The notes under the pieces were generated by a model. The model had not been told where the DNA came from, did no database searches, and saw nothing but the letters and a program-made list of their open reading frames with translations. Below are positions 1 to 64,000 of a stretch of 64,000 nucleotides of DNA, in pieces (position 1 is the first letter of the stretch; each line of letters starts with the position of its first letter). The stretch is from Euborellia annulipes (lineage: Eukaryota; Arthropoda; Insecta; Dermaptera; Anisolabididae), in contig JAKCPI010011637.1 in the NCBI GenBank assembly GCA_023213315.1, forward strand, positions 62,001 to 126,000. The letters run 5' to 3'. Position numbers and translations under genes: made by a program.

Positions 1-1
1 A

Positions 2-853
2 CTGCAACCCCATAATATTAAAATCGGAGTTCGTGAAAAGAACAAGAAAATTCATCAATGTGAATACTGTAACAAACTGTTTTCAAGAGCTGCCCACCTA
101 ACAATCCATTTGAGAACCCACACAGGAGAAAAACCGTATGCATGTGAAATTTGTAATAAATCCTTTGCTCGTGTTGATGTTCTGAAATCTCATTTGAGGA
201 CCCACACAGGCGAGAAGCCATACAAATGTAATATTTGCCCGAAAAGTTTTTCTCAATCAACTCAGCTTACGACCCATATGCGAACACATACAGGCGATAA
301 AAGTTTTCCTTGTGGTATTTGCAACAAAGAATTTTTTGTACGCTCAGTATTAGAAACCCATTTGCGAACCCATAAAGGGGAAAGACCATATCAATGTGAA
401 TTTTGTATGAAACAGTTTTCCCAATCGAACCATCTCAGAATCCATTTGAGAACCCATACTGGCGAGAAACCTTATCCTTGTGAAATTTGTCACAAACAAT
501 TTTCTCGATTTGATGTCCTCAAATCCCATTTGCGAACGCACACAGGCGAGAAGCCTTATCAATGTGATTATTGTGACAAACACTTTTCACAACGATCTTC
601 CCTAACATCACACATGCGAACTCACACAGGGGAGCGACCCTTTCATTGTGAGATATGTGATAAACAATTTTCACATCGTACAACTTTAAGATATCATATG
701 CGAATCCACACAGGCGAGAAGCCATATGAATGTGTTGTCTGTAACAAACAATTTTCTCAACCAACACCACTCAGAATTCATTATCGCACTCATACTCGTC
801 CCCAAAATGAATATGATCTGATGACATTTAATTTTATAAACCCTCCTCCATAA
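2..853 (+). CDS. C2H2 zinc-finger protein, 3' part (nine fingers)
   Basis: The reading frame is open from base 2 to the TAA at 851-853 (283 codons), so the start and the 5' exons lie outside the window. It encodes nine consecutive C2H2 fingers, all C-X2-C-X12-H-X3-H. Most are joined by TGEKPY-type linkers; variants are TGDKSF, KGERPY and TGERPF. Such arrays are known as sequence-specific DNA-binding nuclear proteins, so a transcription-factor role is inferred from the family. No KRAB, BTB or ZAD domain is visible in this part. After the last finger there is a short tail of about 20 residues ending FINPPP. Fingers 2 and 6 have nearly the same recognition helix (RVDVLKS/RFDVLKS) and the F-type linker recurs before fingers 4 and 8, which suggests duplication of a four-finger block. 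No frameshift is seen. Poly-zinc-finger genes are too alike to name the orthologue. Confidence 0.92.
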   Translation: MQPHNIKIGVREKNKKIHQCEYCNKLFSRAAHLTIHLRTHTGEKPYACEICNKSFARVDVLKSHLRTHTGEKPYKCNICPKSFSQSTQLTTHMRTHTGDKSFPCGICNKEFFVRSVLETHLRTHKGERPYQCEFCMKQFSQSNHLRIHLRTHTGEKPYPCEICHKQFSRFDVLKSHLRTHTGEKPYQCDYCDKHFSQRSSLTSHMRTHTGERPFHCEICDKQFSHRTTLRYHMRIHTGEKPYECVVCNKQFSQPTPLRIHYRTHTRPQNEYDLMTFNFINPPP

Positions 854-1079
854 TATTTCATTCATACCTACCTTAATAATGGAATTTTAGAAAAGAAAAA
901 TGGATTTCAAACGGCGGTCTCGAAATCCAATGATCTTGGTATCGACTCCCGAGGTGGGAATAATAATTTTTTCATCATTCCAAATTAAAATTAATAATAT
1001 ATAAAGATATAAAAATATATTTATGATGGTCCTAAAATATCATCATTTATATTTTTAGTATTTATTTTGTTTTTACAAA
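854..1079. other. 3' flank of the zinc-finger gene
   Basis: AT-rich DNA without a clear AATAAA directly after the stop codon. Around 903-960 a weak tRNA-like B-box (GGTATCGACTCCC) is seen, which may be an old SINE head. Nothing else is supportable. Confidence 0.4.
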
Positions 1080-2060
1080 TTTTCTCATATATGTTACGCC
1101 GGATTGACAAAATTGCCTATTTAATGAAACCTACAAAATTTTCCCGTTTTGGTAATTCGACAAGCCCTCTGCCGAGTTCTCGAATTAGGCAATATTTTTT
1201 TGTTATTTTTCGCCTATTTCACAAAAAAGTAGCCATTTGCTTTTTCGGGTTTTTCATTTCTCGATTATATTTAGCACCTAAAAAAACTTGTATAATCCAT
1301 TCTTGGTTGAGATTATTAGGATAATTAATAAAATAAATTGAAAAATTAATTAAAATTTTTTATTTATCCAAATTTTGGTTTCTGAAAACTGACTCTTTCA
1401 AGGAGAGACGGATTATGGGGTAATAATGGTTTATAATATTTTAGGTTATGGAGAAGAAGCAAAAGTAGCTCCCATTTTAACATTATTAAATCAAGTATTA
1501 AAACGATATAATATTTAAAACAACTTGCTGGGGTCCCGGTCTAGTCTGTTTCGGTATGGTTGCAGTATGGTTCTTCTTAAAATAAAAAAAATTTAAAACA
1601 ACTTTAGGGAACTCACAGCTTCGGTCCCAAAAGCTGATCGAACCGAAGCTGTGTTTAAAGTTGTTTTAAAATTTTTTTTCTAAAGAAGCATACTGCAATG
1701 GACCGTAACAAAGTAGGCTGGGGTCCCTTCAAGTTGTTTTAAATATTATATCGTTTTAATATTTTATTTAAGAATGTAAAAATTGGAGCTAGTGAGCCCG
1801 CCGATGACTCGGTCATTTTCCTCATTCTTCGGTCTCTCAACTCTTGGACAATGCGGGTGGGAGGAATAGTTCCCAAAATATACGCACAGAATGCCCTGGC
1901 TTTGCCCATTTCGTGAAATAGACAAAAATTGTGTTGTCGAATTTGTGAAATAGGCATAAAAATACCTAAATCGTGAAATCGGCAGAGGGCTTACCAAATT
2001 CACCAAAACGCCATTTCATGAAATAGGCAATTTCGTCTATTCGGCATAAAACATATACTA
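1080..2060. repeat. Nested imperfect palindrome, about 1 kb
   Basis: Two pairs of inverted arms are visible. The inner pair (about 1468-1627 and 1641-1805) is well conserved; it shares AAACGATATAATATTTAAAA, CAGCTTCGGT and GGGGTCCC blocks, with a loop of about 13 nt. The outer pair (about 1080-1260 and 1910-2060) repeats phrases such as AATTGCCTATTT and AGCCCTCTGCCGA in opposite orientation and is more diverged. This is probably a fold-back or MITE-type element, or two nested ones. No target duplication was found. Confidence 0.6.
1443..1518 (+). other. Exon-like 3' coding end inside the palindrome
   Basis: After an acceptor-like TATTTTAG the frame reads to a TAA at 1518 and ends KVAPILTLLNQVLKRYNI. 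The opposite arm, on the minus strand (about 1739-1815), encodes a diverged version ending GSLAPIFTFLNKILKRYNI. The protein is not recognised. Two diverged copies ending in the same residues could mean a captured gene end or chance conservation within a repeat arm. The call is weak. Confidence 0.25.
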
Positions 2061-2319
2061 AAACACTCTTGGAATGAATTTATTTATAATTTTATTTGAA
2101 TATACCACTATACGTCTATTCACAACTAAAGAATTACGTATTTTGCTTATGCTATAAGTTGGCGACATTCGTATTTATTTAGTTACCAACCGTTTCAATA
2201 CATTTGCCTATAGTGGTATCAATTTCATTTTGTCTTTAGATATATATTACTCTTTAGTCTAGATTAGTTTTCGGCAAAAGAATTATGCAAGAAACAGGGA
2301 ATTAAATATAGCGTGAATG

Positions 2320-2461
2320 CAGCGGCTTAACAATCTCCTAAAAGTGGAGGGGACAAAGCTCTCTGGGACTCCGTTATAGGGCTATAGGGCTATTTTTTGA
2401 GCGCCTCAAAGTCGCCGATGGCTTGAAGGGCGAAGGACGGAGGGAGCTAAATACGCCACTG
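2320..2461. mobile_element. hAT-type MITE, short
   Basis: The left end CAGCGGCTTAACAATC and the right end AAATACGCCACTG form imperfect terminal inverted repeats of the CAGTGGCGTA type. The 8-bp flanks CGTGAATG and CATGAAAA agree at five of eight positions, so the target duplication is only suggestive. There is no coding capacity. Confidence 0.45.
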
Positions 2462-3676
2462 CATGAAAAGAGATGGTCAAGGGGATTTTAATTTCTAAAA
2501 GACAATAAATTCCGGAATATTGCCTACATATATAAAATTTCGCTACTCCTTGCATTTTCTTTCACCTAATGGATTTTATTAATTAATTTTTTATAGAATC
2601 AAAAATCCAGAATTTAAATAGATTTTATTTTTTTTTTCATGTATTAATAACTAACGTTCTATATGAATATTTCTTCAATATGAATTTTCAGTTACTTTTA
2701 CGAAAATAAAAGTGGGTAACTATTTCGTCAGTAATAAATATTAAAATATTATATTCTGGATATATGTTGTTTTGACTATAATTTCCTGAATCCGTCTATT
2801 TCAACATAATCACAAAATCAACTCAATTCCTATTAAACATTTTCTCTAGTCACTTTTCCAAATTTTAATTTTCCTTGCTCTTCCTCTTTCATATAATCGG
2901 CAAAAATTAGTATTTTTCTAAATTAAAGTGATATAATTTTCTTTTTTTAAAATTCTGGATTTATTAAAAAAAAATTATATTGTTTATCTATTTAACATTT
3001 TCAAGGTAAATAGAAAATTCTATTTGATTTAGGGCTTCTATACTTCGAGAAATTCGCTTGAACACTGGTCAACACTACATCGAATTTTGTTCTAAGTAAA
3101 TTTTCTAAAAACTATCAAACCAATCACAAAAAATTTTGGAATGAAATGCAAAAAGAAAAGAGCAAATTAAAATTCCAACTTCCTTTCTAAACAGAGAACT
3201 AATTCTGGACCTTATCCAATTTATGGTAATTCATATTTATTTTATATTAATCATATCTTTTGTAAATTTAATCACTCTTCTAATCAATTAATTAATTAAT
3301 ATAGACAGTGGCGGTCTCAAATTGCCATAGATAGGCCGATATATATAGATCTATAATAAAAATAGGTAAATCTACTTACTTCTCCATAATTCAGATTCAG
3401 CATATGGCGATCTCAAAATAAACAATTTTAAATTCGTCCAAAGAGAGAGCTCATGATATAGCAAAGAATGACTTTTTTTTTTTATTTATTAGGGAAAGAA
3501 TGACTTGATGGGAAGGGACCGAATCGACTAATTAAATGATCTCTTCCCATAAAATTTAATATTATTTATTTTTTATAATTTATTTATATATTTATTCATA
3601 CCACTCTGGGCTCCCTTCAAACACCAATTTCAAAAAATTTCTACCTACGATCCTCAATCTGCACGCTATTTTTCAC
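2462..3676. other. Unannotated AT-rich stretch
   Basis: No convincing gene or structured repeat. A CAGTGGCGGTCTC phrase at about 3307 looks like an isolated hAT-type terminus without a partner. Confidence 0.5.
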
Positions 3677-3745
3677 TTCTCTTATATATAGAGAGAGAAA
3701 GTATTGAATTCATGTCAAAAATTCGATGTCGAGATTATAAAGAAA
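3677..3745 (+). repeat. Helentron-like family, 5' fragment
   Basis: The stretch ends in the family phrase GAATTCATGTCAAAAATTCG and GATGTCGAGAT, preceded by CTCTTATATATAGAGAGAGAAAGTA, which is the 5' hairpin of the family. The rest of the element is absent. Confidence 0.6.
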
Positions 3746-3851
3746 TTAGTTATCTAGTAATTGATGATACAGATTTATCCAGCTTAATTTAATACAATTG
3801 TTCATTATGTTCAAAATATTTTTAAATTTCTTCTTTTATTCCAATTCCAAA

Positions 3852-4257
3852 GAGGCCATTTGGATACCAAATGGCTTAAATAAGAATGCCTGAACCCCAT
3901 GGACGTAGCCAGACATCTTGTTAGGGGGTGGGCCAACGCCTCGTTAGGGCGAGAGAAGGGGGGTGGCAATTAATATATACATAGATTATTAATTATTTAT
4001 TTAGATAAAAAAAAATTAAATTAATGTAATAGATTATGGCGTTAAAAAAAATTCCCTATGAGAAAAATATATATTTGTTTGTTTTTTAAATTTTTAGGTC
4101 AAGCCAGGGGGGGAGCAACGGCCCCCCTGCCTCCCCTGGCTACACCCATGCTGGACCCAAATATATATTATACAAATAACGGTTATCGTAAAAGTCTTAT
4201 ATGGCCTAAGTTGCCGAAAAGACTCTGTGATTGTTGTGTTGTTAAAAAAAAAAAAAA
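3852..4257 (+). mobile_element. SINE family 1, 5'-truncated, split by a MITE
   Basis: The sequence keeps the body hairpin CCATTTGG..CCAAATGG, the AAGAATGCCTG.ACCC block, the AACGGTTATCGT block, the tail TTGCCGAAAAGACT and a final A-run. The tRNA-like head is missing. A hAT MITE (3898-4150) interrupts it within the GCCTGGACCCC block. It is a non-autonomous retroposon and its mobilising LINE is not in view. Confidence 0.8.
3898..4150. mobile_element. hAT MITE inserted in SINE family 1
   Basis: Termini CATGGACGTAGCCAG and CTGGCTACACCCATG are inverted repeats matching at 13 of 15 positions. The flanks CTGAACCC (3890-3897) and CTGGACCC (4151-4158) are an 8-bp target duplication with one mismatch, and the SINE continues on both sides. 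The element is 253 bp and non-coding, of the same CAGGGCCGTAGCCAG family as 5934-6190 and 56878-57108. Confidence 0.82.
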
Positions 4258-5534
4258 ATTCCAAAGAGCGAATCGTTCAAAATTCGCGCATTTTTTGAGT
4301 GGATTGATCTCGTCAGCCAATCAGAAGCTTTTGCATATATCTTCCTCTTTAGAATCAAGAACCTTAATTAGAATAATAAGATCTGAAAATAGTCTATTGT
4401 TAGTTTGTTATTTAAAATTAATTTGCATTACTATATATAACTCTATAATCTTGTGTATTCTCAGGTATTTATAATTACGATATTAATATTCCTTATGCTA
4501 AAGCTTAAAATCAAAAGAAATATAAAATTTATCTTTTCTAGTGGCATGTGACCAACTCAATTCTTTTTCAGTTTATATTCTTCCTGAAATAACCCAATAT
4601 TAAATTGATTTTATTAGTATTTAAATTAAAATTAATGGTTAGAGATTAAATATAGTATATTTTAACCTATGAGGCCGCCTTTAAAATAAATAATTTATTT
4701 TAATTCGTAAATATAGAAAAGCAATGATTGTTAAGTTAGCATCAAAAATTAAACACAATAATCGAAACAATCCCTTTCTCATTTCACGTTGAAATTATTG
4801 GAGTAGTCAGTTTTATCTATCAAGTTGTGTTTATTAGAATAATTAGAATAAACTTTTATAGATAAAAGAATCTTTTAACCAAAGTTGGAATTGCCCTTTA
4901 GTGTGATCGAAAAACACATTTGGAAAAAGTAAAACTAGGTAGGTGTTCCTAAGGGCTATCTAAAAGAAACAAATTCTGTCAATTTTTGTATTGGCGTATT
5001 CACACTCGTTTAATTCTTAACATCAACATTTTGATTGAAATCCTTAAAATCATATTAGGCCTATATATTATTTGGGGATTATGTTTTTTTTTTATTTATT
5101 TTTTCGGAAATTATTATTATTTTCTTGAATTATATTTTAATTTTTTATTTTTATGGAATTAATCATCTAATCTCATTATTTTAATTAAATTTTGGGCTTG
5201 TTCTTTCTATTTGGGATACTAGCCACAACCCATTCCACTGTATGAGGGTATTCAATAAATTTGGCTGGTAAAATGAAATGTTTAATTTATTTTTCATATT
5301 CTTCCATTCCAGCCACAACCAACTGATTCCTGCTCGACTCCTCGACTCAATCATTATATCGAAACTTCTTTGTCCTCAAGGAGTCTTGAAAACATTAGTG
5401 TTACCAGAATTTTCCTTGGAAATGTTTCCACAATTTGACTCCTCTTATATGTATGTATTATCGCTTTAATTCCTATATTCAATAGCATTATAGCTTATTT
5501 ATTTAAATCTAAAAATTTTCTGATAAATTAAAAT
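4258..5534. other. Unannotated AT-rich stretch
   Basis: No gene, hairpin or known repeat could be supported. A short open frame near 5278-5469 has no recognisable product and is probably chance. Confidence 0.5.
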
Positions 5535-5873
5535 ATGAGATCAATGACAGGAAATGACGGAAATGAAGGAGTAATGAATCTCTTCACCAATGAAACTCCC
5601 GATTCACAATGTTTCGGTCTAATTTTATTGGATATCATCATGAAAATATATTATATATTTTACCATAAACAAGTATAAAATTTTAACAAGTCTTCGAAAT
5701 ATATAATATATTTTCATATGACAACTCCCTAACACTTGATGATGGTCCAATAAAATTAGACTGAAACGTGAATTGGAAGTTCCATTGGTGAAGATTCTAT
5801 TCCTTCCTTGCTATCATCTCCTGTCATTGACCTCATCGTTAATCACAGCCATTTCCACATCCGAACTGGATGT
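5535..5873 (+). mobile_element. Ribozyme-type inverted-pair element (degenerate)
   Basis: Inverted arms about 5535-5665 and 5698-5835 each carry a relic of the hammerhead-like core. The right arm has TTGATGA, then GGTC...GAC, then GAAACGTG (5727-5755). The left arm, on the minus strand, has ATGATGA and GAAACAT. The right arm continues into a tail with TCACAGCCA (5843-5851). Flanks ATTAAAAT (5527-5534) and ATTAAAGT (5874-5881) are a possible 8-bp target duplication with one mismatch. Confidence 0.65.
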
Positions 5874-5933
5874 ATTAAAGTTAAAGAGAGGAAGAAAGCA
5901 AAAGTAAAGAACAAAATATAAAGACCTTATGTC

Positions 5934-6190
5934 CAGGGCCGTAGCCAGGGGGAGGGGACGCCCTGATTGTCATTTCATCCCTGAAATCTCGAAAAATTAT
6001 AAATAAAGAGAATTATAAAGAGAAAGACATGTAAAAAAAGACCAATAAAATTTTAAATACCATTAGAAAATATAAAAAATATTTTATATTTAAAATTTAT
6101 TTGGGAGAGGGGGAGGATTACTTCTCTTCTCGGATCATCCGAACCCCTCCCCCCACCCCTTTACCGAAAAGGTTTCTGGCTACGACCCTG
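5934..6190. mobile_element. hAT MITE, CAGGGCCGTAGCCAG family
   Basis: The left terminus CAGGGCCGTAGCCAGG pairs with the right terminus TTTCTGGCTACGACCCTG. The 8-bp flanks CTTATGTC and CTTATATA agree at six positions. The interior is AT-rich with G- and C-runs just inside the ends, as in the copy at 56878. It is non-coding. Confidence 0.75.
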
Positions 6191-6919
6191 CTTATATAAT
6201 TTATTTTCACTGGCAATCTTGAGGATAAGATGATGTAATTGTGTGCTTCAAATAAAAGCCTATAATATTAAACATATGATTGAACTCCTGATCCTCCCAA
6301 CGTCTTTTTTTTATTTTTCTCTTATTAATTTATAATGAAATTATTTATTATTGGCCTAGCTGTAGATAAAAGAAATTGTAGTGCACACTACTAGCGGTCC
6401 CAGGAGGAAGGCTCAGAGAGATCCGGACCCCCCCTCCCTCCTCTCCCATTGCTATTACTGTATATGAATATATTATACGAATTTATTCATATAATATTCT
6501 ATGAATGAGTCATTTGAATTTTCCAACTTTCGGAATTTCTCTCTTTCTTTCTGTTTAATTTACAGACTAATCCATTTGGATGATTTCTTTGATGATGGTG
6601 ATGATGATGATGATTATTTAGTATTTGCCCCATTTATTTATTTTTTTGTTAATATATTAATGCAATAATAGCATTGACCCGCATTGAAATGAATTAATTG
6701 TCGACCTTGCTCTACTCGCTTTCAATTAAAAAGTTTAAGCAGTTCTTTAACTTGGAGTAAATGAATAATAATTCTTTGAAATATATCTTTTATACTTGAT
6801 TATCAATTTTCAAATCAAGGTTTAATTCTTAATAATAATAGAGTAACGGTAATCATTTTTTTGAAGTGAAAACTTCTTCGGGCTCATTTTGTACAGTATT
6901 TTTGCTATATTGTCATTTC
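6191..6919. other. Unannotated stretch
   Basis: Contains a GATGAT microsatellite near 6588-6615 and a purine/pyrimidine-rich patch at about 6396-6450. Nothing else is supportable. Confidence 0.5.
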
Positions 6920-7081
6920 ATGCCCGGTTTCCCTGAATTTACTCGAGCGAGCAAAACTGACAGTTTAGAGCGCAACAGACAGCTGAACCTGCCGCTGGTG
7001 GGCCCTGTTCTGGCTCTCGTGTGTTTAGTCTTGTTACTTTTATTATTTATTATACTCTTTCATATAGTCTATTTGCAATAA
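6920..7081 (+). CDS. Possible small single-pass membrane protein or exon
   Basis: A 53-codon ATG frame whose first half is GC-rich relative to its surroundings and encodes a charged stretch (FPEFTRASKTDSLERNRQ). It is followed by a strongly hydrophobic stretch of about 24 residues (LVCLVLLLLLFIILFHIVYL) that would span a membrane. No homologue is recognised. It may be part of an exon; GTGGGC and GTGTGT inside could be donors. The base-composition shift is the main support, and chance cannot be excluded. Confidence 0.25.
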   Translation: MPGFPEFTRASKTDSLERNRQLNLPLVGPVLALVCLVLLLLLFIILFHIVYLQ

Positions 7082-7251
7082 TTTTCATTATGTTATTTAA
7101 TTTGAATGTACAGTATATACTTCTTAGTTAGACCTTGAGAGGACCGGGCTCCCTCAGAAGAAGAAATATTTTTAAATGTCCTTTTTTTCTTGAAAGATTT
7201 AGAAAATTGGTAAAGAAAAAAATAACAGCTAAAATTATTTCGTTTATTGAT

Positions 7252-7302
7252 CCTCTAGGCTGACGTTTCGGTCTTGGTCAAGATCATCTTCAAAGCTTGA
7301 GG
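7252..7302 (-). ncRNA. Hammerhead-like motif, partner arm
   Basis: This is the minus-strand counterpart of 7480-7530, with the same stem I (AGC..GAGG / CCTC..GCT) and GAAACGTC. The core reads TTGAAGA, so the invariant C of CTGANGA is lost and this arm is probably inactive. Confidence 0.6.
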
Positions 7303-7479
7303 GCTGTCAATATAGGCATACATTCAAATATTCAATCATACATGTAATGAACATAAAAATTTCAGTTGTATATTATTAATAATTATTAAAAAAGTAATAA
7401 AAAATTTCAGTTGTATATTAATAATATTCAATTGAAATTCTTATGTTTGAATAATAGATTGTATGCCTATATTGACAGC

Positions 7480-7530
7480 CCTCAAGCTCTGAAGAGGGTC
7501 TGGACCAAGACCGAAACGTCAGCCTAGAGG
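7480..7530 (+). ncRNA. Hammerhead ribozyme-like motif
   Basis: The core CTGAAGA (7489-7495) is followed by a 5-bp stem II, GGTCT/AGACC, then GAAAC and GTC (7513-7520). Stem I forms between AGC-cta-GAGG downstream and CCTC-aa-GCT upstream. One extra G separates the CTGAAGA core from stem II. Stem III would be only the palindrome ACGT, as in hammerheads known to act as dimers. Self-cleavage is inferred, not shown. Confidence 0.72.
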
Positions 7531-7622
7531 ACCAATAAATGAAATAATTTTAGCTGTTATTCTTTTCTTTACCAATTAACGATTATCCAGCTAGTGGCGA
7601 AAATACACACTTTCTTGGGGGG

Positions 7623-9417
7623 GAAAGATTTAGAGTTATAGCAATGGGCTTTTGGCCAAAACATTTAATATAATTAATTGTTTAATTAAGAATTTCTGGT
7701 TGAAGTTTAGAGTCCGAGCACCCTCAGATGCCCTGGAGGTCTAGCCCCCCCCCCCCCCCTGTCTGCGGCCCTGTATGTCACTTATCCTATAATTAATACT
7801 GAAATTAATATATTAAACTTCATTATTAATTACCACACCATCAAAGATCCAACACTGAAATTATTTTAAATAAAATTCGAAGGGAATTTGCTGTTGATGT
7901 TACAAGTTGGAAAAGAACAAGTACGAGAGCTGCAAATAAAGAAAGCCTTTCGATGCCAAAAGGCCCGTACTTGCTCTTTTCCAACTTATAGCCTATTAAA
8001 TAAAATATAAAGTTTTATTTATTTGGTTTATTGGAGAAGTAATTAACAAATTATGGGGCGGGGCTGACACTTTACTTTTTATTATTTTTACTATTTAAGC
8101 AAATGAGGAGGAATGACAATTTTAGATTTATAAGTTTTACTATTAGGGTTAGGGAGAAATTATTAAAGACTGGCATTTTCCTTCGTTCTAGTCTTTTCCA
8201 TCTCTTGACCCTTCATCCTTATTATTTAGCGTCAGGCTGTGTAACGGACCAGCTTCACCATCAGACTTATATTCTCATTTCAAATATTCTTTTATTACTT
8301 ATATAATTTATAAGCAGAGCAGAGTGAATAGATGAATAGACTGCCGATGAATTATGTTTTCTATTGATTCTTAATGTTAATCTGCAATGAATAGAATAAA
8401 TATTAAATACAATTAAATTACTCTTTTGCTATTTTTTGCAGTAGGTAATAAATAAAACCTCTATGTCAGGTTGGACCTGAATGACTTGTCCCTATTTTGG
8501 GGGAATTCCAACAGACACACTTTCCAATCTAGATTTTAATTATTTTTTTTTCTTTTTTCATAAGGGAAATTCCACCTCCTATAACTTTCATAAATTTTAT
8601 AATAAAGAATTGTTTCGGAGATTAGAGAACAGATGAATGAATGGACCATCATCATCTATCGGTGTATATGATGAGTGTGATGTGATGTGATTATCATCGT
8701 GATGAGAGGCAGAGGGTCTGCTCGGAGGCCTAATGGGACCTAATCGAGCCTGATTTGAACGTCCTGTTTGCAGAGAGCAAAGAGCAGCCTCTTTCTCTCT
8801 ATCTCTTGCTTGGACCAGAGTTTGCCTTTCATCTCTTGCTTCTTGGACATCGACCTTATTTTTCTTTCCTTCAAATTCAATTGGTTGGCTTAATTACATA
8901 ATTCTTTTAAGTCTTATCAACTATTTAAATTCTTTTCGGAGGGTATGTTTTCGCTTAACCGGATTCATATAAAGATAGTAAGGTCTAATAAGAAATTATA
9001 ACTTTTTTTCTCTGTGCAAAGTCGTAAAATGTACTAGAAATAATGGATAGGCGAAAAATTTCAAATAAACATAAATTCGATGTCGAGATTTTGTTGGAAA
9101 TACATATTTTGCCCTCTAAAAATTTGATTTTTTGACATGTGAGCCAAAGCCCTCCCCCCAATAAACATAATAAATCAGCCTACTGAAAGAAATTGAAAAG
9201 TAAAGAGAAAAATTAATTTAACTTTGTAAGAGAGTGGAATGAAAATAAAAAATTAGAACAAATTTCTATTTGAAGGGTTATTAAAATGTAATCTAGTAGA
9301 GAATAATGAATAATGATTGAAAGCTCTGAGTCAAAGTTTTCAATTTTTTGTTTAGATTGAATTTTTCCATATAGGCCTATGTACTAATTCTATTCTATTT
9401 TATTAAATTATTTTTAC
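7623..9417. other. Mostly unannotated stretch
   Basis: Holds a C-run ending in CTGTCTGCGGCCCTG at about 7741-7775, a likely isolated hAT terminus. There is also a hairpin at 7902-7989. The region 8640-8880 is GC-richer unique sequence without an ORF. Around 9060-9095 a fragment of the Helentron-like phrase AAATTCGATGTCGAGATTTT is seen. Confidence 0.45.
7902..7989. repeat. Hairpin with 22-bp arms
   Basis: ACAAGTTGGAAAAGAACAAG and its near-complement CTTGCTCTTTTCCAACTTAT lie about 40 nt apart and can fold into a stem. The function is unknown; it may be a small fold-back repeat. Confidence 0.55.
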
Positions 9418-9640
9418 TTTCTCTTACCTATATTTGTTAATATACGTATATTTATAGAGAAAATATTGAATTCATGTCAAAAATTCGATGTCGAGATTTT
9501 TAGGTCCTCTGGGTTCAAAAATGTGGATCCCTTAAAATGGTCTGTGTGTGTATGTGAACAAAATATCTCAAGTACGAAAAAGGCTAAGAAGTTGAAATTT
9601 TTATATTTAACCCCTCTTGGAATAATATTGCAGCTAATAT
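9418..9640 (+). mobile_element. Helentron-like family, diverged 5' copy
   Basis: Starts TTTACTTTCTCTTACCTATA, then the family phrase TTCATGTCAAAAATTCGATG, a shortened GGTCC.CTGGGTTC block, a GTGTGTGTAT microsatellite and GAAATTTTTATATTTAA. The 3' half and terminal hairpin are missing. Confidence 0.65.
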
Positions 9641-10145
9641 TTTTCTTTAATTCTTTCAGTCACAGCATTGGGACCATTATTTTTGTAATTCTTTCATTTT
9701 TTGTAACTCCCTAACTCCCCACTACCTTAGTCCCCACCTATCATTTGCTCTTGACGTTTCTTCCAAGATTCCCCTTTATATGGGGACCGGTTAAAAAGTA
9801 TTTCACACTTGTAGATGGAAACAAAATGAGATTAAAAATACAATTGGGGGAGGGGGGGGGGGATCAAGGGAGGTTTAAATACTGGGTTAAAAATACTATA
9901 CATAATAACTATAAAATGCCATATTTATTTTCAATATTTTTAGTTCGTGTTTATACCGAGATATTTCTCCTAAGGTGAAATATGTTTTCCATTTGGTATA
10001 TGAATCTTTCTCTGATCCAAGCTTTAACACGTTATCGTCGATGGTATAATGATTTCTCTTGAAATCCCTCGGGAGGTGAATTCCCACGAAGATGATTAAG
10101 AGAACGGAAGTTTCAGAATAAGCTCAAATTTCAATTTAATCGCCC
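9641..10145. other. Unannotated stretch
   Basis: AT-rich with a G-run at about 9846-9862; no supportable feature. Confidence 0.45.
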
Positions 10146-10500
10146 CATACACGCCGTACTTTGGTACGCGAGCCGGATCCGACGATTTTCACTACACACT
10201 TGTAAGAGTCTGGCTCTCAAGCCCGGCTCGGCTCGCCTACAAACGAGCCAAATCCGCAAGTGTGAGGGGTCTCACGAGCCGAGCCGAGCCGAAATAAGCC
10301 GTTAAATACCCTATCTGAGGAACGAGTCCGATCCGTGAGAGCCCATACACTTGCGGATCTGCTCCCGAGCCGAGCCGGACAGAAGGTCCGGACGGATCTA
10401 TCCAGGCTCGGCTCGGCTCCTGAGAGCCCATACACTTGCGGATTTGGCTCGTTTGTAGGCGAGCCGAACAGGGCTCACGTGCAAAAGTACGGTGTAAATG
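10146..10500. mobile_element. GC-rich fold-back element
   Basis: This block is far more GC-rich than its surroundings. Ends CATACACGCCGTAC and GTACGGTGTAAATG are imperfect inverted repeats. Internally the phrase ACTTGCGGATTTGGCTCG with GGCGAGCCG occurs at about 10432-10464 and, inverted, at about 10228-10262, with a third partial copy near 10345. GAGCCGAGCC repeats are abundant. No target duplication was identified, so the superfamily is open. Confidence 0.65.
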
Positions 10501-12563
10501 TGGCGCTTTACGAAGAGCCTCTCCGGTGTGTCAGGTCGCGTGCGCATTGCCATGTTATTGTCGTTGTGGTGTTTCGACTTGCGATTCTTTCCTTATTTCA
10601 AAAGGGTTCTCAAGGACAATTATTACTCCCTCCCTGATATGGGGAAGGCAACTCCATTTGAAAGACCGCCATAATTTTACATGAACCAAATAGAAAAACT
10701 TGCAACATTTTGAGAGAAATCAAATAAATAGGCCTATGGCATTTTCTAAATAAATAATTGTATTTTTATACCATTTTTTGTCTAATTCAGATACCTTTTT
10801 TACTTTTTTGTTTTCACGCTATACATTACTGTACAAAACTTCGGCCTCGTGTTTTTGTAATAGGCCTATCTATCTATTTAAAATTATGGTAATAGCAAAA
10901 TTTATTTTTTTCTTTGTAGATTCTTCGTTCTACTAAAGACAATGAGTGACGTTATTTCTACTTTTCTTCATTTGGATTACTTCTTCAAATTCATCTAATT
11001 TGTTCTGGAAACTTCGAGCTTCAAGGTGCACACTTCATTGCCACTACGAGACAACTGACTTTGTAAGTCAGAAAATTTTTTCAATTACTTGATATTATTG
11101 AGCAGTCTTTTTTTTAAAGTCATTTCTGTTTGACTTATAAATTTTTCTTAAATTCTTTTAAATTCAATTATTATATCGATGGTCCAGTGAGCGTTCATCG
11201 ATCTTGTTTCTCGGTGGCCACCTATCCCGATTTTCAGCACCACTTGGCGTTGCTTAATAAGATTGATCTTAATGGCTGTTGTTTATTCTTCTTACAACGC
11301 CATCCCGACGCGTCGGCTTTAAGCTATCTTTCTTACAAAACTTTAGACTTATTACTTTCTCTTATTTATATTCATGATTCCATTAATTAATGAACCTATG
11401 ACGAATGGATGTTGTCTGTTCGGTGGTTGTTAACTTTTTGTCTAGTTTAAACTTTAGCTTTAAGCTAGGAATGTTTATTTTCAAAGGTTTTGATAATTCC
11501 TTAAAGGTATCAAGACACTTTTAATTCATTAAAAGTGTTCATTCACGTTGATGTCTCTTTTCGTTTGGATTACTTCTTCAAAATAATATTTTTTTTTATT
11601 ATAATCAACAATAATTATTGTTTATATGAAATATAAATATCGCGCCTTTTATTCGCCCTGAAATTATTCAGGTAACCATTGGTTGCCTATCATGCAGGCG
11701 CCTCAACTGAATTAGATTTCTACTTATCGAAACAAAATAGATAAATAATAAATAATAAATGAAAAAAGCTAAATTAGAGAGATAGTGATATTATAATTTA
11801 TTTATGGGCGTCAACAATTAGAAGCGATGCTTTTAATAACAAAACAAAAATCAACTCAACTAAAGTTTTACTTAATTGAAGATGAAATGTCGATATTGAG
11901 AATTGTTCTTTTTTAACAGTTTTGTTTGAAAAATATTGTATCTATTCTTCAGTAGTGTGTGTGTTTATGCACTTCGAAGATCCTAAAAGTACCCAAACAA
12001 CAAAAATTAACTAGGTAGAGCCTTGTTTGAAAAGGATGGAATTTTTTTCAACCAATGCTCAAATAGACTGTTCATTAACAAAAATTAATTCAAGCCGATA
12101 TTGTTATAAAACAATTTTAAATTTTGCATATTTTTACTTTATCTTACCTACTGAATATATGTTAATGTATAATTATTGCGTTCATGTCTTGATTTTGATG
12201 GAAATACACGTTTCTAAGTTCAAAAACGTCCCGCAAAATAGTCTGTCTTTGAAAATAAATTTTAAAAATTATATTGACTACCAATTTATTTTAATAAATA
12301 TGAATTAAAAATATACTTACAGTAAATATAAATTATCTCTGGGGCCGAAACCCAAAAATTATTGAGGACTGGTTCTTTAATGATTTTAATTATTTTACAT
12401 TATTAAAAATTTTTTTTTAAAGAATTAAAATATGTTTTTTATTTAATAAAAGGGATTTTCCAAAGAGAAATTATTAAGGCAATACTTTTAATTAAATATT
12501 AATTAATAACGTAAATGAAAGTTGTTTAAAGAATTAAAAAATTTATAATAGATAACTTTTTTA
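10501..12563. other. Unannotated stretch with one GC-richer patch
   Basis: From about 11185 to 11340 the sequence is GC-richer and open on the plus strand (residues like GPVSVHRSCFSVATYPDFQHH), but no family is recognised and no start or splice site decides it. The rest is AT-rich with no supportable feature. Confidence 0.35.
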
Positions 12564-12763
12564 ATGCCCGTGACCCGTGGCTGAGAGAGAAGATATTAGC
12601 TTCTCATGGCTGGGGTTGCGGGTTCGCTTCCCGTCCCAACCGAAAAAAATTTATTTCATTTTAAATTACTACAATTTATTGTTTTTGAGGTTATGGCTGT
12701 GATGTGATTATAGTGGAGAATTGGAGATATCAGCCAAATTGGAATGATCCAGGTTAATAAAAC

Positions 12764-12818
12764 TCCCAGGATAAGACGTTTCGGCCTGAATTTATTTGGC
12801 CATCTTCAGTTATCGGGA
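12764..12818 (-). ncRNA. Hammerhead ribozyme-like motif, partner arm
   Basis: The minus strand reads CTGAAGA, U, GGCC..GGCC, GAAAC, GTC. Stem I is TTATC-ct-GGGA with TCCC-GATAA, which is longer than in the partner arm. The cleavage triplet is the preferred GTC. Confidence 0.74.
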
Positions 12819-12934
12819 ATTATACACATAGTGCAAGTGCACATGTGATCAACCCAGGACTCGTCAATAATAAAATTTATTTGCTTCATACAAAATTCTA
12901 TGGTTCCTGTATCCAAGCTCAGAGATAAATCTCT

Positions 12935-12986
12935 CCCGATAACTGAAGATGGCCAAATAAATTCAGGCCGAAACGTTTTATCCTGG
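12935..12986 (+). ncRNA. Hammerhead ribozyme-like motif
   Basis: Core CTGAAGA (12943-12949), one U, stem II GGCC/GGCC, GAAAC (12970-12974), then GTT. Stem I pairs TTATC-ct-GG with CC-c-GATAA. All invariant core residues of the hammerhead consensus (CUGANGA, GAAA) are present. The extra U before stem II departs from the textbook motif. Confidence 0.72.
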
Positions 12987-13244
12987 CAGTTTTATTAACC
13001 TGAATAATCCCAATTTGGCTGATATCTCCAATTCTCTACTATTATTACTACAATTTATTTCAAATAAATAGGGTCTAAATGGCCTTAGATGCCGAAAAGA
13101 CCTTAAAAAAAACTTTTAAAATTTCCTGTATTAATTTGACCTTAGTTACTGAAAAAATAATTAACTACACTCCATCTTATCGAGAATACATGGGCAAAGC
13201 AAATTTGACTTTTATAAAATGAAATAAATTTTCCTCTGTGAGTT

Positions 13245-13535
13245 CAAATCTTATAGAGTATGAGTTTTTCACAGTTATTATCATTAATAAAAGAATTTGA
13301 TTTTCTGTTTAACTGTGGTTAAGGATTACAACGTTTCGGCCACTTCAGGTGACAATCTTTCACAGATGTAAAAGCCTTTGTAATCTTAACTGAATTGTAC
13401 CTGAAGAAGGCCACAGAATGAGTAGCCGAAACGTTGTAAACCTTACAAATAAACCACATTTAAACCGAAAATCAAATTCTTTAATTGATGATATCAACTG
13501 TGAAAAACCCATACTCTTATAATTTTTTCTGTACT
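13245..13535 (+). mobile_element. Ribozyme-type inverted-pair element
   Basis: Arms about 13251-13358 and 13384-13526 share TATGAGTTTTTCACAG, AATTTGATTTTC and the CAACGTTTCGGC core in opposite orientation. The right arm continues as a TTGACTTTAATTACTG tail. Target duplication is not clear. Confidence 0.68.
13398..13438 (+). ncRNA. Hammerhead-like motif
   Basis: Core CTGAAGA (13401-13407), A, stem II GGC/GCC with a long loop, GAAAC, GTT. Stem I is only GTA/TAC. In the partner arm stem II is deleted to CTGAAGTGGCC, so that copy is dead. Confidence 0.55.
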
Positions 13536-14039
13536 TGACTTTAATTACTGTCATATTTTTTAAACTAAAACTAAAAGAAGAATAATTATATAATCTTAAT
13601 AAAAATTTTCTTCCTCAAATCCATTTGCTATTTAATTGAAAGTAGCCATTATTAATTTTTCTTTAGAAAATCCTTTTTATTATATAAAAATGTTCTCTTT
13701 AAAAAATGTTATTTTTATATCAAGAAATTTTTTTTTATTTATTTAAAATTTCAAGTAATTTTCGGATATTGGAATCATTCTGCTTGGGCGTTCAAGAGCT
13801 TATTTCTTCAGGGCCTCTATCTGAGGTTCAGTTTTGCTTAGCCTTGCTTGTTTATAGATATTTTAGTGATTATTGTTCTTTATTTGTTAATTAGATAAGA
13901 GATCTAGGAATTGGCGGAGTGACTTGTACCCGGATTCTTTATCATTAAACAACCCTATCAATTTTTTAGTGGATGATGAAGGCACCAAAAGTGTTAAATT
14001 TTAATTGAATCTAAAACCCTATCGAGTGACCCGTATTAT
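13536..14039. other. Unannotated stretch
   Basis: AT-rich, no supportable feature. Confidence 0.5.
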
Positions 14040-14281
14040 GGAGGGAGAAAGGAGTAGGAGTAGTGGTGGGGCGGAACCAAGAGAAGCACGAGGCATGAGC
14101 TACCTTAGTCAGTGTCGTCCGGACAGTCAAGTCAATCAGGTTGTAAGACAGTATGTCGCCTGCTCCTCTCGCGAGTGATCTTGTGTTCATACTACTTCTT
14201 CTTACGTCCCTACAATCAGACTAGGTGCTCTTGTTTCTCTAATTTTTTCCTCATTTCGGGACAAATATATCAGCCATCAAG
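14040..14281 (+). promoter_or_regulatory. Candidate promoter and first exon of a host gene
   Basis: A unique, GC-richer stretch in AT-rich surroundings. It contains TCAGT at 14109-14113, matching the arthropod initiator. GGTTG at 14139-14143 is of the DPE type but one base off the strict spacing. It ends at CATCAAG/GTAAGCC (donor GT at 14282), a near-consensus 5' splice site. An ATG at 14152 opens a 23-codon frame with a hydrophobic LVFILLLLTSL stretch that stops within the exon. No downstream exon is recognised, so this is inference from composition and signals. Confidence 0.3.
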
Positions 14282-14299
14282 GTAAGCCTCATCAATCGA

Positions 14300-15735
14300 G
14301 TTTATTTTTTGTATTAGGGCAGAAAAAGTGTCCGAAAATTTCTAATAACGGAAAAGGCCTTTATTATAATTTTTTGATATTTAAAATAGTATTGGAAACT
14401 TAATATTATTACTCTACAATTTTCTTCAAGTTATTAAAAGATCAATTGTTACTAGCTAAAGAACCGAAATAAATCTATTTCATTGATAAAAATTTGAAAT
14501 TTTACTCATAGATTAAATATTTCTATGCGTCTATTAATTAACAAAAAGTTGAAATCACATCCCCGGTTGCTTTATCCGTATATCTAGATATATAATCTTA
14601 AATATTTATATTATTCGTATTTATATCTCTATGTCAAAAATAGATTCCGAAATTTTAAATTTACCTCTTTGTACCGGGACTTTTTTTATGTTGAAATTTG
14701 TATGGTGATTTTTAGGTTTGGAAATAAAATCACCTCTTGATCTAAGGAATCAATTAATTAAAGAGATTATGTTGAAATTTTGAAAAAAAAAAAAATATAA
14801 TACTCTGATCTGAGTAGTCATTCAACACCTGTAGAATATTAGTATAAATAAATTAGTAATTTCCAAATCAAATGACAAATTTTCATGTGAGAGCTTAAAA
14901 ACTCCTTAAAAAAAATTCCTTAAGAATATAGTTAAAATCTTAGGGTGGAAAATCATTGCATTATTTCTTTGAAATGAAAATATCTTGTGATGGTGGGGTT
15001 GCAGGCAGTTAAGGATAAAATAAAAAAAAAATTTTGATTTCTTTATTTGATTTCAATGATTTAATTTTTTAAATTGGAATTCGTTTTTCAAGTTTTCAAA
15101 CTCCTTTTTTTCAGCCCCATATTTTAGACTAGCAATTATAAAAGGTTTTTTTTTTTTTTTTTTTTAGAAAATTTACTGAGGGAACCGAATATTTTATCTT
15201 TAATCAGATTAGATGTACCTCTTTTCAAATAATTTTTTTCAAAAACTATACGATGAAAAAATTTCTTTTAAGCTGATATTATTTTTTTCAAAAGAGCATG
15301 TTTTAAAACCCTTAAAATGAAAGGAGACTTAATTATGCAAAAAAGGAATTTTGAAAATTTGGGAAATTCAATTTAGTCCCTCGGGATTCACTACTCACTA
15401 CCTCCCCCCCCTCATTTTCCGATACTTTATAACAGGTTTCAAAATTCTTCACTACTTTTGTTATACCCTGTAATTGATTAATTATATTAAACTCCGCAAA
15501 ACCAAAAATCACATCTCAAAGTAATTGAGGATCGCTGATTTCTCTAATATCTACTAAGAAGAAAGGGTTTCTCAATTACAATTTATTACTTTTATCCTTA
15601 ATAAGATAAATGCGGACAGAAAGAAAGAACTAACACCTCTGTGTACATATTTACACGTACACATTAGTTTAACTAAAGCTTAACATTTTTCATCTACAAT
15701 ACCCCTACATATTTAACTTATTTTAAATAATCCAT
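14300..15735. other. Unannotated AT-rich stretch
   Basis: Contains long A- and T-runs. A very diverged phrase near 14630 (ATGTCAAAAATAGATTCCG) may be an old Helentron-like fragment. No gene. Confidence 0.45.
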
Positions 15736-16550
15736 AAAAAAAATCTGGAGTGACTAGTCACACAGCACACAACTTTCTCTTACCTTCAGTAATCGAAAGT
15801 TGTGTTCTGTGCTTTCACACCAGATTTTTTGTGTCACCATATATTTAGTTTCCGCCAATATATATTTTTTTCCCATTCACTCACACATTCACACAGTCTT
15901 TTTGGTAACTTAGGCCATATAAGACTTGACGATAACCGTTATATATGATAATATTTATTGGGGGTCCAGGCATTTCTATTTAAGCCATTTGGCGCCGATA
16001 TATTAGAATTCAAGGTGTAAAATTTATTAACATGGGAAAATATTTTTACTTTGTTACCATGGCAATCATTTCTCCCATCTTTCCTATGAAGTACATGAGT
16101 AAAGTGGTCTTCAAACAATTTCGAGAACATAATGAGAATATACATTTTAAAAAGCAACTAAATAATAATTGATTTTACTTTCTCTTACCCTATATTTTGA
16201 ATTTTAATCAAAATCGTTAGAGCGAATTTTGAGAAAATTGAAAAAAAAAAAAAAAAAAAACTGGAAAAGTACATCAATAAATTACTGGTACTCTTTCGCG
16301 GATTTTGTTCAAAGCTTCGAGTCACGTGCCAGGGAGGTGACTAACTTAAATATAAAATTTCAACCTCCTAGCTCTTTTCGTTCTTGAGATATTTTGTTCA
16401 TAGACAGACAGACCATGTCGCGAAAACCACTTTTTTGGATTCAGGGGACTTCAAAACGTGTATATCCATCAAAATCTCGACATCGAATTTTTGACATGAA
16501 ACCTATACTTTCTCTCTCTATATATTAACATATAGAGGTAAGAGAAAGTA
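15736..16550 (-). mobile_element. Helentron-like non-autonomous element, copy A
   Basis: Read on the minus strand it starts TACTTTCTCTTACC with a hairpin, followed by CATGTCAAAAATTCGATG, GAGGTCCCCTGAATCC and GACATGGTCTGTCTG. It ends in the terminal palindrome around CACAACTTTC/GAAAGTTGTG bounded by AATCTGG..CCAGATT. A SINE (15861-15995) interrupts it. No ORF and no target duplication are visible. Confidence 0.75.
15861..15995 (-). mobile_element. SINE family 1, 5'-truncated, inside copy A
   Basis: On the minus strand it carries AATGCCTGGACCCCC, AACGGTTATCGTC, the AAAAAGACTGTGTG tail and short T-rich DNA. It stops inside the GGCTTAAATAGAA body, and Helentron-like sequence resumes at about 15996. 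Confidence 0.7.
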
Positions 16551-16876
16551 AAAATATAATCATAAGTGTTATTATTATTATAATTTTGTTTAAACTGTCG
16601 AAAAGTTGAGTCATGCTTAAAATAGCTATAAATAAAACAAAAACATTTAGCCAGGTATATCATTAAAATTTTATTATTATTATCCTGAGCAATTGTTCAT
16701 TAATCTGATGAGTCAGAATGGGTGAATCCAATGCTAGTTAGATAAATGGGTTTTTTGACCAATAGCCCCAAGCTTCTTTGACTAAATTCATTCTTAATTA
16801 TTTGAGTACTTATTGAAAATCGGATACCCATTTATTTTTTAAAATTTGAATTGTTTTATTAATTCGGGTCGTACTA

Positions 16877-17145
16877 TTTTTTTTTTTTTTAAACATTCAC
16901 ACTTTTTTCTCATTCACACTCACACTCACACACACATTCACGCAGTCTTTTCGGCAACTAGGCCATTTAAGACTTTTGACGATAACCGTTATGAATATAT
17001 ATTATTATTTGGGGTCCAGGCATTCTTATTTAAGCCATTTGGTATCCAAATGCCTTAAATAAAATTATCGGACTACCTGGGGTCCGAACCCGCGACGTTG
17101 GTATAGAAGGTAGGCACGCTACCGACTACTCCAAGCCCCGTGGGC
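16877..17145 (-). mobile_element. SINE family 1, full length, 13-bp target duplication
   Basis: Perfect 13-bp direct repeats TCGGGTCGTACTA (16864-16876 and 17146-17158) give exact ends (269 bp). On the minus strand the tRNA-like head has A-box TGGAGTAGTCGG and B-box GGTTCGGACCC. Then come the body hairpin, AATGCCTGGACCCC, AACGGTTATCGTC and GCCGAAAAGACTG, a GTGTGAGTGTGAG microsatellite and an A-rich end. This is the reference copy of the family. Confidence 0.9.
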
Positions 17146-17389
17146 TCGGGTCGTACTAAGAAATTTTTGATAAAATTTTATTCCCTAATTTATTAATTAT
17201 CATCTAGTCACAGTGAGAAATATTCTCTTGCCTATATTGAGGAGTAGAGAGCTGACTTATGTAAGCTTATTATTACTTTTATTTAATTAATTCTGCTATC
17301 TTCCGGGCTGACGACAGAGGGGGTCAGAGAAGAGAAAAATTCCCGGGGGCCGGAGTAACCTTTTTTACTGTGATGGTGATGGAATCAGA

Positions 17390-17720
17390 AAAATAACAAG
17401 ACGTTTGCAGCCAAATTTTCTTTTCTTTATATTTCCACTCTCATGGCTGACGTTTTGGCCTGGGGTATAGGCCATCTTCAAAGCCGGCTGGCGATAATCA
17501 AATGTGTGGATATTTTTTAAAAACAGCGACAGCAATCAGCGTGTGGTTTGCTCACAGCAAAACGTAAAGAAGCATTTCTTGAAGACACTCGCTGATCATA
17601 CTTAAGACCACAAGCTGAATGTTTTCAGTGTTTTTAAAAATTATTCACATATTTGATTATTACCAGCCGGCCCTGGAGATGGCATAGAGCCCAGGCCAAG
17701 ACATCCAAACCGAAAAGAAA
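17390..17720 (-). mobile_element. Degenerate ribozyme-type inverted-pair element
   Basis: Two inverted arms share GCCGGC and a GATGGCC...CAGGCC block. The minus-strand core (17445-17487) reads TTGAAGA, U, GGCCT..AGGCC, AAAAC, GTC with stem I AGCC/GGCT. Loss of the invariant C and G makes it an inactive relic. The right arm is further decayed. A moderately GC-rich spacer separates the arms. Confidence 0.55.
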
Positions 17721-17767
17721 TTTTATCTGCTCACGTCTTGTTCTTCTTCTGACCCTTTTTAACCAAG

Positions 17768-18461
17768 AAAAAATCTGGTGTGACTGGCGCACAGCACACA
17801 ACTTTCTCTTACCTTCGGTAATCGAAAGTTGTGTTCTGTGCTTGTCACACCAGATTTTTTGTGTCGACATATATTTAGTTCCCGACAGTAAGGAACATAT
17901 GAATTCAGATGTAAAATTTATAAGTATGGGAAAATATTTATATTTTGTTACCATGGCAACCATTTCTCCTATCTTCCCTATGAAATACAAGAGTAAAGTG
18001 GTCTTCAGAAGATTTCAATTGCAAAATGAGAATATACATTTTAAAGAGCATCTAAAAAATAATTGATTTTTGAATTTAAAAAAAAATCGTTGGAGCAAAT
18101 TTTGAGAAAATCGAAAAAAACTGAAAAAGTACATCAGTAAAGTACTAGTACTCTTTAGCCGATTTTGATTAAAAGCTTATTTTTCCGGTCCCGGGAGGTG
18201 TTTAACTTAAATATAAAATTTCAACCTCGTAGCTCAATTCCTTCATGCTTAAAATTGAACACACACCCACCCACCCACCCACCCACCCACACACCCACCC
18301 ACACACCCACCCACAGACAGACCATGTCGCGAAAACCACTTTTTGGATTCAGGGGACCTCAAAACGTGAAGATTCATCAAAATCTCGACATCGAATTTTG
18401 ACATGAATCCAATACTTTCTCTCTATATATATATTACATATATACATAGGTAAGAGAAAGT
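17768..18461 (-). mobile_element. Helentron-like non-autonomous element, copy B
   Basis: A near-complete copy on the minus strand: 5' hairpin, conserved GACATGGTCTGTCTGTGG, a GGGT/GTGT microsatellite (+ strand 18261-18313), TACTAGTACTTTACTGATG, GGTTGCCATGGTAAC, and the terminal hairpin centred on TTACCGAAGGTAA. Sub-terminal inverted repeats of about 13 bp are intact. Flanks share no duplication, as expected of rolling-circle elements. Confidence 0.8.
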
Positions 18462-18787
18462 AAAAAAATTATTTTTATTAAATCCCCTTTCATAAAAATA
18501 TGTACTAGTCAAAAAACATTTCAAATATAAACTTTTTTTGGATGGGGGGAAGGTGGTCGAATTAATTTACACCCCTAGGGAAGAGGGGGGGACCACTGTG
18601 CCTCTCGTCAACCCTGGACTTTATATTTATTAATGGATCCGGGAACCTAAGAATCTACTGGATATTGGATAATCTTTTCTTTTAATTTGCTTCAACAAAG
18701 AAGTAGGCTACATAAAATTCAAAAATAGGAAGAAATTTTTTTTTAATAATATTGCTCTCAGATGCAGAGGCAATTTAGGGATTTATT
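18462..18787. other. Unannotated stretch
   Basis: Contains a G-rich patch at about 18541-18600. No supportable gene or repeat. Confidence 0.45.
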
Positions 18788-19253
18788 ATGTATACATTAT
18801 ATTTCATTTGCAACAGGAGGAAGTTCCACACGCTTATTCCTCGGGGCCACCAATCTAAGGTTCCGCTGTTCTTGACATTGCTTCACTCGGGGCGGTACAG
18901 CTTTTCCTCTTTCTTGTCAGGCTCTCTTTCTATTAAAATTGCAACATATTCACGGAACACAAGAGAGGCATCGTCCCATCATCCCTATGCTGTTCAGATC
19001 ACGACTAACAGAACAAATCAATTTCATTCTTCCTTTGTCCCCATGACCTCCCGTGATTGGAACAAGCTCCCTGCGTCTATCTTCCGCAAAACCTACAATC
19101 TTCAGACTTTCAAGTCTAACCTCAACAGGCATCTACTCAGTTCCCGCAGTTGAGTTTCCCTTTTATGCTTCTCCTTTTGTTTTTATTTTCTTCCTGGCTG
19201 CATGTGACCACTGGTCATTATAGGTCTTCGGACCTTATGCACCCATTCCAAAA
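18788..19253 (+). pseudogene. LINE reverse-transcriptase ORF2 3' end, 5'-truncated
   Basis: A frame of 121 codons ends in the C-terminal signature of non-LTR retrotransposon polyproteins: HHPYAVQ, then SSFVPMTSRDWNKLPAS and LQTFKSNLNRHLL. This is the usual SF.P.t..WN.LP...FK..l pattern of CR1/L2/Jockey-like LINEs. The polymerase and endonuclease parts are absent, as in 5'-truncated copies. The 3' untranslated end has a small hairpin AGGTCTTCGGACCTT and finishes in an A-run at 19248. The same 3' tail recurs near 22375-22435. Confidence 0.8.
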
Positions 19254-19599
19254 AAAAAAAAAAAGTTTAGTGTTTTGTTGCCTAAAGATAGGCAACCAAA
19301 ATCATTTCATTAATGAATATTTTTTATTAATTGTTGGACCTTCTCATTATTTAACTAAATAAAAATACTTTTGTAGATTTTCTTGATTGAACTTCATCTC
19401 TCTCTTGGGTTATAGTCGTTTCGGTTATTTCTCAAAATATATATTACCGTAGCATACTAAAACCTTCAAAAGAGAATATTTTTACCCTTTAATCTCTACT
19501 CACCTAGAACTCAAATCCACTCTTCCAGATTAATCTGTGATGTTTAAAAATAAATAGATACGAGAGAAATATCGTCGGCATTCACTTAATTTGTGCCTC
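19254..19599. other. Unannotated stretch
   Basis: AT-rich, no supportable feature. Confidence 0.5.
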
Positions 19600-19776
19600 A
19601 ATTCTCCCCTTTTGCCAATTGGGATGTAGATTCGTGACTTTGCTGATAATGCAGCTCCCACTCAGTCAGCTTCTGAGCATCCGCCAATGCACAGATTGTG
19701 CGTGCCACTTAGTCTGTTGTAGTGCATTTGTGTGCATCGAAGTGTGTGTATTTTTAGTCGCTCACCTGTCCTTTGG
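19600..19776 (+). promoter_or_regulatory. Candidate promoter and 5' untranslated exon
   Basis: Unique, GC-richer sequence with CTCAGTCAG at about 19659-19667 (TCAGTC initiator type), no long ORF, and TTTGG/GTGAGTT at 19772-19783, a strong donor. A short pyrimidine run follows. The composition resembles arthropod 5' untranslated exons, but no coding exon can be linked to it. Confidence 0.28.
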
Positions 19777-20624
19777 GTGAGTTATTTTTTTTTTCCAACC
19801 ACAATAATAACAACAAACAAACAGTTGTTCTTTGAACTATGATCTCACCTCTTCAATGATGTGACGTAGTTTTTGGCCTGGAAAAAGAAAAAAAAGTTTT
19901 GAATTTTTTTTTTTCATTATTTAACTTTCTTCTTATGTAACTTATATTCAATTAGAATATTCCGCTAAGTTTTCTCTTAATGTATATTATTTTAAAAGGC
20001 TTTCTCAACCTTTTTTTTTTATGTGCGCCCCTTTTTATTAATAGTCTCCCTAAAAGGGAGGATGAATAGGAAAAATTTTTTTTTGCTTGTGGTGCACTCA
20101 TTTAATTTCATATTTTTTCTTTTAGGAATATTATCTCTAAATTGAGTTCCCCTCCCCCAACCGTACAGACCCACACTTGAATCTTTCCCTAGCCTCCTAC
20201 CTGACTTTTGTGATCTTGACCCACTACTCAAAAAAATATTTCTTTTTAAAGAAATTTTATTTATACGAAATTTATTTTATACAAATAATTTTTCAAAATA
20301 ACTGCAAATTCAGCTTATTATAAAACGCTAAATAATATTGTTGTGTTTTTTGACTTCCGATATCTCTGGCATTTCTAGAATTTTGTTTAACTACTCCCAC
20401 ACGATTAAAAATTTATGCTTTGATTTGATTACGAATCCACACTTTCCCTTGAATTATTATTATTTATTAACAACAAACTCAGTGACTCAACCTGAAGATA
20501 ACCCTGAAGATAATCCAGTAATAATGAAAAAAATTCACGATTTTATTAACATTATTAGGGAAATATTTAATTATAGACCACATTTTTGTATTAATTATTT
20601 ATTAAAAATAGAAATACTGTGCAA
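19777..20624. other. Unannotated stretch
   Basis: AT-rich with T-runs; an open frame near 20338-20724 has no recognisable product and runs into a repeat. Confidence 0.45.
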
Positions 20625-20905
20625 TTATAATTGCGTGGAAAGGAGTCAGGCAAGGAAAATGAAAAACAAATTTATTCTGTCGACGTTTCAAGCGCCCGTC
20701 GTGCTCTTCCTCAGGACAGTATAAGTGTCAAATATCAACCGACTATCTTGTCACTACCATCTGTAATATTTGATACTTATACTGTCCCGAGGAAGAGCGC
20801 GACGGCGTCGAAACGTCGACAGAATAAATTTGTTTTTTATTTTCCTTGGCTGACTCCATTCCACACAACTATAGTTAATACTCACAGCCAGTATAATAAT
20901 TAATT
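20625..20905 (+). mobile_element. Non-autonomous Penelope-like ribozyme element with 11-bp target duplication
   Basis: Direct repeats ATACTGTGCAA (20614-20624 and 20906-20916) bracket 281 bp. Arms about 20635-20735 and 20753-20868 are inverted, sharing GTGGAAAGGAGTCAGGCAAG-type ends and CGACAGAATAAATTTG after the core. Only the right arm has the tail with CTCACAGCCA (20881-20890). No ORF. Confidence 0.85.
20672..20724 (-). ncRNA. Hammerhead ribozyme-like motif
   Basis: Minus strand: core CTGAGGA, a weak stem II, GAAAC, GTC. Stem I pairs GACAG with CTGTC, and an outer ATAA with TTAT. The plus-strand partner (20777-20825) keeps stem I but has CCGAGGA in place of CTGANGA and is likely dead. Confidence 0.62.
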
Positions 20906-20916
20906 ATACTGTGCAA

Positions 20917-21949
20917 CTCCGACTTGAGTAATCTGAAATGAATAAGCAGTCGAAACAATGTACAGTTGAGTTCACTTGAGTCGGAGCAAGTGCACAGTAC
21001 TTGATAACGGCTGCAGAATAAGCAGTCGAATAGTACAGTACTACAGGACAGAGTACAGTATTTATATTTTTAATAAATAATTAATATCAAAAATGTGATC
21101 TATAATTAAAAATTCATCTAATAATAATAATTCAAACCACAAAAGCTTTAATCAACACATTCGTGATTTTATTAATATTAAAAAATACAGGTATTTTAAT
21201 TTTGCCAAGGGAAGGCATAAAAAATAAATAAAATTCGGAGAGATGAAAGTTATTTTTGGTCCAATTTTTTAAGTTTTTTACGTGATTTACAACATTCCTT
21301 TTTGGGGAAGCACAGGACAATGGGAATATCTTGTTTCGAAATAAGCCATGCGAGAAAAATAAATGTAGCTAATTTACTATTTAGGAATTAAATTGAAGAA
21401 GGTTGAGGGGGGGGGGGGAGGGCATGCACCATTGGTACTAAATAATATTGATATTGAAAATATTCATAATTTATTGTACTTTTTCCCGTTATTAAATAAA
21501 ACGGTGAAATTAGTAGTCCTATCAACAAATTTCACATTCCAAAATAATTTAAAATCTTTTCTTTACGATATCTATGTTAATAATTTTTGGAATCTTAACT
21601 CAAACGAACAAAGGAGAATTATGATGCTACTCCAATGTTTTTAGATTATCAAAAAAAAAAAAAAAAAAAAAAATGGAAAACTTCACTATCCAAAATGTAC
21701 CGGTAGTACCGGTAGGTCCGGTACGGTAACTCTTATAGAAAACGAGAGTTATAAAAATAAATACGAAATTTTTAAATAATTTCCAACAATTATTTATTTA
21801 TTCTCACTTCAATTTCAATTATTTAACTTTGTTTATTTCTTTATTGACTTTGATTACTGACAAGGTCTTTATACTATTTATGTGACTAAATAAATATTAA
21901 ACAAATTGTGGAGGGAGAGCGGAAGAAATAATCAAAAAATTTTATTGAT
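20917..21949. other. Unannotated stretch with poly-purine runs
   Basis: Includes a G-run (21410-21419) and an A-run (21652-21673) followed by TACCGGTAGTACCGGTAG, a short GC-containing direct/inverted repeat at about 21699-21725. No gene. Confidence 0.45.
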
Positions 21950-22060
21950 TCATTTGTAGGCGTTTCGGGAGCTCAGCATCTCCACCTACATTAGACATTA
22001 GACATTTACAGTAGACAGTTGAAGCAGGGAGAGGGGGACTTTTTTTAAATAAACATATCA
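21950..22060 (-). repeat. Possible ribozyme-element relic
   Basis: Minus strand shows GGAGA, U, GCTGAGCTCC, then GAAACG followed by AATCAATAAAAT, echoing the order core-GAAACG-AATAAA. The CTGANGA core is not intact. A single arm is seen. Confidence 0.35.
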
Positions 22061-22199
22061 TTATCAAAAGTATTACAATTTTTACAAAATGCAAATTTTA
22101 AAACATTTCAAGAATATTTTATGGTCATGGAGTCAGCAAATCACCCGCTATTGAATCGTCTTCTAACGGTTTTTCGAGACTCGCACCTTAAATAAAATT

Positions 22200-22435
22200 T
22201 AGCAATTAGCATTTTGCTTAAAATCCGGTCTCTAGTTATCATGGTAACCTCTATTGATTATAAATTTTACCTCTTGGCTTTTAATATTATGTCAGAAACT
22301 AAATAGCTCACAATTTCCTCGTAGCTTCGGTTTTGAAATGTGTGTGCTATGCGATTACACCAGTTTTTTTATTATTAGATAATTTATATCTTGATTGCAT
22401 CTAAGGTCTTTGGACTTTACATCCATACTAAAAAA
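22200..22435 (+). mobile_element. Diverged Helentron-like 3' half followed by a LINE 3' tail
   Basis: About 22220-22372 keeps TATCATGGTAACC, TATAAATTTTACCTC and the end GTGTGCTATGCGATTACACCAG of the Helentron-like family. From about 22380 the phrase TAAGGTCTTTGGACTTTACA with an A-run matches the LINE 3' tail at 19222-19252. Confidence 0.5.
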
Positions 22436-22564
22436 AAGTTCAAATAAAATAGCGTGGCTATTTAGATTGTATATGTTTTGTGTAAAACTAATTTAATGGC
22501 TTTCCAAATTTTTTTTCTGTCTCTCAATAGAGTTTAATTAACTGCAATTACAGAGAGACGGAGG

Positions 22565-22670
22565 AGAGATTGGAAGTGTTTGAAAATTTTCACGGCAGGT
22601 GGGATTTGAACCCGAGTTGTATAGCTACTCTAGATTAGTAATCCGCAGCTTAGCTGTTAGCCACGAGCTT
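22565..22670 (-). mobile_element. tRNA-Ser-like SINE head
   Basis: The minus strand has A-box TGGCTAACAGCTAAG, an anticodon-region GGATTACTAATC and B-box GGTTCAAATCC. The overall order resembles a serine tRNA with a long variable arm, but the acceptor ends do not pair. It is therefore called a tRNA-derived SINE or tRNA relic rather than a working tRNA. Confidence 0.55.
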
Positions 22671-22709
22671 TTTATTTACCTTTGGAGGGACGTTATTGTT
22701 AAGTATAGA

Positions 22710-22850
22710 AATTAAAACAATGAACTCAGTGGCTGTTTTTCTATAAACAGTGGAAGGAGCAGGAGCAGTCAAAAATAAAAAGTCTCCAATTTTTTACAAT
22801 CCAACGAGACGTTTCTGGTTAATTTTATTGACCCATCTTCAGTCTTTCAA
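22710..22850 (-). mobile_element. Solo ribozyme-type arm with tail
   Basis: A single minus-strand arm: hammerhead-like core, then GTCTCG, about 40 nt with TTTATTTTTGACTGC, and a tail containing ACAGCCA (plus-strand TGGCTGT, 22730-22736). No inverted partner is found. Confidence 0.55.
22804..22847 (-). ncRNA. Hammerhead ribozyme-like motif, close to canonical
   Basis: Minus strand: CTGAAGA, then stem II UGGgU/AaCCA in which the usual extra U pairs with an A just before GAAAC. This gives the textbook spacing CUGANGA-stem-GAAA. GTC follows. Stem I is short (TC-g-TT / AA-a-GA). It suggests the extra U of the other copies derives from a U-A pair. Confidence 0.65.
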
Positions 22851-23376
22851 AATTGTTAATGTTGAGCAGTTAGTTATGAAAAGATTCCGGAACTGAAATT
22901 TTTATCTATTTTCAATCTTAAATGATCATATTAATTAGAAATTCGATACTGTATTATTATTTGAAATGATTTTAATTAAAAGGAATTCATTAGAGAATAG
23001 GAAGGAACATGTTATTCATTCTGCTAATTAATTGAAATAATAATAAGTTAGAATGAAAGTGTTTTATACATTCAGAATATGCAACTCTTAAATGAGTATT
23101 TAAAATTTTTTTTAGGCCTTCGAGAAAGTGTTTGTGTAATTTAATGACCTTGCCAGATATGTTATGTTTCATCATTTAGTCTCTAAAACTATGACATACA
23201 GTAGAATAGCACTGTCTGCTTTTTTTGATTTTAGTTGTTTTAATAAAACTTTTTTATGTAATTATCATAATATCGTTATAAAAAACTTTATATTTTTGAG
23301 TTTTTTGTTTTTCTTCACGAAATATGAAGTTTCTTGGCCTGTTCCAACAATCTCTGAAAAACTTAGACAAACCCTT
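22851..23376. other. Unannotated stretch
   Basis: AT-rich, no supportable feature. Confidence 0.5.
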
Positions 23377-24037
23377 TTTCTTTCTCTTACCTATGTATAT
23401 ATGTAATATATATACCTATAGGAGAAAGTATTGGATTCATGTCAAAATTCGATGTCGAGATTTTGATGGATCTTCACGTTTTGAGGTCCCCTGAATCCAA
23501 AAAGTGGTTTTCGCGACATGGTCTGTCTGTGTGTGTGTGTGTGTGTGTGTTCAATTTTAAGCATGAAGGAATTGAGCTACGAGGTTGAAATTTTATATTT
23601 AAGTTAAACACCCCCGGGACCGGAAAAATAAGCTTTTAATCAAAATCGGCCAAAGAGTACTAGTACTTTACTGATGTACTTTTTCAGTTTTTTTCGATTT
23701 TCTCAAAATTCGCTCTAACGATTTTGATTAAAATACAAAAATCAATTATTTTTTAGATGCTCTTTCAAATGTATATTCTCGTTTTGCCCTCAAAATTGTT
23801 TGAAGCACTCTTTACTCTTGTGCTTCATAGAGAAGATAGGAGAAATGGTTGTCATGGTTACAAAATATAAATATTTTCCCATGTTTATAAATTTTACATC
23901 TGAATTCAAATATTCCCTACTGCCGGGAACTAAATACATGTCGACACAAAAATCTGGTGTGACAAGCACAGTTCACAACTTTCGATTACCGAAGGTAAGA
24001 GAAAGTTGTGTGCTGTGCGCCAGTCACACCAGATTTT
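23377..24037 (+). mobile_element. Helentron-like non-autonomous element, copy C
   Basis: A complete plus-strand copy of about 660 bp: CTTTCTCTTACC, AT-rich hairpin, GATGTCGAGATTTTGATGG, GAGGTCCCCTGAATCC, GACATGGTCTGTCTG and a pure GT run (23526-23549). It continues with TACTAGTACTTTACTGATG, TTGTCATGGTTAC and the terminal hairpin with GGTAAGAGAAAGT ending CACACCAGATTTTC. Confidence 0.82.
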
Positions 24038-24676
24038 CTTTTTTAAATTTTATATAGGAACACGAACGGGGGCTACCAACTCGGTACTCTTTATAAAAAT
24101 ACATGCATAGGCATAAATTTATTTTTAAATTTTTTTTAACAAGGAAATAAAAATAATTTTTTGTAGAATGTCTACATTATAATATATAAGACTCTTCCTA
24201 TTTATTTTTTTAACTAGTAAAATGATTGTAAACAACTTGGTATTCCGTCAATCAAATTTCATTCTCTCTGATGATGATATAACAACAATTCAAAGGTGAT
24301 ATCTAAGAAAAAATTTTTTAATAAGATTTTATTTATATACTTATTCATTCATAGGAAAAAAATATAATTCATGTAGTCGTTATGTTATCAATGGAAAATT
24401 TTGTCATTATATTACTTCATTTTTAATTTAAAAATGAGTTTAAAAACGAGGCCTGAAAATGGATTTTTTTAAAATACGATAATTTATTTGACAACTTTTT
24501 CGTCTTTGAAATGGAAATGTAGGATAGAATACATAAAATATAAAGAATGCGTCTATACTGACGTCAGAGAAAGAAAGTCGGGCGGAAGCTGGTTTCTGGT
24601 TTTTTTCTCCTTTTTTAGTGGCTATAAGTCGAGACAAGTCTAAAGACAATATGTATCATGGATTAGTTTAAAAAGA
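24038..24676. other. Unannotated stretch between two Helentron-like copies
   Basis: AT-rich unique sequence separating copies C and D, which lie in opposite orientation. No gene is supported. Confidence 0.45.
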
Positions 24677-25362
24677 AAAAATCTGGTGTGACTGGCGCAC
24701 AGCACACAACTTTCTCTTACCTTCGGTAATCGAAAGTTGTGCACTGTGCTTGTCACACCAGATTTTTTGTGTCGACATGTATTTAGTTCCCGGCAGTAGG
24801 GAATATTTGAATTCAGATGTAAAATTTATAAGTATGGGAAAATATTTATATTTTGTTACCATGGCAACCATTTCTCCTATCTTTCCTATGAAGCACAAGA
24901 GTAAAGTGTGCTTCAAACAATTTTGTGGGCAAAACGAGAATATACATTTGAAAGAGCATCTAAAAAATAATTGATTTTTGAATTTTAATCAAAATCGTTA
25001 GAGCGAATTTTGAGAAAATCGAAAAAAAACTGAAAAAGTACATCAGTAAAGTACTAGTACTCTTTGGCCGATTTTGATTATAAGCTTATTTTTCCGGTCC
25101 CGGGGGGTGTTTAACTTAAATATAAAATTTCAGCCTCATAGCTCAATTCCTTCATGCTTAAAATTTGACACACACCCACCCACCCACCCACCCACCCACC
25201 CACCCACACACACAGACAGACCATGTCGCGAAAACCACTTTTTTGGATTCAGGGGACCTCAAAACGTGAAGATCCATCAAAATCTCGACATCGAATTTTT
25301 GACATGAATCCAATACTTTCTCTCTATATATATATTACATATATACATAGGTAAGAGAAAGT
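24677..25362 (-). mobile_element. Helentron-like non-autonomous element, copy D
   Basis: A complete minus-strand copy very similar to copy B. The position-locked microsatellite is GGGT/GTGT type (plus strand CCCA/CACA, about 25172-25216). Both sub-terminal repeats and the terminal palindrome are present. No target duplication. Confidence 0.82.
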
Positions 25363-25429
25363 AAAAGGAAAGCGATGGATTTGGGTCATCCTATCACATA
25401 CAGATCAGGGGACATTTTTTCAGGACTTT

Positions 25430-25565
25430 TCGACATGACTTTTTATTTTTCGATATACCTGATGATGATCAAATAAATTTGGACTGAAACGTCGAGAATT
25501 TTGGAGTTTCATTGTTAGAGAGACTAATTCTTCCTGGATGCCACCTCCTGTATAAATCACATTAT
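25430..25565 (+). mobile_element. Solo ribozyme-type arm
   Basis: A core at 25459-25493 (CTGATGA, U, a weak stem II, GAAAC, GTC) is followed by TTTCATTGTTAGAGAGAC, CTTCCTGG and CACCTCCTGT. These resemble the right arm and tail of the element at 5535-5873, so both probably belong to one subfamily. There is no inverted partner. Confidence 0.55.
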
Positions 25566-26405
25566 ATTATTATATTTATTATCTTTATATATTTTATTAT
25601 ACTTTACCTACGTTCATTGCCTAATGCATTAAGCATGTAAACACTATCAGACTATCTATCACATTCATGCTTCTCAATGCTCAGAGAATATTAAAATATA
25701 AAATTCCTGATATCTCAAATAATATTAAATTCCTGACAATACTTAAAAAATACTAAAATATAAAATATCTTGTGAACCCTGGCTTACTATATATAAATAC
25801 TAAAACAGATTCTATGAATCCCTGACGCAAATTCAAATACTCTCTTATGAATATTGAATTTGGTACGACATATCAAACGAGCATGGCATGTTTATTTTCT
25901 CGGCGATCCTGAATCGAATCTCAAAAGATTTTATTATTTTCTCTAAAACTAGATTAATTTAATAAAATAAATCTTAAAGTATAGTTAGTTTATTATATTT
26001 ATTAAATTTTCTCCTAACCACCCCAATGGATTAATAGTTATAATTATAATATTTAATTTACTTTTTTCTTCTATCTAGTCAATGAATTAAATATGTATCC
26101 ATATCTTCTAAAGATCAACATTAAATTTACATCTTATCATATGCGAATTACAATTAACAATAAATAATTTTAATTCTATAAGAGTATTCTTACATATTTT
26201 ATAATTCATTTATGTAATATTCATATTAGATATTCTAAACATGAAAAATATCAATTTATTAGAAAGATCCGTTTTAGTTTTAAACATTACATCTCAATGA
26301 GCATGTTGGCGTGTTTGCGTTAATTAGTCCCGATTTTGAAAATTCCTTTAAATTAGATTTAACATAATCAAAAATTATTAAAAAAAAACTGAATTTGTGC
26401 GAGAA
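25566..26405. other. Unannotated AT-rich stretch
   Basis: No gene or structured repeat could be supported. Confidence 0.5.
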
Positions 26406-26655
26406 ATTGGTTAATCGATTTTAATCTGAAAGTTTATTCGTAGATTCTGTTGGTCTTGTTCAGGAGTATTACAACTAGGGTCCGACCGAAACAAGATTTT
26501 CAGTCGAAACCGAAACCGAATTTCGGCCTCAATTTTAGTTTCGGCCGAAACCGAAACTTGGGTCGGTTCCTAATTAAAACAAATAAATGTTTTATTCTCC
26601 TGAACAAGACCAACAGAATCTAGGAGTAAACTTCCAGATTAAAATCGATTAATAA
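26406..26655. repeat. Inverted repeat interrupted by a hAT MITE
   Basis: Arms about 26406-26467 and 26594-26655 are inverted copies sharing TAATCGATTTTAATCTG and GATTCTGTTGGTCTTGTTCA. The central part carries the hAT MITE at 26476-26572. It is a fold-back element of unknown class. Confidence 0.7.
26476..26572 (-). mobile_element. hAT MITE, TAGGGTCCGACCGAA family (97 bp)
   Basis: Ends TAGGGTCCGACC and GGTCGGTTCCTA with flanks ATTACAAC and ATTAAAAC (8 bp, one mismatch). The interior is rich in CCGAAA repeats. It is in the opposite orientation to the copies at 47886 and 53632 and much shorter. Confidence 0.82.
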
Positions 26656-28011
26656 TGAAAAATATATCAAGGCTTAATTAATACAGTATTTAATAGTTTA
26701 ATAAAATTCAAATGTGAAAAAATTTTAATTTAATTTTATTCTGTAACGTTTCGACACATACGTATTTCTATTTACCTTAAAAAGCATAAATATTGAAATT
26801 AAATAACCCATATGGTATAGTATTGGCTTTTTGTGCTAGGGATCGAATAGAAATTCTTTTTAAATATTTTTGATTTCTTCATTTGATTAATTCAATAGAT
26901 ATTTTATTTTTATCTTTGAAAATTTAAGGAAATAAACTTTGATAAATTTATCGACTTTTGATTATTTAACTAGCTCTATAAATATTATTGAATTCTTAAA
27001 TTTCTATTATAAACAACTATTAATGCTATTGTATGTAGTGTAGACAGGGCAGGATTACAAAAAATTTATCATCTCGGCCAAACTACGTTAGAATTTGCGT
27101 CGTTGCCATTTACCCACTGACCATCCGCTTTATGGGAACTTTGGAGTAGTGGAAACTTTTAGGGACAAATCCAAAAACATTATTTTATAAAAAACTTGTC
27201 ATTAATTAAATATTACATTTTTTTTATTTATATGTGAAAACAAAGGAAGTCTTTCGTCCCCTTCTTTCCCTACCCCCTCCCCTATACCTCATTTTTTAAG
27301 CCTAAATTGCTATTGCTTTGGACCAATGCTCAAATAACCATTTAGTTAGTAGGTCATTTAGCTTGCCTATCTTCCAGTAAATAAACACAAATAAAGTGCG
27401 CAACACCATGTTAGACAATTGATAGTTTATTTTTAAAAAAATCACTAAGCGAATAATAATACGATACAACTATATTTCTTCGAAGACTGTCTCACTCACC
27501 CCTGTCCAAAACTGATTGATATTAAAGTAGTTGAATTTGTAAGACCTCAAGACTTGACCTACTATAATTATATTATATTATTCAATAATATTTATTTAAT
27601 TTTTTTATGAAGTTTCTTAATATATATGAGAGGTCAATCATTTAATCTCGTCTCTCCTTATTTCTTTTCTTTCGTTATCCTTTCTTTCTAATAGTTACGA
27701 AAATCGTTGATTAAAGCCTGTTAAATACATTATTTGGAACTGAAATAACATGTAAACATCAAATCGAATACCTTTTGAAGTGTTTTTTTTTTTTTTTTTT
27801 TAGATAGAAATTTCCAAACTTTTTGGTTTGCGAAAGGCTAGTAGAAAATAATGTAATTTGTGACTTTTTTTTAGGCATCGAAAGGCTTTTTGTGCTGTAC
27901 ACATTCATTTATTTATTTTATTCCATAACTCTTCGAGAGGTAGTGCCGTTGACATTGTCATTTATAAAGCCAAGGTATATTGATTTTGACCCCAAATTTA
28001 TTTAATTCAAT
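26656..28011. other. Unannotated stretch
   Basis: AT-rich; a phrase CAGGGCAGGATTAC near 27048 may be a lone hAT terminus, and a T-run lies at 27783-27802. No gene is supported. Confidence 0.45.
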
Positions 28012-28108
28012 TTAATAACAATGAATAGAAGTATGGTGGCTGTGAATAAAGTTGATTGGAGAAAGGGCAGGTTCAGCAAATAAAAAGCCTTTATATGCTT
28101 CTCGACTC

Positions 28109-28151
28109 CGGAGACGTTTCGAGACAAATTTAATATCTCATCATCAGTCCG
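28109..28151 (-). ncRNA. Hammerhead ribozyme-like motif, left arm
   Basis: Identical in every core and stem position to 30168-30210, on the minus strand. It therefore faces outward from the left arm, towards the tail with TCACAGCCA. Confidence 0.78.
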
Positions 28152-28638
28152 ACTAAAAATGTACATACAAGAGTAATTAATTTTCGATATATAATAGAAG
28201 TTATAAAAAGACACATTGTGGCGAAAAAATATTACATCGAAATGTTGCATAAAGGTGGTCATTAATTATACAGTACATGTACATGTGAATTTATTATAAT
28301 GAAAACGTCTCGAAGTGCACATGACATAAAAATTTTCTCAATATACTCAAACCCGAAATGTCTTTCATTTTTATATAATTCTTATTCAAATAAAATTTTA
28401 TTTCGGGACCATCGAAAGGTTAATCCCTAGGTCAAGGCGTTTTAAAAACAAAGTGGAATTAGATATAATTTTCTTATTACAAATAAATTATAAAATATTT
28501 AAAGTTTTGACATTTCGGTAATTAATTTTTTGATTTTTTGAACAAAGGGCTCTAGCTCACAACTCACTGCGCATTGTTGGTAAAAAATTTTAATTCATTT
28601 TAAGATATTATTTTTCATTTTTTTTTATATTTTTATTT

Positions 28639-29103
28639 TTATCGCACGCTTGCCCCTGAGGTGAGAATGGCATCATAAACACAACCCAGGCTATCACAGT
28701 CAGTGTGGAAATTGATGGCTTTTTGCCCAAACACCTTTATATAGCATTTTTCGAGCGTTAGGCGTTTGACAGTGTTATTCTCTTTGGCGATCATCAGTGG
28801 ATTATCAAAATCAAATGAATGATCACACTCCAAACTGTGAAACGCCAACGCTGTTGATCGTTTTTAGTTTTTATGGTGTATTGGTGTTCTCCCCGACGGA
28901 TGGAAAATTTGCGGCCCGTCTGCCCCACGTAGTAGGAACCTGGATGTGGGCAATCCAAACACTTGAACGCATACACAACACCTGTTTGATTATCGAGACT
29001 GATTTTATCTTTTGTGTTGTACAGGCGCATCAACGTGTTATTGGATTTCGGAGCCAAAGAGATGTTAAAATCTTTGAATATTTTTTTAGTATTTTCTGTA
29101 ACT
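28639..29103 (-). pseudogene. Penelope-like GIY-YIG endonuclease domain, minus-strand arm, frameshifted
   Basis: The inverted copy of the domain at 29217-29681. It matches up to IKTK, where an A-run is one base shorter than in the plus-strand copy (plus-strand T-run at 28861-28865). This splits the frame into two overlapping pieces. The GVVY and YYVGQTGR motifs and the C-terminal CVYDAILTSGASVR are both still readable. Confidence 0.83.
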
Positions 29104-29105
29104 TG

Positions 29106-29681
29106 TCACTATTAAATAAAATTGTTTCACAATTTAAAAACAGAGCACAACAAACTAATGCAAAACCTAGTGACCAACCACCCCCGACATTTTATTCTGT
29201 TTCTTACATTCCAGGAGTTACAGAAAATACTAAAAAAATATTCAAAGATTTTAACATCTCTTTGGCTCCGAAATCCAATAACACGTTGATGCGCCTGTAC
29301 AACACAAAAGATAAAATCAGTCTCGATAATCAAACAGGTGTTGTGTATGCGTTCAAGTGTTTGGATTGCCCACATCCAGGTTCCTACTACGTGGGGCAGA
29401 CGGGCCGCAAATTTTCCATCCGTCGGGGAGAACACCAATACACCATAAAAACTAAAAAACGATCAACAGCGTTGGCGTTTCACAGTTTGGAGTGTGATCA
29501 TTCATTTGATTTTGATAATCCACTGATGATCGCCAAAGAGAATAACACTGTCAAACGCCTAACGCTCGAAAAATGCTATATAAAGGTGTTTGGGCAAAAA
29601 GCCATCAATTTCCACACTGACTGTGATAGCCTGGGTTGTGTTTATGATGCCATTCTCACCTCAGGGGCAAGCGTGCGATAA
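29106..29681 (+). pseudogene. Penelope-like GIY-YIG endonuclease domain, plus-strand arm
   Basis: The open frame to TAA at 29681 encodes the linker and endonuclease end of a Penelope-like polyprotein. It has SYIPGVTENTKK, then NTLMRLYNTKDK, then GVVY (about 29337) and YYVGQTGR (about 29385-29408), the GIY and YIG halves. R..EH follows. A C-x2-C pair lies between the halves and histidines downstream (HSLECDH), as in the zinc-binding CCHH form typical of this group. The end, ...CVYDAILTSGASVR, is intact. In life this domain nicks DNA for target-primed reverse transcription. The reverse transcriptase is missing, so the copy cannot act alone. The same frame stays open upstream (from 28797) only because it runs antisense through the other arm. 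Confidence 0.85.
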
Positions 29682-30167
29682 AAATAAAAATATAAAAAAA
29701 ATGAAAAATAATATCTTAAAATGAATTAAAATTTTTTACCAACAATGCGCAGTGAGTTGTGAGCTAGAGCCCTTTGTTCAAAAAATCAAAAAATTAATTA
29801 CCGAAATGTCAAAACTTTAAATATTTTATAATTTATTTGTAATAAGAAAATTATATCTAATTCCACTTTGTTTTTAAAACGCCTTGACCTAGGGATTAAC
29901 CTTTCGATGGTCCCGAAATAAAATTTTATTTGAATAAGAATTATATATAAATGAAAGACATTTCGGGTTTGAGTATATTGAGAAATTTTTTATGTCATGT
30001 GCACTTCGAGACGTTTTCATTATAATAAATTCACATGTACATGTACTGTATAATTAATGACCACCTTTATGCAACATTTCGATGTAATATTTTTTCGCCA
30101 CAATGTGTCTTTTTATAACTTCTATTATATATCGAAAATTAATTACTCTTGTATGTACATTTTTAGT

Positions 30168-30210
30168 CGGACTGATGATGAGATATTAAATTTGTCTCGA
30201 AACGTCTCCG
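30168..30210 (+). ncRNA. Hammerhead ribozyme-like motif of the Penelope-like element
   Basis: CGGA, core CTGATGA (30172-30178), U, stem II GAGAU..GUCUC, GAAAC (30199-30203), GTC (30204-30206), TCCG. Stem I is TCCG/CGGA. Penelope-like elements are known to carry hammerheads in their terminal repeats, which supports the call. Stem III is reduced to the self-complementary ACGT. Confidence 0.78.
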
Positions 30211-30281
30211 GAGTCGAGAAGCATATAAAGGCTTTTTATTTGCTGAACCTGCCCTTTCTCCAATCAAATTAATAACAATGA

Positions 30282-31764
30282 TATGAATAATCAGATTATG
30301 AAGCCAGAATATGGAGAAAGAGAGATTCAAAATTTAAAAATTAATTACGTATATCATAAATTTAATTTAATTAGTAAAATAAAAGCATAAAATTAATATT
30401 TATCTCAGTCAGTCTCAGTCAGGATTCACGTAAAAGGATTCTTGCGGAAAATATGAATACGTTGACGCGTAGACCAGATTTGATTAAAAAAAAAAATAGG
30501 CTTCAAAATTACATCTTTTTTTCTAATTAACGAAACAAACCCCAAGAAACCCAGAACACCCAGGCAACCCACAACATTAGTATCATCAAAAAATATGTAA
30601 TCTTCCTTTAAAAAATAATTTAAAATTTTATATGTTCTAAATGGTGAAAAATTTTTGTGATTCGTGCATAATTTAGATATTAGGCCTATAATTAACCATT
30701 TATTATAAAAACTCTTACCTGGTACACTTATTAGCTATCAACGACAAGCCCCCCTCCCCCCGTGACTGAGAAATTAGGGACAAATGTCAATACTAATATT
30801 GATAACATAAAAGTCAAACGATGTGGGTTTGTGTCCCAGCCAGTCTGTTGAATATATGGATACCAAATCGTATTCTCGTAAAAGTATGGATCTGGATCAC
30901 ATATATCGTCATTAATATAATTACATATCGTTTAAAGTCTAAAAGGCCAAAAATACCGATAAACGCCTTTTTATCAAGCCTAGAACTACCTACCCTTTTT
31001 TCAACTTTAAATATATTTGTAAGGTCATTTTTGATGATTGGAGCATCCTTGAAAAATATACTTTCGATTATATATAAACGAAAGAATTGGTCTAGCTAGC
31101 ATACTGGGACAAGTTAACACACGACAAAGTGAATTTAAAGGCGCATCGTTCTCTATTCTCAACAAGAAAAAATGTTCTAATAATTCTTGAATTCTTAATA
31201 AAAAGGGAGAAAACTGGGGGAATAAGTAAACAAATTTATTTCGACTAGCACGAAATATAATAAATAATTCGTAGTGTATAATTTCGGACACTTTCGATGA
31301 TAAGTAGCGCATATCATTCAGTCACTCAATTTATTTCTGTGAGTGAATCTCTGTGTGTGGAATTTTCAATTCATTCACTTACTTAAATATCTAAGAATCA
31401 TCTCTTATTATTTTTCTTGATTTGGAATTCAATATTTAAACAATTTATTTTAGATATGATTTCAAGAAAGATAATGATAAATTTTATGTTCCACCTTAAT
31501 TAAGAAAGAGGATGTTAATTATCATTGATTCCTTTTACTAATTAACGTTTAAATTTAAATCAAGGTCGTATTTATTCCATTTGTTTCTAAATTTAATTTA
31601 ATTAAAAAGGTAGTCGTCACTTTGTCGGAAGTTCCATAATATCTGATCGAAATTAGTAAAAAATTATATCAGAATAGGATGTATAAAGTCCAAACTATAT
31701 TAATAACACTGGCCGACAAGATTTGGGTCACAAAAAATCTGATTAGTGAATCTATTTTATTTTG
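30282..31764. other. Unannotated AT-rich stretch
   Basis: No gene is supported. Open frames at 30821-31312 on either strand have no recognisable product. Confidence 0.45.
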
Positions 31765-32445
31765 AATTTTCAAGATATTTTTAAAGCGACATCCCTTAAA
31801 AATATGCAGATAGTTATAATACAAATAAATTTTAATAATGAAGGATTGGAGAAGTTTCAGCCTAATCGGAGGTCAATTAGACGTGTCGAAAACGGCTTAA
31901 AGTTTAGAAAATCGAAATTTTTAAGTTTTTCTTTGCTTTGGACACCCCTAATGCAATTTTTACCATGCCTAAATGCAACAAACATATTTTTACGATATTC
32001 TATAGTTCTTTGGCTTTCCAAAAATCATTGATTCGTGAAAATCTGTTTATTATGAACGAAATTATTAACAAAATAGTTATCAAAGTATGTTAAAAAAACA
32101 CTTTGGCTGCCTATCTTTTAGGCGCTTTGCTCATAGGAATAAACTTATAACTTGTATATATTTTTTAATTATTTTGTTAATAATATCGTTAATAATCAAC
32201 AGATTTTCATGGATGAATGATTTTTGGAAAGCCAAAGAGCTATAGAATATCGGAAATATATAATTTCGCAATTAGGGGCGGTAAAAATTGCATTAGAGGT
32301 GCACAAAGCAAAAAAAAACTTAAAATATTCGATTTTTTCTAAACTTTTAACCGTTTACGTCTAAATGGCCTCCGCTTAAAATTTATATGTATTATAACAA
32401 TCTACATATTTTAAGGGGTGTCGCCTTAAAAATATCTTAAAAATG
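31765..32445. repeat. Large imperfect palindrome
   Basis: Arms about 31765-32080 and 32160-32445 are inverted and diverged. Shared phrases include AAGATATTTTTAA..GCGAC, TTTGGCTTTCCAAAAATCAT and ATGCAATTTTTACC. It looks like an old fold-back or MITE-type element with no coding potential or clear duplication. Confidence 0.6.
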
Positions 32446-32888
32446 CAATATAAGAGGCGTTTTAGAGCACATTTTTTTTATTAAAATTTATTTTCTCTAT
32501 ATCTTAAAACTGTGCCTGATACGAAGAACAAAATACGAAGAAGACTAGCTAAGTCTAATGATCAAAATAAAAAAAAATTCTGGATTAATAATTTATTATA
32601 AATATAAATTCTTAAGTTTTTTAAGTTTTCTTTGTAATGTTTTTTCAGACGAACTATTTATTCACTTTTATAAAAGTTTTCTTGTATTTTGCTTTTTGTA
32701 AAATGTATTATAAAAAGTGGGGCTGAATGACCAAGGTCAAAGGCCGGAAAATAAAGAAAAAAAAAAAGTTTTCTTTTATTAAATGATTTCTTTCACAATT
32801 ATTATTAATAGTAAAGAAAAAGACATTTTTGGCATTATTCGTAATTTATTTTAGTAAGTAATTATTAATACAAATTAACAACATAAAT

Positions 32889-33078
32889 GCCCGGGAGCTG
32901 TGGCCCAGTGAGAAGACATTAGCCTCTCGCACCAGAGTCCCGGGTTCGCTTCCCGCCCCAAGCGGGAAAAATTTATTTCATTTGATTTGACTACAAATCA
33001 TTTGAAATAAATAGGGATGGGGTCTAAATGGCCTTAGATGCCGAAAAAGACCTTAAAAAAAAAAAAAAAAAAAACAAC
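32889..33078 (+). mobile_element. SINE family 2, full length, 12-bp target duplication
   Basis: Flanked by AACAACATAAAT (32877-32888 and 33079-33090). The head has an A-box-like TGGCCCAGTGAG and B-box GGTTCGCTTCC. The body hairpin TTTATTTCATTTGATTTG/CAAATCATTTGAAATAAA and the 3' module AAATGGCCTTAGATGCCG precede AAAAAGACCTTAAAA. This is the reference copy of family 2 (190 bp). Confidence 0.9.
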
Positions 33079-33093
33079 AACAACATAAATTAC

Positions 33094-33132
33094 AACGTTT
33101 CTGCCGCACACTGTTTTTGCAGCCGTCTTCAG
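33094..33132 (-). ncRNA. Hammerhead-like motif
   Basis: Minus strand: CTGAAGA, CG, stem II GCTGC/GCGGC (one wobble), A, GAAAC, GTT. Stem I is not convincing. Confidence 0.5.
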
Positions 33133-33245
33133 GTTATATAAAACAGTGTTTGTTCTTCAAAGTGAATTTATCACCTAATGATGTCTGCAGAAATAGTGCC
33201 AGAAACATTTTAATTTTTTGTTGTTAATTTATATTTTTGAAAAAC

Positions 33246-33445
33246 TTTTCGGCATCTTAGGCCATTAGACTTTAAATGATGCTTAAATATTACATACGAT
33301 AAGTGCTGGGGTCCATGCTCATTTATTTATAGGTTCCAAATGATTTAAATAAATTCATCTGACTGCCTAGAGTCCTAACCCACTCCTTTTGGCTTTTTGA
33401 TTATCAAAAAAATTTGTCAACATCTATAACCTCTTGGCCCAGGGC
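33246..33445 (-). mobile_element. SINE family 1, diverged
   Basis: On the minus strand the blocks GGACTC.AGGCAGTC, ATTTATTTAAATCATTTGG, CATGGACCCC, CTTATCG and GATGCCGAAAAG are recognisable in family order. The head is decayed. Confidence 0.65.
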
Positions 33446-34630
33446 GGGGGGAAGGGAGGTGGTTAATTTGGTAATAGAATAAATATTAAAAATTATTTTT
33501 ATTCTATTAACTTACAGTACATCCAATAAATTAAGATAACTTCTTAAAATTTCCATTTTTAATTTTAATTATTTAATCACCTTCCCAATTTTTCGAAGTT
33601 GCTGAATTCCCTCTCTGTATTTTTTTTCTTAAAAAATACATCTAAAGATAATTCCACCAAACAATGAAACATCAGCAGAATTATTATAAAAAGTGCAATA
33701 AGTATGAATTGTGTAATTTTTAAAACGCATGTCACCTCAAGAGATAGAGTAAAACTTGCATTCTTAGACTGAGTACACACTACTTGTGTCTTCTTGACCG
33801 AGATAACCCAGAACTAAACTCAGACCGTTGACCTATTTTTTCGTTAAACCTCCAATCGACAGTTTTATTTGTCACCGTTGATCTTCTCTTGAAACATCAT
33901 ATTACTTCTAGGCAGGGAAAACTTCACTTTCCTCTTTGGGTGATATACTGACTACTTTAATTACTTTCTCTTATTTTCATTTAAAATTTGAATAATATTT
34001 ATTTTTTTTTACCTTTCTGATTTGATGGTGGGAGAAAAAAGGGCGGAACAGAAACTATTTAATTTGTATAAAAAACATTCAAATTTCTTTTCACTATCAA
34101 TTATGATGAAATTTAGTTAAAAACCTAATTATCTTTTTACATAATGGTTTAGTTGTTTTGCAAATTTGCAAGAGGGTTGGTTGAGTTGCCCCGTTAGAAT
34201 TGTAATGAGATGGCAAGGAGCAAGCTCCAATTATGTCACTTCAGCCAATGACGTCAAACAACACACACTTTCTATGAATCCATTTCTTTCTTTCTCTTAT
34301 CTCTTTCTTTTACCTATATTTAATTATAATAATAGGCCTATCTATTTTCAAACAAAAATATAGCTTATATATTTAACGTCGACGAGATATGTATCAAAAT
34401 ACAAATTATTTTTCAACAAAATATTATATTTATGTGAATACAAGTAACGAGACAAATAAAAGGAAAAATTTAGGATATTTATAAATCTTGATATTTTTGC
34501 TTATAATTATATTTAAGCATTTGAACTTTTAAAATTAAAATAATGACTTCTGCTTTTATTAAAAAAAAAAAAATTATATATTGATACTTATTCCATTTGT
34601 GAATTTAGGAGATTCATGTTTATGGTTCAT
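33446..34630. other. Unannotated stretch
   Basis: Unique AT-rich DNA; 33770-33930 is slightly GC-richer but without a supportable ORF or signal. Confidence 0.45.
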
Positions 34631-34634
34631 ATTT

Positions 34635-34690
34635 CTGATTTTGAAGACATGGCCAATGACCGAAACATCGTAATCTGTCTGACGAATGGA
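34635..34690 (+). repeat. Hammerhead-like relic
   Basis: TTGAAGA, CATGGCC..GACC, GAAACATC resembles the ribozyme core in order, with the invariant C and the GTH triplet changed. There is no inverted partner. Confidence 0.35.
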
Positions 34691-34751
34691 AAATTTTTGT
34701 TTTACTATTATATATTTTTTATATACCAGGGTAGACTTTTATACATATGGT

Positions 34752-34840
34752 GCAATGGTCAGCTCGCTGATTCCCCGGAAAGGCTGGAGATCCTGGGTTC
34801 GATTCCTGGGGGCCATGGGATGTTTGGCCTCACCAATAAA
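34752..34840 (+). repeat. tRNA-like SINE head or tRNA relic
   Basis: A perfect B-box GGTTCGATTCC (about 34797-34807) lies downstream of an A-box-like TGGTCAGCTCGC. The acceptor arms do not pair well and a GGCCTCACCAATAAAAAA end follows. It is therefore taken as a SINE of a third type. Confidence 0.5.
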
Positions 34841-36325
34841 AAACACTCACACTCTTGTTAGGCTTATATATTTAACTGAGACATTAATATTGAATAAATA
34901 TCTTGATTCGGACTTGACTAGACATAGGTATGCTTCCCTCTGCACCTCTACCACACCAACATATAAACATATTCAGAAAAATATTATTAAATGGAAAAAT
35001 AGCATATAATTAATCACATAACAGCCAAAAAAAGTTGGCCGTGGTTGGATACCCGGCGGATCAAACTTTTTCGGCTCTTTGATTGTTAGTAAATATTAAT
35101 TATATGAATTTTCTTCACGGACCAATACATGATAGGTTAAGCTTTCCTCTTGAAGAATAAATAGGTATAAGATCGTTATTAGCGAGCTAACACAAAAAAT
35201 ATATTTGCAGTGTTTTTTTTTTTTAAATAATTTACTCTTATCTAACAGGCACGTGTCAGTGCAATTGCTGACCTGTCTTCCTCTCGCTCTGAAGAGTGTA
35301 GGTTTCCTGTTTAATTGAAATTTGATATTTAACATATTAAAAATTAGAGTATAAAATAAAAACTTCTTATGCCTAAGATATCTGCTTATACCTATTTCAT
35401 CATTTAGATATCTCGGACTGATGACTTAGGAAAGTTACTCTTACGAGAGGAATGACATATGGCTTTTTTGTATAGACCTGGGTTAACCCATACAATTGAT
35501 TTTGATTAATGAAGCACAGAATCTTATCTTTAGATCTCCATATTGAGGTATCCTAAGGATCTGAAAAACTCAGCAGGGAAATTGATTCTAAGTGTCTGTT
35601 ATATGGCAAAGTCAATTGCTAAGCGGCCTTGTCTCCCACCCAAGGCGATCTGTGTGGCTAGTTAATTACTAATTTCTTAAATATTACATATAATTATCAA
35701 TTAATTAAAAAAAAATTATATTCATATATTTCAAAGAGAGAATAAGGTCAATCATATCAAAATTGCATAATTTATTAAAATTTTATGTAATAATATGAAC
35801 TATTCATTATTGTGTTATGTTATTAAATAAATGTTACTGATAGAATTGAAACGGCTAAAGATTTAATAGGATTTTTATTCTATATAAATTATTAATCAAA
35901 TATTTCCTGAATATTTTTGAGTCCAAATAAAGACGATAACTAATATGAATATTTTATTTATAAAGGAGTGTAAATAAGTAATTAATTAAGTGAGATCAGT
36001 GAATGGATCCGCCTGCAGGCATTTATCTGATCCAATTGAATTTAAAGAGTGTGTGCCGGATAAAAAGGCCACTGACCTTTGGGAAATTGAATTCGATTAT
36101 CCAAAAATAAATCTATGTATGGTGTCATATAGGCCTACGTATTTCTTTTAAATTTAAACTTCCTAAATGATTTAACAAGGAACACTTCTCAATCCTGAAT
36201 CGTTCCGCCCTTTCCAGTTCAGAACTACTCTTCTACCTCTATTTCTTCATGTTTCTTCTCTACATTAGATACGAGTAGATAAGATACTCTCTGAAGCTTA
36301 ATACATTTGTTCGATAAAAACAGAG
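34841..36325. other. Unannotated AT-rich stretch
   Basis: No gene or structured repeat could be supported. Confidence 0.45.
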
Positions 36326-36381
36326 GATGTCAGCCACACAGGATAGCCTCTATCGAATGAATTCTTTGTTTGGCTGACATC
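36326..36381. repeat. Short hairpin
   Basis: GATGTCAGCCA (36326-36336) and TGGCTGACATC (36371-36381) are perfect 11-bp inverted arms with a 34-nt spacer. Role unknown. Confidence 0.5.
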
Positions 36382-36442
36382 TTCTCCTTTTATTAATCTA
36401 ATCGTTCGACAGCCACTTTTCTCATCGACATGGTTTATAAAT

Positions 36443-36696
36443 CTTTCTTTGAGCTAGAGATTACTTGTCGATGTTGTTTGCAGATGGTACGCTGTAGGAG
36501 TGATTAAAAGACAAATTTTTTCTTTGGCTTTTATTCAGGGAAACTTAACTTGGCCAAGTTAAGTTTCCCTGAATAAAAGCCAAAGAAAAAATTTGTCTTT
36601 TAATCACTCCTACAGCGTACCATCTGCAAACAACATCGACAAGTAATCTCTAGCTCAAAGAAAGATACGATAATTCTTGTCAGTTTTCGGTTTAAA
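36443..36696 (+). mobile_element. Perfect palindromic element with 13-bp flanking repeat
   Basis: Positions 36441-36553 and 36554-36666 are perfect inverted copies with no spacer (113 bp each, centre TTGGCCAA). ATGGTTTATAAAT occurs at 36430-36442 and 36697-36709, consistent with a target duplication. After the right arm comes a tail of about 30 nt starting ACGATAATT, similar to the tail of the element at 7204. CTGAATAAAAG after the centre resembles the sequence after the ribozyme at 54708-54758, but no core is present. It is probably a ribozyme-type element that lost its centre, or in part an assembly artefact. Confidence 0.65.
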
Positions 36697-36894
36697 ATGG
36701 TTTATAAATTTGTGTCTCAATGGTCCAAGTTTCCTTGCTTAACAATCATATAATAATAAATAGTTTAAATTCGTGCTTCCTATACCTATATCCCTCAAAA
36801 TTACCTGCAAAACCAATTAGTGGAGAAAATAAGTATAATCAAATAGAAGAAGCCTGAAATCATTTTTACCGATCTATGACTAATATATCTACAG

Positions 36895-37440
36895 GGTGCG
36901 CAGCCAAAATCTGGACCAAATTAGATTTGAATTTCTGGGTATATTAGAATTCAGGCGCTAATTGGCGCTAAGGTAGACGAGATACGTCGGTGAGACTTTA
37001 ATAATTTCAAAATGGCCGAGTTTGTCAAGTCAAGTATGTAATACTACAGAAGAGCGACGTAGGTAGAATGTCTTCGCACTGGAAGTACGCCGAGTTTAAG
37101 ATTCTTCGGATACCTAAGATGCATCCGTGGATGGAGAGACGTACATCTTCCATCAAGACGATACACTTGCTCATACAAGTCATTTAATCCAATATTGGCT
37201 CCCTGAAAACGTGGATATGTTTTGGTCGAAGAATTTGTGGCCTCCTACATTATCCCAACCTGAACCCTCTCTACTACCACGTGTGGAGCGTTCGAGAGAC
37301 AAACCAACAAGTCCAGGCATCTCAATATCACCCTCATCAAGACAGGCTTTGCGGCCATGGACCTCGTACATTAGAAGGTAGCATGCTCTTGCTTTAGAGC
37401 GATTGGTATGTGTGTCTGAGTCTACAAATTTAAAAAAATA
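36895..37440 (+). pseudogene. Tc1/mariner transposase remnant
   Basis: ACAGGGTGCGCAGCCAAAAT at about 36892 looks like a mariner-type terminus. In frame from about 37127 the protein keeps YIFHQDDTLAHTSHL, WLPENVDMFW and WPPTLSQPE. These correspond to the catalytic QQDnApAH segment and the WPPsSPDLNP segment of mariner-family transposases. The second aspartate region is damaged and the frame fails afterwards. Most of the N-terminal half is deleted. It is a dead copy. Confidence 0.75.
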
Positions 37441-38522
37441 AAATTTCTATACTTTCTTTATTCATTATATATTATTTTCACACTTCTAAGAAGAGGAAAT
37501 ATCACAAAAAGAAAAACATTCCGCTTCATTATATAATCTGATAGTATTAGAGAAGGAAGAGCAGAAATATCACTCTTAGCTCTAAAAGCTCGTGGTTACC
37601 AAACCCAAAAAAAAATATTTTAAGAACCTTGATGTGAAATTAAAAACTTAAATAATGTGATTTATGTATAAGGAAAAAATAATAAAACTGTATTGGTGAA
37701 TGATCTCGAGTTGTGCAAGATGTGGAGTAGTGAGGAGTTCCAAGGAGAGAGGAGAAGAGGAGAGCCCTGACCCAGAACGAGAAAGTTGTTGTAGGGGATC
37801 GCATCGTGTCAACTCCATTGATGATGACGACCCGAAACCTGTTTGTTGTTGCAGTGAATGAATGTTAAACAACAAGATGTTTAGACGGGACATCTTTCTG
37901 TCTTGTTTATAAATTACTTCATTATATCAAATTAAGGTTTCAACCAAAAAAATAAAATTTTTATTTCAATATTTAAATTAATTATTTATATGGAATAGAA
38001 AGAAAAATAGAGCCTCCGAAAGATGTTTTTTTTTAAATAGTAAACATCGTTTATAAATCCTGTGAGGATCGATGACCGAAAACAAAAGACGAAAAAAATG
38101 CTTGTATATATTGTTATTTAAATAGTGGAAAAAAAATAAATGTTCAACAAAACAAAAACATAAATCAAGACAAAGATTAAAATAACGGATTAAAGGAAAA
38201 GAAAAAAAAATCCGCTCAGATTCTTGTTTGAAATTAATTACGTCAAATTTAGGTGAAGATATGACATCATCATCACCTATTTGACACCTTCCAGCTTTTT
38301 ACTTCCCTAGTAGGGGTAAAATTAAATTACAGTATTTCTCGGTAATTTGTCACCTAGAAGAGGAGGATTCCGTTGGTTTACTCTCTGGGCTATAGGACAA
38401 AGGAACTTTTTTTATGCCTAATATTGTCCATTAAATTAATAATTGAGTGATATTAATTATTAATTTTTTTAGTATGAATACAAAAGGCTAAAAAAAATTT
38501 AAATATTTAAAAGAATGCTAAG
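37441..38522. other. Unannotated stretch
   Basis: AT-rich. A GC-richer patch at about 37700-37860 carries a GATGATGACGACCCGAAACC phrase that only vaguely recalls the ribozyme core. No gene. Confidence 0.4.
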
Positions 38523-38845
38523 AGAGATAAGCTTTATTTCAATTATTATATAAACCAGGGCTGTTTCGCTAGACGTTTCAATCACATATAAGTCTATCTT
38601 CAGGGTCCAACCCTGTTAGAATATCATTCCTCTTTTGGTTATTATTGACTTTTTAAATATAAAAGATCTATTAATTTAACAATCAATTTGATTATAATGC
38701 CAAAATTAACTAAATGAGGATTAGTATATAGTATATTAGTATTCTAACAATAGCTTGGCCCTGAGAATGATCCAACGAAACATCGGTTCTGGCTTATACT
38801 TGTATAATAATTGAAATAAACCTAACCTGTTACTCTCTTCATTTC
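38523..38845 (+). mobile_element. Ribozyme-type inverted-pair element (diverged)
   Basis: Arms about 38523-38640 and 38740-38845 share inverted phrases (TTTATTTCAATTATTATA / TATAATAATTGAAATAAA; AGCCAGA/GGGCTG; TCTAACA.GG). The minus-strand core at 38572-38603 reads CTGAAGA..GAAACGTC with a poor stem II. The right arm has CTGAGAATGA..GAAACATC, a relic. Confidence 0.6.
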
Positions 38846-38866
38846 TTAATTTTCTACTTCATACTA

Positions 38867-39227
38867 ATGTGACCGTCCAAATGAAAAGGTACCAAATCTT
38901 CATTGGGCTAAATTTTCAGGAGAGCCAATTAAAAAAAGTTCAGAAAAATTCGATTTTTCTTCATCTTATAAGATGAAATATTCAATTCTTCAGAATCGAT
39001 GTATTTTATATAAAAAATTTGAAAAAACAAACTTTAATACTCATTTTTCTCAAAACTAGGTTTTTCATAACCAAAATTTTAAAAATTCATATCTTCCAAA
39101 CAAAAAATGATAAAAAACATTCTAAAAACACAGCCTTGCTCAGCAGGATGTGTTCTGTACAGAAAGCATAAAAACTCAATTTTGACCCCGATGAAGATTT
39201 GGTACCTTTTCATGTGGTCGGTCATAT
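38867..39227. mobile_element. Mariner-type MITE, copy 1
   Basis: Ends TGTGACCGTCCAAATGAAAA and its inverted counterpart TTTTCATGTGGTCGGTCA with GGTACCAAATCTTCAT just inside. TA dinucleotides adjoin the ends. It is homologous, in inverse orientation, to 54144-54502. Non-coding. Confidence 0.78.
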
Positions 39228-39469
39228 ATGTATTTTAAGTTTTTTTTTTTTTTTCAAACATAAATAATAGGGATTTATATAGTCATATATTTTGGAGATG
39301 CGAACCCTTGACCTTTGGTATTAGAAGTCAATGCTCTAACTTTGCCATTGCAACTTAAAAACAAAAATTTTATGTTTGGGACCAAGTGCAAAGAGGTCTG
39401 TGGAATTTTGATAAAAACAAAAATTTCTGCTCTTTTTATTTTTAAAACTTAAGATCTGGTAGGTTACAC
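39228..39469. repeat. tRNA-like sequence in AT-rich DNA
   Basis: On the minus strand 39295-39355 has A-box-like TGGCAAAGTTAGAGCA and B-box GGTTCGCATCTCC. GACTTCTAATACC lies between them. It resembles an arginine-type tRNA head but lacks pairing acceptor arms, so it is called a SINE head. Confidence 0.45.
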
Positions 39470-39842
39470 GAAGCTTTTGAACAAAACCGGCCAAAAAGCA
39501 ACCTACTAATACTTTACTGATGTACTCGATTTTCCCAAAATTCGCTCTAACGATTTTGTTTAAAATTTATAAATCAATAATAAATTTACAATACATAGAA
39601 CCGATATCCACTGAGAGACGTTCCACAAACTGTTTGCACGGGATCATCAATTCTGAGCTTTCGCAGCTCTTGGGGTCACTTAATATTTTTCTGTGTTTAT
39701 AAATTTTACATCTTGAATTCTAATGTACTGTCGGAATATATGTCGACACAAATAATCTGGTGTGGCAATCACAGAACACAACTTTCATTTACCAAAGGTA
39801 AGAGAAAGTTGTGTGCTGTGCGACCAGTCACAACACATTTTT
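39470..39842 (+). mobile_element. Helentron-like element, 3' half, diverged
   Basis: Begins within the family at AACAAAACCGGCCAAAAAGC. It continues with ACTTTACTGATGTACTCGAT and AAATTCGCTCTAACGATTTT, and ends in the terminal hairpin with GGTAAGAGAAAGTTGTGTGC. About 39600-39690 does not match other copies and may be a small replacement. Confidence 0.68.
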
Positions 39843-40833
39843 TATTAATACTTGTACTTTAAATATATAATATTGTTAATAATTTTTAAGAAAAATAGTA
39901 GTAATAGAAAGTAGAAAGAAAAATATCTTCTTCCTTTACCATTGGCCAATTATCAAACGAAGCATTTGCTTTGACCTCGGGATTAGAATTAAAGGAAGGA
40001 TCCTTTATCCTGTTGTTGCCTTAGCCTTAGAGGAGGACAAATAAAATCAAATAAAATACTTATCCCCTTATGCAATGACTCACCATTGTCATCATCTTCG
40101 TTAATATGATCATGAGGATCTTCAAATAGGAGCATAGCAAAGCAGCCTTATCAATTGTCATGTCAAAAAAAGATTTACTTTACTGTGCTCCTGCGGGCAC
40201 CAGGTGAGGTCGGACCGTTTAAACGAATTTCATCATAACCTATTAAAAGAAAAAAAAAAAAAAAAAATTGAAAAATTAATTATGTTGACAAGGCAAGGCC
40301 ATCGTTATACAGAAAAGTCATTCATTCCGATTTTCTATATGAAGAATAAATATTTGTTTTGTCATTATCCCTATTCATATTCTATTAATTTTTTCTTTAT
40401 TTCATTTTCCCAGCCATATAGGTATTCATATAAATTTTTTTTTTTTTTTATTTATAAAATATCTCTAATTTATAATATTTGAGCAAAGATAGCCAAAAAA
40501 GAAATCCCTGATTCTCTGGAGAAGTTAAATGAATGTATGAGGTCTTTACACATGGGCGCTTTCCTTTACCGTTATTATAAATGTAATATTCTAATTTTTA
40601 CATTACTGTGTTTATATTATTATTGTATATTTCAGAATGTATCTAATATCATTAAATCATTAATATTGAAAGGCATCAGAGACGTCATTTAAGATTTTGC
40701 TTGTGGGGGGATAAACAAAATGTATTTTTTCTAATCCCCCCCCCCTCCCCATACCAGAGGGCCTAAACTAACTCTAGATATTTTGAATTTTTAGTCAATA
40801 TTATTCTTATTATAATTCTTTATTTTATTCATT
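39843..40833. other. Unannotated stretch
   Basis: AT-rich with A- and T-runs (40250-40267, 40436-40450) and a C-run at 40736-40748. No gene is supported. Confidence 0.45.
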
Positions 40834-41175
40834 TTACTTTCTCTTAACTATATATGTAATATATATTGCCTATGTAGAGGAAGTATTGAATTCGTGTCAA
40901 AAATTCGATGTCGAGATTTTGATGAATATACACGTTTTGAGGTCCCCTGAATCCAAAAAAGTGGTTTTCACAACATGCTCTGTCTGTCTGTGTGTCCGTG
41001 TTCGATTTTAAGCATGAAGAATATGAGCTTAGAGGGTGACATTTTATATTTAAGTTAGACACCATCCTGGAGCGTGAAAATAAGATTTTAAACAAAATCG
41101 GCCAAAAAGCACTAGTACTTTACTGATGTAATTTTTCACTTTTTTTTATTTTCTCAAAACAACTTTCGATTACCA
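40834..41175 (+). mobile_element. Helentron-like element, 5' half joined to part of the 3' hairpin
   Basis: Starts TTTTACTTTCTCTTAACTAT and carries the 5' blocks through GGTCCCCTGAATCC, CTGTCTGTCTGTGTG and TAGTACTTTACTGATG. At about 41158 it jumps from TTTCTCAAAA to CAACTTTCGATTACC, part of the terminal hairpin, so an internal deletion removed the 3' half. Confidence 0.7.
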
Positions 41176-41274
41176 AGAACAAATTACAATATACAACAAA
41201 TTACAAATAACAACTCTCAGGATAGGTGCAAAGGAAAAGAAAATCCGCAGCTAGTTGTATTTCATTATTTTATT

Positions 41275-41327
41275 CCCATCACGTTGACGTTTCGATCCCG
41301 GTTGGGATCATCCTCAGAACAGGTGGG
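41275..41327 (-). ncRNA. Hammerhead ribozyme-like motif with strong stem II
   Basis: Minus strand: CTGAGGA, U, stem II GATCCC-AACC-GGGATC (6 bp, 4-nt loop), GAAAC, GTC. Stem I is AAC-gt-GATGGG with CCCACC-t-GTT. It is the best-folded core in the window. Confidence 0.78.
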
Positions 41328-41346
41328 TGTGTACACATACATAACA

Positions 41347-41399
41347 CCCACCTGTTCTGAGGATGATCCCAACCGATATCGAAACGTCAACGTGGTGGG
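41347..41399 (+). ncRNA. Hammerhead ribozyme-like motif, right arm
   Basis: CCCACC-t-GTT, CTGAGGA (41357-41363), U, GAAAC (41381-41385), GTC, AAC-gt-GGTGGG. Stem I is perfect outside its small internal loop. Stem II is damaged in this arm (GATCCC facing GATATC). Confidence 0.7.
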
Positions 41400-41534
41400 A
41401 ATAAAATAATGAAATACAACTAGCTGCGTAATTTCTTCTCCTTTTCACATATCCTGATTGAACTACCAGCTATAAGCCCTACGTATCTTTTAACAACTCA
41501 ATTTATGTATATAAAATTTAAATATGCTCTTTGA

Positions 41535-41590
41535 ACGCTGAAGATGGCAGGGTTGATCCCAGCCGAAACGTTCCAATAAATAGTGTTTAT
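41535..41590 (+). ncRNA. Solo hammerhead-like motif
   Basis: CTGAAGA (41538-41544), U, stem II GGC-a-GGG..CCC-a-GCC, GAAAC (41565-41569), GTT, then AATAAA. Stem I is weak. It stands alone about 40 bases beyond the previous element and has no inverted partner. Confidence 0.58.
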
Positions 41591-43254
41591 TACCAAATAG
41601 AAGCTCAATTATTTCACCCTCTTTCCTGTTCAACATAAAAAATTACTACAAAATTTTGTGTTTTTCTTTCAAAAATAAACCAACTTCAGCAACACCACTT
41701 AAGGAAAATCACAACAAATCTCTTCTGTAATATTTATTTTAACCATAATGTAACTTATAAAAAAGTTTGTTTGATTATTCGTTCCAAGTGGCCCCACGAT
41801 CTTTATCTCTTTTCTAAAACCTTTTTTTTTTATCCCTCATAGAACCTATCTTTTATCTAGACCTCCCTGTTTATCTAATCTTGACAATAACAACTAGTAA
41901 ACTTACTGATGTAAAAGTAAAATAAAAAATATCATAACGGAGACTTTAATGACAGGAAACAAAACTTTTTAATTGCTTCTTCTGTTTTTTTTCTTTTCCC
42001 TCAAGTTCAATGTTCTAATCAAAGAATTTTCTTTTTTTGGGGTGGTGGGGGGAAGATGTTGGCCTCGGAATTTATAGATTCAGGTTCAATAACAACCCAG
42101 AACCTTGCGAGTAATGGGCGTTTCATTAAATAATAAAAATCATCCTTATTAAATTTAAATATTATTTTGCTTACTAGTAGGCAATTTTTTTTAAATGCTT
42201 TGATCACTTTCCTATTTTAAACAGAAACTTTTACCCAAAGGCAATCGGCTCTCTGTCATACCGCAAAAAACATGTAATTTTAGATCGCAAAAAGTTTGTT
42301 ACAAGAAAGTCAAGAGAAGATTTCTAAGTGCATACATATATTATTATTAAAAAAATATTACAATATAAATATTTCGTCCTCTCTCTTATTACAGAGAGAA
42401 AGCTTTTGCTTCGTGCTCCTCTCCTAATTTTATTGACAAGAATTTACAGTGACTTTTCAAAATTTAAATAAATAAAAAAAATTTTGGGGCGAAAAAGACT
42501 TGGGAAAAAAAATTTCGATAATAATTAATTTTGACATTTCAAATGGTATAAACAAATTTGCCTGGGTCACCAAATATATCGTATTTACATAATTTGAGCA
42601 TCGTTATTCCGAAAAGACTTTTTGATATTAAACATTTTAAAATTAGTTTGGTTGCATACTTATCCTAAATTTGCTTCTAAACGTTTGTTTTATATTATAC
42701 TAACTAATTATAAAAAAATATTTTAGAAGAGACGTTATTTTATTCCAAATTACTAAAGAATAATATTGTAACTGTTTGGCCTAATCTCAAACAAATCAAA
42801 CTACTTTTAATTTAAAATAATTTCGCTCTTTAATTAATTATTTTATTTAACATATAAAAATTTTATCTTCCGGTTATTTCCAAAGGGAAGGACAAAAGAA
42901 AAGATGTATAATTAAATAGAAAAAAGAAACCAAGGTTTGTTTATCAGTTACGCTATCTTATTTTGAATATTTTTTGATAAATTATTTTTTTATTATAAAA
43001 ATTTTAAAATTAATTTTCAATTTAATTATATATTCGCCTTTTAATTATCAATATTCCAAGTCCCTCTTCTTCTGTGGCCGACATGTAGGAGTGTTGACAT
43101 AAATGATTACTTTAAAAAGTATGATTTGTGGGTTAAAAATTTATACTAAAAGAAGTGAAGGAAGATAAGGTGCCAGTTACTTTATTCCAAAATATAATTA
43201 AACTTATTCTGGTAGAGTATTCGTTTCACTTCTGAAGATAGTAGTACACATTAA
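41591..43254. other. Unannotated AT-rich stretch
   Basis: No gene. Two G-rich phrases near 42039-42055 and T-runs are the only visible oddities. Confidence 0.45.
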
Positions 43255-44316
43255 CAAGGGGAGGGCACGACCTTGGGATTTCATTTTGGGATGAAACTTC
43301 GGGTGATGATTGTAGACCGTTAGGGGGTTCACCCCTTGAAATAGTAACGACCAACGCTCAATAGTTTCGGAGAAAATGGCGTTTAAAAAATTCAAAGTCC
43401 GCTTATATACTAGTTAGGCTTTTTATATGACAATGGCGACAATAGTCTAGTAGGTAGCTTGTCTACCTACCAAATGGGCGTTTGGGGTTCGAATCTCGCC
43501 TCGACTTTTTTTTTTATTAAATTATTTATTTTATTGTTTTTACAATTAAATAAATTTATTATTTAATATTATAGATTATTTATTAATAGAGAAATTTTTG
43601 TAAACGTAAATGATGTTTTTTTCTTTTCCAACTGATCTTTTAAAAAATAATTCATTGTTCTTGTAAAAATTATTCCGCTTTCATTAATTGTGCTAGATGC
43701 CGAAAAAATTTTTGTTTTAAATGTTTTTATGATGATTATCATTCAGGCTCACGTTTGTAATAAAAAAGTATAATGTATAGATGCTTATAATGTAAAATCA
43801 AGAAATAAGATTGAAACTTTTTACTTTTTAATAGCCTAAATTATAGTATTTTGAATAATAGTTTATTAAATAATAGTGTATTTATTTGGTAGTTATTTAA
43901 AATATTACTAATGAATATAATTAAATTATGATTTAAAATTTAGTCTTTTTTTTGTTAGCAAAATAACACTATAGTTATTTATTAATAAATAATCTTTAAT
44001 ATTAAATAATAAATTTATTTAATTGTAAAAACAATAAAATAAATAATTTAATAAAAAAAAAATAAGTCGAGGCGAGATTCGAACCCCAAGCTCCCATTTG
44101 GTAGGTAGACACGCTACCTACTAGACTATTGTCGCCATTGTCATATAAAAAGCCTAACTAGTATATAAGCGGACTTTGAATTTTTTAAACGTCATTTTCT
44201 CCGAAACTATTGAGCGTTGCGCGTTACTATTTCAAGGGGTGAACCCCCTAAAGGTCTACAATCATTACCCGAAGTTTCATCCCAAAATGAAATCCCAAGG
44301 TCGTGCCCTCCCCTTG
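43255..44316. mobile_element. Long terminal-inverted-repeat element with TAA target duplication
   Basis: Both ends read CAAGGGGAGGGCACGACC inward. The arms (43255-43588 and about 43980-44316) are about 335 bp and well over 90 per cent identical by eye. TAA adjoins both ends (43252-43254, 44317-44319). A 3-bp TWA-type duplication is typical of PIF/Harbinger elements, but the termini are not textbook and the roughly 390-bp interior has no transposase. A fold-back element of another class remains possible. Each arm contains a tRNA-like block (43440-43505; 44072-44137). Confidence 0.78.
43440..43505 (+). repeat. tRNA-like block inside the long-TIR element
   Basis: A-box-like TAGTCTAGTAGG and B-box GGTTCGAATC lie at roughly tRNA spacing, with GTAGGTAG..CTACCTAC pairing between. 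The acceptor and T stems are poor. The inverted twin is at 44072-44137 on the minus strand. Confidence 0.5.
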
Positions 44317-44319
44317 TAA

Positions 44320-45782
44320 GTGTCGAAATAAGATCTTAAAAAAAAAAAAAAATTATAGAGAAAAATTTCGAAGTTATCGAAGATTTTGAGGGTAGGTAAA
44401 CTTAAAAATGGCCTTAAACAAGGGGTCTCGGCATTTTAATTAAAATGGGAATTTAGACTAGATTTTAGGCCTAAAATATGTTTATGAATTAAGATTTTGC
44501 TAAAATGCTTTTTAAATCGTCTTAAAACATTGTTTAAGGTTTTATGAATTAGGCGGTAAGTGTTTATACCAATAAATAATATTTTGAAACATACCACCTG
44601 TGTTTTTAGTTTTACCTAATTAAATCTAAAATATAATTGTGGGATTACGATTAATCTTAAAACATATTTTTTAATAATCGAAAAAATAAAAATATCTAGC
44701 AGCTGATAAATCTCCTATTTACACTTTAAATTCTAAAATAATGAATTACACACTTGAAGAGGAGGACAAGTGCTGAATTTTAATGAATTGCATATTTAAG
44801 CAAAATGTTGACTTCGGATTCCCTCTCTCTTTCTTTCGTTAAATCTTCTATTATATTCAAAAAAATAAAGCTCATAAGTGAAGATAAAAACAAAACTAAA
44901 ATTTATTAATGTTAAAAAAAAATTTCTAATAATTGACTTCCTGAACACTTAAAAAATGTTTACACAAACAAATAAAAATAAGGATAGACCATGACCAAAA
45001 TTTAATTTCCTGAATTCTTCCTATTTTTTTTATTCTTGATTATTTCCTTGTGCTGGAATAATTTTTATTAAATCTGTGATTGTATTTTGGGAAGACATTT
45101 GATTTTCCGTCCAAACTGTAGCCAATCTAATTATTTGAGAACATTGAATTTGGGATACAAAAATAATAAAACAATAAAGTCAAATCAGGAATAGATCTCA
45201 AAAATATCATATGAGGAACAGCCATATGGGAAAATTTTTGTTGAGCAATTAAATTGCTTTTGATATTCAATTTGAGGAGGGAGAGCTCCACAAATCAACA
45301 TTACAAAAAAGGGAGAGCTTGAATGGAAAAAGATTACGAAACTCTGCTTTACCCTATAAGTTAGAGAAATTAGATGCCCTAATTAGAAACCATAAACGAA
45401 GTATTGCACTGACTGTTGTATTAACAAAAATAGAGTCAACAGCTAGCCAGGAGATGAGTCTTTAAGGTATTGAAAAATAGTTTAGTTGAGACATTTTGGC
45501 TCTAATTTAAAAAAATGTCAAATTCGAGAGTAGAGACTCATCTCTTGCCTGCCTTCACCCTCTTTTATTGTACAAACCATAAAACAATGTCATTTTTTCT
45601 GACGTTTCTAGATGCTGACGTTTCTAGATGTACAATACTATGAAAAAAATTGAAGTATTTTTGAGTTGTTTTTTTATTAATAAAATAAGTAGACCAATAA
45701 ATTATTAATTTTATTTTTTTTTTGTTTTTGGAAATATTAGGCTTATTATAAATTTCTTCTTTCCAATTAAACATAAAAAAGT
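44320..45782. other. Unannotated AT-rich stretch
   Basis: An A-run at 44338-44352 directly follows the long-TIR element. A short direct duplication CTGACGTTTCTAGATG occurs at about 45600-45629. No gene is supported. Confidence 0.45.
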
Positions 45783-46031
45783 TGAGAGGGCCGCAGATAA
45801 AATCCTAGATATCTAGGCCCTATCAAAGTTCTCGTGCTATTTCAACTTCGAACATAAATTTCTAAAAAAATAAAATATTTTTCATTAAATTTTTAGCTTT
45901 GGAGAGGAAATCTAAATTCTAACATGAGGAGAGCATAGACTAAATACGGATTTAAAATTTAGTATTTTTTTGGGAGGGGGCATATTAATATACAACCCTG
46001 AGGCCCAGCATTGCTCTCGGCAGCCCTGAAT
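45783..46031. mobile_element. Possible hAT MITE
   Basis: Left GAGGGCCGCAGATAAAATCC and right TCTCGGCAGCCCTG are imperfect inverted ends of the CAGGGCCGC type. The flanking 8-mers do not match well, so the boundaries are tentative. Confidence 0.38.
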
Positions 46032-46321
46032 GTAGGCTAATCTAAAATTTAGTCTTATTTTATTTGTTTATAATAATTAATTGGGCTCATAAAGTAATCT
46101 TTATAAACGAACCTTTCAAACACCAAAATTAGAAAATTAATCTCTTGATATATCAGGTATATCTAATCTAAATATATCATAAATCCAAAAACAAATTTAT
46201 AACTTAAATTGCAAGGAATAACGAAAGTGTGCCACAACATGTTTTTTTTTCTTTTCCTCATTTAAATAACTTTATCCAATACTATATATAACTAAAATAC
46301 ATTATTTTTACCTGCTTAGAA
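46032..46321. other. Unannotated stretch
   Basis: AT-rich, no supportable feature. Confidence 0.5.
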
Positions 46322-46646
46322 CAATGGTCCCTAACCGGTGTGCCCCGGCACCAAAAAGTTCCGCGAGATTGGTTAAGAGGTGCCGCGAGATATTAAGATA
46401 AACAAAAAACAAACAAAAAATTACCCCATACTTAAGCTAACAACCCTATTGTTGTATTTTTACTCAGTGACTCAGTGTAGTAAAGTTTACTACATTATGT
46501 TAGGGTGTACGTTACTTATTATATATTTCAATAAATTTACATATTTATATTAAATTTAATTTTTTTTTTAATCCAAGGAAGGGTTCCCCTAGTGTTTAAT
46601 CTTATTCACAAAGATGCCGTGAACTTCAAAAGGTTGGGAAACTCTG
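46322..46646. mobile_element. hAT MITE, CAnnGnnnCCnAACC family
   Basis: Left end CAATGGTCCCTAACCGGTG and the inverse right end CAGAGTTTCCCAACCTTT are imperfect inverted repeats. GGCACC..AAAGTTCCGCG and GATGCCGTGAACTTC blocks lie inside, a layout seen in widespread hAT elements. Flanks GCTTAGAA and GCCTAGAG match at six of eight bases. Non-coding. Confidence 0.7.
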
Positions 46647-47607
46647 GCCTAGAGAATATTAATTTATAATATTTCTATTTAATTAATACCGGGAATTGGG
46701 TCCATGTGCATGCTGGAGATTTTGGGTTTAACACCCTAGGAGCCTCCATGCCTAATATAATTAACAAAAATTCTTAACAAACAAAATAAAAATAATAAAT
46801 AAATTTAATTTTCAATATTATAAATTTATTATCGTATACGCACAAAACTCGCTAATCATTGATTTCATGAAAAAATAAATAAATAAAAATCTGTATTTAA
46901 AATGAGTCCAAGAAGTATCAAAGAACTCGCTTTATTATTTTTTCCCTTCTCATCTGAACATTTCTTTTGAAATTTTCCTTTAATTTTAGTGTAAGGAATT
47001 TATCTATCTTTGTGTGTATGTCTGTGTGTGTGCGCGAAATACAGAAGCTACTAATTTAGAAAATTACTTAAATTTCACTTTCTTGACCCAATTTTTGATA
47101 TTCTTTTCTTTGTATATCCTTCTCTGACCTGAAAGGACGGAAGACAGATTGATGATACTAATTCAGGTTCAGGTCCGATTTAGGTACTGCTCCTCCTTCC
47201 ACTTCGACAACTAACAAGAGAGACCCTCTACCTGCATTCCAAGGGTCTCATCTCTCGAGAAGTTAGGGGAGGGGTGTTGGGAGCATCTATCCCAGACAGA
47301 CGAACAGACACCTGCATCCAGCAGTCTTCTCATATCTCTCATCCTCTTAAAAAAAACCTGTGTTAATTTCTCAGTATTACCATATCTTCGATACTCTTTT
47401 ATTCTTATATACTGGCTGATTTTATTTATATCAACATTATATTAAAAGGGCGAAGCATGGTGGGGAGAGAAGACTTTAAGTTTGATAAGAAATTTAGTTT
47501 TATATACCATCTATTGCAATTGTATTGAGACTAAAGCCCGGTAGTTAGGCAGCCCAAATGGCAGCTTGTCTGTTTTTCAAAGCAGACATTAGACCGAACG
47601 ACCCTTT
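46647..47607. other. Mostly unannotated, one GC-richer unique patch
   Basis: From about 47140 to 47345 the DNA is unique and GC-richer (AGGTTCAGGTCCGATT, CCCAGACAGACGAAC). It carries no long frame and no clear splice sites. It may be untranslated exon or regulatory DNA, but nothing decides it. Confidence 0.35.
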
Positions 47608-48470
47608 TTACTTTCTCTTACCTATTTATGTTAATATATATAGAAAGTTTTGGTTTCATGTCAAAAATTTAATGTCGAGATTTTGATGGATATACACGTT
47701 TTGAGGTCCCCTGAGTCCAAAAAATGGTTTTCGTTCCAACATGGTCTGTCTCTGTGTGTGTGTGCAATTTAAACCATGAAGGAATTGAGCTAGGAGGTTG
47801 AAATTTTATATTTAAGTTAGACACCACCATGAGGCATGAAAATAAGCTTTTAATCAAAATCGGCCAAAGAGTACTAGTACTTTACTAGGAACCGACCGAA
47901 TATTCGGTTTCGGTTACGGTTTCGGCCAGTTTCGGCCAAAAATCATGGTTTCGGCCGTAGTTTCGGTTTCGGCCAAAAAGTGGCCGAACCTTTCGGCCGG
48001 CCGAAACCAGAGTCTGAAAAATGGGATGAGACTCGCATGCAAAAAAAAAAAAAGGTCAAATAATTTGCACTTGAGGGAGAAAAAATTTTAGTCTCCCTAA
48101 AAAAAGGTAAAATGATTTTCACGGGAGGGAAAAAAATTCAAAAAAAAAAAAAAAGGTAAAATGAAAAAAAATTTTATAGGAAATACAAATTTCGGTTTCG
48201 GTTACGGTTTCGGCCGAAACTAAGGTTGAGGCCGAATATTCGGTTTCGGTTTCGGCTGAAAATCTTGTTTCGGTCGGACCCTATACTTTACAGATGTAAT
48301 TTTTCATTTTTTTTTTTTCGATTTTCTCAAAATTTACTCCGATTTGATTAAAATTCCAAAATCAATTATTTTTTATAGCAATTCGAATGTACCGTACTGA
48401 CAGAAATTAAATATATGCAGACAAAAAATCTGGTGTGACTGGTCGCACACCACACAACTACGTCTTACCT
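47608..48470 (+). mobile_element. Helentron-like element, copy F, split by a hAT MITE
   Basis: The plus-strand 5' half (47608-47885) and 3' half (48284-48470) are separated by a hAT MITE inserted in TAGTACTTTACTGATGTA. The fixed microsatellite is GT type (47754-47765). The terminal hairpin is truncated after CACACAACTACGTCTTACC. Confidence 0.78.
47886..48283 (+). mobile_element. hAT MITE, TAGGGTCCGACCGAA family (398 bp)
   Basis: Ends TAGGAACCGACCGAA and TTCGGTCGGACCCTA with a perfect 8-bp duplication TACTTTAC (47878-47885, 48284-48291). Inside are many CGGTTTCGG repeats and two AAAAAGGTAAAATGA blocks. No ORF. Confidence 0.9.
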
Positions 48471-49260
48471 TCTTTTTAACAAAATAGCTTCTTAAACTCC
48501 GGTTAACTTAAACTAAGCAAATATACACATAATGTTTACAATAGTGAATTTATTAAAAAATTAAAACGTTTCACTTTATCTTAATTTGACTACCTTCACT
48601 TAATTATAATATTTATAAACAGAATTATTTTTATGGATAATTGATTAAGCAGAAAAAAAAACAAACAAATTAGATCGAAAAAGTATGAGAGAGGAGAGAG
48701 TGATAAAAATATAACGAAATAACAAAAGAATCTACCAAAAAATCTAAGATCTCTAGATTTATATTTCCTGATAAATAAGAGTCATGTAAATGCGTATATC
48801 ATGATAACCTAAATAGCAAAACGAAAAAAAAAACAACAAAATTATTGTAAAATTCCAAAAGATTTTCAACAATTTTACGATTACTTTCTCTTTTGAATGA
48901 ATCTATCACTCCAAGTGATAGTAAATCTATACTACTAGTTTATGATTAATTCATTTGTGACGTAATTCACGTATGTTTATTTCGGTTGTGACATAGCATT
49001 GCAAAGTGGCCCTTTGATTTTAAAGATAGAAACAAAATAAACCTCATCATCATCAAGGTTATTTTTACTTACTCTTCAAAGAAAAATAGGTAATATTAAG
49101 GACATTGTTTGCAATATTCATTCAATGCTCGAATATTAAATATATAATAACTAAATAAGAGAGTTCCTGTTTTAGAATTTCAATTTATTTTAGCTACAAG
49201 GAAAAATAAATTATTTATTTATTTCGAAAAATTAAATAAAAATTGATTTAAAAAATAGAG
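48471..49260. other. Unannotated AT-rich stretch
   Basis: No supportable feature. Confidence 0.5.
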
Positions 49261-49328
49261 AATAAAATTGAAAATATTTGAGAAAGTGCCCCCCCCCCCC
49301 CATTTTCTCAAATATTTTCAATTTTATT
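49261..49328. repeat. 25-bp perfect hairpin with poly-C loop
   Basis: Positions 49261-49285 and 49304-49328 are perfect inverted copies (stem phrase AAAATATTTGAGAAA) around an 18-nt loop that is almost all C. It is a strong structural outlier; function unknown. Confidence 0.75.
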
Positions 49329-49359
49329 GAATATTGAGGGGACGTCCAGAATCTGACAG

Positions 49360-49785
49360 TGAGTCAGTTGCTCTTGCCTTGGGGGGGGGGGGTAGGCAGA
49401 TTGAGGCCCCAAAGTCAACCCAAACCAACACACACCCGATTACACACAACCAACCCCCCTCCATTCCTCAGAGACAAACCCAAACACTCTGAAACATTTA
49501 CCAAACACACCACCAACACCTCGACTTGGGGAGTAGGCAGATTGAGGCCCCGTAGTTAAGCCAAACAGAACACAGACACAATTACACACAACAAATCGTC
49601 CTCCAGCTCTCAGAGACTAATCCATGCTTCTGAGCGATCCACCAAATTGACCTGGGGACCAGCAAGGCTGCGACCTCCTCCATTATTACCCCCTAACCCC
49701 CTTCTCTCTTGAAAATGGCTCCAAAAGGGGAGCCGAAAAGTCGCGTAAATCTCAACATCCCACGCGACCTAACCCGAGAAAATTT
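49360..49785. repeat. C-rich tandem repeat, about 140-bp units
   Basis: GGTAGGCAGATTGAGGCCCC starts a unit at about 49391. GAGTAGGCAGATTGAGGCCC starts a second at about 49531. GGGGACCAGCAAGGCTGCGA at about 49652 is a decayed third. CAAACC/ACACAA phrases recur within units. The strand is strongly C-rich and G-poor. It could be a satellite, a LINE end or a degenerate coding repeat; stops break all plus-strand frames after the first unit. Confidence 0.55.
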
Positions 49786-49789
49786 ATAT

Positions 49790-49940
49790 ATATATGGGAT
49801 CCAGGCATATTTTTTATACCATTTGTTATTCAAATGATTTAAATAAATTAATCGGACTGTCTGGGATCCTACCCTAGGTTTTTAGATTATCATTATCGAC
49901 ATTTGTCAACCTTCTAAACCCTCGGCCACGCAAAAAGGGC
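49790..49940 (-). mobile_element. SINE family 1, diverged, 3'-truncated
   Basis: On the minus strand: TAGGATCCCAGACAGTCCGA, then TTTATTTAAATCATTTG, then ATGCCTGGATCCCAT, the family order with decay in the head. The tail with GCCGAAAAGAC is absent. Confidence 0.6.
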
Positions 49941-49963
49941 CGAAAATTATAAAATCTTATTAA

Positions 49964-50371
49964 CTCACTAAATGTATTTTGAAGTTTACTTGTATCTGGA
50001 TTCAGATGGATTGAAAGACAAAAAAAAATTATCTTTTACAAAAATTTTTTATTTTTCAGGATTTCTAACCATGACGACTGGTTTGCCCAATTTTCTCAGT
50101 TTCGGTCACCATATGTGACCATCATCAGGCCTTTTTCCTTATCACTCATGTATGCTCATATGCTCTTATTTTAACGATGGTGCACTTCTGGTGACCGAAA
50201 CTGAGAAAATCGCGCAAACCAGTCGCCATGGTTAGAATTCCTGAAAAATAAAAAATTTTTGTAAAAAATAATTTTTTATTGTAAGTCTTTCAATCCATCT
50301 GAATCCAGATACAAGTAAACTTCAAAATACATTTAGTGAGTTATATAATCTTGAACATCCTCAAAGTCAAA
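49964..50371 (+). mobile_element. Non-autonomous Penelope-like inverted-pair element with 13-bp target duplication
   Basis: AAAATCTTATTAA (49951-49963 and 50372-50384) brackets about 408 bp. Arms about 49964-50113 and 50188-50341 are inverted, sharing AAATGTATTTTGAAGTTTAC and CAATCCATCTGAATCC. The tail on the right is ATATAATCTTGAACATCC. The minus-strand core (50095-50128) reads CTGATGA, U, GGTCAC..GTGACC, GAAAC, but TGA replaces GTH, so cleavage is not expected. The right arm lacks the CTGANGA part. Confidence 0.8.
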
Positions 50372-50384
50372 AAAATCTTATTAA

Positions 50385-51320
50385 TTTAAAAATTTGGAAC
50401 AATTTCAAATAGATAATATAATAATATATAAAGTCAAATATCTCAAAAACTATTAATATATCCGACATATAGGAAAAAGAAAGCCACATTTTCATAACTC
50501 CTTTTTTTAATTCTCTAAAAATATTTGTAATCAAAATTTGAAAATTTTTTGGGATGGACAGACAATCAAGTTGGGCCTATAGATTACAGAGTTCGTTAAA
50601 AATTTGTTTGTAAACAAAGAAACGTGGGCTAGCTTCTATATTATTATAGTAAAACTGTTATATGAAATCTTAAATGATGTATTGCCTTGTTTTTGTTTAG
50701 AATTTTGTTTTATTTTGCCTTATTTGTACTTTGAGGTTTTCTGTTTTTTATAAATTATTATATGTTATACACCTAATTTTTGTCCATTTATATTCTCTTT
50801 GTTACGTATATTTATTATTTGTACGTATAAATTTTGTTTTTAAAATTAAGATACAAATCAAAGGAAAAATAAAAAATTAAAATACTAACAAAGCAAGTTA
50901 TAGTAGCACAAACAAAATTTTAAAAACATTCACCTTTTCTCATAATAACATGTCTAATTCCTTTATCTCATTTGAATATCACTGATTAATAGACAGTCGA
51001 AGATGTTGATGATTATCAGACCTTAAAAAATTTCCAAACCTTTTGCTTAATATTATTTTATCTTTTCTTATACTTGATTGGTGTGGAGGGAATATTTTAT
51101 TCCTCTATATCAATGGCGCAACCTCGCGGATAGGGAGAGGGATGATTTTTTTTTTAAGATAGACACGTACTATGAAGTATTTGGCAATGAGCAGGATCCT
51201 TTGGGGTCTTATGGTTTTGTGTTTAATAGGTATAATATTTAAAGCAAATGCAAACTTTTGTAAAAATTAAAAAGATAAAGTAAAGTTAAAAAGGTAAAAT
51301 ATAGGCCAAAAAATTACATC
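50385..51320. other. Unannotated AT-rich stretch
   Basis: CAATGGCGCAACC at about 51113 looks like a lone hAT terminus (compare 56456-56802). GGGATGGACAGACAATCAAG near 50550 recalls other repeat interiors. No gene. Confidence 0.42.
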
Positions 51321-51325
51321 CTCGG

Positions 51326-51369
51326 CCGCAAAAAACCGTAGATTGGACAAAATTTACGGTTTTTTGCGG
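51326..51369. repeat. 15-bp perfect hairpin
   Basis: CCGCAAAAAACCGTA (51326-51340) and TACGGTTTTTTGCGG (51355-51369) are perfect inverted copies with a 14-nt loop. No neighbouring gene explains it. Confidence 0.65.
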
Positions 51370-51464
51370 TCCATTTAACTTTTATTGAATACATAATTCT
51401 TATTTTATTTATTTAAAAAAAAAAATTAAAATTTCTATAATTTATGCATTTTAAAAATTTATTT

Positions 51465-51625
51465 AAGATTTTTTTCGGCAATGGAGGCCATTTAAACCCC
51501 CTATCTAATTATTTCAATTTATTGGTAGGCAATTAAATTCAAATAAATTGTGCTTTAGACAGATTGCGAACTCGCGACCCTTGGTACAGAAGGCCAGTAC
51601 ACTATTCCCTTTACCAAGGACCGAG
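51465..51625 (-). mobile_element. SINE family 2, diverged
   Basis: On the minus strand: B-box-like GGTCGCGAGTTCGCAATC, AATTTATTTGAATTTAATTG, AAATGGCCTCCATTGCCG and AAAAAAATC in family order. The head A-box is decayed. Confidence 0.6.
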
Positions 51626-52970
51626 GGCAATTATGATTTTTAAATATCAATATTTTTGTAAATATTAAAAAAAAATATTTTATTTGTTTTATATTGAACG
51701 TAAATTTGAAGTCTAAAATCAATGTCATAATAATCATGATAAAAACTTGGAAGAGTTTTATTTATTAATCCTGAATTAATCATTTTCGACCTCAATATAA
51801 ATTTTTTTTTTTTTTTGTGGGGGGGGTAGGGGGTTACATTTTTCACGAACATATCCACTTACTCATTATATACTTATACTGGAAAGTAAAATTAAATAAT
51901 ACAATATTAACCACGTAGATAGGACTTTATTTTAAAAACTTGATTGTTGTTTTTTCAAGCAACGCCCAATGATTGAAAATTAACCAATCAATATATCGTT
52001 TCAGATAAGAACGATTTGCGAAATGAATTTGTGTTTGTTGTTGACTCGAACCAGGACTTTCCTCTTTCGCGGCGGAAGCAAAAATCCTGGTTCGAGCCCA
52101 AGGGCACGAGGCAAACTCATATTACCATTTCCAATTCAATTATCTCACAACAATACTCGTTTGGAAATAAATGTGACGCACTTGTAAGAATAATAATTTT
52201 TATTATATATCAGAACACAGAAGAATTTTTCGTCACACTTTATAAATTGGATCAAAGAACATTTTTATTTACGGAAGTAAATTCTAATCTGATTATACAA
52301 CAAAACTTATACTAAATTCAATATTATTAAATTCCTGGAAAAATTAAAGAAAATAATTGATTATTCCTTACCTATTAGGGTGATATAATACATATATAGG
52401 CTATAATAATCTGATGATATAACACAAACATTATTGTTATTTTTCCATATGAATTCAGGATTTTCGAGTTATTAATATTATAAAAAATTCGACCTAAAAA
52501 ATCATACAAATTTTTCTATTTTTTTAAATTAATAATTAGATACGATTCATAAACGCAACTTTCTCCCCACGCGTTTCCAGAAAGAGAGAGAGGGTCATCC
52601 TTTATCATTTTTTTTCTTGGCTTCAGGTCAAGTTCATTTCAAGTTTATTATGGTCTAATTTCTATGCGTGATGTCGCCAATTCTCCTTCTAAATTATAGA
52701 AATTAAATTCTATCTTGAGTACTTAGTTTCTAAAATATTGAATTTCTTTAGGTATTGATGTGAAAGCTTTCACAATTGTTAATCATTAATAAACAAATTA
52801 TATTCTCTGATAACCCTCCGAAAGTTCCTATTTAATTCCAATTAGAAAAGTCCATTAAAAAAAATTCCACTTGTTCTTTTGAATAGGCTCGAAATTTTGG
52901 CCCGAACCCTTACCTTACTCCATAGTTCAAATTATATTATACCTTTATTTTTTTATCTTTTCTGAGCCCT
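51626..52970. other. Mostly unannotated, with one hairpin
   Basis: CTCGAACCAGGA (52045-52056) and TCCTGGTTCGAG (52085-52096) form a perfect 12-bp hairpin with a GC-richer 28-nt loop; the right arm matches a tRNA B-box. G- and T-runs occur at 51800-51832. No gene is supported. Confidence 0.45.
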
Positions 52971-53152
52971 TGGCCCGGTACACACGCTACGCCATTAAAA
53001 GTGACGAGAGCCTTGAAATAATAATATATTGGTTCCAATTGCACAGTTCACACATTCTATTTTGGTTAGTTGGATGTGCACTGTGCATTTGGAACCAATA
53101 TTTTGCAATGCTAGCTAGCGACACTTGACAGTGCGTGTGCACCGGGTCTAAG
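52971..53152. mobile_element. Palindromic MITE, CCCGGTGCACACG ends
   Basis: Ends CTTGGCCCGGTACACACGC and GCGTGTGCACCGGGTCTAAG are imperfect inverted repeats. Inside, ATTGGTTCCAATTGCACAGT pairs with ACTGTGCATTTGGAACCAAT, so the whole 182 bp can fold. No clear target duplication. Confidence 0.7.
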
Positions 53153-53631
53153 TAAACTTTCGGATAACTGTGAATCTATTCAAACGACAATTATTAAATT
53201 ACAAAATTTTAAAATTTTTAAAAAGAAACAGACAATCCATAAACTAAAATTAAATTAAAAGTGAAACGTGTAAGATACAGTATGTGAAAAAATGACCTAC
53301 TAGAGCGGTCATTCTCTCCACTGACGTGTGGGGATAATCCATTTTCTAAAAGTGATTTAATTATATTTTTATATTTTTCTTGGAAATGTTCTACTCCAAG
53401 AAAGTACGAGTTAAACTAAATCCGATATTAAAATTCAACAAATGCCTCGATTCTGTCTTAAAAACTAGGCTATTTAAAATTCGGTATTTTGTGAGTATAT
53501 CAAGTGACCGGAGAAAAGTCGATTCCGGAACCATATCCTCCACTTGTTCAGACGGAGCCACAAGGGTCTTATGTGCTCGAGAGTGAACCCTGAGCTTAGG
53601 CAACCAAAAAATCTTAGTAATGTTTTAAAAG
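53153..53631. other. Unannotated stretch
   Basis: Partly GC-richer at about 53510-53600 but without a supportable exon. Confidence 0.42.
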
Positions 53632-53939
53632 TAGGAACCGACCGAATATTCGGTGTCGGCCAGGGTCCTGGTTTCGGCCATAGTTTCGGTTTCGGCCAAA
53701 AAGTAGCCGAAACCTGAGTCTGAAAAGATGGAATGAGACTCGCATGCAAAAAAAAAAGGTCAAATAAAAAATTTTCCTCAGGGCGGAAAAAAAATTTCAA
53801 AAAAAAAAAGGTAAAATGATATGAATTTTTTATAGGGAATACAAGTTTCGGTTTCGGTTACGGTTTCGGCCGAAACTAAGATTGAGGCCGAATATTCGGT
53901 TTCGGTTTCGGCTGAAAATCTTGTTTCGATCGGACCCTA
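53632..53939 (+). mobile_element. hAT MITE, TAGGGTCCGACCGAA family (308 bp)
   Basis: Same ends as 47886-48283 and a perfect 8-bp duplication TTTAAAAG (53624-53631, 53940-53947). It shares the CGGTTTCGG-rich ends, the GAGACTCGCATGCAAAAAAA block and AAAGGTAAAATGAT, with internal deletions relative to the longer copy. Confidence 0.9.
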
Positions 53940-54141
53940 TTTAAAAGTAACTTTTCCCATTCAGTTGCATTAAAAAGAGATGATCTTTCATTTTAAAAAT
54001 ATTGGTTAACTAAGCTCAAGGCTCCATTCTGGAACACATCAGGCACATAGTGCGTCCGATGTACCAAGCCACTGGTCACTTCTTGTTTTTGACTTTTTTG
54101 CTTATGCGATTGTTCATCTTATTTCGACTTAATTCGTTCAC
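53940..54141. other. Short unique gap
   Basis: Includes GC-richer CATCAGGCACATAGTGCGTC; no supportable feature. Confidence 0.4.
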
Positions 54142-54143
54142 TA

Positions 54144-54502
54144 TATGTGACCGTCCACATAAAAAGATACCAAATATTCATCGGGGTTAAAATTGAGTTT
54201 TTATGCTTTCTGTACAGAAGACATCCTGCTGAGCAAGCCGCTATTTTTAGAATTCATGGAAGATATGAATTTTTAAAAATTTTGTTTATGAAAAACCTAG
54301 TTTTGAGAAAAATCAGTTTAAAGTTTGTATTTTCGATTTTTTGATATAAAATACATCGATTCTGATGAATCGAATATTTCATCATATAAGATGAAGAACT
54401 AGAGAATCGGAATCGATTATTTTCAATTTTTTTAGTAAATCGCCTCTGCTTAAAATTTAGCCCAGTTAAGATTTGGTACTTTTTCATGTGGACGGTCACA
54501 TA
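54144..54502. mobile_element. Mariner-type MITE, copy 2
   Basis: Ends TATGTGACCGTCCACAT and ATGTGGACGGTCACATA flanked by TA on both sides (54142-54143, 54503-54504). It is the reverse-orientation homologue of 38867-39227, with shared CTTTCTGTACAGAA and AGATGAA blocks. Non-coding. Confidence 0.85.
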
Positions 54503-54615
54503 TAAGCTATCAATAATGCATTTTTGAATTACAATGTCCTTTCGAATACTAATGGCATCTGCAATCAGATTGCCGAAATATCTATTCATTAGTGTATGTA
54601 TGAAATAAAATTTTA

Positions 54616-54838
54616 GGAAGAATGAAACCAGCGTTGTCGAATACCTTTACACTTTTATTCAGGCAGACGTTTCGGTAACCATAACAAGGACACCTTAAAA
54701 AACTTTCATTGGCACTGAAGATTGCAACCGTTATGTTTACCGAAACGTCTGCCTGAATAAAAGTGTAAAGGTATTCGACAACGCTGGTTTCATTCTTCCC
54801 AACTCCAATCTCACATACCCAGCATACAACTTAATTTA
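54616..54838 (+). mobile_element. Non-autonomous Penelope-like ribozyme element with 13-bp target duplication
   Basis: AAATAAAATTTTA (54603-54615 and 54839-54851) brackets 223 bp. Arms about 54616-54681 and 54736-54801 are inverted copies (GGAAGAATGAAACCAGCG; TTTACACTTTTATTCAGGCA). The tail on the right reads CCAACTCCAATCTCACATAC. The left arm stops just upstream of GAAAC, so it lacks the CTGANGA half. Confidence 0.87.
54708..54758 (+). ncRNA. Hammerhead ribozyme-like motif
   Basis: ATT-GGCA, CTGAAGA (54715-54721), then a long loop ending TTACC, GAAAC (54742-54746), GTC, TGCC-tg-AAT. Stem I (TGCC..AAT / ATT..GGCA) is clear and stem II is weak. AATAAAAG follows directly. Confidence 0.66.
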
Positions 54839-54851
54839 AATAAAATTTTAT

Positions 54852-55207
54852 TTTACCAGAATTGATGAATCAATTATTTCTTAAATTCATTGACTCAGGG
54901 ACCTAATATTGCTTTTAATAATAAAATAAAAGAGACTTTTCTAAAAGAAAGTGAATAGAAGAAAGAGAGAAGAGTGTAAAACCTATAACACGGATATACA
55001 AATTCCAAGAGTGAATGAGGCTCTTGCGCAGGTGCCCCCCCCACCCCACCCCCTTGCACCTTCTCAGCATTTCCGTCACTTCTTCAAATTCTTTGCTGAC
55101 TCAAATAAATCGGTTCGTGTATTTTATGTGAAAAAGTATCCATAAGTACTTTGAAAAATTCTTGTAATTAAATTTTTTTCTTATTGTATGACATTCACTT
55201 TCTCTTG
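54852..55207. other. Unannotated stretch
   Basis: Contains C-rich CCCCCCCCACCCCACC at about 55034; no supportable gene. Confidence 0.45.
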
Positions 55208-55877
55208 TTACTTTCTCTTACCTATGTATATATGTAATATATATATAGAGAGAAAGTATTGGATTCATGTCAAAAATTCGATGTCGAGATTTTGATGGAT
55301 CTTCACGTTTTGAGGTCCCCTGAATCCAAAAAAGTGGTTTTCGCGACATGGTCTGTCTGTGGGTGGGTGGGTGGGTGGGTGTGTGTTCAATTTTAAGGAT
55401 GAAGGAATTGAGCTACGAGGTTGAAATTTTATATTTAAGTTAAACACCTCCCGGGACCGGAAAAATAAGCTTTTAATCAAAATCGGCCAAAGAGTACTAG
55501 TACTTTACTGATGTACTTTTTCAGTTTTTTTCGATTTTCTCAAAATTTGCTCCAACGATTTTTTTTTAAATTCAAAAATCAATTATTTTTTAGATGTTCT
55601 TTAAAATGTATATTCTCATTTTGCGATTGAAATCTTCTGAAGACCACTTTACTCTTGTATTTCATAGGGAAGATAGGAGAAATGGTTGCCATGGTAACAA
55701 AATATAAATATTTTCCCATACTTATAAATTTTACATCTTGAATTCAAATGTTCCGTACTGTCGGGAACTAAATATATGTCGACACAAAAAATCTGGTGTG
55801 ACAAGCACAGTACACAACTTTCGATTACCGAAGGTAAGAGAAAGTTGTGTGCTGTGCGCCAGTCACACCAGATTTTT
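55208..55877 (+). mobile_element. Helentron-like non-autonomous element, copy G (complete)
   Basis: A 670-bp copy with every family landmark. TTACTTTCTCTTACC is followed by a hairpin to AGAGAGAAAGTA, GATGTCGAGATTTTGATGG and GACATGGTCTGTCTGTGG with a GGGT run (55362-55380). Then come TACTAGTACTTTACTGATG, GGTTGCCATGGTAAC and the terminal palindrome AATCTGGTGTGAC...GTCACACCAGATT enclosing TTACCGAAGGTAA. It is the best reference copy. Confidence 0.85.
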
Positions 55878-56455
55878 GGCAATTATTTTGATGACATAAA
55901 TAAATATTTATTGATTAAAAATAATTATTTATTCTTCTTTTTTTTTTTAAATGGCACTGCTAGGAGAAGGTATTTTGTCAGGCTCTCATTAATTCTACTT
56001 TTATTCAAAATAATTGAAATTTTTTGAATACTCTCTCATTGTCTCTTATATGTAATGGCATATTTAGGTCTACGGCTCTACGATATACTAAATCTCCTCA
56101 TATATGAATTTATTATATTTTACAAAAAAAAAAAAAAAATTATTTAGAAGAGTAGCATCAAAAATCAGGAGTGCTTTTTAATTTTTTTTTCTAAAGACTG
56201 TTTTCAATCGAAGAAAAATTATTTTATTGATGCATCATAGAAGTTTCTATATTCTATAGTCTGTTGGGAAAGAACGCTTTACCAGTTGTTGATCGTTCTG
56301 GTGTTTTGAATTAGTAAATTAAATGTGAATTAGGCTTCTTTCATCTCAATTTTGAATATGCCTTGGAACATAAAAATTACATTAAATATCAAAGACAAAG
56401 TGTGAATCACGAGAGAGGCGAAGTTTAGATCTTGCACTATTAGTTTACCTATGTA
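55878..56455. other. Unannotated AT-rich stretch
   Basis: No supportable feature. Confidence 0.5.
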
Positions 56456-56802
56456 CATAGGCGCAACCAGGGGGGGGTTTAAGGTTTTAACCCCCCCCCC
56501 CCAGAAGATAAAAAAAAAAATCAAAATATATATATTACAAATAGAAAAGAAAAAATATAATCATTTCGGTTTCGCGAAGAGAGGAAATGTTCCGCGGGCG
56601 GCGCACGGGTAAAAATTTGGTTCCACGGAGCGGCAAAAATTTAGCGTCTCTAAAAAAAAGGTAAAATATTTTTATGGACTGGAAAAATTTCCCCCGCAGG
56701 CGGAAAAATTTGGTTCCGCGAAATCAAAATTTTCTGCAAGGCAAAAAAACTTTTTGAGATCAGCCCCCCCCCCCCCAGGAGCAAATCCTGGTTGCGCCAC
56801 TG
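56456..56802. mobile_element. hAT MITE, CAGTGGCGCAACCAGG family
   Basis: Ends CATAGGCGCAACCAGG and CCTGGTTGCGCCACTG with a perfect 8-bp duplication CCTATGTA (56448-56455, 56803-56810). G- and C-runs lie just inside both ends. The interior carries CTCTAAAAAAAAGGTAAAAT, resembling the interior of the TAGGGTCCGACC family. Confidence 0.9.
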
Positions 56803-56877
56803 CCTATGTAATAAGGAAATTTTTTAATAAAACAAAAAAAAAAAAGAATAAAGAGCGATTTATAATTGATTCCCCAC

Positions 56878-57108
56878 CAGGGATATAGTCAGGATATAGG
56901 GGGGATTCCCTCCCCCCAAAAACCCGAAAAGTTATAGATAAAGAGAAATAATTAGAGAGAAACATTGCGTTAAAATTTAATATAAAATACTATTAGAAAT
57001 TTATAAAATATTTTATATTCTTTAAAATTTATTCTTTTGGGAGGAGGGAGGATTAACTCTCTTATCCGAACCCACACAGCACGAAAAAACTTTCAGGCTA
57101 CGGATCAG
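56878..57108. mobile_element. hAT MITE, CAGGGCCGTAGCCAG family, diverged
   Basis: Ends CAGGGATATAGTCAGG and TTTCAGGCTACGGATCAG. The interior follows 5934-6190 closely (AAATCTCGAAAAATTATAAA-like start, AAAGAGA, TAAAATATTTTATATT, GGGAGG.GGGAGGATTA). No convincing target duplication. Confidence 0.65.
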
Positions 57109-57409
57109 ATACCTTAATGTTTCGTAAATACGGCCGGTTCCCCATCGTTAATTAAAAGCATTATATTATTTCATTTGAAATTTTTGATAATTAATTTAAA
57201 AAAAAAAAATCAGGTCATTTTCATTAAGATAAGTTAAAACTTATAACCTGAGAAATTTTATCTAGATCAGAATTTATTCACAAAAAGTTTTGAATGCGAA
57301 AATTTTTTATCAAATTATCAGAAAATTCAAGAAGCCAATTAACTCGTTGTTTTGTCGAGGTCTAATTCTTTAAAAGTATAGAAAACATCTCTTTAATTAA
57401 TAATCAAAC
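57109..57409. other. Unannotated stretch
   Basis: AT-rich, no supportable feature. Confidence 0.5.
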
Positions 57410-57500
57410 ACCCCATTCCCGTGGCCGAGAGGCTGTCAGAGACACTGTCAATATTGATAACCTTAGGGTAATGGATTAGTTCGGATCTCAGGCAAAAATA
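57410..57500 (+). repeat. tRNA-like SINE head, decayed
   Basis: CCGTGGCCGAGAGGCTGTCA resembles the A-box side of a serine/leucine tRNA, and TAGTTCGGATCTC the B-box. The arms do not pair, so it is not called a tRNA gene. Confidence 0.42.
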
Positions 57501-58228
57501 TGGATCAGATGTTTCTTAATTATTAAATTTATTTTATTTTTTATTTAAAAATCAATCAGGTGGCGTACCCAGGAGGCTTTGGGGTTTAACCCGCAATCTG
57601 AATCACAACTAAAAATTTTAGGAGGTATAAAACATTAATACGAAATAAAAAACCAAAAACTTTGATCTATTATTAAATCAAATTTCTCTAATTTTAAAAA
57701 ATTCCTGCCGGTCATTTTTTACTCCAACTGAGATGATGAATTCGCTAATAAAATATGTCATCTTGTCTGAACTCATATTTTATCGGGGCCGGAGAGGAAA
57801 GAGTTAAGTTAATTATTCTAGAAGGGCTGGGATGTTTGACAGTTATCTTTTAATTTACACAAGGAATTTAATTTAATTTTTTTCAAATTGACTTCATTGA
57901 GGAAAGCGGTAAAAAAATTTATAATAATAATAACCCTCGATTAAAATTAAAAAACGTCCACACACAAATGACGGATATTCTAATTTAAAATTTAAAAAAA
58001 ATGAAATTTTTTAAAAATGACTCATTTTTTATTTCTTTTAAAATTTTTGATTTAGATCCGGTGATTTAAGACTTTTGTTTATCTAGTATTTAAACAATGT
58101 TATTTTTCTTTGATATTTCCTGCTTATCTTCTTTTGTTCTTGGCAAATAATAGAATATTATTATATTAATCTAAAGCCTATTGTAATTTTTTTTAAAAAT
58201 TCCCCCATGATTATTCACTAATTAATGA
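57501..58228. other. Unannotated stretch
   Basis: CAGGTGGCGTACCCAGGAGG at about 57557 looks like a lone hAT left terminus with no partner found. The rest is AT-rich. Confidence 0.42.
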
Positions 58229-58501
58229 ATTTTTTTTTTTTTTTTTTTTTAAACACACACTTTTTTCTCATTCACTCTCACATTCACACACACATTCACA
58301 CTTTTCGGCAACTTATGCCATTTAAGACTTTTACGATAACCGTTATTTAATAATATATATTTATTTGGGGTCCAGGCATTCTTATTTAAGCCATCTGGGA
58401 TCCAAATGGCTTAAATAAAATCATCGGACTGCCTGGGGTCCGAACCCGCGACGTTTGGTATACGAGGTTAGCACGCTAACCTCTACACCAAGCCCCGAGG
58501 G
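58229..58501 (-). mobile_element. SINE family 1, full length
   Basis: On the minus strand: CGGGGCTTGGTGTAGAGG (A-box TGGTGTAGAGG), GGTTCGGACCCC (B-box), CAGGCAGTCCGATGATTT, the body hairpin around CCATTTGGATCC, AACGGTTATCGT, GCCGAAAAG, a GTGTGAATG microsatellite and a run of A. No clear target duplication. Confidence 0.85.
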
Positions 58502-58816
58502 CGAAAAATATTTTAACCATTAAAAGATGTTTTGTCGTTTCGCTCCAAAGAAAACGACTAAATACGATTAAATGTTTTTGAGGGAGTCATGCTAACATAA
58601 AGTTTGGAAACCACTGGTCTAACCCCTCTTCTGGCCGAAGTTACAATTATTATCTGGATCCGGCAGAGTAGAAGACCACGCAGAATCCTTATTTTTTCAA
58701 AATTTATATAACCAATTTCGCCTCCCGACTTCGGGGAATCCCCTTTTTTTGTTTTACCCTAAAATAACCTCTCAGACATTTGTATTTGGATATATGGGAT
58801 ATATTTGGATATATAT
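58502..58816. other. Short gap with a lone hAT-type end
   Basis: AAGTTTGGAAACCACTGG at about 58598-58618 resembles the CAGTGGTTCCCAA-type hAT terminus. No partner is found. Confidence 0.4.
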
Positions 58817-59231
58817 ATATATATATATTTGGATTCCAAATGGCTTAAATAAGAATGCCTGGGCCCCAAATAGATATATTCTTAAATAACGGTTATCGTA
58901 TAATGTCTTATATCGTCGCTTGCATCACGTAGTGACGTATCTCAAAAAAATTAAAAATTGAGATACAACGGGTATGGCCGTGTCCTGACGTTCTTTACAT
59001 TATCACAAAGTGACGAATCTTTATTTCCATGTTTTTTTGTATTATTTAGGTTTTTTGGTTTTGCGTATCTACACATTTAATATAACAACACGAACTATAA
59101 ACAGCTTTCCTGAAAAATGATAGAAATTGAGATACTCCACTACGTGATTCAGGCGACGATATGGCCTAAGTTGCCGAAAAGAGTGTGTGTGAGTGTGTAT
59201 GAGAAAAAAGTGTGAATGTTTAAAAAAAAAA
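58817..59231 (+). mobile_element. SINE family 1, 5'-truncated, split by a mariner MITE
   Basis: The plus-strand body GGATTCCAAATGGCTTAAAT, AATGCCTGGGCCCCAAATA, AACGGTTATCGT, then the MITE, then TGGCCTAAGTTGCCGAAAAG, a GTGTGTGAG microsatellite and an A-run. The head is missing. Confidence 0.82.
58913..59159. mobile_element. Mariner-type MITE inside SINE family 1
   Basis: Ends TCGTCGCTTGCATCACG and CGTGATTCAGGCGACGA are inverted repeats with TA on both sides (58911-58912, 59160-59161). Removing the MITE and one TA restores the SINE consensus TTATATGGCC. 247 bp, non-coding. Confidence 0.85.
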
Positions 59232-59789
59232 AGAAATTATTTATTCATTCGAAGAAGATTGCTTCATGAAATTAATAGGGCCTAATTAGTCATTTTCTTT
59301 AATTCTCTATTGTATTAGGCCTACTAATATTTCACTTGGCCTGATTTTGATCTCTCACTCTTTAATCTTCGCGATTTGTCATCTTAATTATCTCAAATGG
59401 ATGGCGTGTCTCATTGTAAACTCCCACCAATTCTTTTTTTATTAAATAAACGACAAACTCCACTCCCTTATGACCTAAAAGAATTAAACAAGTCAAAATA
59501 CTATTTATATAATTTTGAATTATTTTTACAAATAAGGTTTGCCATTTTATATGTGCGTTCATAAAATAACGTTTCGAATCTTGCTTTTTTTAAAATTAAA
59601 TAGATGGCGGCTATACATTTATATTTATAAAATATCTATTGGCCAATATGAATAAACGAAAGTAGTTCATACTAGGTGAAAAGAGAGGGTCTAATTATTA
59701 TTATAACTCATAGGAGAGTTAGATAGACCAGGGTGGGGAATTCAGCAAAAGCCGGACCTTATTTATAAATAAGTAAATAAATAAATAAT
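59232..59789. other. Unannotated AT-rich stretch
   Basis: No supportable feature. Confidence 0.5.
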
Positions 59790-59990
59790 ACATTATAAAG
59801 GGAATTTCGTGATTGTTTTGACCGTCCTTGGTGATTTGTTGTTATTGCACGGATTGGTGGGATACCTGAGAAGGTCAAGTTCGTTCACACTTAGTAGATG
59901 CCGACAAGTGGGTCGAGAATTGGCGCTAAAGGTATGCACTGTCCCGTTAGACCTCGTCCAAAAGTGGGTCACCTCCAGCATGCAGTCATC
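59790..59990 (-). other. Possible coding fragment
   Basis: A GC-richer patch is open on the minus strand (residues such as THFWTRSNGTVHTFSANSRP and LLSVNELDLL). A CTTCTCAG/GTATCC junction inside could be a splice site. No protein family is recognised, so an exon or an old transposon ORF are both possible. Confidence 0.2.
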
Positions 59991-62026
59991 TTTTCATTTG
60001 TTTATTTTTATGATAAATCGATTCGAAATTAATATCGTCTTCTTAATACTACAACTAGAGTTATCTATTGTAGATGTGACACCATCCTAGTGCTACTTAA
60101 AAGTAAGTCCTTCGAGATATCCAGTTATAGTATTTAAAAGAACACTTCACGTGGATAAGTTATGTGGGTCTAATGTAGATTACTCAAAACCTCAACAATT
60201 CGAGTTGCCTAAGATGATGATATGATAATTATTTATTAAATGTAACCTAAATAATTAGCTTATATAAGTGTAGGCCTAATAATAATAATAATGATCACTT
60301 TTAAAATTAAAATTCATTATGAAATTGAATTTATTTTTTGTAATAAACTATTAATTAAACCTATTGATCTCCCATTTGGTTTCCATTCAACTTGTTTGAT
60401 TACTGAAAGATGGGATGGACAAATGACCAATTCACTATTCAATTTTTCGATAATTACTTTCGTCTCTTATGCGTTATAATGGAAGAAGACGTAATCGCGT
60501 CTTTAAACATAGAATAAAAATTTTCTTTATACAAATTCAGAGCTGTTTACCAGTAAATCATATCACATATTATGTTTGTGAACAGATAAACTATCGAATA
60601 TTAAAAAGATTAGAAAATTAGAAGTATTTTTATTTGAAAATTGGTAAGGGCATCTACAAAACAATAGTATAAATATTTATTATACAAAGAATTTTACAAA
60701 GTTAATTAAATGAATAGAAGGCACAAGTTAAATTATATTTTTAGAATCTTTCTCTAGGTATTAATATATAATTGCGCTGTCTGTCTATCTGTCAGCCAGG
60801 GGGGAGAAACAGATATTTGTGGAGAGTCTGAATATCTCAACAAACCACTTTTTAAACTAAGTTGTATATGTTCAAAAAGTACAGCAAAGGAAACATGTTT
60901 GAGGAGCTAAATAAAATTTTTCATTATCAATAATTATAAATAAATAGGCCTATTCATTATAAAGTTTTCATACATGATAATTAAAATGTCTGAAATGTAA
61001 AAACTTACAAGATTGAAAAGTCCATAGTTCAAAGAATTCGCAATTTTTTAGCTACAGGCCAATTAATTATAAATAATCAAGAAGGAAAGAGTTGAAATTT
61101 ATCACTTGTGGAGTGAACATATTACAAAATCCTCTCTATTTAGGTATCTACAAAATAACTACTTTTAACGTAACTTTAATTATAGCCTTAATTTTTTGTC
61201 AAAAATCAAATAAGAAATTAGAAGTAAGAGATTGAAAATTGTAAATCTCAATATGGACAAAAAAACAAATAAATAACAATTTTTATTACTCATGTGGAAA
61301 GAAGTCATAGACATTTCAAAATGCATAATATTTACATAAAAAAGACATAATTCTATCAAATTTCATAATAGGAATTTAATAAAAATGGACTTATATTAAT
61401 ATTTTAAAGGAAACTAATTCATATGAACTTATATAAAATTAAAGATAACTGATAGTGTTTAATATTCATTGAGATATCGCTTTTAAAGCGCTTGGTTATT
61501 TATATTTGAGTAGCTTTATTTAGGTTTATTTTATCGATAATTATTTTTAATTATAAATAAATAAAGAATATCTCTTCCGTGAAAACTGCTTTAAGGATTT
61601 AATTCCAATAGATATTCAATTCAGTTCGACTAAATATCCTCTTGATCGGTTTTTGCCCTGGCTAGAATTAATATTATTATTAATACTATTTATTATACAA
61701 ATATGGCACCCACTTATTTTCAATGTCGCCTTTAAACTTTGGATCCTTCCGTGATCAGAATTAATTAATATTATGACATCTTAAAAAAGTTTCCTTTATC
61801 TTTAGTTTAACCCCACCCCGTGGACGAAATGTTGACTTTTTCAACCAACTCAACACATTTTAAAATTATCTCTAGCTATATTATTATAGAATTGAATGAA
61901 GCGTTTATTAATTTTTTACGTAATTTTATAATTGCCTAAATTTTTGTGGTCCAATGGCCATTGGCTAAAGGACCAAATAAAAACAAAAAAATTGCCTAAA
62001 TATCAATTAATTATAGGTTTGTATAC
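59991..62026. other. Unannotated AT-rich stretch
   Basis: A phrase CTGTCTGTCTATCTGTCAGC near 60778 recalls the conserved microsatellite-side of the Helentron-like family but the rest does not match. No gene. Confidence 0.42.
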
Positions 62027-62420
62027 AGCGCCGGATTGGGAAGTCACAGCGGCCCGGGAAAATTCTAGCTCGACCGGCCTCAACTATAGTATATTATATA
62101 TTATAATCGCGGAGTGTCCGTCTGTCCGTCCATCTGTTACACTCTTTTTGACCAACTTCCCGTTGGAATTTTTGAAACGAAATTTTGCCGTCTTATAGAG
62201 GACTTTGTGGGCGAGGGTCTGCCGTAGGAGGGCCCGAGCCAGCTGAGGGGGGTCAAGGGGGGCGTAGCCCCCTCCTCTCCAGACACGAAGCCCGCCCAAA
62301 TAGGGGGCATATCTTCTTATAATTAAGAAAAGGCGAGAGTCCCACGGCGAGGTCCGAGCCAACTGGCGGGAGGTCCAGGGAGGGCGAAAAACAAAACGCA
62401 AAAAAGTAAAATTGAAAAAT
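62027..62420. repeat. GC-rich unclassified repeat-like block
   Basis: Begins CAGCGCCGGATTGGGAAG (hAT-like left end). It contains GTCCGTCTGTCCGTCCATCT and two related phrases, AGGGCCCGAGCCAGCTG and AGGTCCGAGCCAACTGGCG, about 130 bp apart. The internal repetition and sharp GC shift suggest a mobile element, but no right end is seen. Confidence 0.4.
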
Positions 62421-62499
62421 ATTGTATATAATTTAACTAAAACTGTTCTTTGACTGACTGGATTAGACTGTGGCAATTTAAGTATCCAAATTTTAATTT

Positions 62500-62645
62500 C
62501 ATTTAAGGCCATTTAGACCCCGTCTCTATTTATTTCAGTTGGATTGGTAGCCAATCTAATTGAAATAAATTTTTGTCGTATGAGACGGTATGCGAACCCT
62601 CTATGGAATCATAATCTAATGCTCTATCTCTGAGCCATAGTCTGA
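62500..62645 (-). mobile_element. SINE family 2, 5'-head included
   Basis: On the minus strand: ATGGCTCAGAGATAGAGCAT (A-box), GGTTCGCATACC (B-box), then TTTATTTCAATTAGATTGG / CCAATCCAACTGAAATAA hairpin and GACGGGGTCTAAATGGCCTT. The GCCGAAAAAGAC end is truncated. Confidence 0.75.
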
Positions 62646-62791
62646 GGCTAGTCAATTCATCTTTTGATACTTTTTTAAGTGAGATAATTCTATTTATAAT
62701 TTAAGGCAAAAAAATTTACTTTTCCATAATTCACAAAAAAAAAACATTAAAATTTGATTTTTTTTAAAATGAAAATTAATATTTTATAGAA

Positions 62792-63502
62792 CATAAGAGG
62801 GGGCGTCAAAAAATAACAAGAATTATTTTTTTACTAGAAAATTCTGCTTACTTTTATTCAAATTCCATTACATCCATTACAGACCTTCAAAGTAATAATC
62901 TCCCTCAGACAAATTACATCGATTCCAGAGTTCAGCCCACTGTTCAAAAAACTCCCTGAAGCCCCTTTTTGATAATCTGTTAAGTACACCAGAAATGTTC
63001 TTGTTTAGCTCTCAATCACGTAGTGGATAAGCAAAGTACTGTTACTGCGAATTACTATTGTGATGATTTGAAGAGCCATTAAAAGGAAAATTGCAACAAA
63101 AAGACCAGCAAAAACAATCTTGCTCAAATGGATCCTTCCCCACGATGCACCGGCACATCGCGCCATCAGGACTCAAAAACAATCACTGAATTAGGCATTG
63201 AGGTGATGCCACATCCATCCTTTTTCACCGGACCTTGAGCCCTGTGACTTGCACCTATTTCCTGAAGTGGAAAAAAAAGCTACGGGGTCGTCATTTTCAA
63301 CAACAACATTTCTGGTGTACTTAATAGACTATGAAAAAGGGTATCAGGGAGTGTTTTGAACAGTGGACTGAATGCTGAAATCGTTGTATTTTGTACGCGG
63401 GAGTTTACTTTTGAAGGTCTGTCTGTATTGGAATTTGAATAAAAGTAATCGGAATTTTCTAGTAAAAAATAATTCCTGTTATTTTTTGACACCCCCCCTC
63501 AT
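62792..63502 (+). pseudogene. Mariner element with transposase remnant and long inverted arms
   Basis: The ends AGGGGGCGTCAAAAAATAAC and its inverse (GTTATTTTTTGACACCCCCC) continue into arms of about 200 bp (62794-63005, 63300-63500). TA lies next to the ends. In the centre, shifting plus-strand frames give LLKWILPHDAPAHRA, HPSFxxxLEPCDLHLFPE and KKLRGRHF. These correspond to the DNAPAH and SPDLAPCDyhLFp catalytic segments of mariner (D34D) transposases. VLNSG/YFEGL-like C-terminal pieces follow. Internal deletion and frameshifts make it dead. The left arm is an inverted copy of the C-terminal coding end, not just a terminus. Confidence 0.75.
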
Positions 63503-63910
63503 ATAATAATTATTTTTTAAATAAAATATATGTATTTGATTTGAGTTTGTCCTCCTCTGCCTCCCCCCATGGATAGGTGTCCCATAAATCATTAAGGCCA
63601 GATTCGGACAGACAACTTCCGAGGGGTCTGGAGGCGCATGGAAAAATTTTTGAAAATTAGGCAGTGAAAACTGCATTTTTAGCTATCCTGAGGCGTGAAA
63701 ATATCGCCTGTTGAGAATCATAGTGGCGAAAGTTGGTAAATTAAATTTTTGAGATAAGCCTACCAAACGTTGATAAAACGTCTATTTTGAGTGCCAAAGT
63801 GGCGAAAATATATTTCCATTCATTGCTATTGATTCTGTCGTATTCATTTGTTGCCCTATTTAAATGCATAGATAAATCTATGGTGGTTTATTAAACTTTC
63901 AAACGCCTTT
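63503..63910. other. Unannotated stretch
   Basis: Partly GC-richer; two phrases AGTGGCGAAAGTTGG and AGTGGCGAAAATATA are about 70 bp apart. No gene is supported. Confidence 0.42.
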
Positions 63911-64000
63911 TTACTTTCTCTTATCTATGTATATATGTAATATATATATAGAGAGAAAGTATTGGATTCATGTCAAAAATTCGATGTCGAGATTTTGATG
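63911..64000 (+). mobile_element. Helentron-like element, cut by the window edge
   Basis: TTTACTTTCTCTTATCTATG, the 5' hairpin and TTCATGTCAAAAATTCGATG to GATTTTGATG: the first 90 bp of another plus-strand copy. Confidence 0.75.

What the first reader, a model, noticed from the sequence alone, without database searches (positions are those of the whole stretch)
5535..54838. A family of short, ORF-less ribozyme elements sharing one inverted-pair plan
At 5535, 7204, 12681, 13245, 20625, 32860, 38523, 41217, 49964 and 54616, two arms face outward with CTGANGA..GAAACGT cores. AATAAA lies soon after the core, and where ends are clear only one arm has a tail. Flanking direct repeats of 8-16 bp mark seven of these (and 36443). 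This looks like a non-autonomous system that depends on the Penelope-like element, with architecture conserved far more than sequence.
Basis: partly seen in the sequence, partly recalled or inferred. Interest (0 to 1): 0.88.

Follow-up and report, generated by a model that had tools for sequence, protein, structure and literature searches.

The report
Twin-started hammerhead retroelement insertion pairs
This 64-kb stretch of DNA holds about a dozen short insertions, largely unrelated to each other in sequence, each made of two outward-facing copies of one sequence and most with a predicted self-cutting RNA (hammerhead) motif; they were likely made by Penelope-like jumping genes whose enzyme would start copying RNA on both cut strands of the target.

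Summary
Cores predicted to fold as minimal type I hammerheads are supported by covariation. Of 13 inverted pairs examined, 8 have 9-16 bp target duplications in one geometry, against 4 of 156 swapped flanks. In all 8, exactly one arm has an extra 3' tail. One pair is a 5'-truncated Penelope-like element (PLE) encoding a GIY-YIG region; its tail holds TCACAGCC, an 8-mer present four times in 64 kb, each time in the tail of a pair. In 6 of 6 pairs with a cut site and clear duplication, arms end 50-69 and 88-102 nt after the predicted cut, close to start sites measured for the anole PLE (PMC11167929); two other pairs lie outside. A paralogous empty site supports one duplication. These are PLE-type insertions, mostly without PLE coding sequence. 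The architecture is known for PLEs. New here: short copies as the commonest form, from many sequences, the exactly-one-tail rule and the spacing. Not shown: transcription, cleavage, which PLE acted, genome-wide behaviour (genome search did not complete). AATAAA follows the core in 8 of 15 insertions only.

The parts
5535..5873 (.). Inverted pair, arms 5535-5640 (-) and 5737-5836 (+, hammerhead 5726-5779), right tail about 5837-5873 with TCACAGCC; no clear target duplication, so the tail's outer end is a guess
7204..7622 (.). Inverted pair, hammerheads 7253-7303 (-) and 7479-7529 (+), right tail about 45 nt
7192..7203 (.). Target duplication GAAAGATTTAGA, second copy 7623-7634
12681..13043 (.). 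Inverted pair, hammerheads 12766-12819 (-) and 12933-12986 (+), LEFT tail 12681-12703 with TCACAGCC
12665..12680 (.). Target duplication ATTACTACAATTTATT, second copy 13044-13059; paralogous empty site in 32843-33062, two more divergent ones in 51448-51712 (-) and 62500-62678 (-)
13213..13532 (.). Inverted pair, right hammerhead 13391-13444 (+), left tail with TCACAG, weak target duplication (10 bp, 1 mismatch)
17368..17751 (.).
20625..20905 (.). Inverted pair, hammerheads 20673-20724 (-) and 20777-20826 (+, decayed), right tail with TCACAGCC; target duplication ATACTGTGCAA at 20614-20624 and 20906-20916
22799..22852 (-). Single arm: hammerhead core without a detectable partner; ACAGCC 72 nt after the predicted cut
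25449..25502 (+). Single arm: hammerhead core without a detectable partner
28025..30268 (.). Penelope-like element inserted as two 5'-truncated copies facing outward (arms 28046-29103 and 29216-30273, 99% alike), hammerheads 28104-28157 (-) and 30162-30215 (+), LEFT tail with TCACAGCC; target duplication TTAATAACAATGA at 28012-28024 and 30269-30281
29106..29672 (+). C-terminal piece of a PLE protein with the GIY-YIG endonuclease region; the left arm holds the same region on the minus strand (28648-29102)
33085..33142 (-). Hammerhead core of a doubtful pair (33022-33270) next to a repeat copy
36430..36709 (.). Perfect 226-bp palindrome 36441-36666 with target duplication ATGGTTTATAAAT (36430-36442, 36697-36709) and right tail; no recognisable hammerhead; resembles the post-cut part of 20623
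38523..38856 (.). Weak inverted pair, hammerhead 38563-38613 (-), decayed second core near 38761-38785 (+)
41208..41499 (.). Inverted pair 41217-41457, hammerheads 41277-41327 (-) and 41347-41397 (+), right tail 33 nt, target duplication TAACAACTC (41208-41216, 41491-41499)
41528..41581 (+). Single arm: hammerhead core just outside the previous insertion
49951..50384 (.). Inverted pair with CTGATGA..GAAACTGA variant core (no GAAACGT), target duplication AAAATCTTATTAA (49951-49963, 50372-50384), right tail about 28 nt
54603..54850 (.). Inverted pair, right hammerhead 54705-54758 (+), left arm keeps only the 3' half of the core, right tail about 35-38 nt, target duplication AAATAAAATTTTA (54603-54615, 54838-54850)

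Best explanation
Each clear pair is two outward-facing copies of one sequence (9 of 11 with a predicted hammerhead) that matches the insertion plan of Penelope-like retroelements, and was likely made when a PLE enzyme cut both strands of an AT-rich target and started reverse transcription on each cut end from one of two neighbouring start sites in the RNA. Shown here: outward pairs, target duplications, exactly one tail per pair in 8 of 8, a narrow spacing from the predicted cut to the two arm ends in 6 of 6 pairs with a cut site and clear duplication, and the same plan in a copy that still holds PLE endonuclease sequence. Inferred: target-primed reverse transcription on both strands; one arm starting at the proximal and the other at the distal site, perhaps by a protein dimer on one RNA; joining of the two cDNAs in the middle; and that most copies are short because the start sites would lie only about 90-100 nt downstream of the hammerhead in the RNA leader, so copying back to a nearby 5' end, or stopping early, gives short arms with no coding sequence. 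The hammerhead stands uncut in the inserted DNA and is predicted not to be needed for insertion.
For: Hammerhead fold in 16 cores: 78.5% of cells paired against 49.2% shuffled, 50 cells changed on both sides against 19.5, covariation 0.745 against 0.247, each reached by 0 of 500 shuffles; stem I pairs 4.2 of 6 in 17 own cores against 2.2 in swapped ones. Orientation: 8 of 14 core loci have an inverted partner on the 5' side scoring 90 or more (random 95th percentile 74); none has a 3' inverted partner above 36 or a direct one above the random 99th percentile. Target duplications 8 of 13 against 4 of 156, Fisher 4e-8. One tail in 8 of 8. Predicted cut to tail-less end 50-69 nt, to tailed end 88-102 nt, 6 of 6. 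TCACAGCC occurs 4 times on both strands, all 4 in tails, one the PLE's. 5 of 16 profile relatives of the PLE piece carry GIY-YIG PF01541. Published: the anole PLE cuts and extends both strands, starts internally at two sites that bound the tail, and inserts without hammerhead cleavage (PMC11167929). Empty site for 12704.
Against: No reverse transcriptase domain and no intact PLE was seen; the link rests on one truncated copy plus shared plan, tail motif and spacing. 5 of 13 pairs lack a convincing target duplication. Two pairs fall outside the spacing: 49961 (133/167 nt, variant core) and 13246 (97/117, weak duplication); 17385 gives 47/81. Three core-bearing arms have no detectable partner. 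TCACAGCC is absent from 7 of 11 tails: two have TCACAG, three only CCAGC, 36441 and 49961 neither; the motif was chosen after seeing the tails. PMC11167929 reports no difference in start site between strands in vitro, which does not predict an exactly-one-tail rule. In one search the count of pairs with changes on both sides (9 of 9) is by itself not unusual (90 of 500 shuffles). A candidate empty site for 41217 was not convincing, and junction-spanning hits for 5535 and 17385 were not examined. Whether the short RNAs come from PLEs or from dedicated non-autonomous loci is open.
Confidence: 0.77

Rival explanations
1. Self-priming: one cDNA is primed at the target, folds back on itself and copies its own strand, giving an inverted pair from a single start.
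For: PMC3846280 proposes self-priming for inverted PLE structures with palindromic centres (passages seen); 36441 is a perfect 226-bp palindrome centred on GGCC.
Against: A fold-back copy should repeat the tail and run into flanking DNA. Instead one arm lacks the tail and abuts the target duplication within 6 nt in 8 of 8, and its end lies 50-69 nt after the predicted cut in 6 of 6.
Confidence: 0.1
2. Dedicated non-autonomous elements (SINE-like or retrozyme-like) with their own short transcripts, mobilised by a PLE. This concerns the source of the RNA and is compatible with the twin-start insertion above.
For: PLE endonuclease sequence was found only at 28046-30273; stops shared by both arms close all three frames after the core in 2 of 9 pairs, 41217 and 49961; AATAAA after the core in 8 of 15.
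Against: The insertions do not form one family: 4 of 105 comparisons reach the shuffle maximum. No tandem array of the retrozyme period (150-450 bp) is in the window.
Confidence: 0.35
3. Foldback or MITE-type DNA transposons that happen to carry hammerhead-like cores.
For: Inverted structure, short length, target duplications.
Against: Duplication length varies from 9 to 16 bp, arms are not shared between copies, and one end has an unpaired tail at a narrow distance from the core.
Confidence: 0.03

Closest known systems
Penelope-like elements with inverted pseudo-LTRs and a one-sided tail (Adineta vaga Penelope families, PMC3846280; anole Poseidon PAc, PMC11167929)
   Same: Head-to-head pair, a roughly 30-40 bp tail at one arm, target duplications of about 8-10 bp (9-16 here), minimal hammerhead upstream of the RNA start sites, 5' truncation, AT-rich targets.
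   Different: Here 12 of 13 pairs show no PLE endonuclease sequence and are short, the sources are many unrelated sequences, and the tail is exactly one per pair in 8 of 8, where the papers call it optional.
Animal non-LTR retrozymes (PMC7229834)
   Same: Short non-coding elements with type I hammerheads, suspected PLE help.
   Different: Retrozymes are direct tandem repeats with canonical hammerheads and circular RNAs; here pairs are inverted, the sequence leaves at most 2 bp and no loop for stem III, and no tandem array of that period is present.
Dispersed minimal type I hammerheads of animal genomes (reviewed in PMC7761336)
   Same: Minimal cores lacking helix III in non-coding DNA.
   Different: The review reports most as dispersed motifs and calls the role of the minimal hammerheads in PLEs a mystery; here 12 of 17 exact cores lie in a clear insertion pair, 2 in weak pairs and 3 alone.

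Membership tests
Penelope-like element insertions | Inverted arms with 3' ends outward | tested here: met
   clear in 11 of 13 pairs examined, weak in 2
Penelope-like element insertions | Short target duplication | tested here: met
   8 of 13 pairs, 4 of 156 swapped flanks
Penelope-like element insertions | 30-40 nt tail at one arm | tested here: met
   8 of 8 pairs with a clear duplication; measured differences 26-44 nt in 6
Penelope-like element insertions | Encodes PLE reverse transcriptase and GIY-YIG endonuclease | tested here: not met
   Endonuclease-end sequence only in the 28046-30273 pair (tblastn with 16 relatives); no RT query was available, so RT was not tested; the short pairs show none of it
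Minimal type I hammerhead ribozyme | CUGANGA / GAAA core, stems I and II, near-absent stem III | tested here: met
   Rfam models find none
Minimal type I hammerhead ribozyme | Self-cleavage | not testable with these tools
   no RNA data
Animal retrozyme | Direct tandem repeats of 150-450 bp | tested here: not met
   Longest tandem period in the window is 84 bp, at 357-760; no direct partner within 900 nt above the random 99th percentile
Animal retrozyme | Circular RNA intermediate | not testable with these tools
   no RNA data
MITE / foldback DNA transposon | Fixed-length target duplication and shared terminal inverted repeats | tested here: not met
   Duplications of 9, 11, 12, 13 and 16 bp; arms largely unrelated between copies

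The most novel reading that the evidence does not exclude
PLEs integrate by a coupled twin start: an enzyme dimer on one RNA uses the proximal start site for one target strand and the distal site for the other, so an insertion is born as an inverted pair with exactly one tail; the thousands of scattered minimal hammerheads in animal genomes are mostly the scars of this reaction, copied from RNA leaders of many PLE families, and the hammerhead-to-start-site spacing is a conserved signal the enzyme reads.
Probability: 0.35. Interest if true: 0.78.

Novelty: new variant of a known kind. Interest (0 to 1): 0.6.

Why it matters
Little is known about how PLEs transpose (so stated in the abstract of PMC11167929). 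An exactly-one-tail rule and a narrow spacing between hammerhead and arm ends constrain the mechanism and can be tested in any genome by counting. It also offers a concrete answer to what the dispersed minimal hammerheads in animal non-coding DNA are; a 2020 review reports them as dispersed motifs and calls the role of minimal hammerheads in PLEs a mystery (PMC7761336, passages seen).

Tried and rejected
Rfam at gathering score and at E up to 10 gave no hammerhead; I take the microRNA matches as effects of the palindromes. The model of the GIY-YIG piece was unusable (pLDDT 36), so no fold search was made; the PDB sequence search gave nothing meaningful. Pfam and NCBIfam gave no match for the piece itself; its identity rests on profile relatives. 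A scan of viral contigs for the PLE protein confirmed no relative. A hammerhead pattern there found 13 viral contigs; 12 could be tested for an inverted partner and none had one, one of them (L007) with under 200 nt of upstream sequence; used only as a contrast. Reading frames: an ORF start overlapping the hammerhead, as in the anole PLE, was considered; frame results are mixed. Arm divergence against duplication divergence was considered as a test of one RNA or two and dropped, because duplications were selected to be near-perfect. The one-tail probability (0.004) is post hoc, and the geometry was chosen; the swapped-flank control used the same geometry. One search used 16 insertions for the AATAAA test; the right number is 15. 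The 16 cores of A1 include both arms of three insertions, so relatedness is not fully removed. The random loci include the window's own palindromes, so its 99th percentile for inverted partners is 170, reached by 2 of the 14 cores.
Full report
What is there. The window (GC about 31%) is rich in the two halves of a hammerhead core: 41 CTGANGA against 17 expected and 29 GAAACGT against 6 expected. Seventeen cores of the form [C/T]TGANGA..GAAACGT were found by pattern. In them stem I, which the pattern does not ask for, pairs 4.2 of 6 positions against 2.2 when halves are swapped between cores; stem II pairs 4.0 of 5 against 2.4 shuffled. An alignment of 16 cores gives 78.5% paired cells against 49.2% shuffled, 50 cells changed on both sides against 19.5, and a covariation score of 0.745 against 0.247 shuffled and at most 0.198 when slid; 0 of 500 shuffles reached these. 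The number of pairs with any change on both sides (9 of 9) was reached by 90 of 500 shuffles and says little alone. GAAACGT leaves at most two base pairs and no loop for stem III, the minimal type reported for PLEs (PMC7761336, PMC6155905, passages seen); cleavage would then probably need a dimer. Rfam has no match.

Pairs. Self-alignment gave imperfect palindromes at most of the listed places. Thirteen pairs were examined: 5535, 7205, 12704, 13246, 17385, 20623, 28046, 33027, 36441, 38523, 41217, 49961, 54613. Eleven are clear; 33027 and 38523 are weak. Nine of the eleven have a model hit better than E 0.001 in at least one arm; 36441 has none and 49961 only E 0.47. 17385 was noticed because the core model, built without it, scored there (29.5 bits; pair). 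Partners lie on the 5' side in inverted orientation: 8 of 14 core loci score 90 or more there (random 95th percentile 74); the best 3' inverted score is 36, and no direct partner exceeds the random 99th percentile (one, at 12704, exceeds the 95th). Single arms without a detectable partner are at 22815, 25486 and 41565.

Target duplications and tails. With one arm required to abut the duplication within 6 nt and up to 50 nt allowed on the other side, 8 of 13 pairs score 9 or more against 4 of 156 swapped flanks (Fisher 4e-8). All 8 have exactly one tail: right in 7205, 20623, 36441, 41217, 49961 and 54613, left in 12704 and 28046. A two-tailed or no-tail pair would have appeared as flush on both sides; none did. 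If both strands chose between the two starts independently, 8 of 8 one-tailed has probability at most 0.004; this test was thought of after seeing the data. For 12704 a repeat copy at 32843-33062 (76% over 222 nt) runs through the insertion point with a single copy of the duplicated stretch; two more divergent copies also run through it. A candidate for 41217 aligned too loosely to count; junction-spanning hits for 5535 and 17385 were not examined.

The spacing. In the six pairs with a predicted cut site and a clear duplication, the tail-less arm ends 50-69 nt after the predicted cut and the tailed arm 88-102 nt after it, a difference of 26-44 nt. Outside this range are 49961 (133 and 167, counted from its variant core) and 13246 (97 and 117, weak duplication); 17385 gives 47 and 81 (weak duplication). 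TCACAG, ACAGCC or CCAGC starts 65-78 nt after the predicted cut in 9 of 13 arms listed; in 13246 TCACAG is at 89, 25486 has only TCACA at 64, and 41565 and 49961 have none there. CCAGC is common in the window (33 places). TCACAGCC occurs four times and all four are in tails: 5535, 12704, 20623 and the PLE at 28046; three of these four have a clear duplication. TCACAG is in 6 of 11 tails, reached by none of 5000 random draws. The motifs were picked after seeing the tails.

The Penelope-like copy. 28046-30273 is two 5'-truncated copies facing outward, 99% alike, with the same kind of hammerhead, tail and target duplication. It encodes the C-terminal GIY-YIG region: one fragment 54% identical and, by profile, 16 proteins, 5 with PF01541 and 6 with PF26215, the two named ones from an ant and a mosquito. 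tblastn of these 16 against the window hits both arms of this pair and nothing else below E 0.05. The host may therefore be an arthropod; it was not identified.

Mechanism. For the anole PLE it has been shown in vitro that the protein cuts and extends both strands, that reverse transcription starts inside the RNA at two neighbouring sites, that the stretch between them is the genomic tail, that the hammerhead cut lies 26 nt downstream of the start codon and the main start 111-118 nt into the ORF, and that hammerhead mutants still insert (PMC11167929; parts 1 and 2 of 4 read). By my arithmetic the main start is then about 82-92 nt after the cut, close to the 88-102 nt seen here. Two primed strands would give the outward pair; the two starts would give the tail. 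That each pair uses both starts once is the new inference. Self-priming, proposed in PMC3846280 (passages seen), should copy the tail as well and is disfavoured.

Why so short. In 9 of 10 pairs with cores the paired arms reach only 7-112 nt upstream of GAAAC; in the PLE they reach 983. Copying the leader of a transcript that begins in the pseudo-LTR would give this without any dedicated element, and a structured hammerhead may stop the enzyme. A dedicated non-autonomous RNA is the main rival. Stops shared by both arms close all frames after the core in 2 of 9 pairs, so at least those sources probably did not read a coding sequence through this stretch.

AATAAA. It follows the core within 60 nt in 8 of 15 core-bearing insertions (null 0.162; p 0.001). 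In 5535, 12704, 22815 and 25486 it lies inside the core, in the presumed stem II loop, and in the PLE ATTAAA lies there. Its role is unknown; as a polyadenylation signal it would probably end the RNA near or before the start sites.

Relation to print. Inverted pseudo-LTRs, tails and target duplications are known for PLEs, and minimal hammerheads are known in them. Nine searches of the held library (listings seen, some capped) showed no paper on short ORF-less inverted hammerhead pairs as a class or on an exactly-one-tail rule. The library does not hold three papers that bear closely on it, so this is weak evidence of novelty.

Noticed in passing
L001-L013 (IMG/VR contigs): Thirteen viral contigs carry CTGATGATGG..CCGAAACGTC cores, several followed by a sequence that could close stem III with a TTCG loop (by eye); no inverted partner in 12 tested, no Rfam match in nine scanned.
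   Followed up: partly
32843-33062, 51448-51712, 62500-62678 and around 12600-13100: A repeat with a tRNA-like box (GGGTTCGCTTCCCG), probably a SINE by eye, into which the 12704 pair inserted.
   Followed up: partly
17771, 23948, 24679, 39751, 55787: A roughly 90-bp palindromic repeat family, MITE-like by eye, with AATCTGGTGTGAC-like ends.
   Followed up: no
43219-44353: A large imperfect palindrome (76%) without a recognised outward hammerhead or clear target duplication.
   Followed up: no
357-760: Tandem 84-bp repeats that look like C2H2 zinc fingers by eye.
   Followed up: no
48556-48609 (-), 49699-49751 (+): Weak model hits (E 0.002 and 0.03) without a clear inverted partner.
   Followed up: partly
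18779-19153: Open frame resembling the C-terminus of a LINE polymerase by eye (recalled); no Pfam match.
   Followed up: no
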